A DNA stretch of 64,000 nt from NCBI GenBank assembly GCA_014155875.1, contig JACEFZ010002092.1, positions 558,001-622,000 of the forward strand. Reading direction: 5' to 3'. The notes below the pieces were generated by a model. That model did not search any database. It was not told the origin of the DNA and was given only the letters and a program-made list of their open reading frames with translations. Of the stretch, positions 1-64,000 are shown one piece after another (position 1 is the first letter of the stretch; every line of letters begins with the position of its first letter). The position numbers and the translations under genes were made by a program. The DNA is from Cepaea nemoralis. Lineage: Eukaryota; Mollusca; Gastropoda; Stylommatophora; Helicidae.

Positions 1-149
1 GTTTGTTATACATCGGAATAAAATTGGTGTCGAGACCTCTCTCCCCACCCGATACCGAAGTACCATTTCCGCGGACACTCTTGCAGAGTTCTCCTTGCCC
101 ACTCCAACCCCTTAAACGTTGTAACAAACATCACGAGGATCGACCGTCG

Positions 150-345
150 TGGCATCGGGTATACCCCATCTGAATGACAAGCTGCTCGAGAGCATCCTAC
201 AAAGCACAAACTCCGTAGCACCAGCGTTTACTTCCAGTGACCTCTGGAAATGGTGTCCTGGTGATCAAACTGCTGTCGTCCGAAATCGAACCCACAACTT
301 TAGGTGCCCGTGGCAGACCCATTGACCACTTCGCGATGCTGGAGA
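150..345 (-). repeat. tRNA-derived SINE, family 4
   Basis: The reverse strand has an A-box-like GCGAAGTGGTCAA and B-box-like GTGGGTTCGATTT, then a body with GCTACGGAGTTTGTGC shared with 62205-62430 and, more loosely, 58235-58440. Confidence 0.65.
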
Positions 346-1077
346 TTTAAAATAACAACGGGAACTCCCGTTAATTTGAGGACATTTATTTACACGTCAG
401 TGGAGGCCAGGTTGGATCTCCGCCTTCTTCCCTCCTCTTACGTATGCATTAAGACCATCCCTCTAATGTTTCTTATAAAATTAGTAATTTGTTTCAAGTT
501 CATGGCTTTCCATGTTTGTAATGGAATGAAGATGAGTTTGTGTCTGAATAAATACGTTAGAGGGCCTCCCTTAGGGACACCCTTAGGCAAAGTGGAGAGT
601 ACCAGTTTAACATCCATCTTAATCATGGTCTTTTTATTGTCACGGTCATTTTATTCATCTTAATCATGGTAACGTGAAACCATGGCAGCTGGTTGTGGAT
701 TGACCTTGAGAACAGTCGGCAGATAGTTGTTGACAGGACCGTGCAGTAGATTTTCTCAGCATTATATGATGCAAGTCTTCGAAATGCCGCCCTCCTTCGC
801 TGCTTATACCGCCCCCTTACGGTGCCGCCTGATGCCGCCACCTCTCTGTAACATAGCACGGCATGGCCCTGGCTGTTGATTATGGCCTCTATAGCGACGG
901 GAAGCTGCGTGTCTTTTTATAGTGACAATGGCAACTGTTATAGGCCTGTATGGTCTCTACCAAGATGAGGAAACAATGGCGGATTGCATTCTTTACAGAT
1001 AGCTTGTAAATCATGATTCGGTAGCTAGGTCATGTGACATAATCGAAACAAGAACACATACCTGATCCAAGACTTTG

Positions 1078-1285
1078 ATGCTAGTATGAGACGGCAATTC
1101 ACAATCCCACATACGGCGTTCAAAATATGCTGCATGCTATTTGGAAGCAGATTGACTTGCGTTAATTGTTAACGATGGTATGAGCATCGGTCTTTCAGAA
1201 ATCAATGGCAAACTACTAAAAGTAGGTAAAAGTCTTAAAATGCTGGGGTTGATTGCGATGTCATGTAAGAGACATGCAAATAACT
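1078..1285 (+). repeat. SINE family 1
   Basis: It has a degenerate tRNA-like head, then the central segment (TTTCAGAAATCAATGGCAAA) and the 3' end (CATGTAAGAGACATGCAA) shared with eight other copies in this window (minus at 4975, 14550, 34065, 44040, 60485; plus at 18820, 28935, 59940). Confidence 0.7.
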
Positions 1286-1316
1286 AAGAAGGGTGAAAAC
1301 TCTGACCAGTTTTGGA

Positions 1317-1665
1317 CGTGAGTGCTGTCATCGTGTGTAGGCGTGGTGCTGTCAGCGTGTGTAGGTGAGGTGCTGTCATCGTGTGTAGGCGAGATGCTGT
1401 CATCGTGTGTAGGTGAGGTGCTGTCATCGTGTGTAGGCGAGATGCTGTCATCGTGTGTAAGCGAGGTGCTGTCATCGTGTGTAGGCGAGATGCTGTCATC
1501 GTGTGTAGGCGAGGTGCTGTCATCGTGTGTGTAGGCAAGGTGCTGTCATCGTGTGTAGGCGAGGTGCTGTCATCGTGTGTAGACGAGGTTCTGTCATCGT
1601 GTGTGTAGGCGAGGTGCTGTCATCGTGTGTAGGCGAGGTGCTGTCACCGTGTGTAGGCAGCGGGT
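1317..1665. repeat. Minisatellite, 24-bp unit
   Basis: About 14 copies of GTGCTGTCATCGTGTGTAGG plus 4 nt, with occasional 2-bp GT insertions that break the period. Both strands stay open over parts of it, which is a repeat artefact. Confidence 0.95.
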
Positions 1666-1985
1666 TGAAGTCCTAGCCATATGTTACCAGGACCCATAAG
1701 GAAAGCAAAGAATGGTAACACTGCAACCTTCCATGAATGTCGTAAAAAACGATTAAGGAAGGTTGGCCTGAGACAGATCACATCATCCCTTAGAAAAGTG
1801 TAGCTGTCAAATTCAGCCAATCACGATCATGGCCTAAGCTCTGCCAAGGAGCAAGTGTGACACAATGATGTAAATTAAATAGAGTAAAAAATCCTAGAAC
1901 AGAAACGCTAGAAAATGACGTTACCCCCCCCCCCCCCCCGTCATACACCGCAAGGTACTATATTAGCAGTAAATGACAGTTTATG

Positions 1986-2090
1986 ACAGTTAAATGAGTT
2001 ATTCAGTCCATTGTTACTAAAAGTACCGCGCATGGGCTACGCTTGAGTTCAAAGCAGGTGAGCGCAAAGAAAGGTATAGAGACATTAAGG
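1986..2090 (+). repeat. 3' part of SINE family 2
   Basis: It shares TTCAGTCCATTG, GGCTACGCTTGAGTTCAAAG and GTGAGCGCAAAGAAAG with copies at 44629-44790 and 50855-51370. Confidence 0.65.
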
Positions 2091-3295
2091 TGGTGGTATG
2101 AATGTGAAGGAGGAAGAAGAGAAAGGAGAATGCTTAACATAACATAATACAACATAACAAAAGTGCTTGTTTCTACAGCAGGCTGTAATTTCGTTGTGAA
2201 ATCGCTCACAACAAAATCTGGTCACACTGTTAGTTACTAACGGGGCACGAAGTCGGCCAGAAGTCCGAGTCGGGACTCAAGCTCATGTAAACAAAACACA
2301 CTATTGTGGCTGTTTATTGCAAGGTTGGTTCACTGTATGTAACAGTAGAGTATAATTTAAATACATGCAACTTTTGATTGCCTCAAATTTGCAGCTGAAA
2401 CAAAAGACATACACAAGTTAGAACCGATTCCATATTCCCTGTTGTTGCCTGAGCCTGGGAAAACCCACCCCCATATTGTTTCGGTTTTAATAAATATGGT
2501 ATGCTTCCAAGAAGGCGAAAACGCAACTTTCAGTTGTGTTGGTTGGAACTATTCCTAAACCCACGTATTTCAAGAACAATATCAACGGTAACGGAAATTC
2601 CTTTACTTGGGTAACTCATTTTTATTTCAGTAGTTTTTTTTTTTTTTTAAACATATTCATGATTCATCAGATCAAGTAAATACCAATAAAATGTAAATCT
2701 TATAATTTCCAGGTTGATTATTAGATAAGATAGTTTCAGTTTCCATGTTAGAAATAAACAGGTTTTGCACGAGGATGTTGTAACTCGGAACACTGAAGCT
2801 CTGTACTTGTGAAATAGAATTATTGGAATATGGTGGATCCAGTTTGTTCTGTGAAGTGTGAAAATGAAACCATGAACAATTTAATGTAAGTTAACAATAA
2901 TCAATATGAATATGTTAAATTACTGTTGCCTACCTACGTTACTGTTGCCTACCTACGTCTTCTAATTAACTCCCTAGACCTTATTATACTTCACCTTTTT
3001 TCTAACTCCCCTAGATTTTATTAGAGCTCTTTTCTTCAAAAACCTTGCCTGCGCGTCCCTTCAGAGTTCATCCCTGCTATTGCTGCTTAGTGCTTGCAAG
3101 CATATGATTGTACATAAATTACAGTCCTGTAGCAGACCATCTGTTCTGGAGATGTAGCACATAAGAAACCAGTGGGAGACAATGAATAATAATAAGATTA
3201 ATGGATAGGAAAAAATAGCTTGCTTCATTATGTTATACATACAACTCCTAACATTGTAGTTGTATATCATTGTGGATAGTACCAGTTATTTAATT

Positions 3296-3560
3296 TAGTC
3301 CGATTTTGCGATCCGTAATCTGAGACATTTTGTTGGAGACACTTCGATTTGGACACATAGGAGAGCTGCACAGAAAGGGAATCTTGAAAAATGTTTTGGT
3401 TCAAGATCCCGACACTTAAATGTGAATATCTTCGCTACTAATTGACGTACAGGCATCATTGTGGTACCGGTGGATTCTGTTTTTCAAGGCCCATCTGTGG
3501 TGGTCTCATGAGTAAATACTCAATTTGAAAATCATGATCAAACCTGCTAATATTACATTA
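3296..3560 (+). repeat. Dispersed repeat A, first copy
   Basis: A roughly 260-bp segment that recurs inverted at 21095-21375 (shared features: GAGACATTTTG..., GACGTACAGGCATCATTG, GTGGTCTCATGAGTAAATAC, then CAATTTGAAAATCATGATC). No ORF or terminal repeats were recognised; class unknown. Confidence 0.7.
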
Positions 3561-4524
3561 CATAAGCTTACCATACACAGAGTGGGCATTACTACTAAAG
3601 ATTTCTCTGGTAAGGACAGTCCGGTGAGGAAGAAAGCATAATGATATGAACATTCACCTTTATCTGCCATGGAATTACTGTGTCTTACATCCCTTACCAC
3701 AGATCTTGTTTTGTAACTATCCTGTTATTTTTCACATATGGTTTATATTTCCTTAGTTGGGTGATGGCAGTTATCTACCGGTACTTCTTCCAGGTGTCAT
3801 TGTTCAAGGCTTCCTGAAGTCTGATAGCAGTGTGGTTAGTTCTTTGGCTTTCTAACAGTAGTCTGGGATTCATTTCCAGTAGTGGCAGCATTAGATTTTC
3901 CTTCCTAACGTATCTGATTTTAGGGTCAGTCAAGCCTTATAAATGAGGTCATCAATTTCCTTACCAACTGGCGACGTGCTTCTGCATATTTCACCCTCTA
4001 TAATACAGTATATCAATTTATGTGCTAGTTTTTTCATCCTCTATAATACATTATATCAGTTCATGTGCTAGTTTTTTCATACTATGATAAAAGGCTAGTG
4101 GCTGGCTGGTGACTAAGAATGTTGGGTACCCCTTCGGCCTTCGGGAGACCAGCCGTCTCTTTGTTGATTCTACAAACCACCATGAAAGACTCTGCTTATG
4201 TAGACTATGGATACATGGCTATCACAGGCCTGAACTGAGCTAGCAGGGGGTCTTGAAGTTAATGGACCTCCAACATGCAGAGACCAGAAACCACAGTGGA
4301 AAAGCCTCTGATACTCCATCAGCCCACTCCCAAATCTGGAATACATTGTGTCCACCGAATGTTTCTTAGCAAATGATAAATCAGTTGAAGTATCAATTGG
4401 CCTTATATCCAACTAAACAACATATAGATTAAAATATCTGTCGGTTGTAAGTCCTACTATATAATGCCAGTTCTATGGTAGAAATCTTGTTGTTCACGCA
4501 AACTTTTGTTAATTGGAGAACAGG

Positions 4525-4970
4525 GTAAGATTATTCCAGTCACTTCTTCATGTAGTCTATGATGTGTGGCATGGGTGAGCTTGTCTTTCCAGTCTTCTAT
4601 CTTGTGTACTGCCAGTTATTTCTGATACTGATGTTCCTGTATGCCATGATGTCAAACTGTCCAGCATCTTCTCTCTTGGTCTCCCTCTCATCTCCTCCAG
4701 CTCCTAAACTATCTTCTTTTGATGCGAGTAGCCAGTTCTATTTGTGAGTTACACTTCTTTCAAGATATCTTCATTACTCTTTCTATCTGACCTTGGTGTT
4801 CTCATTTCTATAAAATCACATCTTCACAGCTTCCATATAATTCCTCACTTGTGTGCTAATTGTCCATGATTCACATCCATACATCAAGATTAGCTAAATA
4901 TAGCTTTTGAGAACTCAGTTTTCAGTGCGTGAAACACTGATGCCTTCTTGCCTTTTATCCACTAAATAAA
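4525..4970 (-). mobile_element. 5'-truncated LINE, C-terminal end of ORF2 (family C-like)
   Basis: The reverse strand encodes decayed pieces such as LMYGCESWTI and REKMLDSLTSWHTGT, typical of the end of non-LTR retrotransposon ORF2. Several stops and frame shifts. Directly abuts a SINE at 4975. Confidence 0.6.
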
Positions 4971-4974
4971 AAAG

Positions 4975-5092
4975 TTAGTTGCATGTCCTTTACAAGATGT
5001 AGCAGTCAACCCCAGCTTGTTTTGGCTGTTCGTGATTCTTGGGCAAGTTTACGTTCAGTAGTTTTCCATTGCTTTCTGAACGACTGGCACCC
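4975..5092 (-). repeat. 3' half of SINE family 1
   Basis: The reverse strand shows CAGAAAGCAATGGAAAACTA and the 3' end CTTGTAAAGGACATGCAACT followed by AACT-type tail. Confidence 0.75.
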
Positions 5093-5329
5093 ATCCATCC
5101 ATCCATCATGTGCCATGCCGATAAGCATGTAGATTACGTTCAGTGTAAAAAATGCAATTTTTAGTACCATGAATAATATGCATTTTGAGTTTTAGCGGGT
5201 GAAAATGAGTAAAAATTGTGCATATTGCACATGAGGTTTTACAGTGTGTGTGCGTGAGTGGGAGCCCGTAAGCACATGTGCGTAAGAAAATAATAGCTGT
5301 ATGTGTGCATGATATATATATATCTATAC

Positions 5330-5374
5330 ATATAATATAATATAATATAATATAATATAATATAATATAATATA
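5330..5374. repeat. Pentanucleotide (TATAA)n microsatellite
   Basis: About eight copies of TATAA/ATAAT between two CCAT-type tails of LINE fragments. Confidence 0.95.
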
Positions 5375-5375
5375 T

Positions 5376-5660
5376 CCATCCATCGTGTACCATGGCGATA
5401 AGCGTGGGCGGTAATGATTCGCCATTTAACTCGATCACCAGAGTCGTAGATCAGCTCAGTGTTCTTGTCTGGATCATACCACATGGCCAACCCATCCAGG
5501 TATTTACTTCTCTGTCTTCCTCTTCTTCTCTTCCCCTCGATCTTGCTAGTTGTCACCAAGTTCTCCAATTTATTTCTTCTCATAACATGCTCATAAAATT
5601 TGGACTTTCTACGTCTAATTTCTCTAATAAATTTACCATTTTCATTGTTTCTTGTAGTGA
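5376..5660 (-). mobile_element. LINE family A, ORF2 C-terminus with (GGAT)n 3' tail
   Basis: The reverse strand encodes HVMRRNKLENLVTTSKIEGK, then RGRQRSKYLDGLAMWY and a terminal HAYRHGT. The same ORF2 end occurs at 8576, 15385, 37940 and 62485. The 3' tail is a run of GGAT, read as ATCC on the plus strand. Confidence 0.82.
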
Positions 5661-6140
5661 GCATGACTTTACCGACTGATGTAGTTGTTTTGAATTGTTT
5701 CCTCGCTGGTGATTGAGGATGATGCCACACCATTGACTGTCTTTTTGTCTCCTGTTCAAAATGATGAACCCAAGTTTTGTCTCCTGTCACCTTATTTGAC
5801 AAAATAACATCCCCATCTGTCTCAAACCGACGCAACAATTCCAAATAAATTGTTTTTCTTTGGGCCTTATGGTCCTCGTGAGAGCTCGAAGAACACATCT
5901 TGCACTAAGCTATGAATATCCTAGGTTTTTGAAAATTTCAATCACATTACCGTTGCTTATTGAAAGCTGCATGGACGATTGTTTGTTTCGCCTATCTCTG
6001 TGAATCATGATGTCAGCATGTTCCAACATAATCTGGCAGGTAGCTGTGGTAGGGCGGAGCGTGGCTTATCAGCCAGCTGTACATCTCCACTTACAGAAAC
6101 CATAACTCTCCGTGCCTAGCGACTAACTGTGTTTCTATCG
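5655..6140 (-). mobile_element. mariner transposase fragment
   Basis: The reverse strand encodes a decayed HTH part, then VTGDKTWVHHFEQETKRQSM and SVGKVMLT, the region around the first catalytic Asp of IS630/Tc1/mariner transposases. It is cut off at SVGKVMLT, where the family A LINE joins it in the same frame. Confidence 0.8.
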
Positions 6141-6171
6141 ACTACAAAAGTGCCATAACAATCCTCTGATT

Positions 6172-6206
6172 GTGTGTGTGTGTGTGTGTGTGTGTGTACA
6201 CACACA

Positions 6207-6293
<87 letters not shown>

Positions 6294-6345
6294 TCTCTCT
6301 CTCTCACTCACTCACTCACCCACCCACCCACTCCACTCACTCCAC
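6172..6345. repeat. Compound microsatellite (GT)n(CA)n(CT)n(CACT)n
   Basis: A long pure CT run bounded by GT/CA and CACT/CACC runs. Open frames here are artefacts. Confidence 0.97.
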
Positions 6346-6439
6346 TCTCTATATATAGATGCCTTTTTGCATCGTGTGTGCGTGCATCATCAACATTCTC
6401 AACTGCAAGCACAATCAAGCAAGTCACCTAAACAAGTCA

Positions 6440-8290
6440 AGAAGCCTGATATGCGGGAGGAAAATGGCACGTGGCAAGAACACCAAAAGACACACGGTAT
6501 CCAAGATGTGCGACAAGAAGAAGAACGTGGAGAGCCTGCCTGTGAGCTGTAACAAAGAACATGAAACTATAGCTACTACTGAAGCCACCAGTAGGGAGAC
6601 TGTCGACAGTCCACCACAGACAAGAGCCAAACCTACTGAGAAGCAGAGAGGAGAAAGACACCAGAGTCGGAAACACCGACTTACCGACAAGCAAGTGGGT
6701 TGTCAAGCATATCCAAGTGGAACTATCAGACTAAGAAATCCTGAAGCAGCTATGAGAAGAGAATCTTCACATCCGATTCTTGAAGGCAGAGCGGCTCCTC
6801 ACCTATTCCAAGATACCTACAACCTTGGCAGTGGTGACGACGGAGGGCAGCGAAATGCCGACCACAGTATCAATCAACAAGAAAATACAACAGCCAGAGA
6901 GATTATCCCAAGAATAAATTAATTCATCCCAAGAATAAATCAGTGTTCCAAATGCCAGAGGGCTGGCCACAGCAGAGCATGTTGATGTAAGACGGAAATC
7001 TGCCGGTACTGCACCGATCACCATGCCTTCAAGGAGTGTCCGCTGGCCAAGCTGGACACGGACTTTGAGCACCCAACAACAAACGAAAGTGCACCAACTG
7101 CCTGGGCAAGCATGGAGCAAGATACTTGGGCTGTCTGTACCTGCAACGACACAGAGACGTATTAAAGCTCGCCATCAACGCAAAGACACCATACAACGAA
7201 GCAATGCTGAGGTGCAAGACAGCCATTTGTATATCACAAGCTGAAAGAGATCAACTGCAAAAACAGATAGATGAGTTAAAGAAACAAGTCAAGGCACTGC
7301 TGATGCTGACTCCGACCAGCGACAACAAAAAACTAATGGCGGAAATGGAGATCCAGCAAAACATCAAGCAAGAAGTGGAACATATGGCACTGATAAAGGA
7401 GAACGAAGAAATCCTACAAACCATTAAATCAGAGCGAGAACTACAGAAAGCTGAAATGGAACTTTTCCGAAACAAAACAACAGAAGCCGTACAAGAAATT
7501 ACAGAAAAACCGCAAGATGAAAACCAAGAGACAGAACCTGAACCGCAAGCTAAAACTGCCAGCAGCCCAACCACGACGCAAGAAACAGTCAAAGGGAAGC
7601 CAATATCCCGCCAGACATCCAAAGAAAATCGAGATGAGCACCCTGACGACAGCAGAGAGGACGCCCCGAAACCGCCAATATTTACCGAGGAAGAAATCGC
7701 AGAGATTAACAGGGATCATGAACTCAGGTGCAAGGAATACAGAAGGCGCATGGAAGAAAAAGAAAAGAAGTACAAGAAACACAAGGGAAAACCAAGGCCC
7801 TACCATACCTATAAAGAATGCCCAGACTTAAACACGGATGACGTACACCCATGGGCATACTATATAGATGACGGAGAAATCGTCCCATGGCTGACCGCGG
7901 AGGAAGAGATCGAAAGGCAACAAAAAACTCGAAAGAAAACAAAGGCGCATGGAAGAAAATGAAAACATTGACAAGCTTCTACGGACCACACACAAAAAAG
8001 GAGGCAAAAAGACCAAATAAAAAGTCCTTATTAGGACTGTAACCAGAAGAGACAGAAACTGCCACTAACAAAAGAAACCACCAGGCGACGGGCACAAAGG
8101 ACAGCCGCCACCAACCCCCCAGCTGACGTCACAGACACAAACCAACATAACCAGTCCGAAATAGGACTCTCTCGTAAGAGCGCACAAGACAAGAATCAGG
8201 GTGAATGAACCTACAAAAACCACGGCTCTCAAAATAACCACCGCTGAGGAAGCAGGTTAGACGAGACCGAATTTGGAATTTTTTTTTTCT
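6440..8290 (+). mobile_element. Non-LTR retrotransposon ORF1 (gag-like, zinc knuckles), broken
   Basis: It begins with a Lys/Arg-rich N-terminus (MARGKNTKRHTV), then has CCHC-type knuckles: CSKCQRAGHSRAC (6945 on, followed by an in-frame TGA), CRYCTDHHAFKEC and, after a frame shift near 7070, CTNCLGKHGARYLGC. This triplet resembles the PRE_C2HC/zinc-knuckle region of Jockey-type gag proteins. The open stretch 7126-7962 continues with a coiled coil (QAERDQLQKQIDELKKQ...) and a Lys/Glu-rich tail. The element ends near 8290 in a T-rich junction, with no ORF2. Known: ORF1 proteins of this type bind element RNA. This copy is inactive (one stop, one frameshift). Confidence 0.75.
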
Positions 8291-8324
8291 TGAAAATTGG
8301 ATTTGGAATATATATATATTGAAA

Positions 8325-8530
8325 CAGCTTTCTTTGGTTATGTGATGAGAAGAGAGGCATTGGAGAACATTGTGACAACTGGAAAGATTGAGGGGAAGAG
8401 AGGCAGACCGAGAGAAATGATGCTGGATGGATTGGGATGGTGGCATGGAGGAATATCATCAGCAGAGTTGATCCAGAAAACCAAAGACCGAGATCTGTGG
8501 GGTCATGAACGCCTACACTAGCCAGCATGG
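8325..8530 (+). mobile_element. LINE family C, ORF2 C-terminus
   Basis: It encodes MRREALENIVTTGKIEGKRG, then REMMLDGLGWWHGGISSAEL and QKTKDRDLW. A close copy lies at 17953-18193. Confidence 0.78.
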
Positions 8531-8555
8531 CACTTAATGCTGATTATGATATATA

Positions 8556-8850
8556 TATCCATCCATCCATCCATCCATCATGTGCCATGCTGGTAAGCGT
8601 GGACGGTCATGTTCTGCCATCTCACTCGATCACCAAAGTCATGGATCAGCTCCATGTTCCTGACTCGATCATGCCACATGGCCAAGCCATCCAGGTATTT
8701 ACTTCTCAGTCTTCCCCTTGGTCTCTTCCCTTCGATCTTGCCAGTCGTCATCAAGTTCTCCAAGTCATTTCTTCTCATAACATGCCCAAAAAATTTTGAC
8801 TGTCTACGTCTAATGACTAATCAGTTTACGATCTTCATTTGTTTCTTGAA
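8556..8850 (-). mobile_element. LINE family A, ORF2 C-terminus with (GGAT)n tail
   Basis: The reverse strand encodes MRRNDLENLMTTGKIEGKRP, RGRLRSKYLDGLAMWHDRV and HAYQHGT, preceded by decayed sequence. It ends about 100 bp before exon 1. Confidence 0.83.
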
Positions 8851-8974
8851 GGACTTGAAAGATATATATATATATATGTTCATGTGTGCGTATGAGAAAG
8901 GGGAGGAGGGTATACTTATTTATAGTAGCTTACGTGTATGCATGTAATATTTTTCCTGTCTGTTTATTTAACAG

Positions 8975-11900
8975 CTGCACAGTCTGTTACTGCAGACTCA
9001 ACGGAATCTTACCTCTCAACCAGCACGTGTCTAGCACACGTCACATCAGAAAGGTTGAGATTAAGAAAGCTGCTCTCAGGAGTCGCAGTTCCAATCTGTC
9101 AGACAGTACCAGCCATCAAGTCTGCACATCTCAACATGAAACCAGTGCTACTCATTTGAGTACAGAACAAGACACAGTGAACCTGAATCCTCTGGGACTT
9201 GGTGATGGGATTCAGGTTTTACAGTTCCAGAATACACCATTGCCTAGTTTTGTCAGACCAGGTCAGGTGTCAGATTTAACACGGGGTGTAAATATATCGC
9301 AGGAGGAGACTTATTCATCTGCTGCAGCAATGAACATTTTTTCTTTGCAGCCACAGAGGGGACCTAACGGTGAGGCTTATGGTATGATGGGTGGCAAGGG
9401 TTTCTGCTATATCTGTAATATTGAACTGACATCACAGCAGCATTGTCAGCAGCATATTAAAGGTAGCAGACATATTAAAAAGGATAAAGATATCACAAGT
9501 CTCCTACCTAACTCTCAACCAGGAAATGCACACCTGTTAAATCCAGCCCAGATCTTGCCCCCCCAGGAGCATGTTAGAGTAGTTAATAACGGAGGTCCCA
9601 ATGGAAGTGTGTATGATGTCCTTGGACCAGGTGGCCATTGTTATGTTTGTAATGTTGTGTTTACTTCGACACGGCTTGCAAATGAACACATTGCAGGCCA
9701 GAAGCACAGAAAGAAAGTTGCATCGCAGAATTTACTCGACTTTGGTGATCATAAGTTTTCGGGAGTTGTCAGTTCTGAACAGCCTGCCAGAGTGACCTCC
9801 AGTGCAGGTCCTTCAGGTGATGTTTCTTCAAGTGTGATCAATTCTTGGCAGACAGTAGGCCATGGATTCAATGCTGCTGATCATATTCCATCTGTTACAA
9901 CCAGTTCAGAACAAATCGGTCGGGTTGGTAATGCTTCTCCTGTTAGAAGAGATTCCAGGCAGATTGAAGAATACACCATGGCAGATGTCATTACTGCTGG
10001 CCACACTCCTAAACACAATACTGGTGTGACATCAGGTATGGACAGACCTGGACAAACCACAGCTCTTGCTTTGACAAATGCTCTTAATTCTAAACTGTCC
10101 CATGACTATATTTCAAATAATTTTGGTTCTGGAGTGCTTTCTGGCAATATCCCACCACATATAGCTACTTCTGGACAAATTACTAGGTTTGCAGCGTCCA
10201 CTGGTATTGGTTTAGCTCCACAACTTGTACCCTCCAGGGGTCCAAATGGAGAGCCCTATATGATGAATGGGAACAGAGGATACTGTTACATTTGTAAGTT
10301 AGAGCTCACGTCTGCATCACATGCTCAGTCTCATATAACGGGCAAGAAGCATAAAAAGAAAAACTGGGAAGAAATGAGTGGCAGTGTGGTGAACACGTCA
10401 GCTGATGGAATTCTGTCTTCAGACAAGAGTGGAGTTCTCATGTGCTCAATCTGCAATGTGCCATTTTCTTCTCCTGAAAATGCCAGGCAGCATTTCATGA
10501 GTGACAGACATAGGAAGAAACTCTCATATATACCCAGCAATTTTACAGGTGAAAATGTGCAGGAAACTAACCCTGAGCAGGTAGGGGTGATGAAGGTGTA
10601 TCATCCACCCGCTGAGATGCCGGCACAAGTTGTCACATATTCACATGGTCTCATCAAAGATTTAAAAACCTCTTTTGAACAAGAGCAAGGTGAGCAACCA
10701 TTTGCACCAAACAGAGAGTTCCGGAAAAGTTCTAGCACTGAGGCTTATGTTATGAACGATGACCGGGGTTCTGGCTCTGTCTATAATGTTGAAGTAACAT
10801 CACCGCAACAATTCAGACAACACATTGAGGAAAGCAAACACATAATTGAAAAGGAATCTTTCAGTTTAAAGTCACTTGAAACTGTTGATCCTGAACAAAC
10901 AAAGGTTATGAAATTATATGATTCAACTGATCAGATATCTGTGCACAGTAATTCACATGGTCTCATTACAGATATTACTAACACAATTGAAAATGCTGAA
11001 CTGCAGATAAAAAGTGAGCATCTCGTGCCACCAAGTGGGGGGCTGCCGACAGAAGCTAACACTGAGACTGATGTTATGAGTGACAACAGAGATACCTGCG
11101 GTGTTTGCAATACTGAACTAACATCACAAGACATCCAGGTTCACAAAAATATTGACAAAGTAAACGAATTATTAAGTGAAAAATCACGTGAAACTGTTGA
11201 TTCCAAGCAGTCACAGATAGTGGGGATAAATCAGTCTCAAGTTCAGAATGTACCTGGTATTCCTGAATCTGATCCTTTAAAGGCACTTGGAAGTTTTAAT
11301 AATAGCATAGGGAATTCCACATCAATAAATCAGCGCTCCAAGCCACCATTATTGCCTTCTGTTGCATATTCTATTACACACGGTATTCCTGAAACTGATC
11401 CATTGAAGACACTTGGAAGTTTTCATATGACCATAGGGAATTCCACATTGATAAACCAGCCCTCCAAATCACTGTCGTTCCCTTCTGTTGCATATTCTAA
11501 TATTACAGAGGAAGAATATTCGTTACCTGCAAATACTAATTCCTCAGAAACTAACGCATCGGATCCTGTCTTGAGTATGACTGTCTCTGATAGCGTGATT
11601 AAATCAGAAACATCTGAACAAAGCAACTCTGCAACCAGCAATACCCAGACTAAATATATGCTTCAGAATGATAATCTGAGCAACCAGCGGAAGGAGCCAT
11701 TGAAAGTTGGAAACAAAGAAATAGCTCACTCAAATGATTTTGCTGAGCATGGTAATCTTGGCAGCCAACAGAAGGAACCATTGAAAGTTGAACGCAAAGA
11801 AATAGTTCACTCAAATGATTATGCAGAGCATGGTAATCTCAGCAGCCAACAGAAGGAGCCATTGAAAGTTGAACACAAAGAAATAAACTCAATTACAGGG

Positions 11901-14038
11901 CATGATAATCTCAACCACCAACATAAGGAGAAGGAGGCATTGAAAGTTGAAAGCAAAGAAATAAACTCAATTGCAGGGCATGATAATCTCAACCGCCAAC
12001 ATAAGGAGAAGGAGCCATTGAAAGTTGAAAGCAAAGAAGTAAACTCAATTGCAGGGCATGATAATCTCAACCGCCAACATAAGGAGAAGGAGCCATTGAA
12101 AGTTGAAAGCAAAGAAATAAACTCAATTGCAGGGCATGATAATCTCAACCGCCAACATAAAGAGAAGGAGCCATTGAAAGTTGAAAGCAAAGAAATAAAC
12201 TCAATTGCAGGGCATGATAATCTCAGCCGCCAACAGAAGGAGCCATTGAAAGTTGAAAACAAAGAAATAGCTCACTCAAATGATTATGCAGAGCATGATA
12301 CTGCTAGTTACAACAGCATAACCGAAAACAACAGCATAACCGAAAACAACAGCATAACCGAAAACAATCAGCAACCTTCAGAAATACCTTCTTCAGAAGA
12401 TAGCAAGTATAATTTGTCTTCTCCAACACAACCTGGTGGAATCCAGCCAAGATCCTATCATAGCTCTGTAAGTTCAAGTATTTACTCAGCTCCAGATTCA
12501 AGATATTTGGTTGGAGAGACCTCACCAATTGACAAAATCTCACTTTCAAATGACAAGTTGGCCGTAAAATCTGTTTATCCTTTGACAGATCCTGGTGAAA
12601 TCCAACAGTCACCCCAGCATAACCCTGATTCATTTTCAAGATTAGACCCTTTGCATGCTTCAAACAAGGTGTCGTCAAATGCAGTCCCCTCACACACCCA
12701 GCGTTTACCTCTAAATGGTAGTTTGGAAAGTTCCATTCCAACCAAATCTGTACCATATCATTTTAATGGCTCAAACGGCTACTGCTTTTGTTGTTCTGTA
12801 GAGCTAACATCTCTTAAGCATGCAAATCAACATCTATATGGCCAGAAGCATAAAAAGAGATTAGGGCAATGGGAGCTGACATCTGCATTTCAGAATGGAC
12901 TGACCTCCGCATTTCAGAATGGACTGACCTCTGCATTTCAGAATGGACTTACCTCTGCATTTCAGAATGGACTGACCTCTGCATTTCAGAATGGACTGTC
13001 TCAGCAGACCCATCCACCTTCAGAACTGCCAGCCCAACAACATACTGAAACTGAAGACAACTCCTATTATTTCAATGGCGACAGGGGTTTTTGCCACGTT
13101 TGTAACATTGAATTAACCTCCTTACAGCATGCACAACAACATACACGTGGAAAGCCACACAAACGTGCAAGAGAAAGATTTAACAAGTCTCAAAATGGAG
13201 TTGTATATCCTCTAAATTGCCAGATTTGCAGTAAGCTCTTCACTGGCCAGGAGAGTGCTCAGCAACATTTCACTTCAGCCAAACATAAAATCAGGGCAGA
13301 TGTCTTGAATGAATCTGCTGTAGTTTTGTCGGTTGTAGATGAAGGGCGAGTCGTCATGAAAGATGGCCAGCTTTGGCATGTCTGTGATGTTTGCAAAGTA
13401 GCCATGAATACAAGGGAACAGTTTTTATTCCATAGAGAGTCTCTTAAACACAAGAAAGAATGTGAAAATGCTAATAGAATCTCATTTTCTGAAACTCTAG
13501 AAGTTAACAATCATGTGATTACGCCTGACCCATCAAATGGCAGCATGAGAACTTCCAGCCGTTCAAGTAGTTCAAGACCTTCCAGTGTGGAAACTGTACA
13601 GGATGAGCTGGACCTGGCTGTGAATAGATCACTGCAAGCCAAATTTGAAGATCTACAGATTCAAGATGATACTAACAAGCAACGAGTGTTGGATGAAAAT
13701 CGCCATTATTTGACCTATGGGCAGGTCGCAGTCAACAGCCAGGACATTGGTAAAGTTGCTAGTTCAGGTCAGCATGTGGCCAATGAGGACATTCCTGTAT
13801 TTGCTGGTTCAGATCAACTGCTAATCAGCCGGAACGCTCCTGTAGTTGCTGGCTCAGGTCGACCATTGATCAATCTGGATATTGCTAAAGCTGCTAGTTT
13901 AGCTCAACTGTTGAGCAGGTCATAACACTCCTGTTGTTGCTGGTGCTCATCAATCATTGTTCAGCCGGGACACTGCCACAGGTGCCGGTTCAGGTCAACC
14001 ATTGTCCAGCCAGGGCATTCCAGTAACTACAGGTTCAG
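8975..14038 (+). CDS. Exon 1: zinc-finger array (9 intact, 2 decayed fingers)
   Basis: The acceptor is TTTATTTAACAG ending at 8974 (phase 2); it is chosen because the first finger begins at once after it. Intact C-x2-C-x12-H-x5-H fingers lie at 8976-9044, 9405-9473, 9639-9707, 10284-10352, 10443-10511, 12783-12851, 13092-13160, 13218-13286 and 13383-13451. Decayed ones lie near 10773-10841 (both Cys lost) and 11097-11165 (last His lost). Several fingers are preceded by a GPNGxxY...G-aromatic-C lead-in, so the array grew by duplication. Linkers are rich in Ser, Asn, Gln and Lys and contain tandem peptide repeats. The frame stops with TAA at 13923, but homologous 15-residue repeats continue in the +1 frame to a CAG|GTCAGT donor at 14038 whose phase (1) fits exon 2. 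Known: fingers of this spacing (ZNF346/JAZ, ZFR, ZMAT3) bind dsRNA; the RNA role here is inferred. Confidence 0.88.
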
Positions 14039-17000
14039 GTCAGTAATGATTACATTACCAGAATAGTATTTATTCTTTTGTGTTTTAACTAATTTTATGT
14101 GGAATATGAGAATGTTGGAATATGAGAGAGTTCTCCAATCTGATTCTGGGCTTGAACCCACAGACGCATGTGAAAGGTGGTCGGTCTTTTAAAAACCAAA
14201 GCAAATCCAATTCATATTCATATTTCATCTTTCTTTAATAGATTGATTACTGCTGAGAATTTACACCATTAACCAAATTGAAGTTCCTTCTGATCATTTA
14301 GTTTGTCTATTGACAAAGAAATAGACCTCAGCTGAAGGTGCTGTGCTGAATCATACTTGGTTACATCCTGACAGGCCTTTTGGCAGATGTGAAGTTTCAG
14401 TACCGGTCTTGCATACCCCACTGGCTTCTGGCTGAACTTGGAGAGCGGAAGGAGAACCAAGTTGCATGTCTATTTGGATATAGTACTTTGGTACCAGTGG
14501 ACAGTTGCATGTGTATTTGGGTATAGCACTTTGGTACCAGTGAACAGTTGTATGTCCTGTACGGGACAATGCAGTCAACCCCTAGGTTGATTTACTAGGC
14601 AATTTTATGGTCTGTAGTTTGCCAATGCTTTCTGAACAAGAAGTCAACATTTAAGTTTGACTGACTGGTATGTTGTGCTATATATTTGTCTCTGGTGTAT
14701 GTTGTGCTATATATTTGTCACTGGTGTAAGTTGTGCTATATATTTGTCACTGGAGTAAGCTGTGCTATATATTTGTCACTGATATATGTTGTGCTATATA
14801 TTTGTCACTGGTGTATATTGTGCTATATATTTGTCACTGGAGTAAGTTGTGCTATATATTTGTCACTGATATATGTTGTGCTATATATTTGTCACTGGTG
14901 TAAGTTGTGCTATATATTTGTCACTGGAGTAAGCTGTGCTATATATTTGTCACTGATATATGTTGTGCTATATATTTGTCACTGGTGTATATTGTGCTAT
15001 ATATTTGTCACTGGAGTAAGTTGTGCTATATATTTGTCACTGATATATGTTGTGCTATATATTTGTCACTGGTGATGTTTTGCTATATATTTGTCACTGG
15101 TGTATTTTGTGCTATTTCTGTCACTGGTGTATGTTTTGCTGTGGTATATGTTTATGGATAAAAAATATGAATGACTAAAATGATTACTAATACACTACAA
15201 TCATTCTTTAATTTGTGCCTGCTCAGAATAGGACTAAAATGATACAGAATCAACAATGTGGAGCTCATGGAGAGAACTGAACAAACACTAGTGAATCTAG
15301 ATGTGGGAAAATGCTGGCACAGGATATGTCAATCAATGAGACAACCTAAAAATAGTGTAACTAGAAAGTCATTTGTCTGGAATACACATCCATCCATCCA
15401 TCATGTGCCATGCCGATAAGCGAGAGCGGTCATGTTTCACCATCTCACTTGATCACCAGAGTTGTGGAGCAGCTCCGTGTTTCTGTCTTGACCATGCCTC
15501 ATGGCCAATCCATCCAGGTATTTACTTCTGTCTTCCCCTTGTCACTAAGTTCTCCAATTCATTTCTTCTCATAACATCCCCAAAAATGAATTACACAGGA
15601 ATGCACAGGGCCAATGATATTGAGGAAGATTTAATAACACACCGTGAAAAGAATTGGAGACAAAAATGAATAATATAGGGAAGACATGGATCGTGCTACA
15701 TTGGATAGTAAAGGATAGGAGAGCTTGCAGTGAGTGGATTGAGAGCCTGTGCTTCAGTGGGAGATGAGATATATGGTGAAAGATGATAATTTGGTATTTG
15801 TCTGGTTTTAATGTTGTCATTGTTACATTCACACGTGATTGTTGTATCTTATTCTATCTAATAATTCTCGCTGGTTTTTGTTACTCTGTACAGAAAGTAT
15901 ATTCACTTCTAACTTTCCAGGAGTGTGTCAATAAATGTCCTCTGTAATCTGCCTTGCTGCTAATTTTTAGCCTTAGTAAATGTATTAATGGCTCATTGTA
16001 CAAGTGGGTGATGTAACACACAAATGTACATGATATCCACATGTAGACTAGCTCATGATGTTAGGGTTGGTAGTTTATGAAGCAGAGTTTTTGCTCAAAA
16101 TTCTCAACTTAAATAGAACATTGGCGTTCATTGTGTGCATTGAAGTTACAAGAGGCAACACTGTTATTCCTTGTCTTGTGTGTACTGAAGTTACAAGAAG
16201 AGAGAACATTGGTGTTAATCGGTGTATTGTGTGCATTGAAGTTACAAGAGGCAACATTGGTATTTCTTGTTGTATTGTGTGTGCTGAAGTTACAAGAGGC
16301 AACACTGGTATTCCTTGTCTTGTGTGTACTGAAGTTACAAGAAGAGAGGACATTGGTGTATTGTGTGCATTGAAGTTAACAAGAGGCAACATTGTATTCC
16401 TTGTTGTATTGTGTGTGCTGAAGTTATAAGAGGGAACATTGGTACTTGTATGTACTGAAGTTACAAGAAGTTACCATTGGTGTTCATTGTTGCATTATGT
16501 GCATTGAGGGAACATTAGTGTTCATTGTTTGTATTATGTGTATTGCAGTTACAAAGAGGAAACACCAGTGCTCATTGTTTTGTATATTGAAGTTACAAGA
16601 TGGAATGTTGGTATTTATTGTTGCATTACATGTATTGAAGTTGCAACAGGAGAGAACATTGGTGTTATTGTATTTTGTGTATTGCAGGTACAACAACATT
16701 GATGAACAGCAACATGACTTCAACCATCTTCAAAGGCCCAGTCGTCAGCTCAGGATACCCAGTAACTGGTGCCATGTCCACCTCTACGGCACCTACATTT
16801 CAGAGCTCAGTCTTGCAAAAAGACACTAATTCCAGGAGCCAGGCTCAGACGACAGACAGACATTCTGTTTCATCAGATTATTTAAGTGAACATCCACGTC
16901 TGTCATCAGCCCAAGCCAACTCTGATAGCTCACAAATGTATGCAGACTTCTGGCAGTCGCTGGGAGCCAATGGTGGGCAAAATGCTGGTTTGGATCTTCA

Positions 17001-20000
17001 GGCATTTTCACCTACAAGGGATAGAGCTACCTTGCCACACCCATCAGGTGGAAATACTAAAGCGGCTAGCTCACATGTCTCAGATTCTCTTTCTAGGTCC
17101 TGTTAATGAAGGCATCATGGGAAGCTCAGGGGAAGATACTAGCACCAGCGAGGATGCCCAAAATCACTTGAATTCTTTGCCAGGAGATGAAAGTTTTTCA
17201 AATTCTGATAACCTTGGTAATGTGATGATGAACCCTAGACCATCCAGACAAAGTCGGAGTCGAGGAAATGAAAGACGAAATGATGTGTTATATTTGGACA
17301 AAAAAGAAGAAGATGATGAATTTAATGATGATTATGAAGAGGAGGGTAGAGATGATTTAAATATTGTTGAGGTACCACCTGAAGTGCCGGTGCCTGTAAC
17401 AACACCCACAGTTCCAGTGAGAAGTGGCAAGCCAGGTTTTCGTTACTATTGTCCCATCTGCAACAAACATATGAACACCAGAGAGGCTTATGAGACTCAT
17501 GTGAAGGGGAAGAACCATGTGTTCATGTTGTCCAGTCAACCAGCTCCAGCCCGTAACTTCGAGCCCATTTGCAAGGTATGCACCAACGAGGACGATTTAG
17601 TATCAAGAATGTGTGGCGTCATCAATAAAGAACTGAAAATCACGCCGAGGTTCTACCAGATTGAGCTTGTTCTGAAAGCCATGAAGGGAGACTGCATCAT
17701 ATATTTACCCACAGGTGAGGGATGAAACGTGTGTGTGGTTGTTTTCTGTAACCAGAGCTGCTGCGGTTATTGTTCTTGTGCTGTCTGTGCCATGTACAGA
17801 TTTACTTGGGCTCTATGCATTGTCATGTGCTATGGAGTGTGTGTGTTATAGTTAGAATTGCAATTTTGCTATTTGTTTTGTTTGTCTTGTGCCATAAAGT
17901 GTTTGATATAGTTAGAGTTGCAATCTTATTTGTTTTGCTTGTCTTGTGCCATGAAGCTTTCTTTGGTCATGTAGTGAGAAGAGAGGCATTGGAGAGCATC
18001 GTGACAACTGGAAAGATCAAGGGAAAGAGAGGCAGAGGCAGACCAAGAGAAATAATGCTGGATGGATTGAGACAGTGGCATGGAGGAATATCATCAGCAG
18101 AGTTGATCCAGAACACCAAAGACCGAGATCTGTGGAGAGCCATGAACGCATATGCTAGCTGGCAGGGCACTTGATGATGATGATGATGATGAAACAGCAT
18201 CTGAGTGATGTGATTTCATCTTTGACATGACACTGTTTTTGTGTTCAGAATATATTTGACCAGCATTTATGTTTGATCAGTACTTATGTTTGATCATTAT
18301 TTATGTTTGATCAGTATTTATGTGTTTTATCAGGTACTGGGAAAACACTTGTGGCAGTTCTAACAATGGGTCTGATGCTTCAGGATAATCCATCTCGCCC
18401 AGTACTGTTTCTTGTAGACAAAGTTTTGTTGGTGATGCAACAAGCACAGTATATAATCAGGCATTTTGCAGGGACACTGTTTAAGAGGTTAGTTGAGTTT
18501 TGGGGTTTTGGTAAGGATATAACTGGTGTGGACAATGAACAAACAGGTTTTGGTATGGATACAATTGGTGTGGACAATGAACAAACAGGAAGACTGATAC
18601 TGTGTACATTGGTCGATTACTACCAAAATATATTCCACCCACCAAGGCATTAATATATTCCACCCACCAAGGCATAAATATATTCCACCCAGCAAGGCAT
18701 AAATATGATAAATATTAAATTTGTCTCCAAAAGTAAAGAGCAGCTGGACCAAGTTTTTATATTGAATGGACTGAAAGATCTATTTAAAAAAAGTGTCCTA
18801 AAAATAGTGCCAGGAGTAGTATGGTAATGCGGAAAAAAATGGATGTTATGTGGCTTAATTCGCAATTCCCCAGACAATGGTTGAAATATAGCTGCAGGTG
18901 ATTTGGAAGCAGAACGCCTAGTGCTGGTTTTCATATAATGGTATGAATGCTGTCGTTAGAAAGCAATGGCAGACTGCCAAACTTCTTATAATGAATGATC
19001 ATTAACAACTTGGTGACCTTTTATTACATGAGGTGAAGTAATTAACTGAAATGTTATAAAAATTAGCAATAGTGTGAATCAGAAATTGTGTGTGTGTTAT
19101 TTCTCAGTGAAGTCCCACTGCCTAGCAAAACACTGGTCTACTTGTTCCACTGACTTGTTGATGCCTTCTAGGAAAAAGGTTTTGGGTGTGGCCTTAAACC
19201 AGTTTTGCACCACCTCCATTACCTTGCTGTCATCTGCAAACCTCTGTTTTCAAGGGTCCAAATATGTGATATTCATATGGCACAAAGTCTGGACTGTATG
19301 CTGGATGTTTCAAGACCTCAAATTTCAGAGCATGTAGTGTATTCACTGTTTGCGCAGCTATATGATGACGGGTGTTGTCGTGCATAAACAGTACTCCTTG
19401 TAAGTGTGGTCCCCGGCATTTCAACCATATCAGCAGGCTTCAGTTTGATTACTAAGCATGGCACTGTATCGAGCACTAGTCAGTTTCACCCCTTTCCTGA
19501 AAATTCAGTCGGATTCCTAATTTTTTTCTTGACTGTTGGACAATGGGTGTTTCCACTGCAGCTTTCTACCCATTCATACTCTCCTCTAGCTCAAACAACT
19601 GTCTCCATACTGAACCATCATTCTTCTGTAGATTTCACAAGGTTTCAACCCTCTGACCAAAAAAAAAATGAATAGCATCTCACTGTTCTTCCTCTGTGCA
19701 AGTCGATAGGGAGGCAGCAATTTTGTCAACGTTATTGCGCATACACAAACTGCTCAGTACTTCATGGCCCCTACATGGGGTTATTGCTTAAGAGCCAGTT
19801 TGTGTCCAGAAATAAGATTTTCCATTGTCCATACTCTTCCGTGCACTTGATAATACAATTCCTGTTATTTAATGACTTGCTCTCTGTAGATGTTTGAAGT
19901 AAAGAACAATTGAGGCATATTGAATTTACAGCGCTAGCCATATATTTTTATCAACCAATCGCCATTCAGTAGGTCATGTGTCTATATCACACAGGATGCC

Positions 20001-20375
20001 TTCACTTCCCAGGATATCTCCTGGCATCCACTTTAGGTTGGGTTGACCTGGGAGTCAAAACCCCACATCATTTGGGATTCTAACGCTTGGACCACTGGAC
20101 TGGCAGGCAGGCAACCTGGTCACTTATGTGTGTCCGGGAAAATATTGATCTTAACATTCACAGTGAATGATCAAATATTATTTTGGTGACATTCCTGTCC
20201 AATTCATAAACATTTGAGGTGTTCAAGTATTGGCATGCCTTTAGTCGATTTTCATCAGTTGTCAACGTCTTTTAATTTTTGTGTTGGAGAGAGCCATAAT
20301 AAAATGAGAGAAAACCTCCCAAAACTTGACTAATATTTGATCATTTCTTTGTGAGTGGCTTGGCCAGAATTCTGC

Positions 20376-20452
<77 letters not shown>

Positions 20453-23400
20453 AAGGAGAAAGAGAGAGTGAGAGAGAGAATGTGAGAGAGAGAGTAAGAA
20501 AGAGGGAGAGAGTTTGAGAGAGTGTTTTAGAGAGAGCTTGTAAGAGAGAGAGTGTTTGAGAGAGAGTGTGGTGTTTTTTTTTTTTAATAATGGAAGTGTT
20601 TGTCAAATGTAATGTTACGTTATTGTTGCACTGAAATTTGTTACAGACAAGATGGCAACCCAGGGAGTCCGCTGGTGACTCGTGTGTTGCAAGTCAAACC
20701 AATCTGTGGTGGACTGACCACGAAAACTGATCTGCCAGTTTGGAAACATGACATTGTGGTAACAACTGCAGGCAAGGATGTTTGAACACACGTTCTATAG
20801 CAGTTATAATCAGGAATGAACATGCTAAATGAGTGAATGTTTATATATGAATGTGTCTGTTAAACATGCTAAATGACTGAATGTTTATATTTGAATGTCT
20901 GTTTTTATTGGGCTATATAATTTACAGAACAAACAACAAATTTGATTTTATTTAAGCGGGTACAAATTGGGCATCCGGGCTCATCTTACATTCAGCCTTC
21001 CAACCACTTCTTCTCTTACATAAGTTATCATGCACAAAAATAGTCATATGAACACTAAGCATATGAATCATACAGACTAAAGATATTATGAGACGTACAT
21101 TCAGTAGCAGGAACGATCATGATTTTAAAATTGAGTATTTACTAATGAGACTACCACACATAGAGAGGCCTTGAAAAACCAAATCTAATGGTACCTCAAT
21201 GATGCCTGTATGTCAATTCTAAGTGGAGAGATTCACATATGAGTATCAGTAAATCCATATAAAAAATTGATATGATTTCCATAATTTCAGGAAAATAAGT
21301 GTGTCCATTTATCTCCACTTCCAGTCCATGCGAGATTGTCTCAAATGAGTCAGACGGATATGAAAACTGACTTCAATAATATGTTCCGTCATGTTAAATG
21401 ATAAAAAAAAATAGTACAAATATATTATTAATAATCTTTAAACTTGTATTCTCTTTAACTTTAGTAGTTCAAATTGCACGTTTGAGCGTTAAAAGTTTCC
21501 ACGGCCGTCAGCCAGCCATCTTTGAGTTCCATTCACAAAGACCCTGTAGAAATATGTTTTTTAACGACATATCAAGTGATATCCACAATGAAACTCTCCA
21601 AATATATTTAAAAATGGGTGTAGAATTTGAATATCCATCTAAAAATATAGTAAGATTAAGTAAACAAGCTCTAGAAAATATAATTACTTACTTTTTTGCC
21701 AAATAATTCAATTTATTTAAAAGGTCACAATAATTTCAACCAATCCCTGTGCACAAAATATTAGACTAACCTTTTCTGCACAGCCTAAGATGGCGTCTGT
21801 TATTGTCACGTGATATTTGAATGAATTAAGGGCTTTGTAAGCATGAATGCTCTTTACAGCAGCCATTTTGGGGACACAATGGATCAGGCCAAGGTGGCGC
21901 AGTATATCACTTCCGTTTTCAATTCGAGTCACGGCACAATCAAATTCCCTAATACATGCATCCATACATGCATACAGCTGGTTTGTTGGTTAGCTATCTA
22001 GTTAGTTAGATAAGCAGACAGACATAGTGACTAATTGGTAGCTGGATGTATTATTATTTGTGCTTCTTGTCAATGTTGATACAGCCAAGAATTCTTGTAC
22101 ACACTCTCATGTGACTGCCCAGTAGCTGCACTGTTTGGATTGCTACTCTAACCGACTGTCCAAGTATATATAAATATATAGAGTTAGTGTGAGATCAGAT
22201 GGAAGGTTTGCTTAGGGAAGCAGAATATGGTGTATTAAGCAGAGATGGGGTTTAATTTTAAAGAATGAAGATGAACACTGGAAAGTGTTGAAGCCATCAG
22301 CTTAAGACAATAATACATTTAATGTGAGCACAGATTGGTAAAGCTGTCTGCCTCATGCTCTGAAGATCATTTTCAGACCATTTCTTTCAGACTGAGTACA
22401 ATTGTTAGATCTGTGGGAAGTATTGCTGGGGCAAAAGGTGTTCTTGCTGTAAGGAGGTGGCTTGTCATTCTGCGGTGTAGTTTATTCCCAAGGTGTAAAC
22501 TTCAGTGTTGCATTTTCTTGGCATTGTTTCACCTCTCAGACATACCTGCTGTTTGGTTGAAGTGAATTACTTGAACATGTGTTCACTGTAAAATATCCTG
22601 TGGTGATTGTAGCCGGTGGCTCTCACTCTGTGACATGATCTGGTTGTGGAATTGAAGCCAGGGTGAAGAAGTGCTCAGATGCACTGAGGTGTAAAATAGG
22701 CACTTTTTGCTCTGATTTAGGAATGTATGAGACAGTGAGGTGTGACCAGGTTTTTATTACACTTTTAGCATCAAAGGTCATATCCATGTATCTGATTCAC
22801 TTTCCTTTTAGTCAGACTTTTACAGTGGTTGTCTGTCACTTTGTCTAGCTTTCCACCTCTCTATATCTCTGTACTTGTGTGTACCTCTCTCTCTGTCCAT
22901 TTCTACCTACCCCTCTATCACACACACACACATGCTGGCGCGCACGAGAGAGAGAGAGAGAGAGAGAGCTATATGTGTGTGGGGGTGAGTGGGAATGAAC
23001 CAGTGAACAATCATTATCAAAGGGTTACAAATTGGGCACGCAGGCCTGTCTTACATTCGGCCCTTCCAGTCACTCATCTTTCATTCATCATTTGTGCATG
23101 TTACATTCACATAGGAAAACAACTTTGTCAATTGGATGTTGTAAACATAAACAATGCATATTACCATGTTATGAGACAGGCAGACACATGTACACACGCA
23201 CATTCATAAACACACATGCACTCATACATACCTACATATATACTTAGTTCATTTGCACAAACTCCCACAGTTATGCACACAACATACACATACACACTCC
23301 CTCGCATACACTGCATGCATGCATGCATACACACACAAACATATACACTTATATACACACATATATACAAATATACACACACACACATACATACACAAGC

Positions 23401-25243
23401 ACATATACACATGCACATACACAATCATACACGCACATACACACAATCATACGCACACATACAATCATACGCACATACATACTCATGCACTCATACACAC
23501 ACACACACACATTCATACACACATGCACTCATACACATACACACACTCATACACATATGTATACACACACACACACATTCATACACACATGCACTCATAC
23601 ACAAACATACACACTCATACACATGTACACATACACACAATCATACGCACACATACAATCATATGCACATACATACTCATGCACTCATACACACACACAC
23701 ACACATTCATACACACATGCACCCATACACATACACACACTCATACACATATGTATACACACACACACATTCATACACACATGCACTCATACACAAACAT
23801 ACACACTCATACACATGTACACACACACACATACACACACTCATACACACACACTCATACACATGCTCATACACACACATACACACACACTCATACACAC
23901 TCATACACACACACACTCATACACACACACACTCACACACACACACACACTCATACACACAAACATACACACACTCATACATAAACACGCACTCATACAC
24001 ACACGCACTCATACACACATGCACTCATACACACATGCAATCATACACACAAACATACACACTCATATACACACATGTACACACACATACACATGCACGT
24101 ATACACACGCATATACAGATGTACACACACACATGCATATACAGATGTACACACACACATACATATACAGATGTACACACACACATGCATATACAGATGT
24201 ACACACACACATGCATATACAGATGTACACACACACATACATATACAGATGTACACACACACATGCATATACAGATGTACACACACACACATACATATAC
24301 ATGCACACACATACACATGAACATACATATATACATATACACTCAAATGCAGATACACGCACATACACACCCATGCATACACATGCACGCACATACACAC
24401 ACACACATGATATACACATACTTGCACATACACACGCAGACTCACATGCACACATATACACATGCACACAGACACACATGTACGTGCACATACAGACACG
24501 CACCCATACACATGGGTCAGTCAGAAAGTAATTCGCCACATGGTTTTTTTTTTCTCAGCAAATAATACATGCAATTTTGCACAATTTAAATTTGCACCAA
24601 ATTAGGATAGTTAGAACAGCTACAGTAATCAGTTAAAGTGGAGTGTGTGAACAATTTGCGTTACAAACACTAGTTTGTAATAGAATGTTTGGGTGCGGAA
24701 AAAGAATCTTGTGAACATTCCCAAACATTTGCGTGCATGAAAGTTGTGCATTCGACAGAAAGTTAGTCACTGGGCTCAAGTTTCAGAAAGTGAAGAGATG
24801 GGGCTACAAGATCTTTCTATAGCTCCAATCTGGCTTCTTCTGATTTTAATCTTTTTGGTCCACTTAAAAGTGCACTACGTGGGGCAATATCTGATGATGA
24901 TGATGAGGGTGTGATTCGTGCAGTTAAGAAATGGCTATGATAGCAGGACAAAACCTGGTACAATCAAGACATGTATGCACTTGTTTCACGCTGGTATAAG
25001 GCCCTACAAGTTTATGGGGATTATGTAGAAAAATATTTTTAGAGGAAATGTTCACATATAATGTTTGTATATTTCATTAATTTTTCAGTGTTTCTAAAAA
25101 ATACATTTATGGTGCATAGCGTTCAGACCTCAATAATGGATAACTTTCGCATGCATGTGTGCGAGGAGAGAGAGTGAGTGTGTGTGTGAGAGAGAGAGAG
25201 AGAGTGAGATAGAGAATGAGAGTGGGTGTATGTGGGTGGATGT

Positions 25244-25283
<40 letters not shown>

Positions 25284-28200
25284 AAGAAAGAAAGAAAGAA
25301 TGCAAAAGCTAATCTTGGAGGAAAGTAATTTATAAAAAACACAGAAATTAGTTGTAGAGTATGATTTAATGCCTTGGTTTTAACTGTGAACATTGTGTAG
25401 ATTTAAAACAAATGATTGTTATTACCATTCCAGCATACTGTGCCAACATGCTGGACCGGGGACAGATCAAATGGGAAGACTTCTCCCTGGTGGTTCTCGA
25501 CGAGGTTCACCATTGTGGCAAGGGTCATCCCTACCACCGGCTGATGAGCACCTACCATTGCAGTCTGCCCCAACATGCCAGGGCAAAGGTTCTAGGACTT
25601 ACAGCATCTCCGGCTGGAAAATCCACAGTTGAGCAGACATACATTATGCTAAAGAACCTTCTGCAGAATCTTGGTAAGGGATTGTTTATTTTTCTTAAAA
25701 CAACCACAGTCAAGGGGTATTGTTTGATTACTGCTTAAATAAGTACTAGTAAATCCAAGGCCTATTTAGACACATTGAGGTATATTTGGCTTATGGTGCA
25801 ACCCGCAGATTTTAATAGACCAATCGGCACTTGAAGAGATGATGTGGTCAATATCGCACCACCCACCTTTACTCCTTAAGACATTTCCTGGTTCCCATTT
25901 TAGACGGTCAGTCTTTCATTCCAAGTCAATTTAAAAAATCTGCTCAATGCGAATTTGAACCCCTGACCACTGGCCTGGCAAGCATGTGTTAATAACTTCT
26001 TCTTCTTCTTCTGCGTTCATCCGGTTTTTTTTTCCGGACGTGACTGCATTGTGCCTGTTTACAGCAGAGCTGCGTTAGGCCGACACATCCGACTTCTGCG
26101 GGCATTTGTTGACCGGGTTAACCTTCCCTAGCCGGTCTTACGGCAGATACTGCCGTTGGGGTATGAAGTTTTGGGCTTTCACATTTTCTAGGTCACAGTC
26201 TAATAAGATAGGATGTCCACTTCTCATCCTTGCTGCCTGTCCTTCACAGATCATTGTGGCAATTATCTGGTACCTATTTGAGGCGGGCTCGACTCCAGGG
26301 CCATTCTGGTTGGAGACAAGAAGCTGTCACTGCTGGGGATTGAACCCTGACCTCTGTTCCAGATAAGAAAGTGCACTAACCACTAACACCACGGCTCCTC
26401 ACCTTGCAAGACAGTGAGGTCATGAAGGATTTTGCCAAGTTGGCTTTTTCGTGGATTCATGCCCTCAGTCAAGTGGCTGTGTATATATAAATGTATATGC
26501 TCCACTGATTAGATGCCCGATACATGTGAAGAAACACTCGGCAGCATCTTGGACTGGTTATAGACTCGGTACAGTGGGCATGATTAGCATGGTTGACAGG
26601 GAACTGCACTGATGTCATGAGTGCGGTCGGAGGTGGGATTCGATGCCTGTGTTCATTTTGCTTAGTGAGAGAAAGACTGGCCACCATTTCCACCTGCACT
26701 TATAAAGTCATTAGAGCGGTCGAACAAGGGTCTGACGCATGTGATAATCTCGCTAAGTGAGTGGGAAAAACTAATCCTCTAGGCATTAAGAATATTATCC
26801 TCTTTGCATTCAGGCCTACAAATTAGGATGACCAACCACACCACAGACCCATAGCTGCTTAAAGACATTTAAAAAAAAATAATAATAGACCAAATACATT
26901 TCCTACTGAGTACTACAGAGATGGGCAATAATAGACTATGGAATAGTTGTGTAGAGTGGTTTTCTCACCAATTCAAAGCCACACTTCCAAGTATATAGAA
27001 GTGTTTCTCTGAAGCTTACAAATACACAATGATGCAAGTCATTTCAAATGAAAATAATTTGAAGTAAACATTTGGCATTGTCATTCTATAAAATCAACAA
27101 ACACAGAAACACAAAATGTCTTCCATATAATCTTCGTCAAAGGGCAACGAAAGCTTACATGAAATTGCGTGGAATGAGATACTATTATAATTGATGATAA
27201 TAAAAAAAATGACTTGCATAAACTGATCCACAATCCAGTGACTTGTCCCTTGAAGATCTATGTCCCCATAAATGTCTTTCGGAACTTCTCTCTGACGTAA
27301 GTCAGATGTTACACATATGTTACTGTCATGTGTAAATTGTCCATTACATCGTGAATCCATTCTCAAATCAATCGTGATGCTCATGAAATGTTTTTTCCAT
27401 TCATGTACTTTTACCTGCCCAAAGTATTTCATTGTCCTCAATTCTGTTTGTCTCAATAACCAACCTTCTTGAGTGTTGAGTTCTTGTTGGATAGACCTGT
27501 TTTTTTCTCTAGTCCTTCCAATAAGTTTTTTTTTATCTCTCCTGTAATTGTATTGAAAGGAGCATATATGCTTTTCAGCTGATTTGTGAAATAGCCATGA
27601 TTCACACCCGTATTGCCACAGAGACTGTATGTTCTCAGTATTCTGACACCGGTTGTTCTTTGTTCCAATCCATATAGGTTTTAATTGCATTAGTTTTTAT
27701 TGTTTGCAGAGCAATGTTTGTTCTTTTTAAAAATTACTACTATCATATTTCCATCTCGTAACACCAAGATCACAATATACAAAACACTGATCAGACCAGT
27801 TGTGCTGTATGGCTCTGAAACCTGGAGTACAACTAAAGGAGACAAAGCCTTGTTACAAACCTTTGAGAACAAAGTTTTAAGACGCATCTTTGGGCCCTTT
27901 AGGGATACACAAAGTAGAGAGTGGAAAAGAAGAAGCAACAAAGACATTTATGATCTGTTTTAAGTCCCCGCTATTCACTGGTATCATGAAGGCTAATAGA
28001 CTGCAATGGCTGGGGCATATAGAAAGAATGGAAGATAATAGGGAAACAAAACTCGCTTACACTCGAGAAATAAATGACCGTAGACCCCGAGGTAGACCAA
28101 GAAGACGGTGGAGAGATAATATACATACAGACCTTCAGGCACTTGGAATCGGCGACTGGCAAGAGAAGTTCAACCAGAGAGACGAATGGAGACGGCTTGT

Positions 28201-31200
28201 ATCTGCAGCAAAGAACCTCAATGGCTCGGAATGCTGAAGAGGAGGAAGATATTTCCATCACTTGTCAGCAGTGAACCTAAATATTCAAAGCTGCTCGCTT
28301 CCTGTCATTTCTCTCCATTGATGAATTAATCTGTTGACACATGTTTTATTGGTTTTCATTATATTTGTTTTTATTATCTTTGTTTTTATTGAAATATACA
28401 TTTTGATATTCACTTTGCCCTTGCACTGACTTCATTAGATTCGCAATTGTCATTTCTGTTGTTGATGGTAATGCTTTGTCATCAGCATATCTGAAATCCA
28501 AGTATATCTATTCTAATTACCAAGGATAAGTGTTCCTTGTCAATGCTTTCATGAATATTCCTCATGATGTTTTCACAATATAAGTTAAACAGATAAGAAG
28601 ACAAAATGCAACCCTGACTGCCTGTTCTGTATTTAAAAAAATATGGTGTATTATCACATATTCTTACAGCTGAATTTGATTCAGTATAGTATGTTTTTAT
28701 GATCTGTATTAAGTGTCATGTGAAGCCCATTTCTTTCATGGTTCCATAGGTTTCATGTTCTACACAGTGAAATATCTCTGAGTAGTCTGTTAAGCAAGAA
28801 TCACTGATCTACAAGTGTATTGTACTCTGTTTTTTTTCTATCATTTCCCTCATGTTAAATGTGTTGTCACATCGTTTTAATTCATCTAAAACCAGCTTCT
28901 ACTTTGTTTCCTTCTATTTTGTAAGTCTTCCAGCGGTTGCCGGCTCCGTGGTGAAGGGGTTACAAGCGCAGTTTGTAATCCCTTATACCTGCTTTCAAAA
29001 CACAGCTACGGACGATTTGGCAGCAGACCGCCTTGCATTGGTTTTTTACAAAATGGTATGGACGCCAGTTGTTCAGAAAGCAATGGCAGCAAACTACTGA
29101 ACGTAAACTTGCCAAAAGATAACAACAAAAAATGCTGATGTTGACTGTGACATCCTGTAAAGGATACACTAACTAACTTTTAAACTTCAAGTGGTACTTT
29201 TAATAGCACTTTGCGTGTGTGACTGACCAAGGCATCTATTCTGCAATTCGTGAATTTCACATCATCTTATTTTTTTTTCAATATTGTCATCCCTTCCCTT
29301 TTGGCTATAAAGTGATATTATGTATGTTTTAAAAACATTTTGAAGACATACAAAATATTAAAAACATGTGGATGTGATAGAAAATAATAAAATAACAATT
29401 AACAAAATCTGAGTGTCAATACTGGTACACATTTTGTTGAAGGAAACAAGCGGGTACATAATGATGAAATTTACCAGAGTCAAATGTAGGCTGACTCAAG
29501 TCTCTAATTATAGTAGTTCACAAAGTATAATGTTTGCTCACATCATTCCACAATTAGAGAGAGGATTGGTGAGTGTTTATCTGAGGCTATTGTATGTTTG
29601 ACAATCAATCAATCAATCATGTGCCATGCCAGAAAGCGTGGGCGGTCATGACTCGCCATTTCACTCGATCACCAGTTTGACAACAGTTATGAATTTAACA
29701 TATATAATATGGAACATAAAATTGATGTGTGAAAGATGAGTGGTTGGAAGGGTTGAATATAAAGTGTGCCCAATTTGTGACTCTTTGAAAATAAATTTTA
29801 TTCACTGTAAGAAAGATTTCTTGACTTAATATCTTAATCACCTCCTAGCCCACTCAAGGGCTACTGAATCCTGGACAGTTAGTAAACAAATATCCCTAGA
29901 ATTGTCAGAGATGTGGTTTTACAGAAGAAAGCTTAGAATTCCTTGCCCAGGCCAAAATGAGTAATCTAAACGTTTTGGAAAAGGCCAAGACAATTTATCA
30001 CAAACATCAGGAAGAGGCTATCATAAATATTTTGGCCACATTGTGAGGTAACAAAAGCTAGAATAAATTGTGATAACTGGAAGGATTTGTGGAAAGAAAG
30101 ATAGAGGAAGACGGTGAAAAAATTCTTGACAGTCTCGTGTAATGGCATGGAAGGGTGTCGACACACAAATTGATACATGCCGTTGATTGTAAAATATGAA
30201 GAAGCATGACCGCTAGTCAGCAAGGCACTTGATGATGATGTACATGCTCACGTAGATTGTATCTAAATGTAATGATATATCTAAATCTAATGACACATCT
30301 AAATGTAATGACACATCTAAATGTAATGATGGTATATTGCAGGTGGGGCTTCTGTGGCTGTGGTTGAAGACCGTGATAATAATGAATGTCTGGACCATTT
30401 TCAATCTATGGCCAAAGTCAAGCCTATTTGTGTGCCCATGTCCAGCAAGGAGATAGTTTTCAAGAAGTATTTGTTGGAATATTTTATCCTATGCTACTCT
30501 CAGCTGGCTTTGATGACCAATGACTTACGGAGTAATGAACCACCATGTTCTTTCTTCCTTGATGCGCTTCATAAGCCAGGAAATAGAGAGGTCAGCAGTG
30601 TGTTTGATAGAAATGTCTTTGTTGCTGTATCATTGCAATTGTCATTAAGCGCCATGGTTGTCAATAACAAACTCATGACAAGACCTCATTTATCATAATT
30701 AGTTGTTTGTATTTTTGTGTATTATTGAAACAAGTAATATTCTGTTCAACCCCTGGGTTCCAATGATTGCAACCTGTTGAGAATCTCTCTCTTTCAGCCA
30801 TGGCAGGTTAATTTCTAAATCTGACATCAGAATAATCTGAGGCTTGTCTGACAATCTACAATTGCAGTGTGATAGAATAAGGAGAGCGGTCTTGGCGTCA
30901 AGTTTGTAGTACTGTTCTGGGACCCCTCATCACTTGTGTGAAGTTTAGTTTGCAAAGATGAGCTTTATTTGTACTGCACACCACCCATCTAGTTGTGCAG
31001 TGTTCTTGTGGGCTCTGGGGAACCTTGCACAGAGCTGTCTACAAACTGGTCTCCGTATGGACCATATTCATAAGGATCCAACAGGATATAGATCAAGAAC
31101 TTGCTCTTGCATGTTGACTTTGCTCAACTTTCGATTTAATCCAGGATGGAAATAAGTCTCCAGACACTGACATGGTTGATCAAAGAGTGCCAGTTCCTAT

Positions 31201-34200
31201 TCTTCTGCCTTTGACCCCCGAATGGAGCATAGGTCCCCAACCAACTCACACCAAGTTTTCCATCTTTTGCCATGTATCTCCTGTAGCTCCTTTAATGTTT
31301 CCCATATTATTCATCTCTGTCTTTATCTCCGTGTATTTTTAGGTCTCCGTGTATTTTTATGTCTCCCTCTATTTCTCTTTCTCTGTGGGTTATTGACAAA
31401 GGAATTTCTAGTGACTATTAGTTTTTCTGAAGCTGTGCCCTATTCAGTGCCAATGTCTTTTCCTAACCTCTTGAGTTGTTGGAATTTTTATTCGCTGTGT
31501 AATTATTTGTGATTGTTCTATCGTTTTAGTCCTTCTGTTTTGTGCCGGCACTAGTTCATGAATGTTTGTAGTGTTTTAGTAATTCTTTGTCATTTTCCAT
31601 GTTTTAAAAAAATCCAAACAGCAATACTGATTTCTTCTTCTTCTGCGTTCATCCGGAGTGTTTTTTCAGATGTGATTGCGGTGTGTCTAAGTTATGCGCC
31701 CTTGGGCCGAAACCCCTAGGCCAACACATCTGACTTTAGCATGCATTTTTTACCAGGTCAGCATTCCTGGGGGACTCTACTGTAGTGGTGCCATTCACAT
31801 ACTAGCTGGTCAAGTTAGAACGGTCGAAGACTTCACGGTCACCCTCAAAGGAAGGCAGGGACTTTCTGGCTTTCCGTGGAGGCTTCCATAGTTGCAGAGC
31901 CAACACATAGGGCTCTGGTGCTGGGCTCACCGTGGGAATCGTCACGTCCTGCTCATGGCTGCTTTAATTCCTCACTTCAGTATATTGGGCATTTTGTTCG
32001 CTACGTGCTGCTCCCCACACAAACCAGGTCAATCTGTAGACAGTATCCACTCACGAGCTTTCGATTCGGACATGTGCTGGTCGTTGTGCGCAGAAGACAA
32101 TATAGTCAGGGCTGTTCCGGGCATGACAGACATTTGGACAACTATCTGGTCAGAGCTGTTCCAGACACTAAGGACATTCGGAAGACTAGTTAGTCAGAGC
32201 TATTCCTAGCACGAAAGACATTTCACTCGGACGTAATTGCATAGTGCCAGTTTTATTTGCCACCCTTAGGCCAGCACATCTGACTTCAGCGGGCATTTTT
32301 AATGAGGTTACTGATTTGAGAGTTAAATATTGTAAGTTTGGTACTGTATTTAATTTCTTTTGACACAAATGTCATAGTTCTATGGAAGCTCCTCTTGCCT
32401 TTAATATTCTTATTTTATCTGTTTCCCCCGTCTTTGTCTACATTACTCCTTATGTGCATGATTCCACCTTGAAGTGAGGTTTCACCCGGGAGTTATCATT
32501 TACTTTATTCTCATATTTGTCTTTCACCTATGTATCTACACCTAATTGTTGTGATTTCTCATCAAGTGTGCTTAATTTATTAGGAGCATTCATTTGAAAT
32601 CCGTTTCGTGCTGCACCGCATGTAATTGCATACGTTGAACATGATCATGTCATAGTCATGTGATAAGTACTGACCAATGAATAAAAGAGCACGTGCTTAT
32701 CATCCCATGATGCATAGGTTCCGTTTCTGACCATTGAGAAAATGGCCGGGTTGATCCAAAATCCATTCAAAGAGTGGTGATTCAGTTTCTTTCATTTGAA
32801 GGATGTCGACCAGTGGACATTCATCAAAGAATGCAGGCAAAATGCGGTAACAAATGTGTGTTGAAGAAAACAGTGACAGCCTGGGAACGAATTTTCGGAA
32901 AGGACGTCAGTTCACGACAGATCTTCGACGGTCGGGTCAAGCGCATATTTTTGCAACAGAAAAAACCATCGCCAAAATTGATGCAGCAGTACAGATGAAC
33001 CGTTGTCGAAGCATACATTTGCTAGCGAAAGAATTTGATGTGTCAATTGGGACAATTCAAAAGGTCGTTTGTAAGAAACTGCAATATCGGAAGGTGTGTT
33101 CACAGTGGGTACCACGGATGTTGACCCACCACCACGCATGGGATGGTGTTTGAACCACTTGCTACGTTACAGAGTGGAGGGTGATGCATTTCTCTTCCAC
33201 ATAGTGGCAGGCGATGAATCATGGTGTCACCACTTTGAGCCGAGCAGCAAAAGAGAAAGCATGCAATGGAAGCATGCTGGATCACCAAAAGCCAAAAAAT
33301 TCAAGTTACAGATTTCCGCTGGTAAGGTTATGCTGAGTGCATTTTTTTACCATAAAGGGCTATTGTTGGTCGACTTTAAAGAACCTGGTGTCAACATCAA
33401 CTCTACCCACTACTTGTAAACACTAGACAAGCTGCAAAAAGCCATCAAGAATAAACGACCTGGCATGCTTTTTCGCGGTGTGATTTTGTTGCACGATAAT
33501 GCTCGTCCGCATGTTGCAAAGATTGTGCAGGAAGCATTAGTTTAGAAGAAGTCGGAAATTCTGTAACATCCAGCCTATAGTCCTGATTTGTCACCATGTG
33601 ATTTCATTTGTTCGGACCTCTAAAAAAGCTCTCAAGGGGCAACGATTTCACACAGATGCAGATGTAATGAACGCGGTTCATGAACCGGGTGCATGATGTT
33701 CTCCTTGAGGAAGGGGTTGTTTGGGAGCAGACATAATCTGCATTTGTGGGACAAGTGGGGAAACAACTCAAAGGCTTGAAATAGATTACGAACCCACGAC
33801 AGGATAAAGACATCGGAGTCAGGAAGGTAAAGGGCCGGAACATTCCGGGAAGGGGACTACTTATGATGATGAGAAGCCTCCTGTCGTGCTTGCTCTGCTG
33901 CAGAGTTATCACTGCTAGAAGAAGAGCCTCCTTTCATCTTGGTTGGCTGAATTATTTTTCTTCTTTTTAAAAAAAAATACTTGTTCATGTTTGGTTGGAT
34001 TTTGCATTTAAAGTTTACTATGGGATGAGGTCGCACAAGTACTTTTTGTTTGTTTTGCAAATTCAATAACAGGACATCGCTGCAACACCAGTATTTTACT
34101 TTCTGTTGTTGATGTCTTGGCAAGTTTATGTTCAGTAGTTTGCCATTGCTGTTTCAATGACTGGCTCCCATACCAACACGTTAAAACCCAGCGTGACGCG

Positions 34201-37200
34201 GTCTGCTGCCAAATTGGTCGCAGCTGTGTTTCGAATATGGGTAAGCGGTCTTACGAATTGCGTCCGCAAGCCCTTTGCCTCGGAGACTGGATTTAATTCA
34301 TGTTTCTTTCAGCTTATGATTTATATTAGGAATGATTATTCCCAGAGAACCGGTTGGTTCAGAATATGGCATCTCTGATGTTTCACATGTTTAGAGATCC
34401 TTGTTCTCTTCAAGACATAGCTGTATGATTATCATATCTGACAGAAGTCTAACATGAGATTCCATGGGGGAAAAACAGCCTTCATTAAACATTGCATTTA
34501 TTAAATTATAAAGTTTACAATTTAGTTACTTTTATGGGACGCAGAGGTGTTTCCAAGGCACCAGGGCCGGGTTATATACTGGCCAAGACCTATTGACGCG
34601 TCCTCGTCGAGCATCCTGGGCAACAGGTCCGTTCGGGGTCCTGGCTAAAGTCAGCAGGATCGCCGATCCCTCCGAAGTCGGAGAGTGTCTGCCTGTACGG
34701 CGAGGAACCACCAGTCTGCACACCAATAAGCCAGACATGGGACAACGGATACTCACGCAAACCTCAGCTCCTGTATGACATCACACTGATGTTGGACAAC
34801 AGGATGCCTTCATCTGACATACAGGACTTTGCGTTGGAGCTCAAGCCAACGAACACAAGCTAGCAAGCAAGCAGTGACTTGTATGACACTTTATTCCATT
34901 TTACTGAAATAATTTATTCTTGCCTTAACTCATTCATAGCAATTGTGAATACCACTATATGTCTTTGGAAGTAATGATGGCCGGTGTGAGAATGACCACC
35001 AAATCCACTGAGTACTGAGTGGTCTACACAAGTGTGGGTTTATCACCAAATACCCAGTGCACCTTAAACCATGTTATAGGGTCCTTTACTTTATGGAATT
35101 ATTCTTTAGGTTGCCAACATTTGCATCCATGTGATTTTGTTCTGCATATGTGCTACATCTTGCTCATATTTGTAATTATATAGTATTTACTGCCATGCTG
35201 CAAACTATATAGGAACAGTCTGTCCTGAAAATTTTTTTAAGCAGGTTAGTTAGTTAGTCGACAGATCATCCTCATTGCACATCGAACCATTCAGTCCATA
35301 AGTGCTCGGATCCCCTCCTCAGCAAATCCCGCAGCGTGTAGCGGCTAACGACGCAAGTTCTGTGTTGGTTTATCAATCTTCTTTGGCTTCCTGCGTAGTG
35401 TTCTTGTTTGGCCACCCCTCTTTTTAATTTGCTGTTCTCGCAGTCTGGCCATGGTTGTAGATTCACAGTCATCACTTGGTTCACGCAAGAGTTAAAGCAG
35501 GTTAATCAAAGCCATGATGGCATGTACATCTTTTCACAAAAAGAAGCCACTAAACTATTTGATGTGGTTTAAAAAGCAAACCTTTTGGATCTATATTGGT
35601 ACTATTTATTGACAGGTGGCTTTCCAGCTAGCTGAACAATTCATCAGGGACCCCGAGCCACTGGCAGAGGTGTTAGATGTCATTCACAGAGCTCGCTGCA
35701 TCTATGAGGCAGATGTGGCCGGCAGGAATCGTTTTGATAATCTGAGACTTCACATTTGTCAGCTGTTGTTGATCATCCCAGAAGTTGGTTCAGGAGCTGA
35801 TATTGACGACCTGTTAGTGACTCTTGCTCCTTCCGGAACAACTGAGGTGAGATGACATTATTCAGATTAGGCATTGGTCTTAGGACCCTTGAAAACAAGA
35901 ACAGACTTGAGAAAGGCAATTTAAGAGTCAAGTTTGTGGTAAACTTGGGGAAACTTTGGGGGACAACAGACACCATATGCACTTTAAATTCACATCAACT
36001 TGTACAATGCTCAAGAACACACTCAAAATGTACATACATTGACCAAGAAACTTGTGGAGAACTTGAAATCAAAGTTTTGGGTCATCGGGCATGTTTTTGC
36101 TGTTGTTCATTTACAGCTGTTTAAGTGTGAGGTTTAACCATTGGGCAAGGTGCCTGACTACCACAATGTGAGACTTTGAGACCATGCCTGGCTGCTGATT
36201 TCAACATAAGGGTTGCAATATGCCTTTGTATAAACAATAATTAGTACTTGAAAAAAAAGTGAAAATGATGCCAAGTCCAGCATACTTGTCTGGCATACCA
36301 GGAAGTGAGCTATGATTTCATGTACATTTCAGTCATGCGACTGAGCAAAAATGCCTCAGTAACGGACATGTGCTGGGTACAGATGGCCGATGCTAGGCAT
36401 AGACATTTGGGAGAGAGCACTCTTCAGTGTGAATAGTGTGGCCTCGATGAAAAACTTTGCATAATGAAACTAAACATCTGATGCAATTGTTGAAAATCAG
36501 CGTGCAAAATGAGGAACTTTAAATGTATTTTAATGATGCTAAAAACTTGGCATAATTCAACACCATCAACACTCATTGATAATCCAAAACAACCTTTTTC
36601 ACACACACTGTATGGCTTCACTCATAATGACACTTTTCGGTCAACTTTCACAGGGCTCATCTTCGATGGATTCATAACCTTCATAAAAGCTTTTACACTA
36701 TTCATATAACACTGATGAGCATACTATTGTCCCCTTATATATATATATGGATGACATGGTTGTAAAAATGGGCCTCAGCTTGAAAAATAGGAAGGCAAAA
36801 GTAATTGTGATATGAAAGAAACAGATCGTGCCTAAGTATACAATTTCAGTAAACTATGTTAATTTGAGGCAAATGCAGACATTGAAATATCAAGGCTAAT
36901 GGATAATATACGATACTGGAGATATACCTCCTGAATTATGTAATTCTATATTTATATTCTTCTTCTTCTTCAGCATTCCGAGCCATTGAGGTTCTTTGCT
37001 GCAAATACAATCTGTCTCCATTCGTCTCTCTGGTGGACCTTCTCTTGCCAGTCGTTGATTCCAAGTGCTTGTAGGTCTGTATGTATATTATCTCTCCACC
37101 GCCTTCTTGGTCTACCTCGGGGTCTACGGTCATTTATTTCCTGAGTGTAAGCGAGTTTTGTTTCCCTATTATCTTCCATTCTTTCTATATGCCCCAACCA

Positions 37201-40200
37201 TATTATATATTTATGGCAATCTCGAAGCCTTGGAATGTGATCAACATCAAACAATTAGTATAATGAGCCACATCATGAAGAATTAGCTGAGAATTATCAT
37301 GCAAAGAGGTAGGAAGAAAATACAACCCGAAATAGGAGAACAATGTGGGTTCGTAGAAGGTTGTTGCCAATGACAAAATGGTTGTTTGCATGTAGATCAA
37401 TCATAGTTGTTGCTGACAATCTGATATACATATTTGTGGCTTGAGGTTTTGGTTGTGGTGCTCGGACATATATATATTTCTTTGGTGTGTCATGAATATT
37501 CTATGAGCGCCGGTGCTGCATAATTCACAACAGCTAACTATTTAAGCCAACTCAACGCAACTCGATTGAACAACAGAACACAATTCAAGTTTACATCTTC
37601 TTTTTGACTCCAGGCATTTGACAATACATGATCACCACATGTTAATTACATTTATATGATACCTAGCATCCACAATAACTTCACAACAATAACTATATAA
37701 CCTAACCACAGGTGTAGCGGCACATTTTGTGGCCATGCTACAGAGCCAGGAACCACGTCTCAACTCGACAGTGGCTCAAGCCCAACTGATAGCCTCCAGG
37801 AGACGTTGTCCCCTGCTCAGCAACTCGCCTTGCTATTTTCATGCAAGGCATGATTCTCAATCTTCTCATCTTCACACCGGACTGCATGAAACTCTAAACT
37901 GTCTGTACCAAGTAGCCCATGACCTGACATAGAATCATAGCACAAGGGTATAGTAAATGCTGTGTGTACATACTGAAAACAGTAATTGAACGTTCTATAG
38001 AAGTAAGCAAGGATCTATATCTTTGTTTTATTGACTACACAAAGGCTTTCTATAAAGTGAGACATATCGACATAAGGATGCTTGAAGATCTACAAATTGA
38101 TGGAAAAGATGTTAGACTGGTAAAAAAAACATATATTAGAAACAACAAGCTGCCATCAGAATTGAGAATGATGTAGGTCAATATCAGCCTATTAAAAGAG
38201 GTGTGAGACAGTGGTGTGTAATGTCTCCAGATCTTTTTTCCCTGTACAGTGAAAATATTTTCAGAAATATAGAAGATATGGAAGGAATCAACATTGGGGT
38301 ACGATACATCAATAACATTAGATATGCAGATGATAGTCTTGATTGCAGACAACGAACAGGACCTGCAACATTTAGCAAATGCGGTTGTTGCACACAGTGA
38401 ACTGAATAGTAAGAAGACACAGGTTATGGTCGTCACTGGGAAGTAGGAAATACTACAATGTTATATACGAATAAATAGGCATATTCTTAAGCAAGTGAAT
38501 CGATCGATACAGTTATCTCGGAACAGTCATAACATCTGGTGATAGATGCCTTGAAGAGATTAGAACAAGAATTGCCATTTACGAAGGTAGCCTTTAGCAA
38601 GATGAAAAACATACTAACCAATAAAAAGATATCAATTGAAACGAGAAAAAGTGTTGAAGTGCCACATAGAACCTGTACTTTTGTATGGATGTGAAGCGTG
38701 GACAATGAGCAGTCAAGCTAAAAAAACATCTGATGGCTGTGGAAATGTGGTTGCTGAGGAAAATGCAAAGAATACCATGGACAGACAGAAAAACCAATGA
38801 ACAAGTCCTTCAAGAAACAAATGAAGATCGTAAACTGATTAGAGACATTAGACGTAAACAGTCAAAATTTGTTTGGGCATGTTATGAGAAAAAATAACTT
38901 GCAGAACTTGGTGACAACTGGCAAGATCGAGGGGAAGAGACCAAGGGGGAGACAAAGAAGTAAATACCTGGATGGCTTGGCCACGTGGCATGGTCGAGAC
39001 AGGAACACGGAGCTGATCCACGACTCTGGTTGTCAAGTAAAATGGCAGAACATGCTTATCGGCATGGCACATAATGGGTGGATGGATGGATAATATCAGA
39101 TGTGACCAGCCTCTGCTGAAAGAGGTTGAGTGCACATTCAACATTCATACCCGTTGACTTCTGCTGGGAGAGACTGTGCTGGTGGGTTTGTCCTGAATAC
39201 AGTGACATTAATTCATTTTCATGACTGGCACATTGCCGTCTAGAAGACAATACGAGGGTCAGTTAATAAGTAAGTCACAAATGGCTGTAGTAAAATAACT
39301 AAATGTGATGAACAACTTGAAACCAGTTTATTTTTATACATACATTGCCCCTTTACTTCTCAACATAATTTCCACCAACATTGATGTACTTATCCCATCA
39401 TTCTATCAGTCCTCCCAAACTGGCTGCATAGAACTGCGTGCTCTGTTTTCATTTACCTGCCATCCCACAGAACTGTAACTTTCTTATTGACTCACCTTCA
39501 TAACTTTTTCTACCCAGCTATGCACCGCTTTACGGAGCAAACATTTGTCAGCATAAACACTGAAAACCCACCTTGGTGGGAGACATTTCGCGAATGGCGC
39601 TGAAGTTGAATGTGAAGTGAAAACGTGGTTTAGAAATCCTAGACCAGTTGCCAACCAGGGCTTAGTCTTTAGGTTGCATTCTTTAAATACAAAAGCTCCA
39701 TCTCTGTGTGACTTGTGATGTATTTCTATGTTGTGAGCTCAATTACGAGGCTAGAAGTGTCCACAAAATGTAGCAAGCAGCTGGTGTATTCATTATAACG
39801 GAATGTGTCATCAGCATTTATCCTGTACTTACCATGGGGGGGGGGGGGGGGAAGAAGAGGTTGCCCAAGAAGGCATCAGAGGTTCCTTAGAAAACCGTGG
39901 CTTCTTGCCAACAGCCTTTATTAAGCAGCTCTATGTGAACATGGTAGTCGCAGTAGGGTAGTGATTAGATGCTAGCCTGGTGGTCATGGGTTCGAACAGT
40001 CAGGTAGTGATTAGGTGGGTTTAAATCTGCATCGGGGGCGACTTTAAATTGATCTGGGCTCCCTGGTTGGCTCAGCCCAAAATGGGTACCAGGAATGGCT
40101 TAGGAAGCAAAGGCCGCCACCATGATACTGACCATGTTGCTTGCTAAGTGCTGATTTGTCTATAAAAATGTGGGTAAAACATTACTTTTTTTAAAAATTT

Positions 40201-43200
40201 GAAAACATATATTAAAATATCAGTTCTGGATCTATCCATGGTTTCATACTACTTGAGATCAGATATTCAAATTAAGTCTTGCCCACAGAGCATTTCACAC
40301 CAATTTCTATGAAGTAGGTTTTGTTTTTCTTTCTTCACAAAATGAAATGAACTCAATCTGATTTTGTGGATATATTCTAGTCTACAGTGGGTCGCAGTAA
40401 GATTATTTATTTTAATCTAGATACTATTATCTATCCCTATATTGGCAGTCATTTTGAATCCAATTCATTGTTTAGCTTTGAGTAGAATAAACATTTTTGC
40501 CACTTGTCTTCTTGACTGCATTGTGTTTGCATTTGTACATTAGCACTGTTGAAAGAATCTGTGATTCTTGAACTCTAGATGCTATACCATGTGACCATGA
40601 GAGCTGATGCAGAAAGAGATGGTGTAGTGGGAATGGGTGAGATTGGAGCAAACAACAAACAGCTTCAGATTCCAAAGAACAAATTAGAATTAAATTAGTC
40701 AGTACTTTCTCGAACGTCTGTTGACATTGTTTTCTTCATGTTGACATCTTCATCAAATAGTTCTGATCATATCATTTATTACAAAATCAGTTTTTATGTT
40801 GAGTAAAGTGTTAACAACATATTTTCAATTACAAAAATAAGTTTCTACGACAATTGCTTTAGTTAAGCCAGAAATATCATTTACACACCAGTTTTATCTA
40901 CCTTGTTTTTTTCTTTTTTTTCAGGAGTATAAAAAAATGGGATTGCCATGTGATCAGATCTATCAGCGGGCAAAACGTTTTGCTACTGATGGCAACAATG
41001 ACCTGACCATGTTTTCCAAATTGGTAGAGGTAAAGTATTTTTTCTCCTCTACATAATTTTTAGTTATACGAGAGTGAGTCATTAAGTAAGTCACACAGTT
41101 CTGTGGGATGACAGGTAAAATAGTTGGTGTTTTCTACAGGTATCATTAGGTGACAGCAACATCGAACTTTGTATGCCCATTCGTCAGGTGGTGCTAGGTG
41201 TCTCATGCGCATAAACAAAATGGTGACTGTACTTACGGAGTGTACAACCAAAGAGCAACCGATTTGGCCTGTCCTTCATCTCTGTCGATATGAAGATGAG
41301 GGAGAAGACATGCTGAACAGGATTGTTACTGAGGACGAATCATGGTTGCATCATTACCAGCCCAAATCAAAGCGTGCTTCAATACAATGGAAACATCCTT
41401 CTTAGCCTTGTGTCCAAAAATTCAAGGTTACGCCATTAGCAGGGAAGGTTATGCTGGCAGTGTTCTGGGATTGTCAAGGAGTGCTTTTAACCAATTTCAA
41501 GAAGAAAGGTGACAATGTGAATTCTGAATCGTACTGTAAAGTTCTATCGATGCTTCATGATGCAATCCGAAGAAAACGTCCAGGACTGCTGACTAGAGGC
41601 GTGTTGCTTCTTCATGATAATTCCAGACCACATACGGCTCGATTAACTCAGAAAATTAACCAACTAAAGTGGGAAATTCTGGAACATCCACCTTACAGCC
41701 CCGACTTAGCCCCTAGCACCTTTCCACATTTTTGTTCCACTGAAAACCCACCTTGGCGGTAGACATTTCGTGAATGACGCCAAAGTTGAATGTGAAGTGA
41801 AAACGTGGTTTAGAAAACAGAGCACGCAGTTCTATGCAGCCGGTTTGAGAGGACTAATAAAACGATGGGATAAGTGCATTAATGTTGGTGGAAATTATGT
41901 TGAGAAATAAAGGGACAATGTACGTATAAAAATAAACTGTTTTCAAGTTATCATATTTAGTTATTTTCTACAGCCATTTGTGACTTACTTATTGACTTCC
42001 CCGCGTTCATGTAAATACCAAAGGAGCATCATTTCTCTCTGTCTGCCTTTGCCTCTTTTACCACTGATTTTTCTGATTGTCACAATATGTTTCACTGCTT
42101 CTCTTCTCCCTATATAATCAAAGAACATTGTTTGCCTGTTTCTTATAGTTGTATATTACAATCTACTTTTGTTGGTCTCTTCCAGGCAATCACTGTTAAT
42201 TACTCTTGACAGTCCAAGGTATTCACATCATTTGTCTCAGGTACATCTCCATTGCACCAAACTCTTCTGAATTTGTTTGCTCACCTTCCAGTATTCACTG
42301 CCAAACGGTAGAACAACTTCTATATAAAATTTCAGCACTCTTTCTGACATTTAGTGAGAGTGGTATATTACAAAAGATACTTTTCATCTTCTGAAATGCA
42401 GCTTTTCCTTGACCTACTCTGCTGTTAATCTTTGTGACACATCTTCGTCATGATGTTTGGATTGTTGCTAGATATTTAAATTTATTGATATCTTGCTTTG
42501 TTGCCCTTTGTATTGTGAAAGATAATTATTACTTAAAGTTAGTATATATATTATGTCCATATGGTTATGTGACTGATGTAAACATGTTCTTGCATTCCAA
42601 AGGTACCAATGTTATATATAAATGATGGCTTTTGTGGACCAGTTTATCTAGTTGTTTTACATTCTGAGGAATGGGAATCATTCATGACATAGAACTCAAG
42701 AGTTAGCCAGTGTGGTATTACTAGATCTGGGTTAGCTTGTTCTTAGCCAAAATTAATGGGACAGAAATAGAAACATCAAGAAAGTTCCTCTGTATGAGGT
42801 CATGAGACATACTCGAATCTACCAGATGTTTTTCCAGATCTATCAGGAGAGTTACTGTGGTTTACATGATTTTTTTATGTAAACTAAGCTCTTTGAAATT
42901 AAACATGGCCAGAGCCTTGTAATCTAATTATCCAGCTAGACTCAGCAGAAGATAGATGCTAGGAATTAACATACAGGGGCAGAGAGAATATAATTGAATA
43001 TTGTCTACTTCATCGTCGTCACCAGCAGCTCTGTTGCCTTTTCTTCCAATAACCTGTGCTTAATCTGTGCGTCACACAATATAAACTATTACATGTGCAC
43101 TATTTCAAGTTCCCTCTTTTCATCATCATCATAATAGAAACTGTTACATATTCACTATTTAAAGTTCCCCCTCATCATCATCACATAATAGAAGCTGTTA

Positions 43201-46200
43201 CATGTGCAGTATTTCAAGTTAACCCTTATCATCATCATCACACAATAGAAACTGTTACATGTGCACTATTTCAAGTTCCTCCTCATCTGGTGCCATGCAC
43301 ACTGGTGTAAGAATTCATACATCTCCATAGAGAGTACAGGGCAGTCCCAGTACAAATGGGGGGGGGGGGGGGGGGGGGCGGCTCTGTGACGAAGTGGTCA
43401 AGCTGTGAGCCTCTTGCTCTGAAGGTCGTGGGTTTATTTTCATTTTGCATCATTTAAACCCTGAGTGCAGTTTTTCTGGAGACACGAGGAGTCATGGCTG
43501 GGAGCTAGAGTTCATGCACTTTGTTTGGAGCTCTCAGCAGGTGGCTTGTGGACTCTCAGCAGGTGGCTTGTGGACTCTCAGCAGGTGGCTTGTGTTTCTC
43601 CGGAGAGACAGCCAGATGGTGTGAAACTCAGTGCAGTGAAATCAAACCTCTCACCGTACAGCCAGAACAGATACCACAGTCAGGCTATACAATAACAGTG
43701 ATGCATATTCTCAAATGACAAGAGGTCAAGCGAAGCTCCTTTCGGTGTGCTCTTGCTGAGATAGCTGGTTCAACTCCTGGACTAAAATGTTGACTTCTCG
43801 TCCTTGACTTGTGGGACGTAAATTACAAGTACCTCTAAAGTCGGACAATGGTTAACAAGAATGAGGGGAACTGCAGTAAAGCTTAAAAGGGCAATGAATG
43901 AATCACCAAAAAAAAGGGAAGTAGATTGTGAGCCGTACTAGAACACGATTCACTCTCCCCTCATGGCCTCAATGTCCAACAGTTTCATTTAATTTCCATA
44001 CCCCCATCCCTCCCATCCCCGCAGTTGTGTAGTCCACTATAACAGTTAGCTGCATGTCCTTCACAGGAAGTCAACCCCAGTATTATTTTTGCTGTTTGTG
44101 ATTTCTTGGCAAGTTTTGTGTTCAGTGGTTTGTCATCGCTTTCTGAGCGACAAGCACTCATACTATTTTATGAGCACCAACGCGGGATGGTCTACATCCA
44201 AATCGCCCACAGCTGTGTTTAGAGCACGGGATGCGGGATTGTGAACTGTGTCCGTGACACCTCCGCCACAGAGCCGGCTATAGTGCTCTACCAATCCCAA
44301 TTTCACTTTTCGCTCATATGGGGCGTCCCCTTATCCCCCTAGTGAGTGTCCCCCACCGGGCGGCTTAGTCAATCCCAGAGCTTCTGGCGGTACTGACCGT
44401 TAGTCCTTTGACCACCTAAACCACACATCCGATTAATTCAATCCACTTACAGTCGCTCAAGACGTATTCAGCTAAGTAACCTTAATATTTTCATGTAGTT
44501 TTTTGTGTAGTTGTGTGTCTGTTTGTGTGTGTTTATTCTGTGCTGACAAAGGCTTTAGCCGCAACGTCCATTTTGTTTTTTGTAATCGTGTTATAATAAA
44601 ACTGTCTACTTCTCGTTGTTTGGTAAGTTGGAGTGGGTTTGCCTGATGGCAAGGGGCACTGGTAATAGGAAAAGCTAATCCACACGCAAAAATCAGTCCA
44701 GGGCACTAGAAGTAGCAGCATGTGTATGGACTACGCTTGAGTTCAAAGCCGGTGAACACAAAGAAAGACTGCAGTGACAGCGTGAGATAGAATTGCTGCC
44801 TACCTTCCTGTCCTTCAGGACGTCTGCCACCTACATCACAGGACTTGATCAGAGTAGCTTAGATGTATGAAGCTTGTCTTTGACACAGAAAGTTTAGTTT
44901 AGTTTAGTCGTTGGATCAACATCACGGCACACGATTTAACCCATAAGTGCTCCGTTCTCCTCCTAACTCAAACCTGAGTTTGGAGAAACTCAGCTCACTG
45001 CACGAACTCCGTTGCATCGGCGAGGATCCTGAAATACTTTGGATAGATTTTTAACTCGAAATTTTGCCCGGGCAGCGCCGTTAGGCTACTCTTTTTCGGT
45101 TTCCAACTGCCAAGGGATTTTTTTTACGTGCGCAAAAATACACACGGGCGTCCGATCTCACTACCCAGAGACCAGGGGAAATTTTATTACTGGAAGTCCA
45201 GGTGGATTTTTAAAATAAATCCTGGTCCTCACCGGGGCCTGAACCCAGGACCTCCAGCACTCGAGGCGGACACCATACCTTGAGACCACTCAACCCCCAT
45301 GACACAGAAAGTACTGGATATGAATCCAGCTGATGGATCACACCATCACCTTTCATCTCACCTACCTACCTCTGAGTAATGGATCAAATGTTTAACATTT
45401 CGGGGGGCTGAGTGGTCTCGAGGTATGGTGTCCGCTTCGTTCCCCCGATGTGTCTCCACCTTGCCGCGGTGGGGGAGCTTGTGTGTCCCTCTGACTCCAT
45501 GTGCTTGCCGATGGATGAAAACTACATATCGGACAGCTTATGGGATAGGGGCCAGACTAAGAGAGACACAACCTGCTGCTCTGCGGGTTAGACTGAGTTG
45601 AGGATAACAGTCAGAAGGTTAAATCAGGCGCACGAAGGCAGAAGTTCTTGGTCCGGACAAAACACTTAAGGCTCCCTGTCGAGGGCTGTGGCTGAATGCC
45701 TCTAAGCCACAAACCCTCGGATCTGAGAGCCGGGCTAATACCCTCCTACCGAAAAATAGAGGCGTGATACTGAGCAAACTACATGCTCAGGTCTGATACA
45801 AGTTCGAAGGCTCTCAGCTGGGGGATATGAGAGATCCCGAAATTGTTCTGGCAGCACATGTAGCCTACCTTGTGAGCGAGTACAAAAAGTCAAAGTGCCC
45901 CAGTCGAAGGAAATGGTTATGAAAACTGTCTGTATCTAACTCATAGAGAGTAGACAAAAGTGGAAGGTCTCAATGACGCGAAATGGAACGCTCGGTGAGC
46001 GAACCTATTGCGTTGTCCGAAGTCAAAAATGCTTACCGAGTGGATGTCGCTCGCAGTCTGACCGCTCCTGGTGTGTGCTTGAGCGATCAGTGGCAAGCGA
46101 GACTCCCAACATATGGGAGTGAGGAACTAAAGCAGCCATGAGCAGGACGTGGCAACTCCTCGGGTGAACCCAGTCTCAGAGCAATATGTGCCGGCTCTGC

Positions 46201-49200
46201 AATTATGGAAGCCTCCTTGGATAGCGAGGGAATGCCCATGATCTGCCTCTGCCTTCCCTTGAGGGCCGACCGCGATGTCGTTGATCGTTCTATCTTGACC
46301 AGCTGAGATGTTGGTGACATCACAACAGTCCAACGTGCCTCGAAACCAGAGGAAGGCTAACCTCATTAAAAAATGCCCGTCGGAAGTATCGTCCTACGGG
46401 TGGCAAACTAAAAATTGACACTACGCAATTATGTCCGAGTGGAATGTCTCGTCCGAACGTCTCTCGTGCTAGGAACAGCTCTGACTACCTAGTTTCCGAA
46501 TGCCGCTCTTGTTCGGAACAGCTCTGACTAGGTAGTTTTCCGAATGTCTGTCGTGCCTGGAACAGCTCTGACGGGCGCAACGACAAGCACATGTCCGAAA
46601 ACTCGCTGAGTGGATACCGTCTGCAACCCTGTCTGGTTTGTGCGGGAATGACCCGGGGCAAACGACATGACCAATATATTGAAGTGAGGATTTAAAGCAG
46701 CCATGAGCAGGACGTGAGCCCTTGGTGAGCCCAGATCCAGGGCGCTATGTGTCGGCCCTGCAACTATGGAAGCAGCCTTGGATGGCGGAAAATGCTATGG
46801 ACTGTCCCTGCCTTCCTTTGAGGGATGACCGTTGTCTTCGACCGTTCAACCTTGGCCAGCTGAGTTGTAGATGGCACCACAAAAGTGAGTCTCCCAGGAA
46901 TGCTACCTGGTCAAAAAAGCACTCTGTAGCTGGATGTGTTGGCCTACGGGTTTCGGCCCAAGGGCGCATAACAGACACACCGCAATCACATCTGAAAAAA
47001 CACTCCGGATGAACGAAAAGAAGAAGTGTCCGCTTCGAGTGCTGGAGGTCCCGGGTTCATCCCTTGGTGAGGACCGGGATTTTTTCACATGGACTTCTAG
47101 TAATAAAATTTTCCCTGGTCTCTGGGTAGTGAGATTGGACACCCATGTGTATTGTTGCGCATGTAAAAAAATCCCTTGGCAGTTGGAAATCGAACAAGAG
47201 TAGCCTAACGGCGCAGCCCTGGCAAAATTTCTAGTTAAAAATCTACCCAAAGTATTTTAGGAACCTCGCCAGTGCTATGGAATTCGTGCACAGAGCTGAG
47301 TTTCTCCTGACTCAGGCTTGAGTTAGGTGAAGAACGGAGCACTTATGGGTTACACCCATGTGCCATGATGTTGATCCCTCGACTAAACTAAACTATGTTT
47401 AACATTCTCAGACAAGTGTGAAAAATAAGATATCCCACATGCACATTGCACATAATTAACTATAGTTGGAAATTGTAAAGAGTAGATATACACATTACTG
47501 TTCTGGCTACGTTTCAAAATTACAAAGCCTGCCCATAACATATTTATATAGGGTGTATTTTTAATGACTGGGGTTTTTGAAAATATTGCCGTTCCAAGTT
47601 TTGTATTCACTCTGTGTGGAGTTCATGCAACATAAAAGGTAAATACAAAACTTGGAACAACAGTATTTTCAAAAACCCCACAGTCATTAAAAATACACCC
47701 TGTAGTTTGCATACATTCTGGTACATACACATCAGATCTGCCTGAGAGTTGCTTGCAGCCAGAAACAGCCACCCGAAATTGTATGCTTGTTTTTCATGTA
47801 CCCAAAATTATATGCTTGTTTTTGTGCTTGTTTTTATGTAACCAATGGCCTACAGGCATTTTATATTCTCCTATTGCCTGTTGCAGACTCTGCAGGACCC
47901 AGATGTAATCAACTGGACAGACACATCCAGCAGAGCTCTTGTGCTTGTGAGGGAAAGAAAGCGGGCCAGACAATATTGCCTGAAGTTGAGAACACATCCC
48001 ATGGTGGAGAGTAAACAGCTGCGAGTGGGACATATAGTGGGACATGGCAAGGGAGCTAAAGATGGAGGCATGGATGTTAAAAAGCAGCGAAGGGTCTTTG
48101 ATAATCATGAAAAGTTAGTATGCATGTTTCTTGAAAACATATTTTCCTGCAAATGTATTTTGTTAGCAGTATATATTGTATATTAATCAACCTCTTTCCA
48201 TATTTTCATGCAAATGTGTTTTGTTAGCAGTATATATTGTATATTAATCAACCTCTTTCCATATTTTCCTGCAAATGTATTTTGTTAGCAGTATATATTG
48301 TATATTAATCATCTTTCCATATTTCCTGCAAATGTATTTTGTTAGCAGTATATATTGTATATTAATCAATCTCTTTCCATATTTTCCTGCAAATGTATTT
48401 TGTTAGCAGTATATATTGTATATTAATCAATCTCTTTCCATATTTTCCTGCAAATGTATTTTGTTAGCAGTATATATTGTATATTAATCAACCTCTTTCC
48501 ATATTTTCTGCAAATGTTTTTGTTAGCAGTATATATTGTATATTAATCAACCTTTCCATATTTCAGCAAATGTTTTGTTAGCAGTATATATTGTATATAA
48601 TCACCTCTTTCCATATTTCCGCAAATGGTTTTGTTAGCAGTATATATTGTATATTAATCAACCTCTTTCCATATTTAGTCAGTTTAAAAAAAAATTTAAT
48701 CATTACATGGCTTTTTCTTCTTTCGTTTGCTTGAAATGTATCTATAACTGCAATGATATCTCTCGTGTGAAATTAACCGTCTTTTTTTAGTTCACTCAGT
48801 GGCCCACAGAGTTATCTTCCCCTATTGTTTCTCAAGGCCAGAAGGTTTGCCTAGATATGTCGTAATTTGGGCAGTATTGGAGTATGTGATCTGTTGTCTG
48901 CAGTGCCAGTCCATTTTAAATTTTGTATACATGTGCTTGTGTAATCTATTGTATCTTGTTCTGAGGCCCAGAATGATTTGTTCTGGTCTGTCCATAAGAT
49001 TATCTTGGGCTGGTGTTGGTAGCTTTCTGACTGATTTGATCGTTTATTTTATGTTGGTGGTATGTAACAGGTACATGAGGTTGTTCTATGGCTCCTTCTT
49101 CTATTGCTCCTCCCTTAGCCAGTCAATCAGCTCCCACATTTCCAGGCACTCTACAGGGAGATTGTGACTTTACGCTGGCTCCTAGTTAAGAAAGTTAGTG

Positions 49201-52200
49201 TCTGTAGTACTGGCAATTTCCCAGACAGGAGCACCTCAAGTACTGATTTTGCATCTGTCAATAGCACCACAGGCTGTGAGCATGGTTGGTATTCAGTAAT
49301 TTTTCTGTTGCAATCTTGATTGCTTGGATTTCTGCATCATAGTTATGGCAGTTCCTGTTGATACTCTGGCTGTGTCCCTAATTTTATTTGGGTATTCTCC
49401 TAGTTTTATTTGGGTATTCTCCTAGTTTTATTTGGGTATTCCTCGCTCCTCTGTTTCAAACAGCATTTTCTGTGGACCTATCTGTAGACTCGGATCCAGA
49501 GGTCCTGTGGGTATTCTTCATAGTACATGGCTGATAAATTGGATCTATTCTCCGCTGTTAATTTGATGGTCAGGATATCGTTAACTCGCTGTACAGAAAA
49601 CGATCTTAAACACAGTTTCTTATCTTAGTCCTCACATGCATAGTGGTGAAGCAGAGACATGAAACCTAGGCATGATTATTAAATCTTTTATGCCCCATTC
49701 TGTCAGGTCTTAGTCAGATATGACTGAGCTAACGTATGACAGTAGACGGTACTACCTGCTGTCTGTTAGTGCCGGTTGTTGGACACCACTCACAAACCCA
49801 GAAAACAAAACGATTTTGAATACAGTTTCAGCAGTTTCTTTGCTTAGTCCTCACATGCAAAGTGGTAAAGCAGAGACATGAAACTTATGCATGATTATTA
49901 AGTCTTTTATGCCTCATTCTGCCAGGTCTTAGTCAGATATGACTTAGCTACTGTATGACAGTAGACGGTACTACCTGCTGTCTGTTAGTGCCGGTTGTTG
50001 GGGGTCGCTCACAAACCCGACACACCACATTGTGCCAATGGCTTCGGGCAGAGGATTGCAATTGGGAGGATACAAGAACTTACTCTAGTACAAGGAAATG
50101 CAACCTAAGGGCTAAATGTCATGGCTGGGCAGACCAGATCCTAAGCCTTGGTTGGCAACTGATCTAGGATGGAAGCTCTGACAGCTTCTGCAGTTTGTCT
50201 TGTATTGGTGTTGCCTTTCCTTTGGAGTAAACAAGCTAAGAAAGGGATCATGTTGCATAGACAGCAAGTGGTCTCCTAAATTCAACACAGGCTTTGTACT
50301 GTGAAAAAATTCACATTACAAACTATCATCTATCAAATATCAAGGTGCCAGTTTATGCCCTGTTCTGAGGTGAAGAATAGTGATTAGTTCCTGCTGGTCA
50401 AGAGTGATGTAGTTGTCATGGGTTGCCACGTACTCTTGTGTCCTTATATATGACTGTAGTGTTTGTGTATTTATGTCTTGTGTAAGGTGGAATGACCAAC
50501 TTTTCAGCTTGTTTTTCAATATATATCTGTTCCCATTTTACAACTCTGGGTCAATCTGGGGTTTTAGGGGCTTGTAGACTTGGAGTCTGACTCCCGATTT
50601 ATACTTGCTGGGGAGTTTGAATTTGGACATCTCAACACACAAAAAAGTACATTTAATGAATAAATGCAATGATGAACATTAAATTAAAATTTGGTCAGCA
50701 TGGCCGAATGGATAAGAGTTCGTTCTTAAACATCCGGTGTGCTGATTCTGAGTTTGCGGGTTCAAACCCTACACTGGTCAGTTGGACTAAAATTTTGACT
50801 TCTCATCCTTGACTTGGGGGGAGTAAATTACAAGTACCTTTGAAGTCTGTTCTCCTGATAGCAAGGGACACTGGTAACAGGGAAAGCTAACCACACCCAA
50901 AATTCAGTCCATTGCTACTGCAATTAGTGTGTATGAACTCAATTTTTTACAGCGAGCTGCGCCGTGGTAAATGCTCCTTAGGTGGGCCAGAGGAAACGCT
51001 TTAAAGACACTCTGAATACCTCACTAAAAGCTTTTGGAATTCATCATGACACTTGGGAGATTGCTGCCAAGGACCCAAATTCTTGGCGTACATCATTACA
51101 CACGGGTGTAGTCACTGTGAAGCAAACAGGACTGCAAGAGATGTGAAAAAAAGACTGGGCAGAAAAATCAGTGCGGGATATCCTCCTCCTGGAACGCCAA
51201 GCATTTTTTACCCACATTGTCAAAGAGCATTTCGAGCCAAAATAAGCCTTACCAGTCATCTTAGAACTCACGGCTTCATACTTTAACCCCACTAAATGAA
51301 TGGTCATCATCATTCTTGATGGACAAACACGTATGGACTACACTCGAGTTCAAAATAAGTGAAAGCAAAACAACAAAAAATTAAAATATATGTGCAAAGA
51401 ATTATTAAACTGGCGCGAATAATTAAAACTCAGATCACTTTAATAAAGATCACCACTTCACAGATTAGACATCAAGCTACAGTTTTCTAAATCTTTTTGC
51501 TCTAAATCTGTTGTAGAAATCCCTGATTTCACTTGTACCAAGCCTTAGTGTTAAAGTTGAAATTATATTATCACTAAAGCTGGAAAGGAACTGTCTTTCA
51601 CAAAAGACATGTCTGTGTGATTCAAAATTTGTGTGAAGTTAGTTAGTTAGTCGACAGATCATCCTCATTGCACATCGAACCATTCAGTCCATAAGTGCTT
51701 GGATCCCCTCCTCAGCAAATCCCGCAACGTGTAGCGGCTAACGACGCCAGTTCTGTGTTGGTTTATCAGTCTTCTTTGGCTTCCTGCGTAGTGTTCTTGT
51801 TTGGCCACCCCTCTTTTAATTTGCTGCTCTCGCAGTCTGGTCATTGTTGTAGATTCACAGTCATCACTTGGTTCTCGCAAAAGTCTTACTTCTCGTAGAG
51901 CATTCAGAATGTCGGCCTGGTCCATGGCGCATCCGCCCTCCACAGTAGCCTCACCTGCGAGCTTGTCAGCCCGCTCATTTCCTTGTACTCCCGCATGCCC
52001 TGGCATGAAGATGAAACTAATCTTTGCCAGCCGAGACCGCTCCAGAGGCAGCAACCATTCTCTTCGGATCGACCCCTCCTCTATCATCTTGATCATGTTC
52101 ATTGAGTCGCTTAGGAAACAAGCCCTAGTGAATGTCTTTTTAACCTGCTGCCCTTCACCTTCCTAATTTCACTATGCAGTGGATGTTGTGTGTTTGCGTT

Positions 52201-55200
52201 AATTCTGAGGTAGGCGTGTGCTCTGCAACCTTGTATTCTCTCTTCAATGGTTGGAAAATCAAGAAGGTAGTGCATCGCCCTGCATGCTGTATCTCTTGTA
52301 CATCCAAGAATAATGCGCATAGCTTCATTCTGTATCCTTTCCATCCTTTCTATCTGCTTATGGCTGAGAGTCAGGATAGCCATTGCATACTCCAAAACAG
52401 ACATGACCAGCCCCTCGTACAGAAGACATAGATGGCGCTGCTCACAGTTTGCTGCCGCCATCACCCGCATCGCTGCCAAACCCCGCTTGGCCTTTATCAC
52501 CTGGTTTATGTGCACATTATAAGCAAGGCTTCGATCAAACCGTATCCCCAGGTAATTCATTGCCTGCGTTCTTTCCACCATCTCTGAACACAGCATTACA
52601 ATTGGTGTTGGAGTGTTGACAATATGATTATTCAACGAGAACCAAGTCACTGTTGCCTTTGTTGGGTTGACCATTGCCCCAGCTTCATCACACCAAGTAC
52701 TTATGCATTTGAGTTCGGTTTGTAGTTCCACAGCAACCTCCTCTCTATCCTTACCCTGACGATACACTAAAACATCATCGGCATATGACAATGTCCTGCC
52801 AGGTCCAGTGATCTGCTCACTGGTGATTCTCACTGTGTAGGCGTTGAACAGTACCGGAGATAATGGTGATCCCTGTGGTAGGCCAGGATATATTGTTGTT
52901 GGTTCCGAAGTCCAACTGCCACATCTAAAAACTACTTTCCGTTGGAAGAGGGCTGCAGCGATCCAACTAAGGAGGAATGGACTTACGTTTAGTTCGAGAA
53001 GCTGAAACATTAAAAAATCCAGTGGTACTCTGTTGTATGCGTCCTCAAGATCAATCGCTGCAGCAACGGTTTCAGTGCCTGAGTGGAAACCTTCATAGAC
53101 ATCCTGGGCAAAGACTGCTGCATTGGTCCAGGTTTCTCTTTTTAGACGGTACCCACCCAGGGTAGGTGGGAAAACACCTTGCCTCTCTAGTTGGCTTGAT
53201 ATTTTCCTTGCAATTACCTTCTCCAGCAGGCCTTTTTTCCTTTTTTGTTTAATTTTTTTTTTGTCATGGGGTTATTTTAATTTCGATTAATCCCTTTTTT
53301 AATTTATTTTCTAGCTTTGTCGGCTTTTGTCGTCGATAGACAGTGATGTTGATGACAGTGTAGACAGTGATGTCGATGACAGTGTAGACAGTGATGTCGA
53401 TGACAGTGTAGACAGTGATGTCGATGACAGTGTAGACAGTGATGTTGATGACAGTGTAGACAGTGATGTTGATGACAGTGTAGACAGTGATGTTGATGAC
53501 AGTGTAGACAGTGATGTTGATGACAGTGTAGACAGTGATGTTGATGACAGTGTAGACAGTGATGTTGATGACAGTGTAGACAGTGATGTTGATGACAGTG
53601 TAGACAGTGATGTTGAATGACAGTGTAGACAGTGATGTTGATGACAGTGTAGACAGTGATGTTGATGACAGTGTAGACAGTGATGTTGATGACAGTGTAG
53701 ACAGTGATGTTGATGACAGTGTAGACCAGTGATGTTGATGACAGTGTAGACCAGTGATGTTGATGACAGTGTAGACCAGTGATGTTGATGACAGTGTAGA
53801 CAGTGATGTTGATGACAGTGTAGACAGTGATGTTGATGACAGTGTAGACAGTGATGTTGATGACAGTGTAGACAGTGATGTTGGCAGTGTAGACAGTGAT
53901 GTTGATGACAGTGTAGACAGTGATGTTGACAGTGTAGACAGTGATGTTGATGACAGTGTAGACAGTGATGTTGGCAGTGTAGACAGTGATGTTGATGACA
54001 GTGTAGACCAGTGATGTTGATGACAGTGTAGACCAGTGATGTTGATGACAGTGTAGACAGTGATGTTGATGACAGTGTAGACAGTGATGTTGATGACAGT
54101 GTAGACAGTGATGTTGATGACAGTGTAGACAGTGATGTTGATGACAGTGTAGACAGTGATGTTGATGACAGTGTAGACAGTGATGTTGATGACAGTGTAG
54201 ACAGTGATGTTGATGACAGTGTAGACAGTGATGTTGATGACAGTGTAGACAGTGATGTTGATGACAGTGTAGACAGTGATGTTGATGACAGTGTAGACAG
54301 TGATGTTGATGACAGTGTAGACCAGTGATGTTGATGACAGTGTAGACCAGTGATGTTGATGACAGTGTAGACAGTGATGTTGATGACAGTGTAGACAGTG
54401 ATGTTGATGACAGTGTAGACAGTGATGTTGATGACAGTGTAGACAGTGATGTTGATGACAGTGTAGACAGTGATGTTGATGACAGTGTAGACAGTGATGT
54501 TGATGACAGTGTAGACAGTGATGTTGATGACAGTGTAGACAGTGATGTTGATGACAGTGTAGACCAGTGATGTTGATGACAGTGTAGACAGTGATGTTGA
54601 TGACAGTGTAGACAGTGATGTTGATGACAGTGGACAGTGGGTAGACAGTGATGTTGATGACAGTGTAGACAGTGATGTTGATGACAGTGTAGACAGTGAT
54701 GTTGATGACAGTGTAGACAGTGATGTTGATGACAGTGTAGACAGTGATGTTGATGACAGTGTAGACAGTGATGTTGATGACAGTGTGGACAGTGATGTTG
54801 ATGACAGTGTAGACAGTGATGTTGATGACAGTGTAGACAGTGATGTTGATGACAGTGTAGACAGTGATGTTGATGACAGTGTAGACAGTGATGTCGATGA
54901 CAGTGCAGACAGTGATGTTGATGACAGTGTGGACAGTGATGTTGATGACAGTGCGGACAGTGATGTTGGTGACAGTGGGGACAGTGCTGTTGATGACAGT
55001 GGGGACAGTGCTGTTGGTGACAGTGGGGACAGTGCTGTTGGTGACAGTGCTGGCAGTGATGTTGGTGACAGTGTAGACAGTGATGTTGATGACAGTGTAG
55101 ACTGATGTTGATGACAGTGTGGACATTGGTATTGATGACAGTGTAGACAGTGATGTTGATGACAGTGTAGACAGTGATGTTGATGACAGTGTAGACAGTG

Positions 55201-57984
55201 ATGTTGATGACAGTGTAGACAGTGATGTTGACAGTGCGGACAGTGATGTTGACAGTGTGGACAGTGATGTTGATGACAGTGCGGACAGTGATGTTGATGA
55301 CAGTGCAGACAGTGATGTTGATGACAGTGCAGACAGTGATGTTGATGACAGTGCAGACAGTGATGTTGATGACAGTGCAGACAGTGATGTTGATGACAGT
55401 GGGACAGTGATGTTGATGACAGTGCTGGCAGTGATGTTGATGACAGTGCAGACAGTGATGTTGATGACAGTGCGGACAGTGATGTTGATGACAGTGGACA
55501 GTGATGTTGATGACAGTGTGGACAGTGATGTTGATGACAGTGTAGACAGTGATGTTGATGACAGTGTAGACAGTGATGTTGATGACAGTGTAGACAGTGA
55601 TGTTGATGACAGTGTGGACAGTGATGTTGATGACAGTGCGGGCAGTGATGTTGATGACAGTGCAGACAGTGATGTTGATGACAGTGCAGACAGTGATGTT
55701 GATGACAGTGCAGACAGTGATGTTGATGACAGTGCAGACAGTGATGTTGATGACAGTGCAGACAGTGATGTTGATGACAGTGCAGACAGTGATGTTGATG
55801 ACAGTGGGACAGTGATGTTGATGACAGTGCTGGCAGTGATGTTGATGACAGTGCAGACAGTGATGTTGATGACAGTGCGGACAGTTATGTTGATGACAGT
55901 GGACAGTGATGTTGATGACAGTGTGGACAGTGATGTTGATGACAGTGTAGACAGTGATGTTGATGACAGTGTAGACAGTGATGTTGATGACAGTGTAGAC
56001 AGTGATGTTGATGACAGTGTAGACAGTGATGTTGATGACAGTGCGGGCAGTGATGTTGATGACAGTGCGGGCAGTGATGTTGATGACAGTGTGGGCAGTG
56101 ATGTTGATGACAGTGCGGACAGTGGTGTTGATGACAGTGAGGACAGTGATGTTGATGACAGTGCGGACAGTGATGTTGATGACAGTGCGGACAGGGATGG
56201 TAATGTTAGGTTGACAGGGAAGGTGATGGGAGTGTTAGGTTGACAGGGAATTTGATGGGAATGTTAGGTTGACAGGGAAGGTGATGGGAATTTTAGGTTG
56301 ATAGTAATGGAAATGTTAGGTTGACAGGGATAGTAATGGGACTGTTAGGTTGACAGGGAAGGTGATGGGAATGTTAGGTTGACAGGGATAGTAATGGGAA
56401 TGTTAGGTTGACAGGGATAGTAATGGGAATGTTAGGTTTACAGGGAAGGTGATGGGAATGTTAGGTTGACAGGGATGGTAATGGGAATGTTAGGTTGACA
56501 GGGAAGATGATGGGAATGTTAGGTTGACAGGGATAGTGATGGAAATGTTTGGTTGACTGGGAAGGTGATGGGAATGTTAGGTTGACAGGGAAGGTGATGG
56601 GAATGGTAGGTTGACAGGGAAGGTGATGGGAATGTTAGGTTGACAGGGAAGGTGATGGGAATGTTAGGTTGACAGGGAAGGTCATGGGAATGTTAGGTTG
56701 ACAGGGATAGTAATGGGAATGTTAGGTTGACAGGGAAGGTGATGGGAATGTTAGGTTGACAGGGATAGTAATGGGACTGTTAGGTTGACAGGGAAGGTGA
56801 TGGGAATGTTAGGTTGACAGGGAAATAATGGGAATGTTAGGTTGACAGGGATAGTAATGAGAATGTTAGGTTGACGGGGGTATTAATGGGAATGTTAGGT
56901 GGATAGAGAAGGTGATTGGAATGTTAGGATGACAGTAAAGACGCTATTATGACTTGCCAGTAAAGACGCTATGACTTATTTTGGCAATAAAGATGCTATG
57001 ACTTGTGTTGGCAATAAAGACGCTATGACTTATGTTGGCAATAAAGACGCTATGACTTATGTTGGCAATAAAGACGCTATAACTTATGTTGGCAATAAAG
57101 ACGCAATAACTTATGTTGGCAATAAAGATGCTATAGCTTGTGTTGGCAGTAAAGATGCTATGGCTGTTATATTGGCAATAAAGACGCTATGGCTGTTAAC
57201 ATTGGCAATAAAGACGCTATGACTTATGTTGGCAATAAAGACGCTATGACTTATGTTGGCAATAAAGACGCTATAACTTATGTTGGCAATAAAGACGCTA
57301 TAACTTATGTTGGCAATAAAGATGCTATAGCTTGTGTTGGCAGTAAAGATGCTATGGCTGTTATATTGGCAGTAAAGATGCTATGGCTGTTATATTGGCA
57401 ATAAAGACGCTATGGCTGTTAACATTGGCAATAAAGACGCTATGGCTGTTAACATTGGCAATAAAGACGCTATGACTTGTATTGGCTGTAAAGACACTAT
57501 GGCTGTTATATTGGCAATAAAGATGCTATGATTTGTGTTGGCAGTAAAGATGCTATGGCTGTTACGTTGGCAATAAAGACGTTATGACTTACGTTAGCAG
57601 TAAAGGTTCTAGGACCGTTATGTTGGCTGTAGGCACTGAGACTGTTGAACAGTATGACATTGACAGTAAAAATAAATTATTGATAACTTGGAATATATGA
57701 GATGTTCCTTATTTGTCTCTGATAGATACCACATCCTGGTGGCAACCTCAATCATGGAGGAAGGTATTGACATTCAAGCTCTTCAACTGGTAGTCTGCAT
57801 GAACCCACCAAACAGTCTGCGGGCCTTGGTACAGATGCGAGGTAGAGCACGAAGGGGCGACAGCCATTTTGTGGTCCTGTGCAGCAGTCAGGAGGATGTG
57901 GATAAGCTTAACAGTCTTCAGAAGCAAGAGCAGAACATGCAGGAGGCAGCCAAATTGTGTCTGGCGGAATCCAAGAAGTGCTGA
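8975..57984 (+). CDS. U1-type zinc-finger array fused to RIG-I/Dicer-type DExH helicase; 11 exons in window, 5' end missing
   Basis: Seen: exons 8975-14038, 16688-17047, 17097-17714, 18334-18487, 20647-20771, 25434-25673, 30343-30590, 35616-35846, 40925-41029, 47887-48113 and 57726-57984 join in phases 1,1,1,2,1,1,0,0,0,2, each with AG acceptors and GT (once GC) donors. The product is at least about 2,540 residues: an N-terminal part with nine intact C-x2-C-x12-H-x5-H fingers separated by Ser/Asn/Gln-rich linkers, one more finger, then a helicase with motifs I, II (DEVH), III (TASP), a helical insert and VI (QMRGRARR). Known: this motif set and insert define the RLR/Dicer helicase group, and U1/JAZ-type fingers often bind dsRNA. 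Inference: a cytoplasmic dsRNA-binding ATPase in antiviral sensing or RNAi. Exon 1 has one frame break near 13919. No RNase III, PAZ, CARD or RLR C-terminal domain is seen. The true start lies upstream of the window or in an unrecognised exon. Confidence 0.85.
11251..11500 (+). repeat. Coding duplication, 43-44 residues x2
   Basis: Two adjacent units beginning GIPESDPLKALGSF and GIPETDPLKTLGSF, each ending PSVAYS, lie in exon 1. They are diverged enough to be older than the 78-bp array. Confidence 0.85.
11670..12290 (+). repeat. Coding tandem repeat, 78 bp (26 residues)
   Basis: Inside exon 1, a 26-residue unit containing HDNLNRQHKEKEPLKVESKE recurs about six to eight times, the central copies almost identical in DNA with a strict 78-bp period (for example 11921 and 11999). 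The frame is preserved throughout. The charged Lys/Glu-rich unit looks helical. Copy number is likely variable between individuals. Confidence 0.93.
12875..12994 (+). repeat. Coding tandem repeat, 24 bp x5 (LTSAFQNG)
   Basis: Five near-identical 24-bp units in exon 1 encode LTSAFQNG directly after a zinc finger. LTS is the same tripeptide found in the finger core (ELTS), suggesting the unit arose by slippage from the finger's end. Each unit contains CTGCATTTCAG, which resembles a splice acceptor. Confidence 0.92.
13743..14038 (+). repeat. Degenerate coding repeat, 45 bp (15 residues)
   Basis: About six or seven units of 45 bp (pattern DI-x-V-x-AGSGQPL-x-S) close exon 1. The first four are in the main frame; the rest continue in the +1 frame after a 4-nt excess near 13919-13922. 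The continuity of the repeat across the frame break shows that the downstream part was coding. Confidence 0.8.
14550..14665 (-). repeat. 3' half of SINE family 1
   Basis: The reverse strand reads TTCAGAAAGCATTGGCAAAC, then GTTGACTGCATTGTCC. It is diverged from other copies. Confidence 0.6.
14690..15150. repeat. Satellite, 29-bp unit with higher-order structure
   Basis: About 15 units of TTGTGCTATATATTTGTCAC plus a variable 9-bp linker (GTGTAAG, GAGTAAG, GATATAT, GTGTATA types). The linker order repeats as a six-unit block: GTGTAAGTT begins at 14726 and again 174 bp later. Confidence 0.95.
15385..15595 (-). mobile_element. LINE family A 3' end with (GGAT)n tail
   Basis: The plus strand starts with repeated ATCC, then CATGTGCCATGCCGATAAGC and the inverse of the family A ORF2 end. 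It is shorter and more decayed than the copies at 5376 and 8576. Confidence 0.72.
16110..16690. repeat. Diverged satellite of ~50-65-bp units
   Basis: About ten units built on TTGTGTGCATTGAAGTTACA and AGAGGCAACATTGGTATTCC, running up to the exon 2 acceptor. Its last unit supplies the acceptor sequence (GTGTATTGCAG). Confidence 0.88.
16688..17047 (+). CDS. Exon 2: low-complexity Ser/Thr/Gln-rich linker
   Basis: It is bounded by acceptor TGTATTGCAG at 16687 and donor ATCAG|GTGGAA at 17047, phase 1 on both sides (360 nt). It encodes about 120 residues of disordered Ser/Thr/Gln/Ala-rich sequence with no recognised domain, linking the zinc-finger array to the finger-plus-helicase exon. The exon is supported by phase agreement on both sides and by codon-like composition; the same DNA in other frames soon stops. 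If the 49-nt intron that follows is not removed, the frame ends at TAA 17104. Low-complexity sequence makes homology hard to judge, so this exon is a little less certain than the helicase exons. Confidence 0.75.
17048..17096 (+). other. Intron 2: predicted 49-nt mini-intron
   Basis: GTGGAA...TTCTCTTTCTAG with a branch-point-like ATACTAAAG and a pyrimidine tract; phase 1 on both sides restores a Gly codon. Without removal the frame stops at 17104. Confidence 0.7.
17097..17714 (+). CDS. Exon 3: acidic linker, U1-type zinc finger, helicase Q-motif region and first half of Walker A
   Basis: It starts after TTCTCTTTCTAG and ends at CCACAG|GTGAGG (phase 1 both sides, 618 nt). Order of features: Ser/Asn-rich segment, a basic RSRGNERR patch, an acidic run (EEDDEFNDDYEEE), a Pro/Val stretch, an intact finger at 17450-17518 (C-P-I-C ... 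H-V-K-G-K-N-H), a second cysteine pair (CKVC), then TPRFYQIELV and GDCIIYLPTG. The last two are the Q-motif-like RxYQxEL and the start of motif I of RLR/Dicer helicases. This exon is the key evidence that fingers and helicase belong to one protein, because both lie in one uninterrupted frame. The intron after it cuts the Walker A loop between LPTG and TGKT. Confidence 0.93.
17715..18333 (+). other. Intron 3, splitting the Walker A loop
   Basis: Phase 1. It holds a ~60-bp imperfect repeat (17815-17955), a LINE C end (17953-18193) and a 20-bp TTTATGTTTGATCAG repeat (18243-18325) reaching the acceptor. Confidence 0.88.
17953..18193 (+). mobile_element. LINE family C, ORF2 C-terminus with (GAT)n tail
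   Basis: It encodes GHVVRREALESIVTTGKIKG, RGRGRPREIMLDGLRQWHGG and MNAYASWQGT then TGA, with a (TGATGA)n tail. The frame is open over the whole fragment, so this is a fairly young copy. Confidence 0.85.
18334..18487 (+). CDS. Exon 4: helicase motif I (GTGKT) and motif Ia
   Basis: Acceptor TTTTATCAG at 18333; donor AAGAG|GTTAGT at 18487 (phase 1 in, phase 2 out, 154 nt). It encodes TGKTLVAVLTMGLML, completing the ATP-binding P-loop begun in exon 3, then RPVLFLVDKVLLVMQQAQYI, the motif Ia segment of RLR/Dicer helicases where a conserved Val/Pro-x-x-x-Leu-V-x-QQ run contacts RNA. The chosen donor is the one whose phase joins exon 5. A stronger-looking GTAAGG donor 23 nt downstream (18510) would break the frame. 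A duplicated 42-nt unit lies just beyond, inside the intron. Confidence 0.92.
18820..19010 (+). repeat. SINE family 1
   Basis: It has TTGGAAGCAGA..., ATACAATGG-like and GAAAGCAATGGCAGACTGCC segments typical of the family. Confidence 0.7.
19050..19830 (-). mobile_element. mariner transposase remnant
   Basis: The reverse strand encodes VLFMHDNTRHHIAAQTVNTL and HPAYSPDFVPYEYHIFGPLK, spanning the second and third catalytic positions of a DD34D transposase. The third Asp is replaced by Glu (VPYEYHIF). Other parts are broken by stops. Confidence 0.82.
19960..20135 (-). repeat. tRNA-derived SINE, family 5-like
   Basis: The reverse strand has an A-box-like CCAGTGGTCCAAGCG and B-box-like GGGTTTTGACTCCC, then a G/T-rich body like 39945-40150. 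Confidence 0.5.
20379..20565. repeat. (GA)n microsatellite
   Basis: A pure GA run decaying into GAGAGTGA and GAGTTT variants. Confidence 0.97.
20647..20771 (+). CDS. Exon 5: helicase motif Ib/Ic segment, GC donor
   Basis: Acceptor TTTGTTACAG at 20646 (phase 2); the exon ends at GCAG with GCAAGG following (phase 1, 125 nt). It encodes a basic segment, then VKPICGG, and LPVWKHDIVVTTA, the position of the conserved xDIxVxTxQ strand of RLR/Dicer helicases. Joined to exon 6 it reads VVTTA-AYCANML without a gap. The donor is a GC-AG type: the only GT nearby (20759) would put exon 6 out of frame and delete the conserved TTA. Confidence 0.88.
21095..21375 (-). repeat. Dispersed repeat A, inverted copy
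   Basis: It matches 3296-3560 on the opposite strand, with about 70-80% apparent identity by eye. Class unknown. Confidence 0.7.
21398..21706 (+). pseudogene. Unidentified 103-codon ORF, possibly element-derived
   Basis: An AT-rich frame ends RLSKQALENIITYFFAK. A segment RPCRNMFFNDISSDIHNETL followed by QIYLKMGVEFEYPSKNIVRL has the look of a short alpha/beta domain (a strand, then D-I-H-N-E-T-L-Q-x-Y-L), as in RRM-like parts of LINE ORF1 proteins, but I cannot identify it. It has no splice phase that fits the host gene. May be chance. Confidence 0.25.
22325..22520 (+). repeat. SINE family 4, diverged
   Basis: TGCTCTGAAGATCATTTTCAGACC resembles the family 4 B-box region at 43420, and GGAGGTGGCTTGTC matches its body. 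Confidence 0.45.
22830..22975. repeat. CT, CA and GA microsatellite runs
   Basis: CTCT-rich sequence, then a CA run, then a GA run. Confidence 0.85.
23160..24510. repeat. CA-rich satellite (CATACACA family), 1.35 kb
   Basis: TCATACACACAC-type sequence with larger duplicated blocks, and a 26-bp ATGCATATACAGATGTACAC-type array at 24100-24290. Long open frames on both strands (His/Thr and Cys/Val) are artefacts. Confidence 0.97.
24510..25110 (+). mobile_element. mariner remnant
   Basis: It starts with GGGTCAGTCAGAAAGTAAT, the usual mariner terminal motif, right after the CA satellite. Near 24830 it encodes SNLASSDFNLFGPLKSALRG (third catalytic Asp region) and a C-terminus like WYKALQVYGDYVEKYF. 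The middle is deleted. The 3' terminal repeat is not clear. Confidence 0.78.
25165..25300. repeat. (GA)n/(GAAA)n microsatellite
   Basis: GA runs with GTGT interruptions, ending in GAAA repeats, 130 bp before the exon 6 acceptor. Confidence 0.95.
25434..25673 (+). CDS. Exon 6: helicase motifs II (DEVH) and III (TASP)
   Basis: Acceptor ACCATTCCAG at 25433; donor CTTG|GTAAGG at 25673 (phase 1 both sides, 240 nt). It encodes FSLVVLDEVHHC, the Walker B/DExH box (DEVH, where RLRs and Dicer usually have DECH), and KVLGLTASPAG, motif III coupling ATP hydrolysis to RNA movement. Between them HPYHRLMSTYH matches the family's conserved H-x-Y-x-x-I/L-M segment. All catalytic residues needed for ATP hydrolysis in domain 1 are present, so the enzyme is probably an active ATPase. 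Confidence 0.96.
25790..25985 (-). repeat. tRNA-derived SINE, family 5
   Basis: The reverse strand has CCAGGCCAGTGGTCAGGGGTTCAAATTCG (A/B-box region), then the GACTTGGAATG...GGGAACCAGG body also found at 39945-40150. Confidence 0.6.
25990..26402 (-). repeat. tRNA-derived SINE, family 3, with GATGAACGCAGAAGAAG tail
   Basis: The reverse strand starts with GGAGCCGTGGTGTTAGTGG and B box GGGTTCAATCCC, and ends in CCGGATGAACGCAGAAGAAG. The same 3' end closes the retroelement at 45440-47025 and its truncated copy at 31633-32310. Confidence 0.8.
27090..27690 (-). mobile_element. LINE ORF2 C-terminal part, outer element of a nest
   Basis: The reverse strand encodes LWQYGCESWLFHKSAEKHI and LLRQTELRTMKYFGQVKVHE, a decayed form of the post-RT region of LINE ORF2. 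It continues on the far side of a younger plus-strand LINE (27700-28262). Confidence 0.65.
27700..28262 (+). mobile_element. LINE family B ORF2 C-terminus, inserted in another LINE
   Basis: It encodes IYKTLIRPVVLYGSETWSTT, LLQTFENKVLRRIFGPFRD and, after a frame shift near 27930, NRLQWLGHIERMEDNRETKL, RRPRGRPRRRWRDNIHTDLQ and a terminal LNGSEC. Often annotated in databases as craniofacial development protein 2-like; it is a retrotransposon end. A copy lies inverted at 36955-37255. Confidence 0.85.
28300..28810 (-). mobile_element. LINE reverse-transcriptase core, outer element of the nest
   Basis: The reverse strand encodes TGSQGCILSSYLFNLYCENI and MRNIHES, RT motif B and the following helix. 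Together with 27090-27690 it forms one older minus-strand element split by the family B insertion. Confidence 0.7.
28935..29170 (+). repeat. SINE family 1, near full length
   Basis: Head GCCGGCTCCGTGGTGAAGGG (A box) and CTTTCAAAACA (B-box relic), central TTCAGAAAGCAATGGCAGCA, 3' end CATCCTGTAAAGGATACAC and tail ACTAACTAACT. The best plus-strand copy of the family here. Confidence 0.82.
29584..29680 (-). mobile_element. LINE family A extreme 3' end
   Basis: (CAAT)n then CATGTGCCATGCC and GGGCGGTCATGACTCGCC, the inverse of the family A terminal segment. Confidence 0.7.
29985..30242 (+). mobile_element. LINE family C end, decayed, with (GAT)n tail
   Basis: TATTTTGGCCACATTGTGAG and TGTGATAACTGGAAGGATTT match the GHVMRR / IVTTGK region, and GGCACTTGATGATGATG the tail. 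Many stops. Confidence 0.7.
30262..30335. repeat. 18-19-bp tandem repeat next to the exon 7 acceptor
   Basis: Four units of ATCTAAATGTAATGACAC type. Confidence 0.9.
30343..30590 (+). CDS. Exon 7: end of helicase domain 1 and start of helical insert
   Basis: Acceptor GTATATTGCAG at 30342 (phase 1) and donor AGAGAG|GTCAGC at 30590 (phase 0, 248 nt). It begins GGASVAVVED and contains VCVPMSSKEIVFKKYLLE and a Leu-rich helical stretch. After motif III, RLR and Dicer helicases insert a helical domain (Hel2i) that grips dsRNA; the length, charge pattern and position fit, though sequence similarity here is always low. Assignment rests mainly on phase agreement with exons 6 and 8. Confidence 0.85.
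31633..32310 (-). mobile_element. 5'-truncated copy of the 45440-47025 retroelement
   Basis: The plus strand starts with the inverted tail TTCTTCTTCTGCGTTCATCC and matches the last ~690 bp of the 45440-47025 element in order (CCATGAGCAGGACGTG, CAGAGCTGTTCC and GGGCATTTTTAATGAGGTTA on the appropriate strand). The 5' ribozyme part is missing, as expected for target-primed truncation. Confidence 0.8.
32735..33790 (+). mobile_element. mariner transposase, full span but interrupted
   Basis: It starts MAGLIQNPFKEW, has the HTH part (CRPVDIHQRMQAKCGNKC; FDVSIGTIQKVV), GDESWCHHFEPSSKRESMQ, RGVILLHDNARPHVAK and HPAYSPDLSPCDF. All three Asp of the DD34D triad are present. At least five stops or frame shifts disable it. 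Known: such transposases cut and paste at TA. Confidence 0.88.
34065..34300 (-). repeat. SINE family 1
   Basis: Inverse of TTGCCAAGACATCAAC..., AGCAATGGCAAACTACTGAA and a tRNA-like head (GGCTTGCGGACGCAATTCG / CATATTCGAAACACAGC). Confidence 0.75.
34540..34875 (+). repeat. GC-rich block ending in (AAGC)n; possible retroelement 3' end
   Basis: A block clearly richer in GC than its surroundings ends CACAAGCTAGCAAGCAAGCAG, a short tail typical of LINE/SINE insertions. No coding motif or tRNA head was recognised. Confidence 0.35.
35249..35490 (-). mobile_element. LINE family D 3' end
   Basis: Nearly identical to 51640-51880: tail AGTTAGTTAGTCGACAGATC, then the end of ORF2 (KRGVAKQEHYAGSQRRLINQ, YTLRDLLRRGSEHLWTEWF on the reverse strand). 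Confidence 0.88.
35616..35846 (+). CDS. Exon 8: helical insertion (Hel2i-like) of the helicase
   Basis: Acceptor TTATTGACAG at 35615 and donor ACTGAG|GTGAGA at 35846, phase 0 on both sides, 77 codons. It encodes amphipathic helical sequence (FQLAEQFIRDPEPL, EVLDVIHRARCIYEADVAG, LRLHICQLLLIIPEVG). No catalytic motif is expected in this part. It corresponds in position to the insert between the two RecA-like domains of RLR/Dicer helicases. Being a symmetric phase-0 exon, it could be skipped without a frameshift. Confidence 0.87.
36955..37255 (-). mobile_element. LINE family B ORF2 C-terminus
   Basis: The reverse strand encodes WLGHIERMEDNRETKLAYTQ, RRPRGRPRRRWRDNIHTDLQ and LNGSEC, followed by a (GAA)n tail. 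The frame is open. The best-preserved family B copy here. Confidence 0.88.
37940..39095 (+). mobile_element. LINE family A, RT core to 3' end
   Basis: It encodes LCFIDYTKAFYKVRHIDIRM (RT motif A), VMSPDLFSLYSENIFRNIED (motif B), NIRYADDS (motif C) and later HVMRKNNLQNLVTTGKIEGK with the (GGAT)n tail. Frame shifts follow YADD and occur elsewhere. It is the longest family A copy in the window and shows that the short ends at 5376, 8576, 15385 and 62485 belong to a LINE with this RT. Confidence 0.87.
39248..39503 (-). mobile_element. Internal-deletion derivative (MITE) of the 41069 mariner
   Basis: Its two ends match, inverted, the first ~60 bp and last ~190 bp of the element at 41069-41996. 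Terminal sequences are GTCAGTTAATAAGTAAGTCAC and the inverse of GTGAGTCAATAAGAAAGT. The whole coding middle is missing. Confidence 0.85.
39553..39640 (+). mobile_element. Small mariner fragment
   Basis: CACTGAAAACCCACCTTGG to AAAACGTGGTTTAGAAA repeats 41736-41817 almost exactly, on the same strand. Confidence 0.85.
39650..39695 (-). repeat. Fragment of dispersed repeat B
   Basis: CCTAGACCAGTTGCCAACC and TAGTCTTTAGGTTGCATT match the repeat at 59390-59690 and, inverted, 50090-50165. Confidence 0.6.
39945..40150 (+). repeat. tRNA-derived SINE, family 5
   Basis: A-box-like TAGGGTAGTGATTAGATG, B box GGTCATGGGTTCGAAC, then GACTTTAAATTGATCTGGG and GGTACCAGGAATGGCTTAGG. A piece of the head is duplicated. 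Confidence 0.7.
40925..41029 (+). CDS. Exon 9: short symmetric exon of the helical insert
   Basis: Strong acceptor (long T run then TTTTTTCAG) ending at 40924 and donor GTAGAG|GTAAAG at 41029. It is exactly 35 codons, phase 0 on both sides. It encodes EYKKMGLPCDQIYQRAKRF and a short acidic helix ending KLVE. No domain is recognised on its own; its identity comes from strict splice sites, phase and the helical character shared with exon 8. Like exon 8 it can be skipped in frame. Confidence 0.82.
41069..41996 (+). mobile_element. mariner element with both terminal inverted repeats
   Basis: Left end GTGAGTCATTAAGTAAGTCACA and the inverse of the right end (AAGTCAATAAGTAAGTCACAAA) form the repeats. 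It encodes VTEDESWLHHYQPKSKRASI, GKVMLAVFWDCQGVLLTNFK, RGVLLLHDNSRPHTARLTQK and HPPYSPDLAPSTFPHF. The third catalytic Asp is replaced (APST instead of APSD) and the N-terminal DNA-binding part is deleted, so it is inactive. Inserted 40 bp after exon 9. Confidence 0.9.
42040..42480 (-). mobile_element. LINE ORF2 post-RT fragment
   Basis: The reverse strand encodes INKFKYLATIQTS, CVTKINSRVGQGKAAFQKMK and a decayed RMMSIPWTV, matching the region after the RT palm in family A-type LINEs. Confidence 0.65.
43082..43295. repeat. Tandem repeat, ~56 bp x4
   Basis: Units read AAACTGTTACATGTGCACTA, TTTCAAGTTCC and CATCATCATCACACAATAG, with small length changes in the CAT run. Confidence 0.93.
43379..43690 (+). 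repeat. tRNA-derived SINE, family 4
   Basis: Head GGCTCTGTGACGAAGTGGTC and GAAGGTCGTGGGTTTATTTTC after a poly-G run (43356-43378). A 24-bp unit CTCTCAGCAGGTGGCTTGTG is present three times inside (43531-43595). Confidence 0.75.
43720..43910 (+). repeat. 5' part of SINE family 2
   Basis: GGTTCAACTCCTGGACTAAAATG and TACAAGTACCTCTAAAGTC match 50755-50845. Its 3' part may be the piece at 44629-44790, displaced by later insertions. Confidence 0.6.
44040..44290 (-). repeat. SINE family 1, near full length
   Basis: The reverse strand has a tRNA-like head (GCCGGCTCTGTGGCGGAGGT), central CAGAAAGCGATGACAAACCA and the GAAGGACATGCAGCTAAC 3' end. Confidence 0.82.
44629..44790 (+). repeat. 3' part of SINE family 2
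   Basis: GATGGCAAGGGGCACTGGTA, TCAGTCCAGGGCACTA and GGACTACGCTTGAGTTCAAA, shared with 1986 and 50855. Confidence 0.72.
44887..45300 (-). repeat. tRNA-derived SINE, family 6
   Basis: The reverse strand begins TGAGTGGTCTCAAGGTATGG with B box CCTGGGTTCAGGCCC and ends in CGACTAAACTAAACT. Its last ~75 bp resemble the 3' end of LINE D. A second copy faces it at 45402. Confidence 0.85.
45440..45570 (+). ncRNA. HDV-like self-cleaving ribozyme (predicted)
   Basis: P1 45440-45446 (TTCCCCC) pairs with 45471-45477 (GGGGGAG), 7 bp. P2 45449-45456 (TGTGTCTC) pairs with 45563-45570 (GAGACACA), 8 bp. P3 45458-45460 (ACC) pairs with 45468-45470 (GGT), enclosing loop TTGCCGC. P4 45490-45498 (TCTGACTCC) pairs with 45548-45556 (GGGGCCAGA) with one mismatch. 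The joining strand starts with C45557 then TAA, the place of the catalytic cytosine. Strand order P1-P2-P3-P3'-P1'-P4-P4'-P2' is that of the HDV fold. Cleavage would fall before 45440, the exact insertion edge. Known: such ribozymes form the 5' ends of R2 and RTE-type elements. Confidence 0.75.
45440..47025 (+). mobile_element. 1,586-bp non-autonomous retroelement with 12-bp target duplication
   Basis: Flanked by identical GTGTCCGCTTCG (45428-45439, 47026-47037). It ends CCGGATGAACGAAAAGAAGAA, an A-rich tail, and starts with an HDV-like ribozyme fold. No reverse transcriptase or long ORF was found. The right half holds two diverged direct repeats of ~330 bp (46110-46440 and 46690-47015) around several GGAACAGCTCTGAC units. 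The shared 3' end with SINE 3 suggests both use the same LINE machinery. Confidence 0.88.
47550..47701. mobile_element. Hairpin MITE with ~60-bp inverted repeats
   Basis: Left arm 47550-47610 and right arm 47639-47701 are near-perfect inverse copies (AGGGTGTATTTTTAATGACT against AGTCATTAAAAATACACCCT), separated by 28 nt. TA-rich flanks suggest TA target use. Lies about 185 bp before exon 10. Confidence 0.92.
47887..48113 (+). CDS. Exon 10: start of helicase domain 2 (motif IV region)
   Basis: Acceptor TTGCCTGTTGCAG at 47886 and donor GAAAA|GTTAGT at 48113 (phase 0 in, phase 2 out, 227 nt). It encodes SRALVLVRERKRARQYCLKL, the motif IV strand and following helix of the second RecA-like domain, then LRVGHIVGHGKGAKDGGMDV and KKQRRVFDNHEK. 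These match the RLR/Dicer pattern of a Gly-His-Gly loop followed by Q-x-x-V/I-x-x-F before the ATSxxEEGxD motif. A 61-bp tandem array starts only about 20 nt past the donor. Confidence 0.93.
48135..48690. repeat. 61-bp tandem array starting beside the exon 10 donor
   Basis: About nine units of TGCAAATGTATTTTGTTAGC, AGTATATATTGTATATTAAT and CAACCTCTTTCCATATTTTC; later units shorten by small deletions. Confidence 0.95.
48790..49560 (-). mobile_element. LINE family E: RNase H region and 3' end, decayed
   Basis: The plus strand TTTCTCAAGGCCAGAAGGTTTG...GGAGTATGTGATCTG matches 61450-61545, and the reverse strand retains DLWIRVY of the RNase H domain near 49500. A 24-bp unit TTTTATTTGGGTATTCTCCTAG is triplicated at 49378-49445. 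Confidence 0.75.
49600..50170. repeat. Dispersed repeat B with a 223-bp tandem duplication
   Basis: CTTAGTCCTCACATGCA, GTCTTAGTCAGATATGAC and GACAGTAGACGGTACTACC recur 223 bp apart (for example 49738 and 49961). The right copy goes on with CACATTGTGCCAATGGCTTC and TTGGTTGGCAACTGATCTAG. An inverted copy lies at 59390-59690. Confidence 0.85.
50690..51370 (+). repeat. tRNA-derived SINE family 2, split by a LINE fragment
   Basis: Head GTCAGCATGGCCGAATGG (A box) and GCGGGTTCAAACCC (B box), with 5' GTCAG able to pair with CTGGT beyond the B box as in a tRNA acceptor. The body runs to 50945 (GTGTATGAAC), then resumes after a LINE insert at 51318 (CGTATGGACTACACTCGAG). It is not a functional tRNA: no intact anticodon arm. 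Confidence 0.78.
50950..51318 (+). mobile_element. LINE family F 3' end with C-terminal C2H2 finger
   Basis: It encodes THGCSHCEANRTARDVKKRL and YPHCQRAFRAKISLTSHLRT-H, the finger that ends many molluscan and other animal LINE ORF2s (CPHCQRxFRAKIGLxSHLRTH), followed by TAA and a short tail. Here the first Cys of the finger has become Tyr (YPHC). Confidence 0.85.
51640..53240 (-). mobile_element. LINE family D: RT and partial RNase H, I-group type
   Basis: The reverse strand from 53240 down encodes AAIDLEDAYNRVPLDFLM (RT motif A), GLPQGSPLSPVLFNAY (B), LSYADDVLVY (C) and LGIRFDRSLAYNVHINQVIK in one open frame to 52111, then, after a frame change, CFLSDSMNMIKMIEEG and FIFMPGHAGVQGNERADKLA of RNase H and the terminal DLLRRGSKHLWTEWF. 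The first half of RNase H (TDGS and E) is deleted near 52130. The 3' tail is (CTAA)n at 51640. Known: RNase H-bearing non-LTR elements belong to the I group. Confidence 0.9.
53325..56195. repeat. Satellite, 24-bp unit, 2.9 kb
   Basis: About 120 units of GTTGATGACAGTGTAGACAGTGAT, with GTGTAGAC dominating to about 54890 and GCAGAC/GCGGAC/GTGGAC variants after it. A 405-bp block near 55290-55700 is repeated at 55695-56105. Plus-strand DSDVDDSV frames and the long minus-strand frame are repeat artefacts inside an intron. Confidence 0.98.
56195..56930. repeat. Satellite, 29-bp unit
   Basis: About 25 units of GGGAATGTTAGGTTGACAGG plus GAAGGTGAT or GATAGTAAT, directly following the 24-bp array. The two unit subtypes are interleaved. 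Confidence 0.97.
56935..57620. repeat. Satellite, 27-bp unit
   Basis: About 25 units of TTGGCAATAAAGACGCTATG plus ACTTATG or GCTGTTA, ending 105 bp before the exon 11 acceptor. Confidence 0.97.
57726..57984 (+). CDS. Exon 11: helicase motifs V and VI and C-terminus
   Basis: Acceptor TTTGTCTCTGATAG at 57725 (phase 2). It reads YHILVATSIMEEGIDI (motif V), then CMNPPNSLRALVQMRGRARR (motif VI, with the arginine finger) and a short helical tail ending in KKC and TGA at 57982-57984. Motif VI QMRGRARR is diagnostic of the RLR/Dicer group (QxRGRAR) rather than DEAD-box or FANCM-type helicases. The protein ends about 50 residues past motif VI, so neither a Zn-binding RLR C-terminal domain nor Dicer PAZ/RNase III follows. 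Nothing resembling those domains was seen in the 6 kb downstream. No clear poly(A) signal close by was identified. Confidence 0.96.
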
Positions 57985-58234
57985 CTGATTCTATGAACCA
58001 AACTTTTCAGTCAATCAGTTTTAGGATCAAGACAGGACTTCAGGCACTTGTTACCTAAGAGCACATTATCCTGGTTACATTATTCTGTTGTCCCAACCAG
58101 TTATTGCATTAGTTGTTGGTGCTTTCACTCTTCTGTCGCCTAGTTATTAATTTAAACAACTGTGTCCGAACTGTTACTGTAATTCTGTTTGTCCTAAACA
58201 GATTTTACATTCAAGTAACAATTTCCTTGATGAA

Positions 58235-58440
58235 GTGATTCAGTCACCTGCTTCGCGATCTGCAGATCATAGGTTCCTTTCAGGGACTTCCATCATTTGG
58301 TTCATGAGTGCAATATTCTCGGAGATTCCTAGGGGTTGTCACTGGAGCTACGGAGTTAGGCCATTCTGTGGGAAGAGGCCAAGCCATGTGGGATAACACC
58401 TGTTGCAATGCAGTTGATCCTCTCACATTTTAAAACCAAG
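58235..58440 (+). repeat. SINE family 4, diverged
   Basis: GGAGCTACGGAGTTAGGCC and GCCATGTGGGATAACACCTG, TGCAATGCAGTTGATCCT match 62325-62430. Confidence 0.68.
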
Positions 58441-59389
58441 TACCTTCTAGACTTGTTTGTCAAACACCACACCAGCAGACACTATTTGTTTTACATCAGA
58501 CTATTATATTTATTTGTCTGATTGACATTTTTTGTCTTAATGAATGGGGTAGCTGTTAACATCATATTTATGTGACAGCATTGTTAACATGTGTTATCAT
58601 AAAAGTGAAGCTAGTAACATTTAAAGTGAAGCTAGTAACATTATCAAACTGTTGTTACAATTGTTAAGCCTAGCTCAAAGTTAGCTGAGTTCAGCTAGTC
58701 TAGAATGTGTTGCCAGGTTTTTTGGTTGCACGCTGTAAGGTTGACTGGCTGTCACTGCCTGTAACTGTTTTCTGGCTGAAATTGTCTAAGTTGTTAGGAC
58801 ATGTAAAAACAATAATAATAAGTAAATAGTAATAACAATTGCTTTTCTAATCAACTTGGTATAAGATTACTTGATGCATCTTGAAACATTTGATGGCTTC
58901 GTGGATTAATTTATTTGCTTGATAAGCTCATAATGTACTTGTAGAGTTTCTGTACGTTGAGTAAAATTCTGTGATTGTTCTTTCATGCGTGATGTCTAGC
59001 CTATTCAATTACAATGTAATTCACCTTTCTACAGTAATAGTTGCTGATCATCTGCCACTATCTCTTAACTTATTTTCTCTGTGTATGTGAGAGTGTGAAT
59101 AAGTTGGTGATACCTGATTAACTGATTCCATACATAATTATTTTACTTTATGGCCAGCATTATTTATCAATTTTGGAAAATATGTGCCCAAACAATTGAC
59201 TATATTATTATGTCTAATATGACTGGCACCTTGCCGTCTTGACAGATGAAATGGAGTTATACCTCTCCATAACACAAAACCTGGGCTGAATTTAGAGACC
59301 TTGTATTGCCTGTACAGCATGGTCCCTCTCTCTGCCTAGTTTATTCCAGAGGAAAGGAACACCAATATGACTGGAACAAGACAAGCTGC

Positions 59390-59690
59390 TGGAGCAGCAA
59401 AGCAATGCTCTGTCTGCCTAGACCAGTTGCTGACCAAGACTTAGGGCCTGGTCTGCCCTGCCATGACATTTAGTCTTTAGGTTGCATTTCCTCACACTAG
59501 GATAAGGCTTGTACTCTCTCAGTTGCACTCCTTCGCCCGAAGCCATTGGCACAAAGTGGGGTGTCAGGTTTGGTGAACGTCGCCCAATATTTGGGCTCTA
59601 ACAGAAAGCAGGTAGTACCGTCTACACTGTACGTCAGTCATATCTGACTAAGACCTGACCTGATTATGTCTAATAATTAGTAAAGTGTAG
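59390..59690 (-). repeat. Dispersed repeat B, inverted copy
   Basis: CCTAGACCAGTTGCTGACC, GAAGCCATTGGCACAA and GGTAGTACCGTCTAC are the inverse of 49950-50165. Confidence 0.78.
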
Positions 59691-59939
59691 CATACTATAT
59701 TCAAAATGAAAGCTGTCATATCAGGTTGTTCAGACCAAAGATGAAATTTATTTTAAACATGTCACACTCCGTTCACATCCACGTAAGTTTACATTCCATA
59801 CATCTAACTTTCTAAACAGATTTTGCCCTGCCTGGGAACGACCAGCCAGCTTATAGGTTTGTCTCTGGCCACTTTAGTCATATCATTGAAAGTAATTTTA
59901 TGCATTGAACTTTTTACATTAAATTTGTCTTACATCATC

Positions 59940-60170
59940 CCAGCTTTGTGGCTGGGAGGTTACAGACCCAATTCGCAATCTTGCATTCGAAACACAGTTG
60001 AGGACTGTTTGGTAGCAGACTGCCTTGAGTTGATTTTCATACAATGGTATGAGTGCCGGTCGTTCAGAAAGCAATGACAGACTACTGAACATAAACAATA
60101 AATCCCAGTCAAAAATGCTGGCTTTGAATGCCACATTGTGTTCAGCATTAGTTGAGCCCTCCTGGACCAT
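59940..60170 (+). repeat. SINE family 1, near full length
   Basis: Head GCTTTGTGGCTGGGAGGTTA and GCATTCGAAACACAG, then GGTCGTTCAGAAAGCAATG and AATGCTGGCTTTGAATG. Confidence 0.82.
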
Positions 60171-60484
60171 GCCCTCCTGGCCTTGTGTCTAAGTCGCTGT
60201 CATGGACAAGGCCAGGGTATTTGTTTCTGAGACCTGATGTTGCTTATAAACCAGTTTTCTTTGATCTTATTAAAATGTTGTACACGTGTTGATATTCAAA
60301 GTTGAATTGTTTTGATTCTCCAGCTTTATCTTGTGATTCTATAATTTTTGTAATGCCTAAAATTGAATGTTTGCCAGGTCAGGTTTGAGGCAAGGGCAGC
60401 TGGCCTTTAATGTAAGTTTTCATTTAAGTAAGATCATTAGACTGTGTTATGTCTATCATTCTTAAAAATGTTTTGCATATCCTT

Positions 60485-60715
60485 TACAGGACATCGCTGT
60501 CAACATCAGCATCTTTCAGCTGTATGTTGATTTCTTGGCAAGATTACGCTCAGTAGTTTGGCATTGCTTTCTGAGCGGCCGGCTCATTATCCCGCAAGTC
60601 ACGAGCGCGGGTCGAACCGCTTCCAGTTCTCGCCTCGTTGCGAGACCCTGCATGGATAAACGGGATTACGGAGAAAGTGGTGTAACCCCTCAGCCAGAGA
60701 GACCGGCTATGTCTA
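60485..60715 (-). repeat. SINE family 1, near full length, opposite to the previous copy
   Basis: Inverse of the family: ACAGGACATCGCTGTCAACA, GCATTGCTTTCTGAGCGG and a well-kept tRNA-like head (CGGGTCGAACCGC; GAGACCGGCT). Confidence 0.85.
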
Positions 60716-61429
60716 TCATTCCTGAAGAGAACTGTGATTCTTAACTACTTCAAGATACTAAATCAGCAAGGACTTCTTGGAGTTTTCTGTGCCAGCCCCT
60801 ACAGTTCTTTATTATATCACTTTTTCAGTCCACCACAAGCTTGCATCATAATTGTTTGAAGCCACTTATTTGACTGGTGGAAGTAGTCCTACTGGTGAAA
60901 ATGGTGAGGCTGTAGTTGTTGCAGAGAAGCCAGCAGACGACATTTCAGTCGTGAGTTAGCATTAAAGAATGTTGCCAGCTCCAGAAGAAAGTGTACCCAT
61001 CACCAGCTTCTGCTGTCTCCTGTGGCAGCCCAATTGTCTAGCAGTCAGCACACTTCTAGTTTATTTGTATTTTATAGAATGTGATTGGGTGTGAATGTTC
61101 CATGCTCCAAACGTAAAGGAAAAACTTAACTATACTTCAGTGGCATTAATAGTTACCCACCAGCTGTGGTATGCTGGACAGGATAGTTGAAGCAAGCAAC
61201 GTTAGGGGCCATTCCTCGCACCATGTAGCAATGTGAATCCTAAAGAGGGCTGCCAAGTCCATCAGGTGGCTGTCAGACTTCACTGCTGTTTCACATTCAG
61301 TGGAGATGTGTGGTGAACATATAAATAAAAAAGGCTATTCATGTTTGCTTCCAAACATTGCCTAGTACATTTTCTCTTCTCCGCGAATCCAACAAGAAAA
61401 TCTTTCGTTCGCTTGAAATTTGTCTAGTT

Positions 61430-62125
61430 GGAATTTTAGTCCAATTGGTGGTCGATAGTTTTATCTTCCTCTGTTGTTTCTCAAGGCCAAAAGGTTTCCC
61501 TAGATATGTTATATTCGGGGAAGTCTTGGAGTATGTGATCTGCTGTCAGCGGTGCCATTGCACATGGACTGATTTGCCAATTTTGAATTGTGTATGCGTG
61601 TGGTTCCATCCTTTTCTGAGGTAATTTTCTAGTAATTTCTCTGATGCTATCTTGATTGCCTCAATTTCAGAATCATAGTTATAGCAGTACTTTCCTGTTG
61701 GTACTCTGGCCGTGTTCCTATTATTATTTGGGTATTCTATGTACACTCCCACTCCTCCATTTCGAACATTTTGTGCTGACCCATCTGTGTAGACTCGGAT
61801 CCAGAGGTCTTGTGGGTGTTCTTCATCAAAGAAGCCTAGAGTGTCTGTTATGAGCTGTACACTATTCTGTTCTTCCTTGTCAAATATTCCTCTCACATTT
61901 GTCTTGATTTGTAGTGATAGTCTATGTTCATCTTTCCATGGAGTTCGTTCTGGAATAGTTTTCAGGGGGATACCAACTATGGACAGATCGGTGGTTTCTC
62001 TGCAGCGTCGTTTGGCTTGTTGGATAAAACTGCTTCTTTTCAACCGCCCCATAGCTAAGTTTTCAAATCTGTTCTTCAGAGGGTGGCCTAGCATGCTGAG
62101 GAACTGTACTGCTTGTATTAGCATT
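61430..62125 (-). mobile_element. LINE family E: RNase H domain and 3' end
   Basis: The reverse strand has an open frame of 192 codons with LWIRVYTDGSAQNVRNGGVG (first Asp), YNYDSEIEAIKIASEKLL (Glu) and upstream RRCRETTDLSIVG and LKTIPERTPW. After a frame change the end TADHILQDFPEYNIS follows. Known: RNase H in such elements follows the RT. Confidence 0.85.
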
Positions 62126-62204
62126 TTCGTATCTTTGCTCTCTCAGTGCTTATGTCCTCCCCATCTTCTCCATCTCCACTATAGGGGTTGATCTCATCCC
62201 TCCT

Positions 62205-62430
62205 GTGGTGACTAAGTGCTTGTAGTCCTTGTAGTACGGTTTTTCTCCGAAGGTCATGGGTTCGATTGCGGGCCGCGTCCTTCAGTTCATATAGTCAAAT
62301 TTTTTGGGGACTCCTGTGGGTCGTCGCTTGAGCTACGGAGTTCGTGCTTTGTGCGACGCTTTCCGTGCTGCGGAAAGATACCGAGCCATGTGGGATAAAA
62401 CCTGGTGCAATGAAGTCGACCCTGTCAACT
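62205..62430 (+). repeat. SINE family 4
   Basis: AAGGTCATGGGTTCGATTGC (B box), GAGCTACGGAGTTCGTGC, GAGCCATGTGGGATAAAACC. The A-box part is weak. Confidence 0.75.
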
Positions 62431-62484
62431 TAAGTGACTTTTGTTTTTTGAAAGCTGACCACGCAGTTGACCCATATTCCAGGT

Positions 62485-63237
62485 GTGGTCATATCCATCC
62501 ATCATGTGCCATGCGGTAAGCGTGGGCGGTCATGATTCACCATTTCACTCGATCACCCGAGTCATGGATCAGCCCAGTTTTCTTGTCTCAACGATATCAC
62601 ATGGCCAAGCCATCCAGGTATTTACTTATCTGTCTTCCCCTTGTTCCCTTCCCCTCGATCTTGCCGGTTGTCACCAAGTTCTCCAATTAATTTCTTCTCA
62701 TAACATGGCCAAAAAATTTTGACTGTCTATGTCTAATTTCTCTAATCAGTTTACGATTTTCATTTGTTTCTAGTAGGATTTGGTCATTGGTTTTTCTGTC
62801 TGTCCATGGTATTCTTTGCATTCTCCTCAGAAACCACATTTCCACAGCTATCAGCAGATGTTTTTCAGCTTGACTGCTCATTGTCCAAGTTTCACATCCA
62901 TACAAAAGTACAGGTTCTATGTAGCACCTCAACACTCTTTTTCTCATAGCAATTGACATCTTTTTATTGGTCAGTATGTATTTTTTAAATCTTGCAAAAG
63001 GCTACCTTCGCCATGGCGATTATTGTTCTAATCTCTTCAAGGCATCTCCCATCAGATGTTATGATTGTTCCGATATAATTGTACCCAATTACTTGTACAT
63101 TACATTGTGGTATTTCATTCTTCCCAGTGATGACCATAATCTGTGTCTTCTTACAATTTAATTCTAATCCTAGTTGTTCAGTGTGTGCAACAACCGCATC
63201 TACTAAATGTTGCAGATCCTGCTCATTGTGGTCCTGG
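62485..63237 (-). mobile_element. LINE family A, post-RT region to 3' end
   Basis: The reverse strand encodes DHNEQDLQHLVDAVVAHTEQ, KTQIMVITGKNEIPQCNVQV, IITSDGRCLEEIRTIIAMAK, CYIEPVLLYGCETWTMSSQA, RRMQRIPWTDRKTNDQILLE and FFGHVMRRN, with a CCAT-type tail near 62490. The piece just upstream is an unrelated RT fragment joined in frame. Confidence 0.88.
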
Positions 63238-64000
63238 GGAACACCCTGATGCAGTAATACTTTCTTGCTCTTGAGTCTATCTATCTGTACTCTGGCTCTT
63301 CTGTTGTGTAAGTATGCTTTCACCTATTTGTATATTCTTCCATAGACTATAGTTTCTTCATCAGACCTTCTTTCCAGACTTTGTCAAAGGCTTTTTTTTT
63401 TAGATTTTTCCATGCCGCAAGCACATACTTTGCTAAGTATTTTCTCACTGGCTCCCCATGTGGTTCCAGTTAGTTGTCTCAGGATGGCTACTCTTCTGGC
63501 TTTTGCTACTTCTTTGTTGATGTGCTTTCTTCATGTCGGTCTGTCATAAAATGTTGCTCCAGGGTATTTTGGTTCTTTTTCTTCACTTAGGGGTATTCCA
63601 TTTATCTGGATGATCCCTGCCTTTTGTTTTGGAGAGGGGGTAGAGCGGTGCTGCACTTGTTTATGCTGACACACCATCTATTAGCCCATGCAATCAATGC
63701 ATCCACAGCCCTTTGTAGTGATTTGGTGGCCACTGATGCATGTTCATTTGTGCTCCATAGAACCAGGTCACCAGCGTACATTGTCGCTTTAATTCCATGT
63801 GGTAGTTTAGCAACAAGATCATTGATGAAGATTAGAAACAGTGTGGGGGACAAGACTCCACCCTGGGGAACACCTTGATGCAGTAATACTTTCTTGCTCT
63901 TGAGTCCATCTATCTGTACTCTGGCTCTTCTGTTGTGTAAGTATGCTTTCACCTATTTGTACATTCTTCCATAGACTTTATAGTTTCTTCATCAGACCTT
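63238..64000 (-). mobile_element. RT fragment of a second LINE, with a 629-bp repeated segment
   Basis: The reverse strand encodes MKAYLHNRRARVQIDGLKSK, LLHQGVPQGGVLSPTLFLIF (RT motif B) and TMYAGDLVLW, where the catalytic YADD is changed to YAGD. The segment 63238-63370 (VKAYLHNRRARVQIDRLKSK...HQGVPQ) recurs at 63867-64000, so the RT piece is partly duplicated and runs off the window. Confidence 0.85.

What the first reader, a model, noticed from the sequence alone, without database searches (positions are those of the whole stretch)
8975..57984. Zinc-finger array fused to a RIG-I/Dicer-type helicase
One gene joins ten intact U1/JAZ-type fingers, a class known to bind dsRNA, to a helicase with the full RLR/Dicer motif set (GTGKT, DEVH, TASP, ATSxxEEGID, QMRGRAR) and a helical insert. 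I know RLRs with CARDs and a C-terminal domain and Dicers with PAZ and RNase III, but not this arrangement. It would combine multivalent dsRNA capture with an ATP-driven dsRNA translocase. Exon 3 alone holds both a finger and the Q motif, so the fusion does not depend on the frame break in exon 1.
Basis: partly seen in the sequence, partly recalled or inferred. Interest (0 to 1): 0.95.

Follow-up and report, generated by a model that had tools for sequence, protein, structure and literature searches.

The report
Zinc-finger dsRNA helicase outside RIG-I/Dicer
A gene, likely from a land snail, carries ten zinc fingers of a kind that elsewhere binds double-stranded RNA in front of a helicase motor that, in our trees, is kin to but separate from the virus sensor RIG-I and the RNA cutter Dicer; relatives occur in animals from a sponge to acorn worms, and the protein is predicted to grip and move along double-stranded RNA and likely acts in RNA silencing or antiviral defence.

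Summary
The window's six frames hold exactly ten Cx2Cx12Hx5H fingers, all in this gene (shuffles: mean 0.15, max 1), and a complete DExH helicase. Eleven exons (8975-57984) can splice in one frame into 2,452 aa; the "frame break" is bypassed by an in-frame donor at 13767. The protein ends right after the helicase: no CARD, RIG-I C-terminal domain, PAZ or RNase III.

The arrangement is not unique: proteins from molluscs, a brachiopod, hemichordates, a crinoid, corals, a sponge and a flatworm share it, often unnamed or called "Dicer-like" or "RIG-I-like". The last finger lies 72-85 residues before motif I in 42 of 47 measurable proteins. Some coral-type members add a Z-alpha domain.

Phylogeny gives one finger-helicase clade (100/99) whose sister holds Dictyostelium dsRBD-helicases (HelF, by architecture; 92/88). 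It is neither RLR nor Dicer, though the deeper order is not decisive. So the fusion is supported; the RLR/Dicer label is not. Function is inferred: multivalent dsRNA capture feeding an ATP-driven duplex motor on the RNA-silencing side. The searches run found no description of the family.

The parts
8975..13767 (+). Exon 1 of the model: nine U1/JAZ-type fingers and long linkers (alternative donor at 14038 lies beyond the stop at 13923-13925)
   Evidence: acceptor TTTAACAG|CTGCAC (sequence); donors listed; zf-met/jaz hits; 2,452-aa joined frame
8976..9044 (+). Finger 1 (weakest; likely the family's first finger)
   Evidence: matches residues 12-42 of Nucella P0009, E 1.3e-5; not aligned
9405..9473 (+). 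Finger 2 (no counterpart in register in 12 gastropod proteins; similar fingers in all 12)
9639..9707 (+). Finger 3
   Evidence: zinc ligands kept in 10 of 12 gastropod proteins
10284..10352 (+). Finger 4
10443..10511 (+). Finger 5; fingers 4-5 are the stretch that aligns to RNA-binding ZFa, PDB 1zu1 (weak, E 0.019)
11668..12297 (+). In-frame coding tandem repeat (78-base unit) in the linker between fingers 5 and 6
12783..12851 (+). Finger 6
13092..13160 (+). Finger 7
13218..13286 (+). Finger 8
13383..13451 (+). Finger 9
16688..17047 (+). Exon 2 (linker); 3' end uncertain
   Evidence: acceptor TTGCAG; options
17097..17714 (+). Exon 3: linker, anchor finger 10 and Q motif; 5' end uncertain
17450..17518 (+). 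Finger 10 (anchor finger), 85 residues before motif I
18334..18487 (+). Exon 4: rest of motif I (LPTGTGKT spans the 17714/18334 junction)
20647..20771 (+). Exon 5 (GC donor)
25434..25673 (+). Exon 6: DEVH (25499-25510) and TASP (25601)
30343..30590 (+). Exon 7: start of the insert between the lobes
   Evidence: 78% identity to Candidula P0002; sites
35616..35846 (+). Exon 8: insert
40925..41029 (+). Exon 9: insert
47887..48113 (+). Exon 10: motif IV region of lobe 2
   Evidence: 89% identity to P0002; sites
57726..57984 (+). Exon 11: motif V (ATSIMEEGID), motif VI (QMRGRAR 57832-57852), pincer start, stop TGA at 57982-57984

Best explanation
In one predicted splice model the gene encodes ten U1/JAZ-type zinc fingers followed by a complete duplex-RNA-type helicase core and nothing after it; it belongs to a conserved animal family whose nearest relatives in our trees include dsRBD-helicases of Dictyostelium (likely HelF), and it is predicted to capture double-stranded RNA with the fingers and to move along it with ATP, likely controlling how much dsRNA reaches RNA silencing. 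Shown: finger and helicase anatomy, conservation, clade, absence of CARD, C-terminal RNA domain and nuclease. Inferred from the families named: the distal fingers raise affinity for long dsRNA, and the anchor finger, held 72-85 residues before motif I in most members from corals to snails, hands the duplex to the motor. Inferred and untested: with no nuclease or signalling domain the output is on the RNA itself (unwinding, stripping or shielding it from Dicer, or feeding it to Dicer).
For: Ten fingers, all Cx2Cx12Hx5H, against 0.15 expected; 331 of 340 finger matches in 53 relatives have that exact spacing. The only solved structures matched by the finger array at E up to 1 are ZFa and ZNF346, weakly (E 0.019, 0.06); that both bind dsRNA is recalled. 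Against 12 gastropod proteins fingers are 46-82% identical and linkers 14-46%, with the helicase at 40-88%, so both ends are constrained together. Motifs in 56 non-coral members, window included: I 53, II 55, III 51, V 49, VI 55. 53 of 55 with a readable motif VI, window included, end 39-60 residues after it. Trees: family clade 100/99, sister dsRBD-helicases 92/88. Relatives of the same motor carry other N-terminal RNA readers: dsRBDs (P0060, P0147, P0166) or, in some coral-type proteins, Z-alpha. HelF: 837 aa, dsRBD 2-76, DEXDc, HELICc (PMC4894637 passages), titled a nuclear suppressor of RNAi (title in a reference list).
Against: No biochemical data exist in my calls: dsRNA binding, ATPase and translocation are all untested, and U1-type fingers also occur in splicing proteins (recalled). 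No structure could be predicted. Deeper placement is not decisive: grouping with Dicers is not rejected (p 0.194; 0.222). The insert between the lobes resembles that of RLRs (probability 64%) and RdRP-helicases (60%) more than that of the four HelF-type rows (0.5%) or Dicers (2%), which does not favour the HelF link. HelF identity rests on architecture and length (844 against 837 aa), and HelF knock-out did not change miRNA processing. Of six full-length coral-type members 0 keep QxRGRxR, so ATP-driven movement may not be common to all. The exon 1 end and exon 2/3 junction lack transcript proof; fingers 1 and 2 are not in register with relatives.
Confidence: 0.5

Rival explanations
1. It is an RLR-like cytosolic virus sensor that signals: the fingers replace the RIG-I C-terminal domain, and signalling runs through a partner rather than through its own CARDs.
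For: Helicase core of the RIG-I/Dicer kind; insert of RLR-like size, and of the four groups compared its profile is nearest to the RLR insert (probability 64%, E 6e-5); some records name relatives 'RIG-I-like'; some coral-type members carry Z-alpha, a domain of nucleic-acid sensors.
Against: No CARD, no RIG-I_C-RD in the window exons scanned or in P0002; family outside RLR+DRH in three trees, together rejected at p 0.021 and 0.049, though 0.098 with HelF-types included.
Confidence: 0.2
2. It is a trans-acting partner of Dicer: a stand-alone motor that supplies the dsRNA translocation which Dicers without a working helicase lack.
For: Dictyostelium Dicers lack a helicase, which sits on RdRPs instead (PMC4894637 passages); Hydra, Nematostella and Dictyostelium RdRPs carry it while those Dicers lack it (PMC4791657 passages); some mollusc Dicers are said to have degenerate ATPase motifs (PMC10159624 passage).
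Against: No mollusc Dicer was examined here; a Hydractinia Dicer (P0099) does have helicase domains; the one studied relative, HelF, is described as a suppressor (title only).
Confidence: 0.2
3. The fingers and helicase serve nuclear RNA processing or DNA, not dsRNA defence.
For: U1-type fingers are named after the splicing protein U1-C (recalled); zf-U1 and SF3a60-like hits appear weakly; HelF is described as nuclear (title); NCBIfam's best, below cut-off, is archaeal Hef nuclease (that library holds bacterial and archaeal families).
Against: Pfam's best finger models are zf-met and the dsRNA-binding jaz family; solved chains score best for an ancestral Dicer helicase (2.7e-34) and RIG-I (4.8e-23), lower for the archaeal helicase 1wp9 (1e-20) and FANCM (4.5e-15).
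Confidence: 0.1
4. Exon 1 fingers and the helicase are two genes or a decaying fusion, joined only by the reader.
For: Frame stop at 13923-13925 and the odd exon 2/3 junction.
Against: In-frame splice solution for both; same order in single proteins and compact contigs of many species; exon 3 alone holds a finger and the Q motif.
Confidence: 0.04

Closest known systems
HelF of Dictyostelium discoideum (P0166 by architecture; PMC4894637, passages)
   Same: Same helicase branch (sister clade 92/88), dsRNA-binding module in front of the helicase, no CARD, PAZ or RNase III hit
   Different: One dsRBD instead of ten zinc fingers; about 150 residues after Helicase_C against about 40 here; insert not alike by profile
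Helicase-RdRP fusions (Dictyostelium, oomycetes, Hydra, Nematostella: PMC4791657 passages; P0055, P0155 here)
   Same: Related helicase, next branches in trees 2 and 3
   Different: RdRP domain follows; P0155 carries a RIG-I C-terminal-type domain in front; no U1-finger hit in the two scanned
RIG-I-like receptors RIG-I, MDA5, LGP2 and nematode DRH
   Same: DExH core with an insert of similar size; LGP2 lacks CARDs (PMC8659333 passage) and inhibits Dicer (PMC5813259 abstract)
   Different: RLRs have a C-terminal RNA domain and mostly CARDs; separate clade here
Dicer
   Same: Helicase core with helical insert; first hits include Dicers
   Different: No PAZ, RNase III or dimerisation domain; separate clade
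ZNF346/JAZ and ZFa
   Same: Zinc fingers of the same class; the only solved structures matched
   Different: No helicase (recalled); match is weak
ZNFX1 and HELZ (recalled)
   Same: Zinc fingers plus RNA helicase in RNA defence
   Different: UPF1-type helicases and other finger types (recalled); neither name appears in the listings

Membership tests
RIG-I-like receptor | N-terminal CARD pair or other death-fold domain | tested here: not met
   No CARD among Pfam hits for exon 1, exon 3 or P0002; a short N-terminal exon of the window gene is not seen
RIG-I-like receptor | C-terminal RIG-I_C-RD domain | tested here: not met
   Gene stops about 40 residues after motif VI; 53 of 55 members end 39-60 residues after it; P0002 ends at the same place
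RIG-I-like receptor | Helicase inside the RLR/DRH clade | tested here: not met
   Outside in three trees; AU p 0.021 and 0.049, 0.098 with HelF-types
Dicer | RNase III and PAZ domains | tested here: not met
   No hit in the window exons scanned or in P0002; P0002 ends at the same place as the window gene
Dicer | Helicase inside the Dicer clade | tested here: inconclusive
   Outside in three trees, but grouping not rejected (p 0.194; 0.222 with HelF-types)
HelF-type dsRBD-helicase | Helicase sister to or within the clade | tested here: met
   Sister, 92/88; with P0060 alone 96/89; insert profile not alike
HelF-type dsRBD-helicase | N-terminal dsRBD | tested here: not met
   No dsrm hit; zinc fingers instead
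Duplex-RNA-activated ATPase group | Motifs I, II, III, V, VI and insert between lobes | tested here: met
Duplex-RNA-activated ATPase group | ATPase stimulated by dsRNA | not testable with these tools
   Bench assay needed
U1/JAZ-type zinc-finger protein | Cx2Cx12Hx5H spacing and jaz/zf-met profile | tested here: met
   10 of 10 fingers by spacing; Pfam above cut-off for the protein
U1/JAZ-type zinc-finger protein | dsRNA binding | not testable with these tools
   Only weak similarity to solved finger structures

The most novel reading that the evidence does not exclude
This is a further, previously unrecognised branch of the animal dsRNA-helicase system beside RLRs, DRHs and Dicers: an ancient stand-alone motor, shared with amoebozoan HelF, that swapped its dsRNA reader (dsRBD, Z-alpha plus two fingers, or up to 13 fingers) and supplies or withholds long dsRNA for RNA silencing in animals whose Dicer helicase is weak. 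The finger array would act as a multivalent length gauge for dsRNA, the fixed anchor finger as the loader, and the coral form, with Z-alpha and a broken motif VI, as a sensor that no longer moves.
Probability: 0.3. Interest if true: 0.9.

Novelty: new variant of a known kind. Interest (0 to 1): 0.72.

Why it matters
Invertebrate antiviral RNA sensing is usually told as Dicer plus CARD-type RLRs. A conserved further kind of dsRNA helicase, present in molluscs, hemichordates, a crinoid, corals and a sponge and easily missed by surveys that ask for CARD, the RIG-I C-terminal domain or RNase III, would change that inventory. The lophotrochozoan RLR survey (PMC8998645) has no 'zinc', 'C2H2' or 'Dicer' in its main text, and the main text of the Aplysia immunome (PMC9334734) does not hold the symbol of the Aplysia member. 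The family also ties animal genes to HelF, so the role of a free dsRNA motor in RNAi becomes testable in oysters, mussels, Lingula or corals.

Tried and rejected
The exon-1 frame stop need not break the gene. The idea that the architecture is unknown is wrong for sequence databases. An upstream exon with a further finger was looked for: no strict finger lies before 8976, and no hit at E up to 0.01 from the first 110 residues of 15 relatives lies upstream of 8967. A CTD after the stop was considered and dropped because P0002 ends at the same place. A DEx[HN]...HP[YF] signature as a mark of dsRNA helicases was tried and dropped: 29 of 32 family rows but 0 of 13 RLR rows. The guess that NVE23912 of Nematostella was a member was wrong: it is described as a secreted cysteine-rich protein (PMC8476169 passages). 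Alignment search A1 reached only coral-type proteins and one Dicer, so one search was used for breadth. Archaeal relatives beyond one outgroup were not found (3 loci, one the query itself, two short and unused). Rows dropped: tree 2 used 46 of the 68 rows of tree 1 plus the outgroup; tree 3 dropped 11 of those 47 and added 19. I chose them, after seeing tree 1, to thin redundancy and long branches. Pfam on ten other open frames of the window gave transposase or reverse-transcriptase fragments in 3 and nothing in 7; Rfam gave nothing at gathering scores.
Full report
What is there. The window is animal DNA with large, repeat-filled introns. The nearest protein is from the land snail Candidula unifasciata (P0002, 86% identity; 88% and 89% over the helicase columns), so I take it for a stylommatophoran snail; this is inference. 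On the + strand one gene runs from 8975 (or a short exon before it) to the stop at 57982-57984.

Exons. tblastn of P0002 and of the Aplysia relative P0003 placed the helicase exons and most of the fingers, and splice sites fixed the edges: 8975-13767, 16688-17047, 17097-17714, 18334-18487, 20647-20771, 25434-25673, 30343-30590, 35616-35846, 40925-41029, 47887-48113, 57726-57984. The joined frame is 2,452 residues without an internal stop. The stop at the end of exon 1 (13923-13925) is real in the sequence, but a donor CAG|GTCAGC at 13767 joins exon 2 in frame. The exon 2/3 junction is the weak point: a 49-nt intron, a 124-nt one, or a frame shift inside one exon. Tandem repeats inside exon 1 have units of 126, 78 and 24 bases, all multiples of three; among intronic arrays several have 29 or 61 bases, though others have 24, 27 or 48. 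That fits coding linkers but is not proof.

Fingers. Ten matches to Cx2Cx12Hx5H occur in all six frames of the window; all ten are in this gene; 100 dinucleotide shuffles gave 0.15 on average and at most 1. Pfam calls them zf-met and zf-C2H2_jaz, the latter described as dsRNA-binding. The only solved structures matched by the array at E up to 1 are RNA-binding ZFa (1zu1, 0.019) and ZNF346 (2mkd, 0.06); these are weak. In an alignment with 12 gastropod proteins finger residues are 46-82% identical and linkers 14-46%. In that alignment finger 1 keeps its zinc ligands in 0 of 12 and finger 2 has no counterpart in 12 of 12; fingers 3-10 are kept in most. Taken singly, fingers 2-10 each find a similar finger in 9 to 12 of the 12, finger 1 in 1 of 12; its DNA matches the first finger of 7 of 15 wider relatives (residue 7-12) at E up to 0.005.

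Family. One search gave 338 proteins at E up to 0.001 among 7,992 scored candidates (120 listed); one search gave 73 at 1e-30. P0002-P0054 are one family by score and content: gastropods (Candidula, Aplysia, Elysia, Plakobranchus, Babylonia, Nucella, Batillaria, Haliotis, Gigantopelta, Lottia, Bulinus), bivalves (Mytilus, Mercenaria, Ruditapes, Mya, Argopecten, Saccostrea, Solemya and others), cephalopods (Octopus, Argonauta), Lingula, the coral Oculina, the flatworm Macrostomum, and unnamed sources. One search added hemichordates (Glandiceps, Ptychodera), the crinoid Anneissia and the sponge Corticium. Candidates were limited by length and shared words, so absence from other phyla is not shown. 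48 of the 53 proteins P0002-P0054 have at least one strict finger (P0008, P0011, P0016, P0017 and P0023 have none). Of the 47 with a finger and a readable motif I, 42 have the last finger 72-85 residues before motif I, 77 in the coral type; P0024, P0036, P0042, P0050 and P0051 do not by this strict pattern. In the window it is 85. Finger number runs from none to 13. Ends: 39-60 residues after motif VI in 53 of 55 (exceptions P0042, P0145). Public names include 'Dicer-like protein 1', 'endoribonuclease Dicer homolog 1' and 'RIG-I-like', which the domain content does not support.

Transcripts. No RNA of this snail was at hand. In relatives several single-ORF proteins with fingers and helicase come from contigs not much longer than the coding sequence (P0020, P0022, P0032, P0040). 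For a gene with ten introns that points to cDNA; this is inference.

Coral type. Of 23 coral-type proteins 8 match Z-alpha (PF02295) at E up to 0.1 and 7 keep the N..L[YF]...PP.W pattern that I associate with Z-form binding from memory. All 23 match zf-met and jaz at E up to 0.1. Only 6 match Helicase_C; many of the others may be single-ORF reads of genomic contigs cut at an intron. In the six full-length ones motif VI never has the full QxRGRxR, and 4 of 6 keep EEGxD in motif V.

Phylogeny. Tree 1 (68 rows, quick, midpoint root) gave the family as one group, SH-aLRT 99. Tree 2 (47 rows, one archaeal outgroup) gave 100/99, sister P0060 with four dsRBDs (96/89), then RdRP-helicases (96/79), then Dicers (99/93), then RLR+DRH (98/95), with one unnamed helicase, P0061, outermost. 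Tree 3 (55 rows) gave 100/99, with Dictyostelium and Polysphondylium dsRBD-helicases plus P0060 as sister, 92/88; RdRP-helicases fall in three groups beside them, not in one clade. AU tests: family+RLR+DRH p 0.021 and 0.049; with HelF-types added 0.098; family+Dicer 0.194, with HelF-types 0.222; RLR+DRH+Dicer as one group 0.0545; family+RdRP-helicases without HelF-types 0.248. So the family is well supported, its HelF link moderately, the exclusion from RLR moderately, and the order of the deep branches is open. The outgroup is a single long branch, and the profile used to trim rows had one faulty seed.

HelF. P0166 (Dictyostelium, 844 aa, dsrm 4-75, DEAD 239-391, Helicase_C 573-691) fits HelF as drawn in PMC4894637 (837 aa, dsRBD 2-76, DEXDc 228-431, HELICc 608-687; passages). 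The same passages say that helF knock-out left miRNA processing unchanged, that Dictyostelium Dicers lack a helicase, and that it sits on RdRPs. The title of Popova et al. 2006, seen in a reference list, calls HelF a nuclear suppressor of RNAi. That paper was not held.

Mechanism. The parts suggest a loader and motor: a flexible array of dsRNA-type fingers, an anchor finger at near-fixed distance, a helicase with intact motifs and an insert of RLR size (175-281 residues in 29 measured family rows, 176-303 in 15 RLR/DRH rows). By profile the insert is nearest to that of RLRs (64%) and RdRP-helicases (60%), and not alike to HelF-types (0.5%, four rows) or Dicers (2%). Nothing is there to cut or signal. 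I commit to dsRNA capture and ATP-driven movement with an output on silencing, about one in two. Binding, ATPase, direction of effect and compartment are all untested.

Novelty. Their listings were capped (for example 20 of 39 papers, 12 of 119, 12 of 350), and I saw titles and starts of abstracts. None described this family; six gene symbols of members occur in no held paper. I read passages of nine papers and the abstract of one (PMC5813259), no paper whole, and the library lacks most subscription journals, so 'undescribed' means within these searches. The RLR survey of lophotrochozoans has no occurrence of zinc, C2H2 or Dicer in its main text. The 2009 RLR paper's 'zinc finger' is, in the passages seen, the C4 type of the C-terminal domain. 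The Aplysia immunome lists ZNFX1, another zinc-finger helicase, but not this gene.

Not done. Structure prediction and own-genome search were not available, so the fold of the insert, the packing of the anchor finger and any paralogue in this snail are unknown.

Noticed in passing
P0155, P0160: Proteins with a RIG-I C-terminal-type domain, a helicase of a neighbouring branch and a metazoan-type RdRP (PF11648, DEAD, Helicase_C, PF25359, PF05183); in P0155 the RIG-I-type domain is in front. Organism unnamed.
   Followed up: partly
P0047, P0052, P0057, P0122, P0130, P0131, P0133: Z-alpha domain joined to U1 fingers and the helicase in coral-type proteins; motif VI degraded in the full-length members.
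   Followed up: partly
53337-56199: Very large 24-base minisatellite (about 119 copies) inside the last intron, followed by 29- and 27-base arrays up to 57605.
   Followed up: no
41406-41759; 32738-33416: Transposase fragment in an intron (Transposase_1, E 7e-15); a stretch at 32738 looks similar by eye, but the part scanned (32738-32995) has no Pfam hit.
   Followed up: no
38140-38397; 62985-63323 (- strand): Weak reverse-transcriptase fragments below the curated cut-off, perhaps LINE remains.
   Followed up: no
20771: GC-AG intron in a helicase exon, needed for the frame.
   Followed up: partly
6359-7962: Open frames of 187 and 297 aa without Pfam hits; may be another gene.
   Followed up: no
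P0041, P0048: More diverged second members in Babylonia and Nucella (QMRGRTR; the Nucella copy reads GTGNT at motif I).
   Followed up: no
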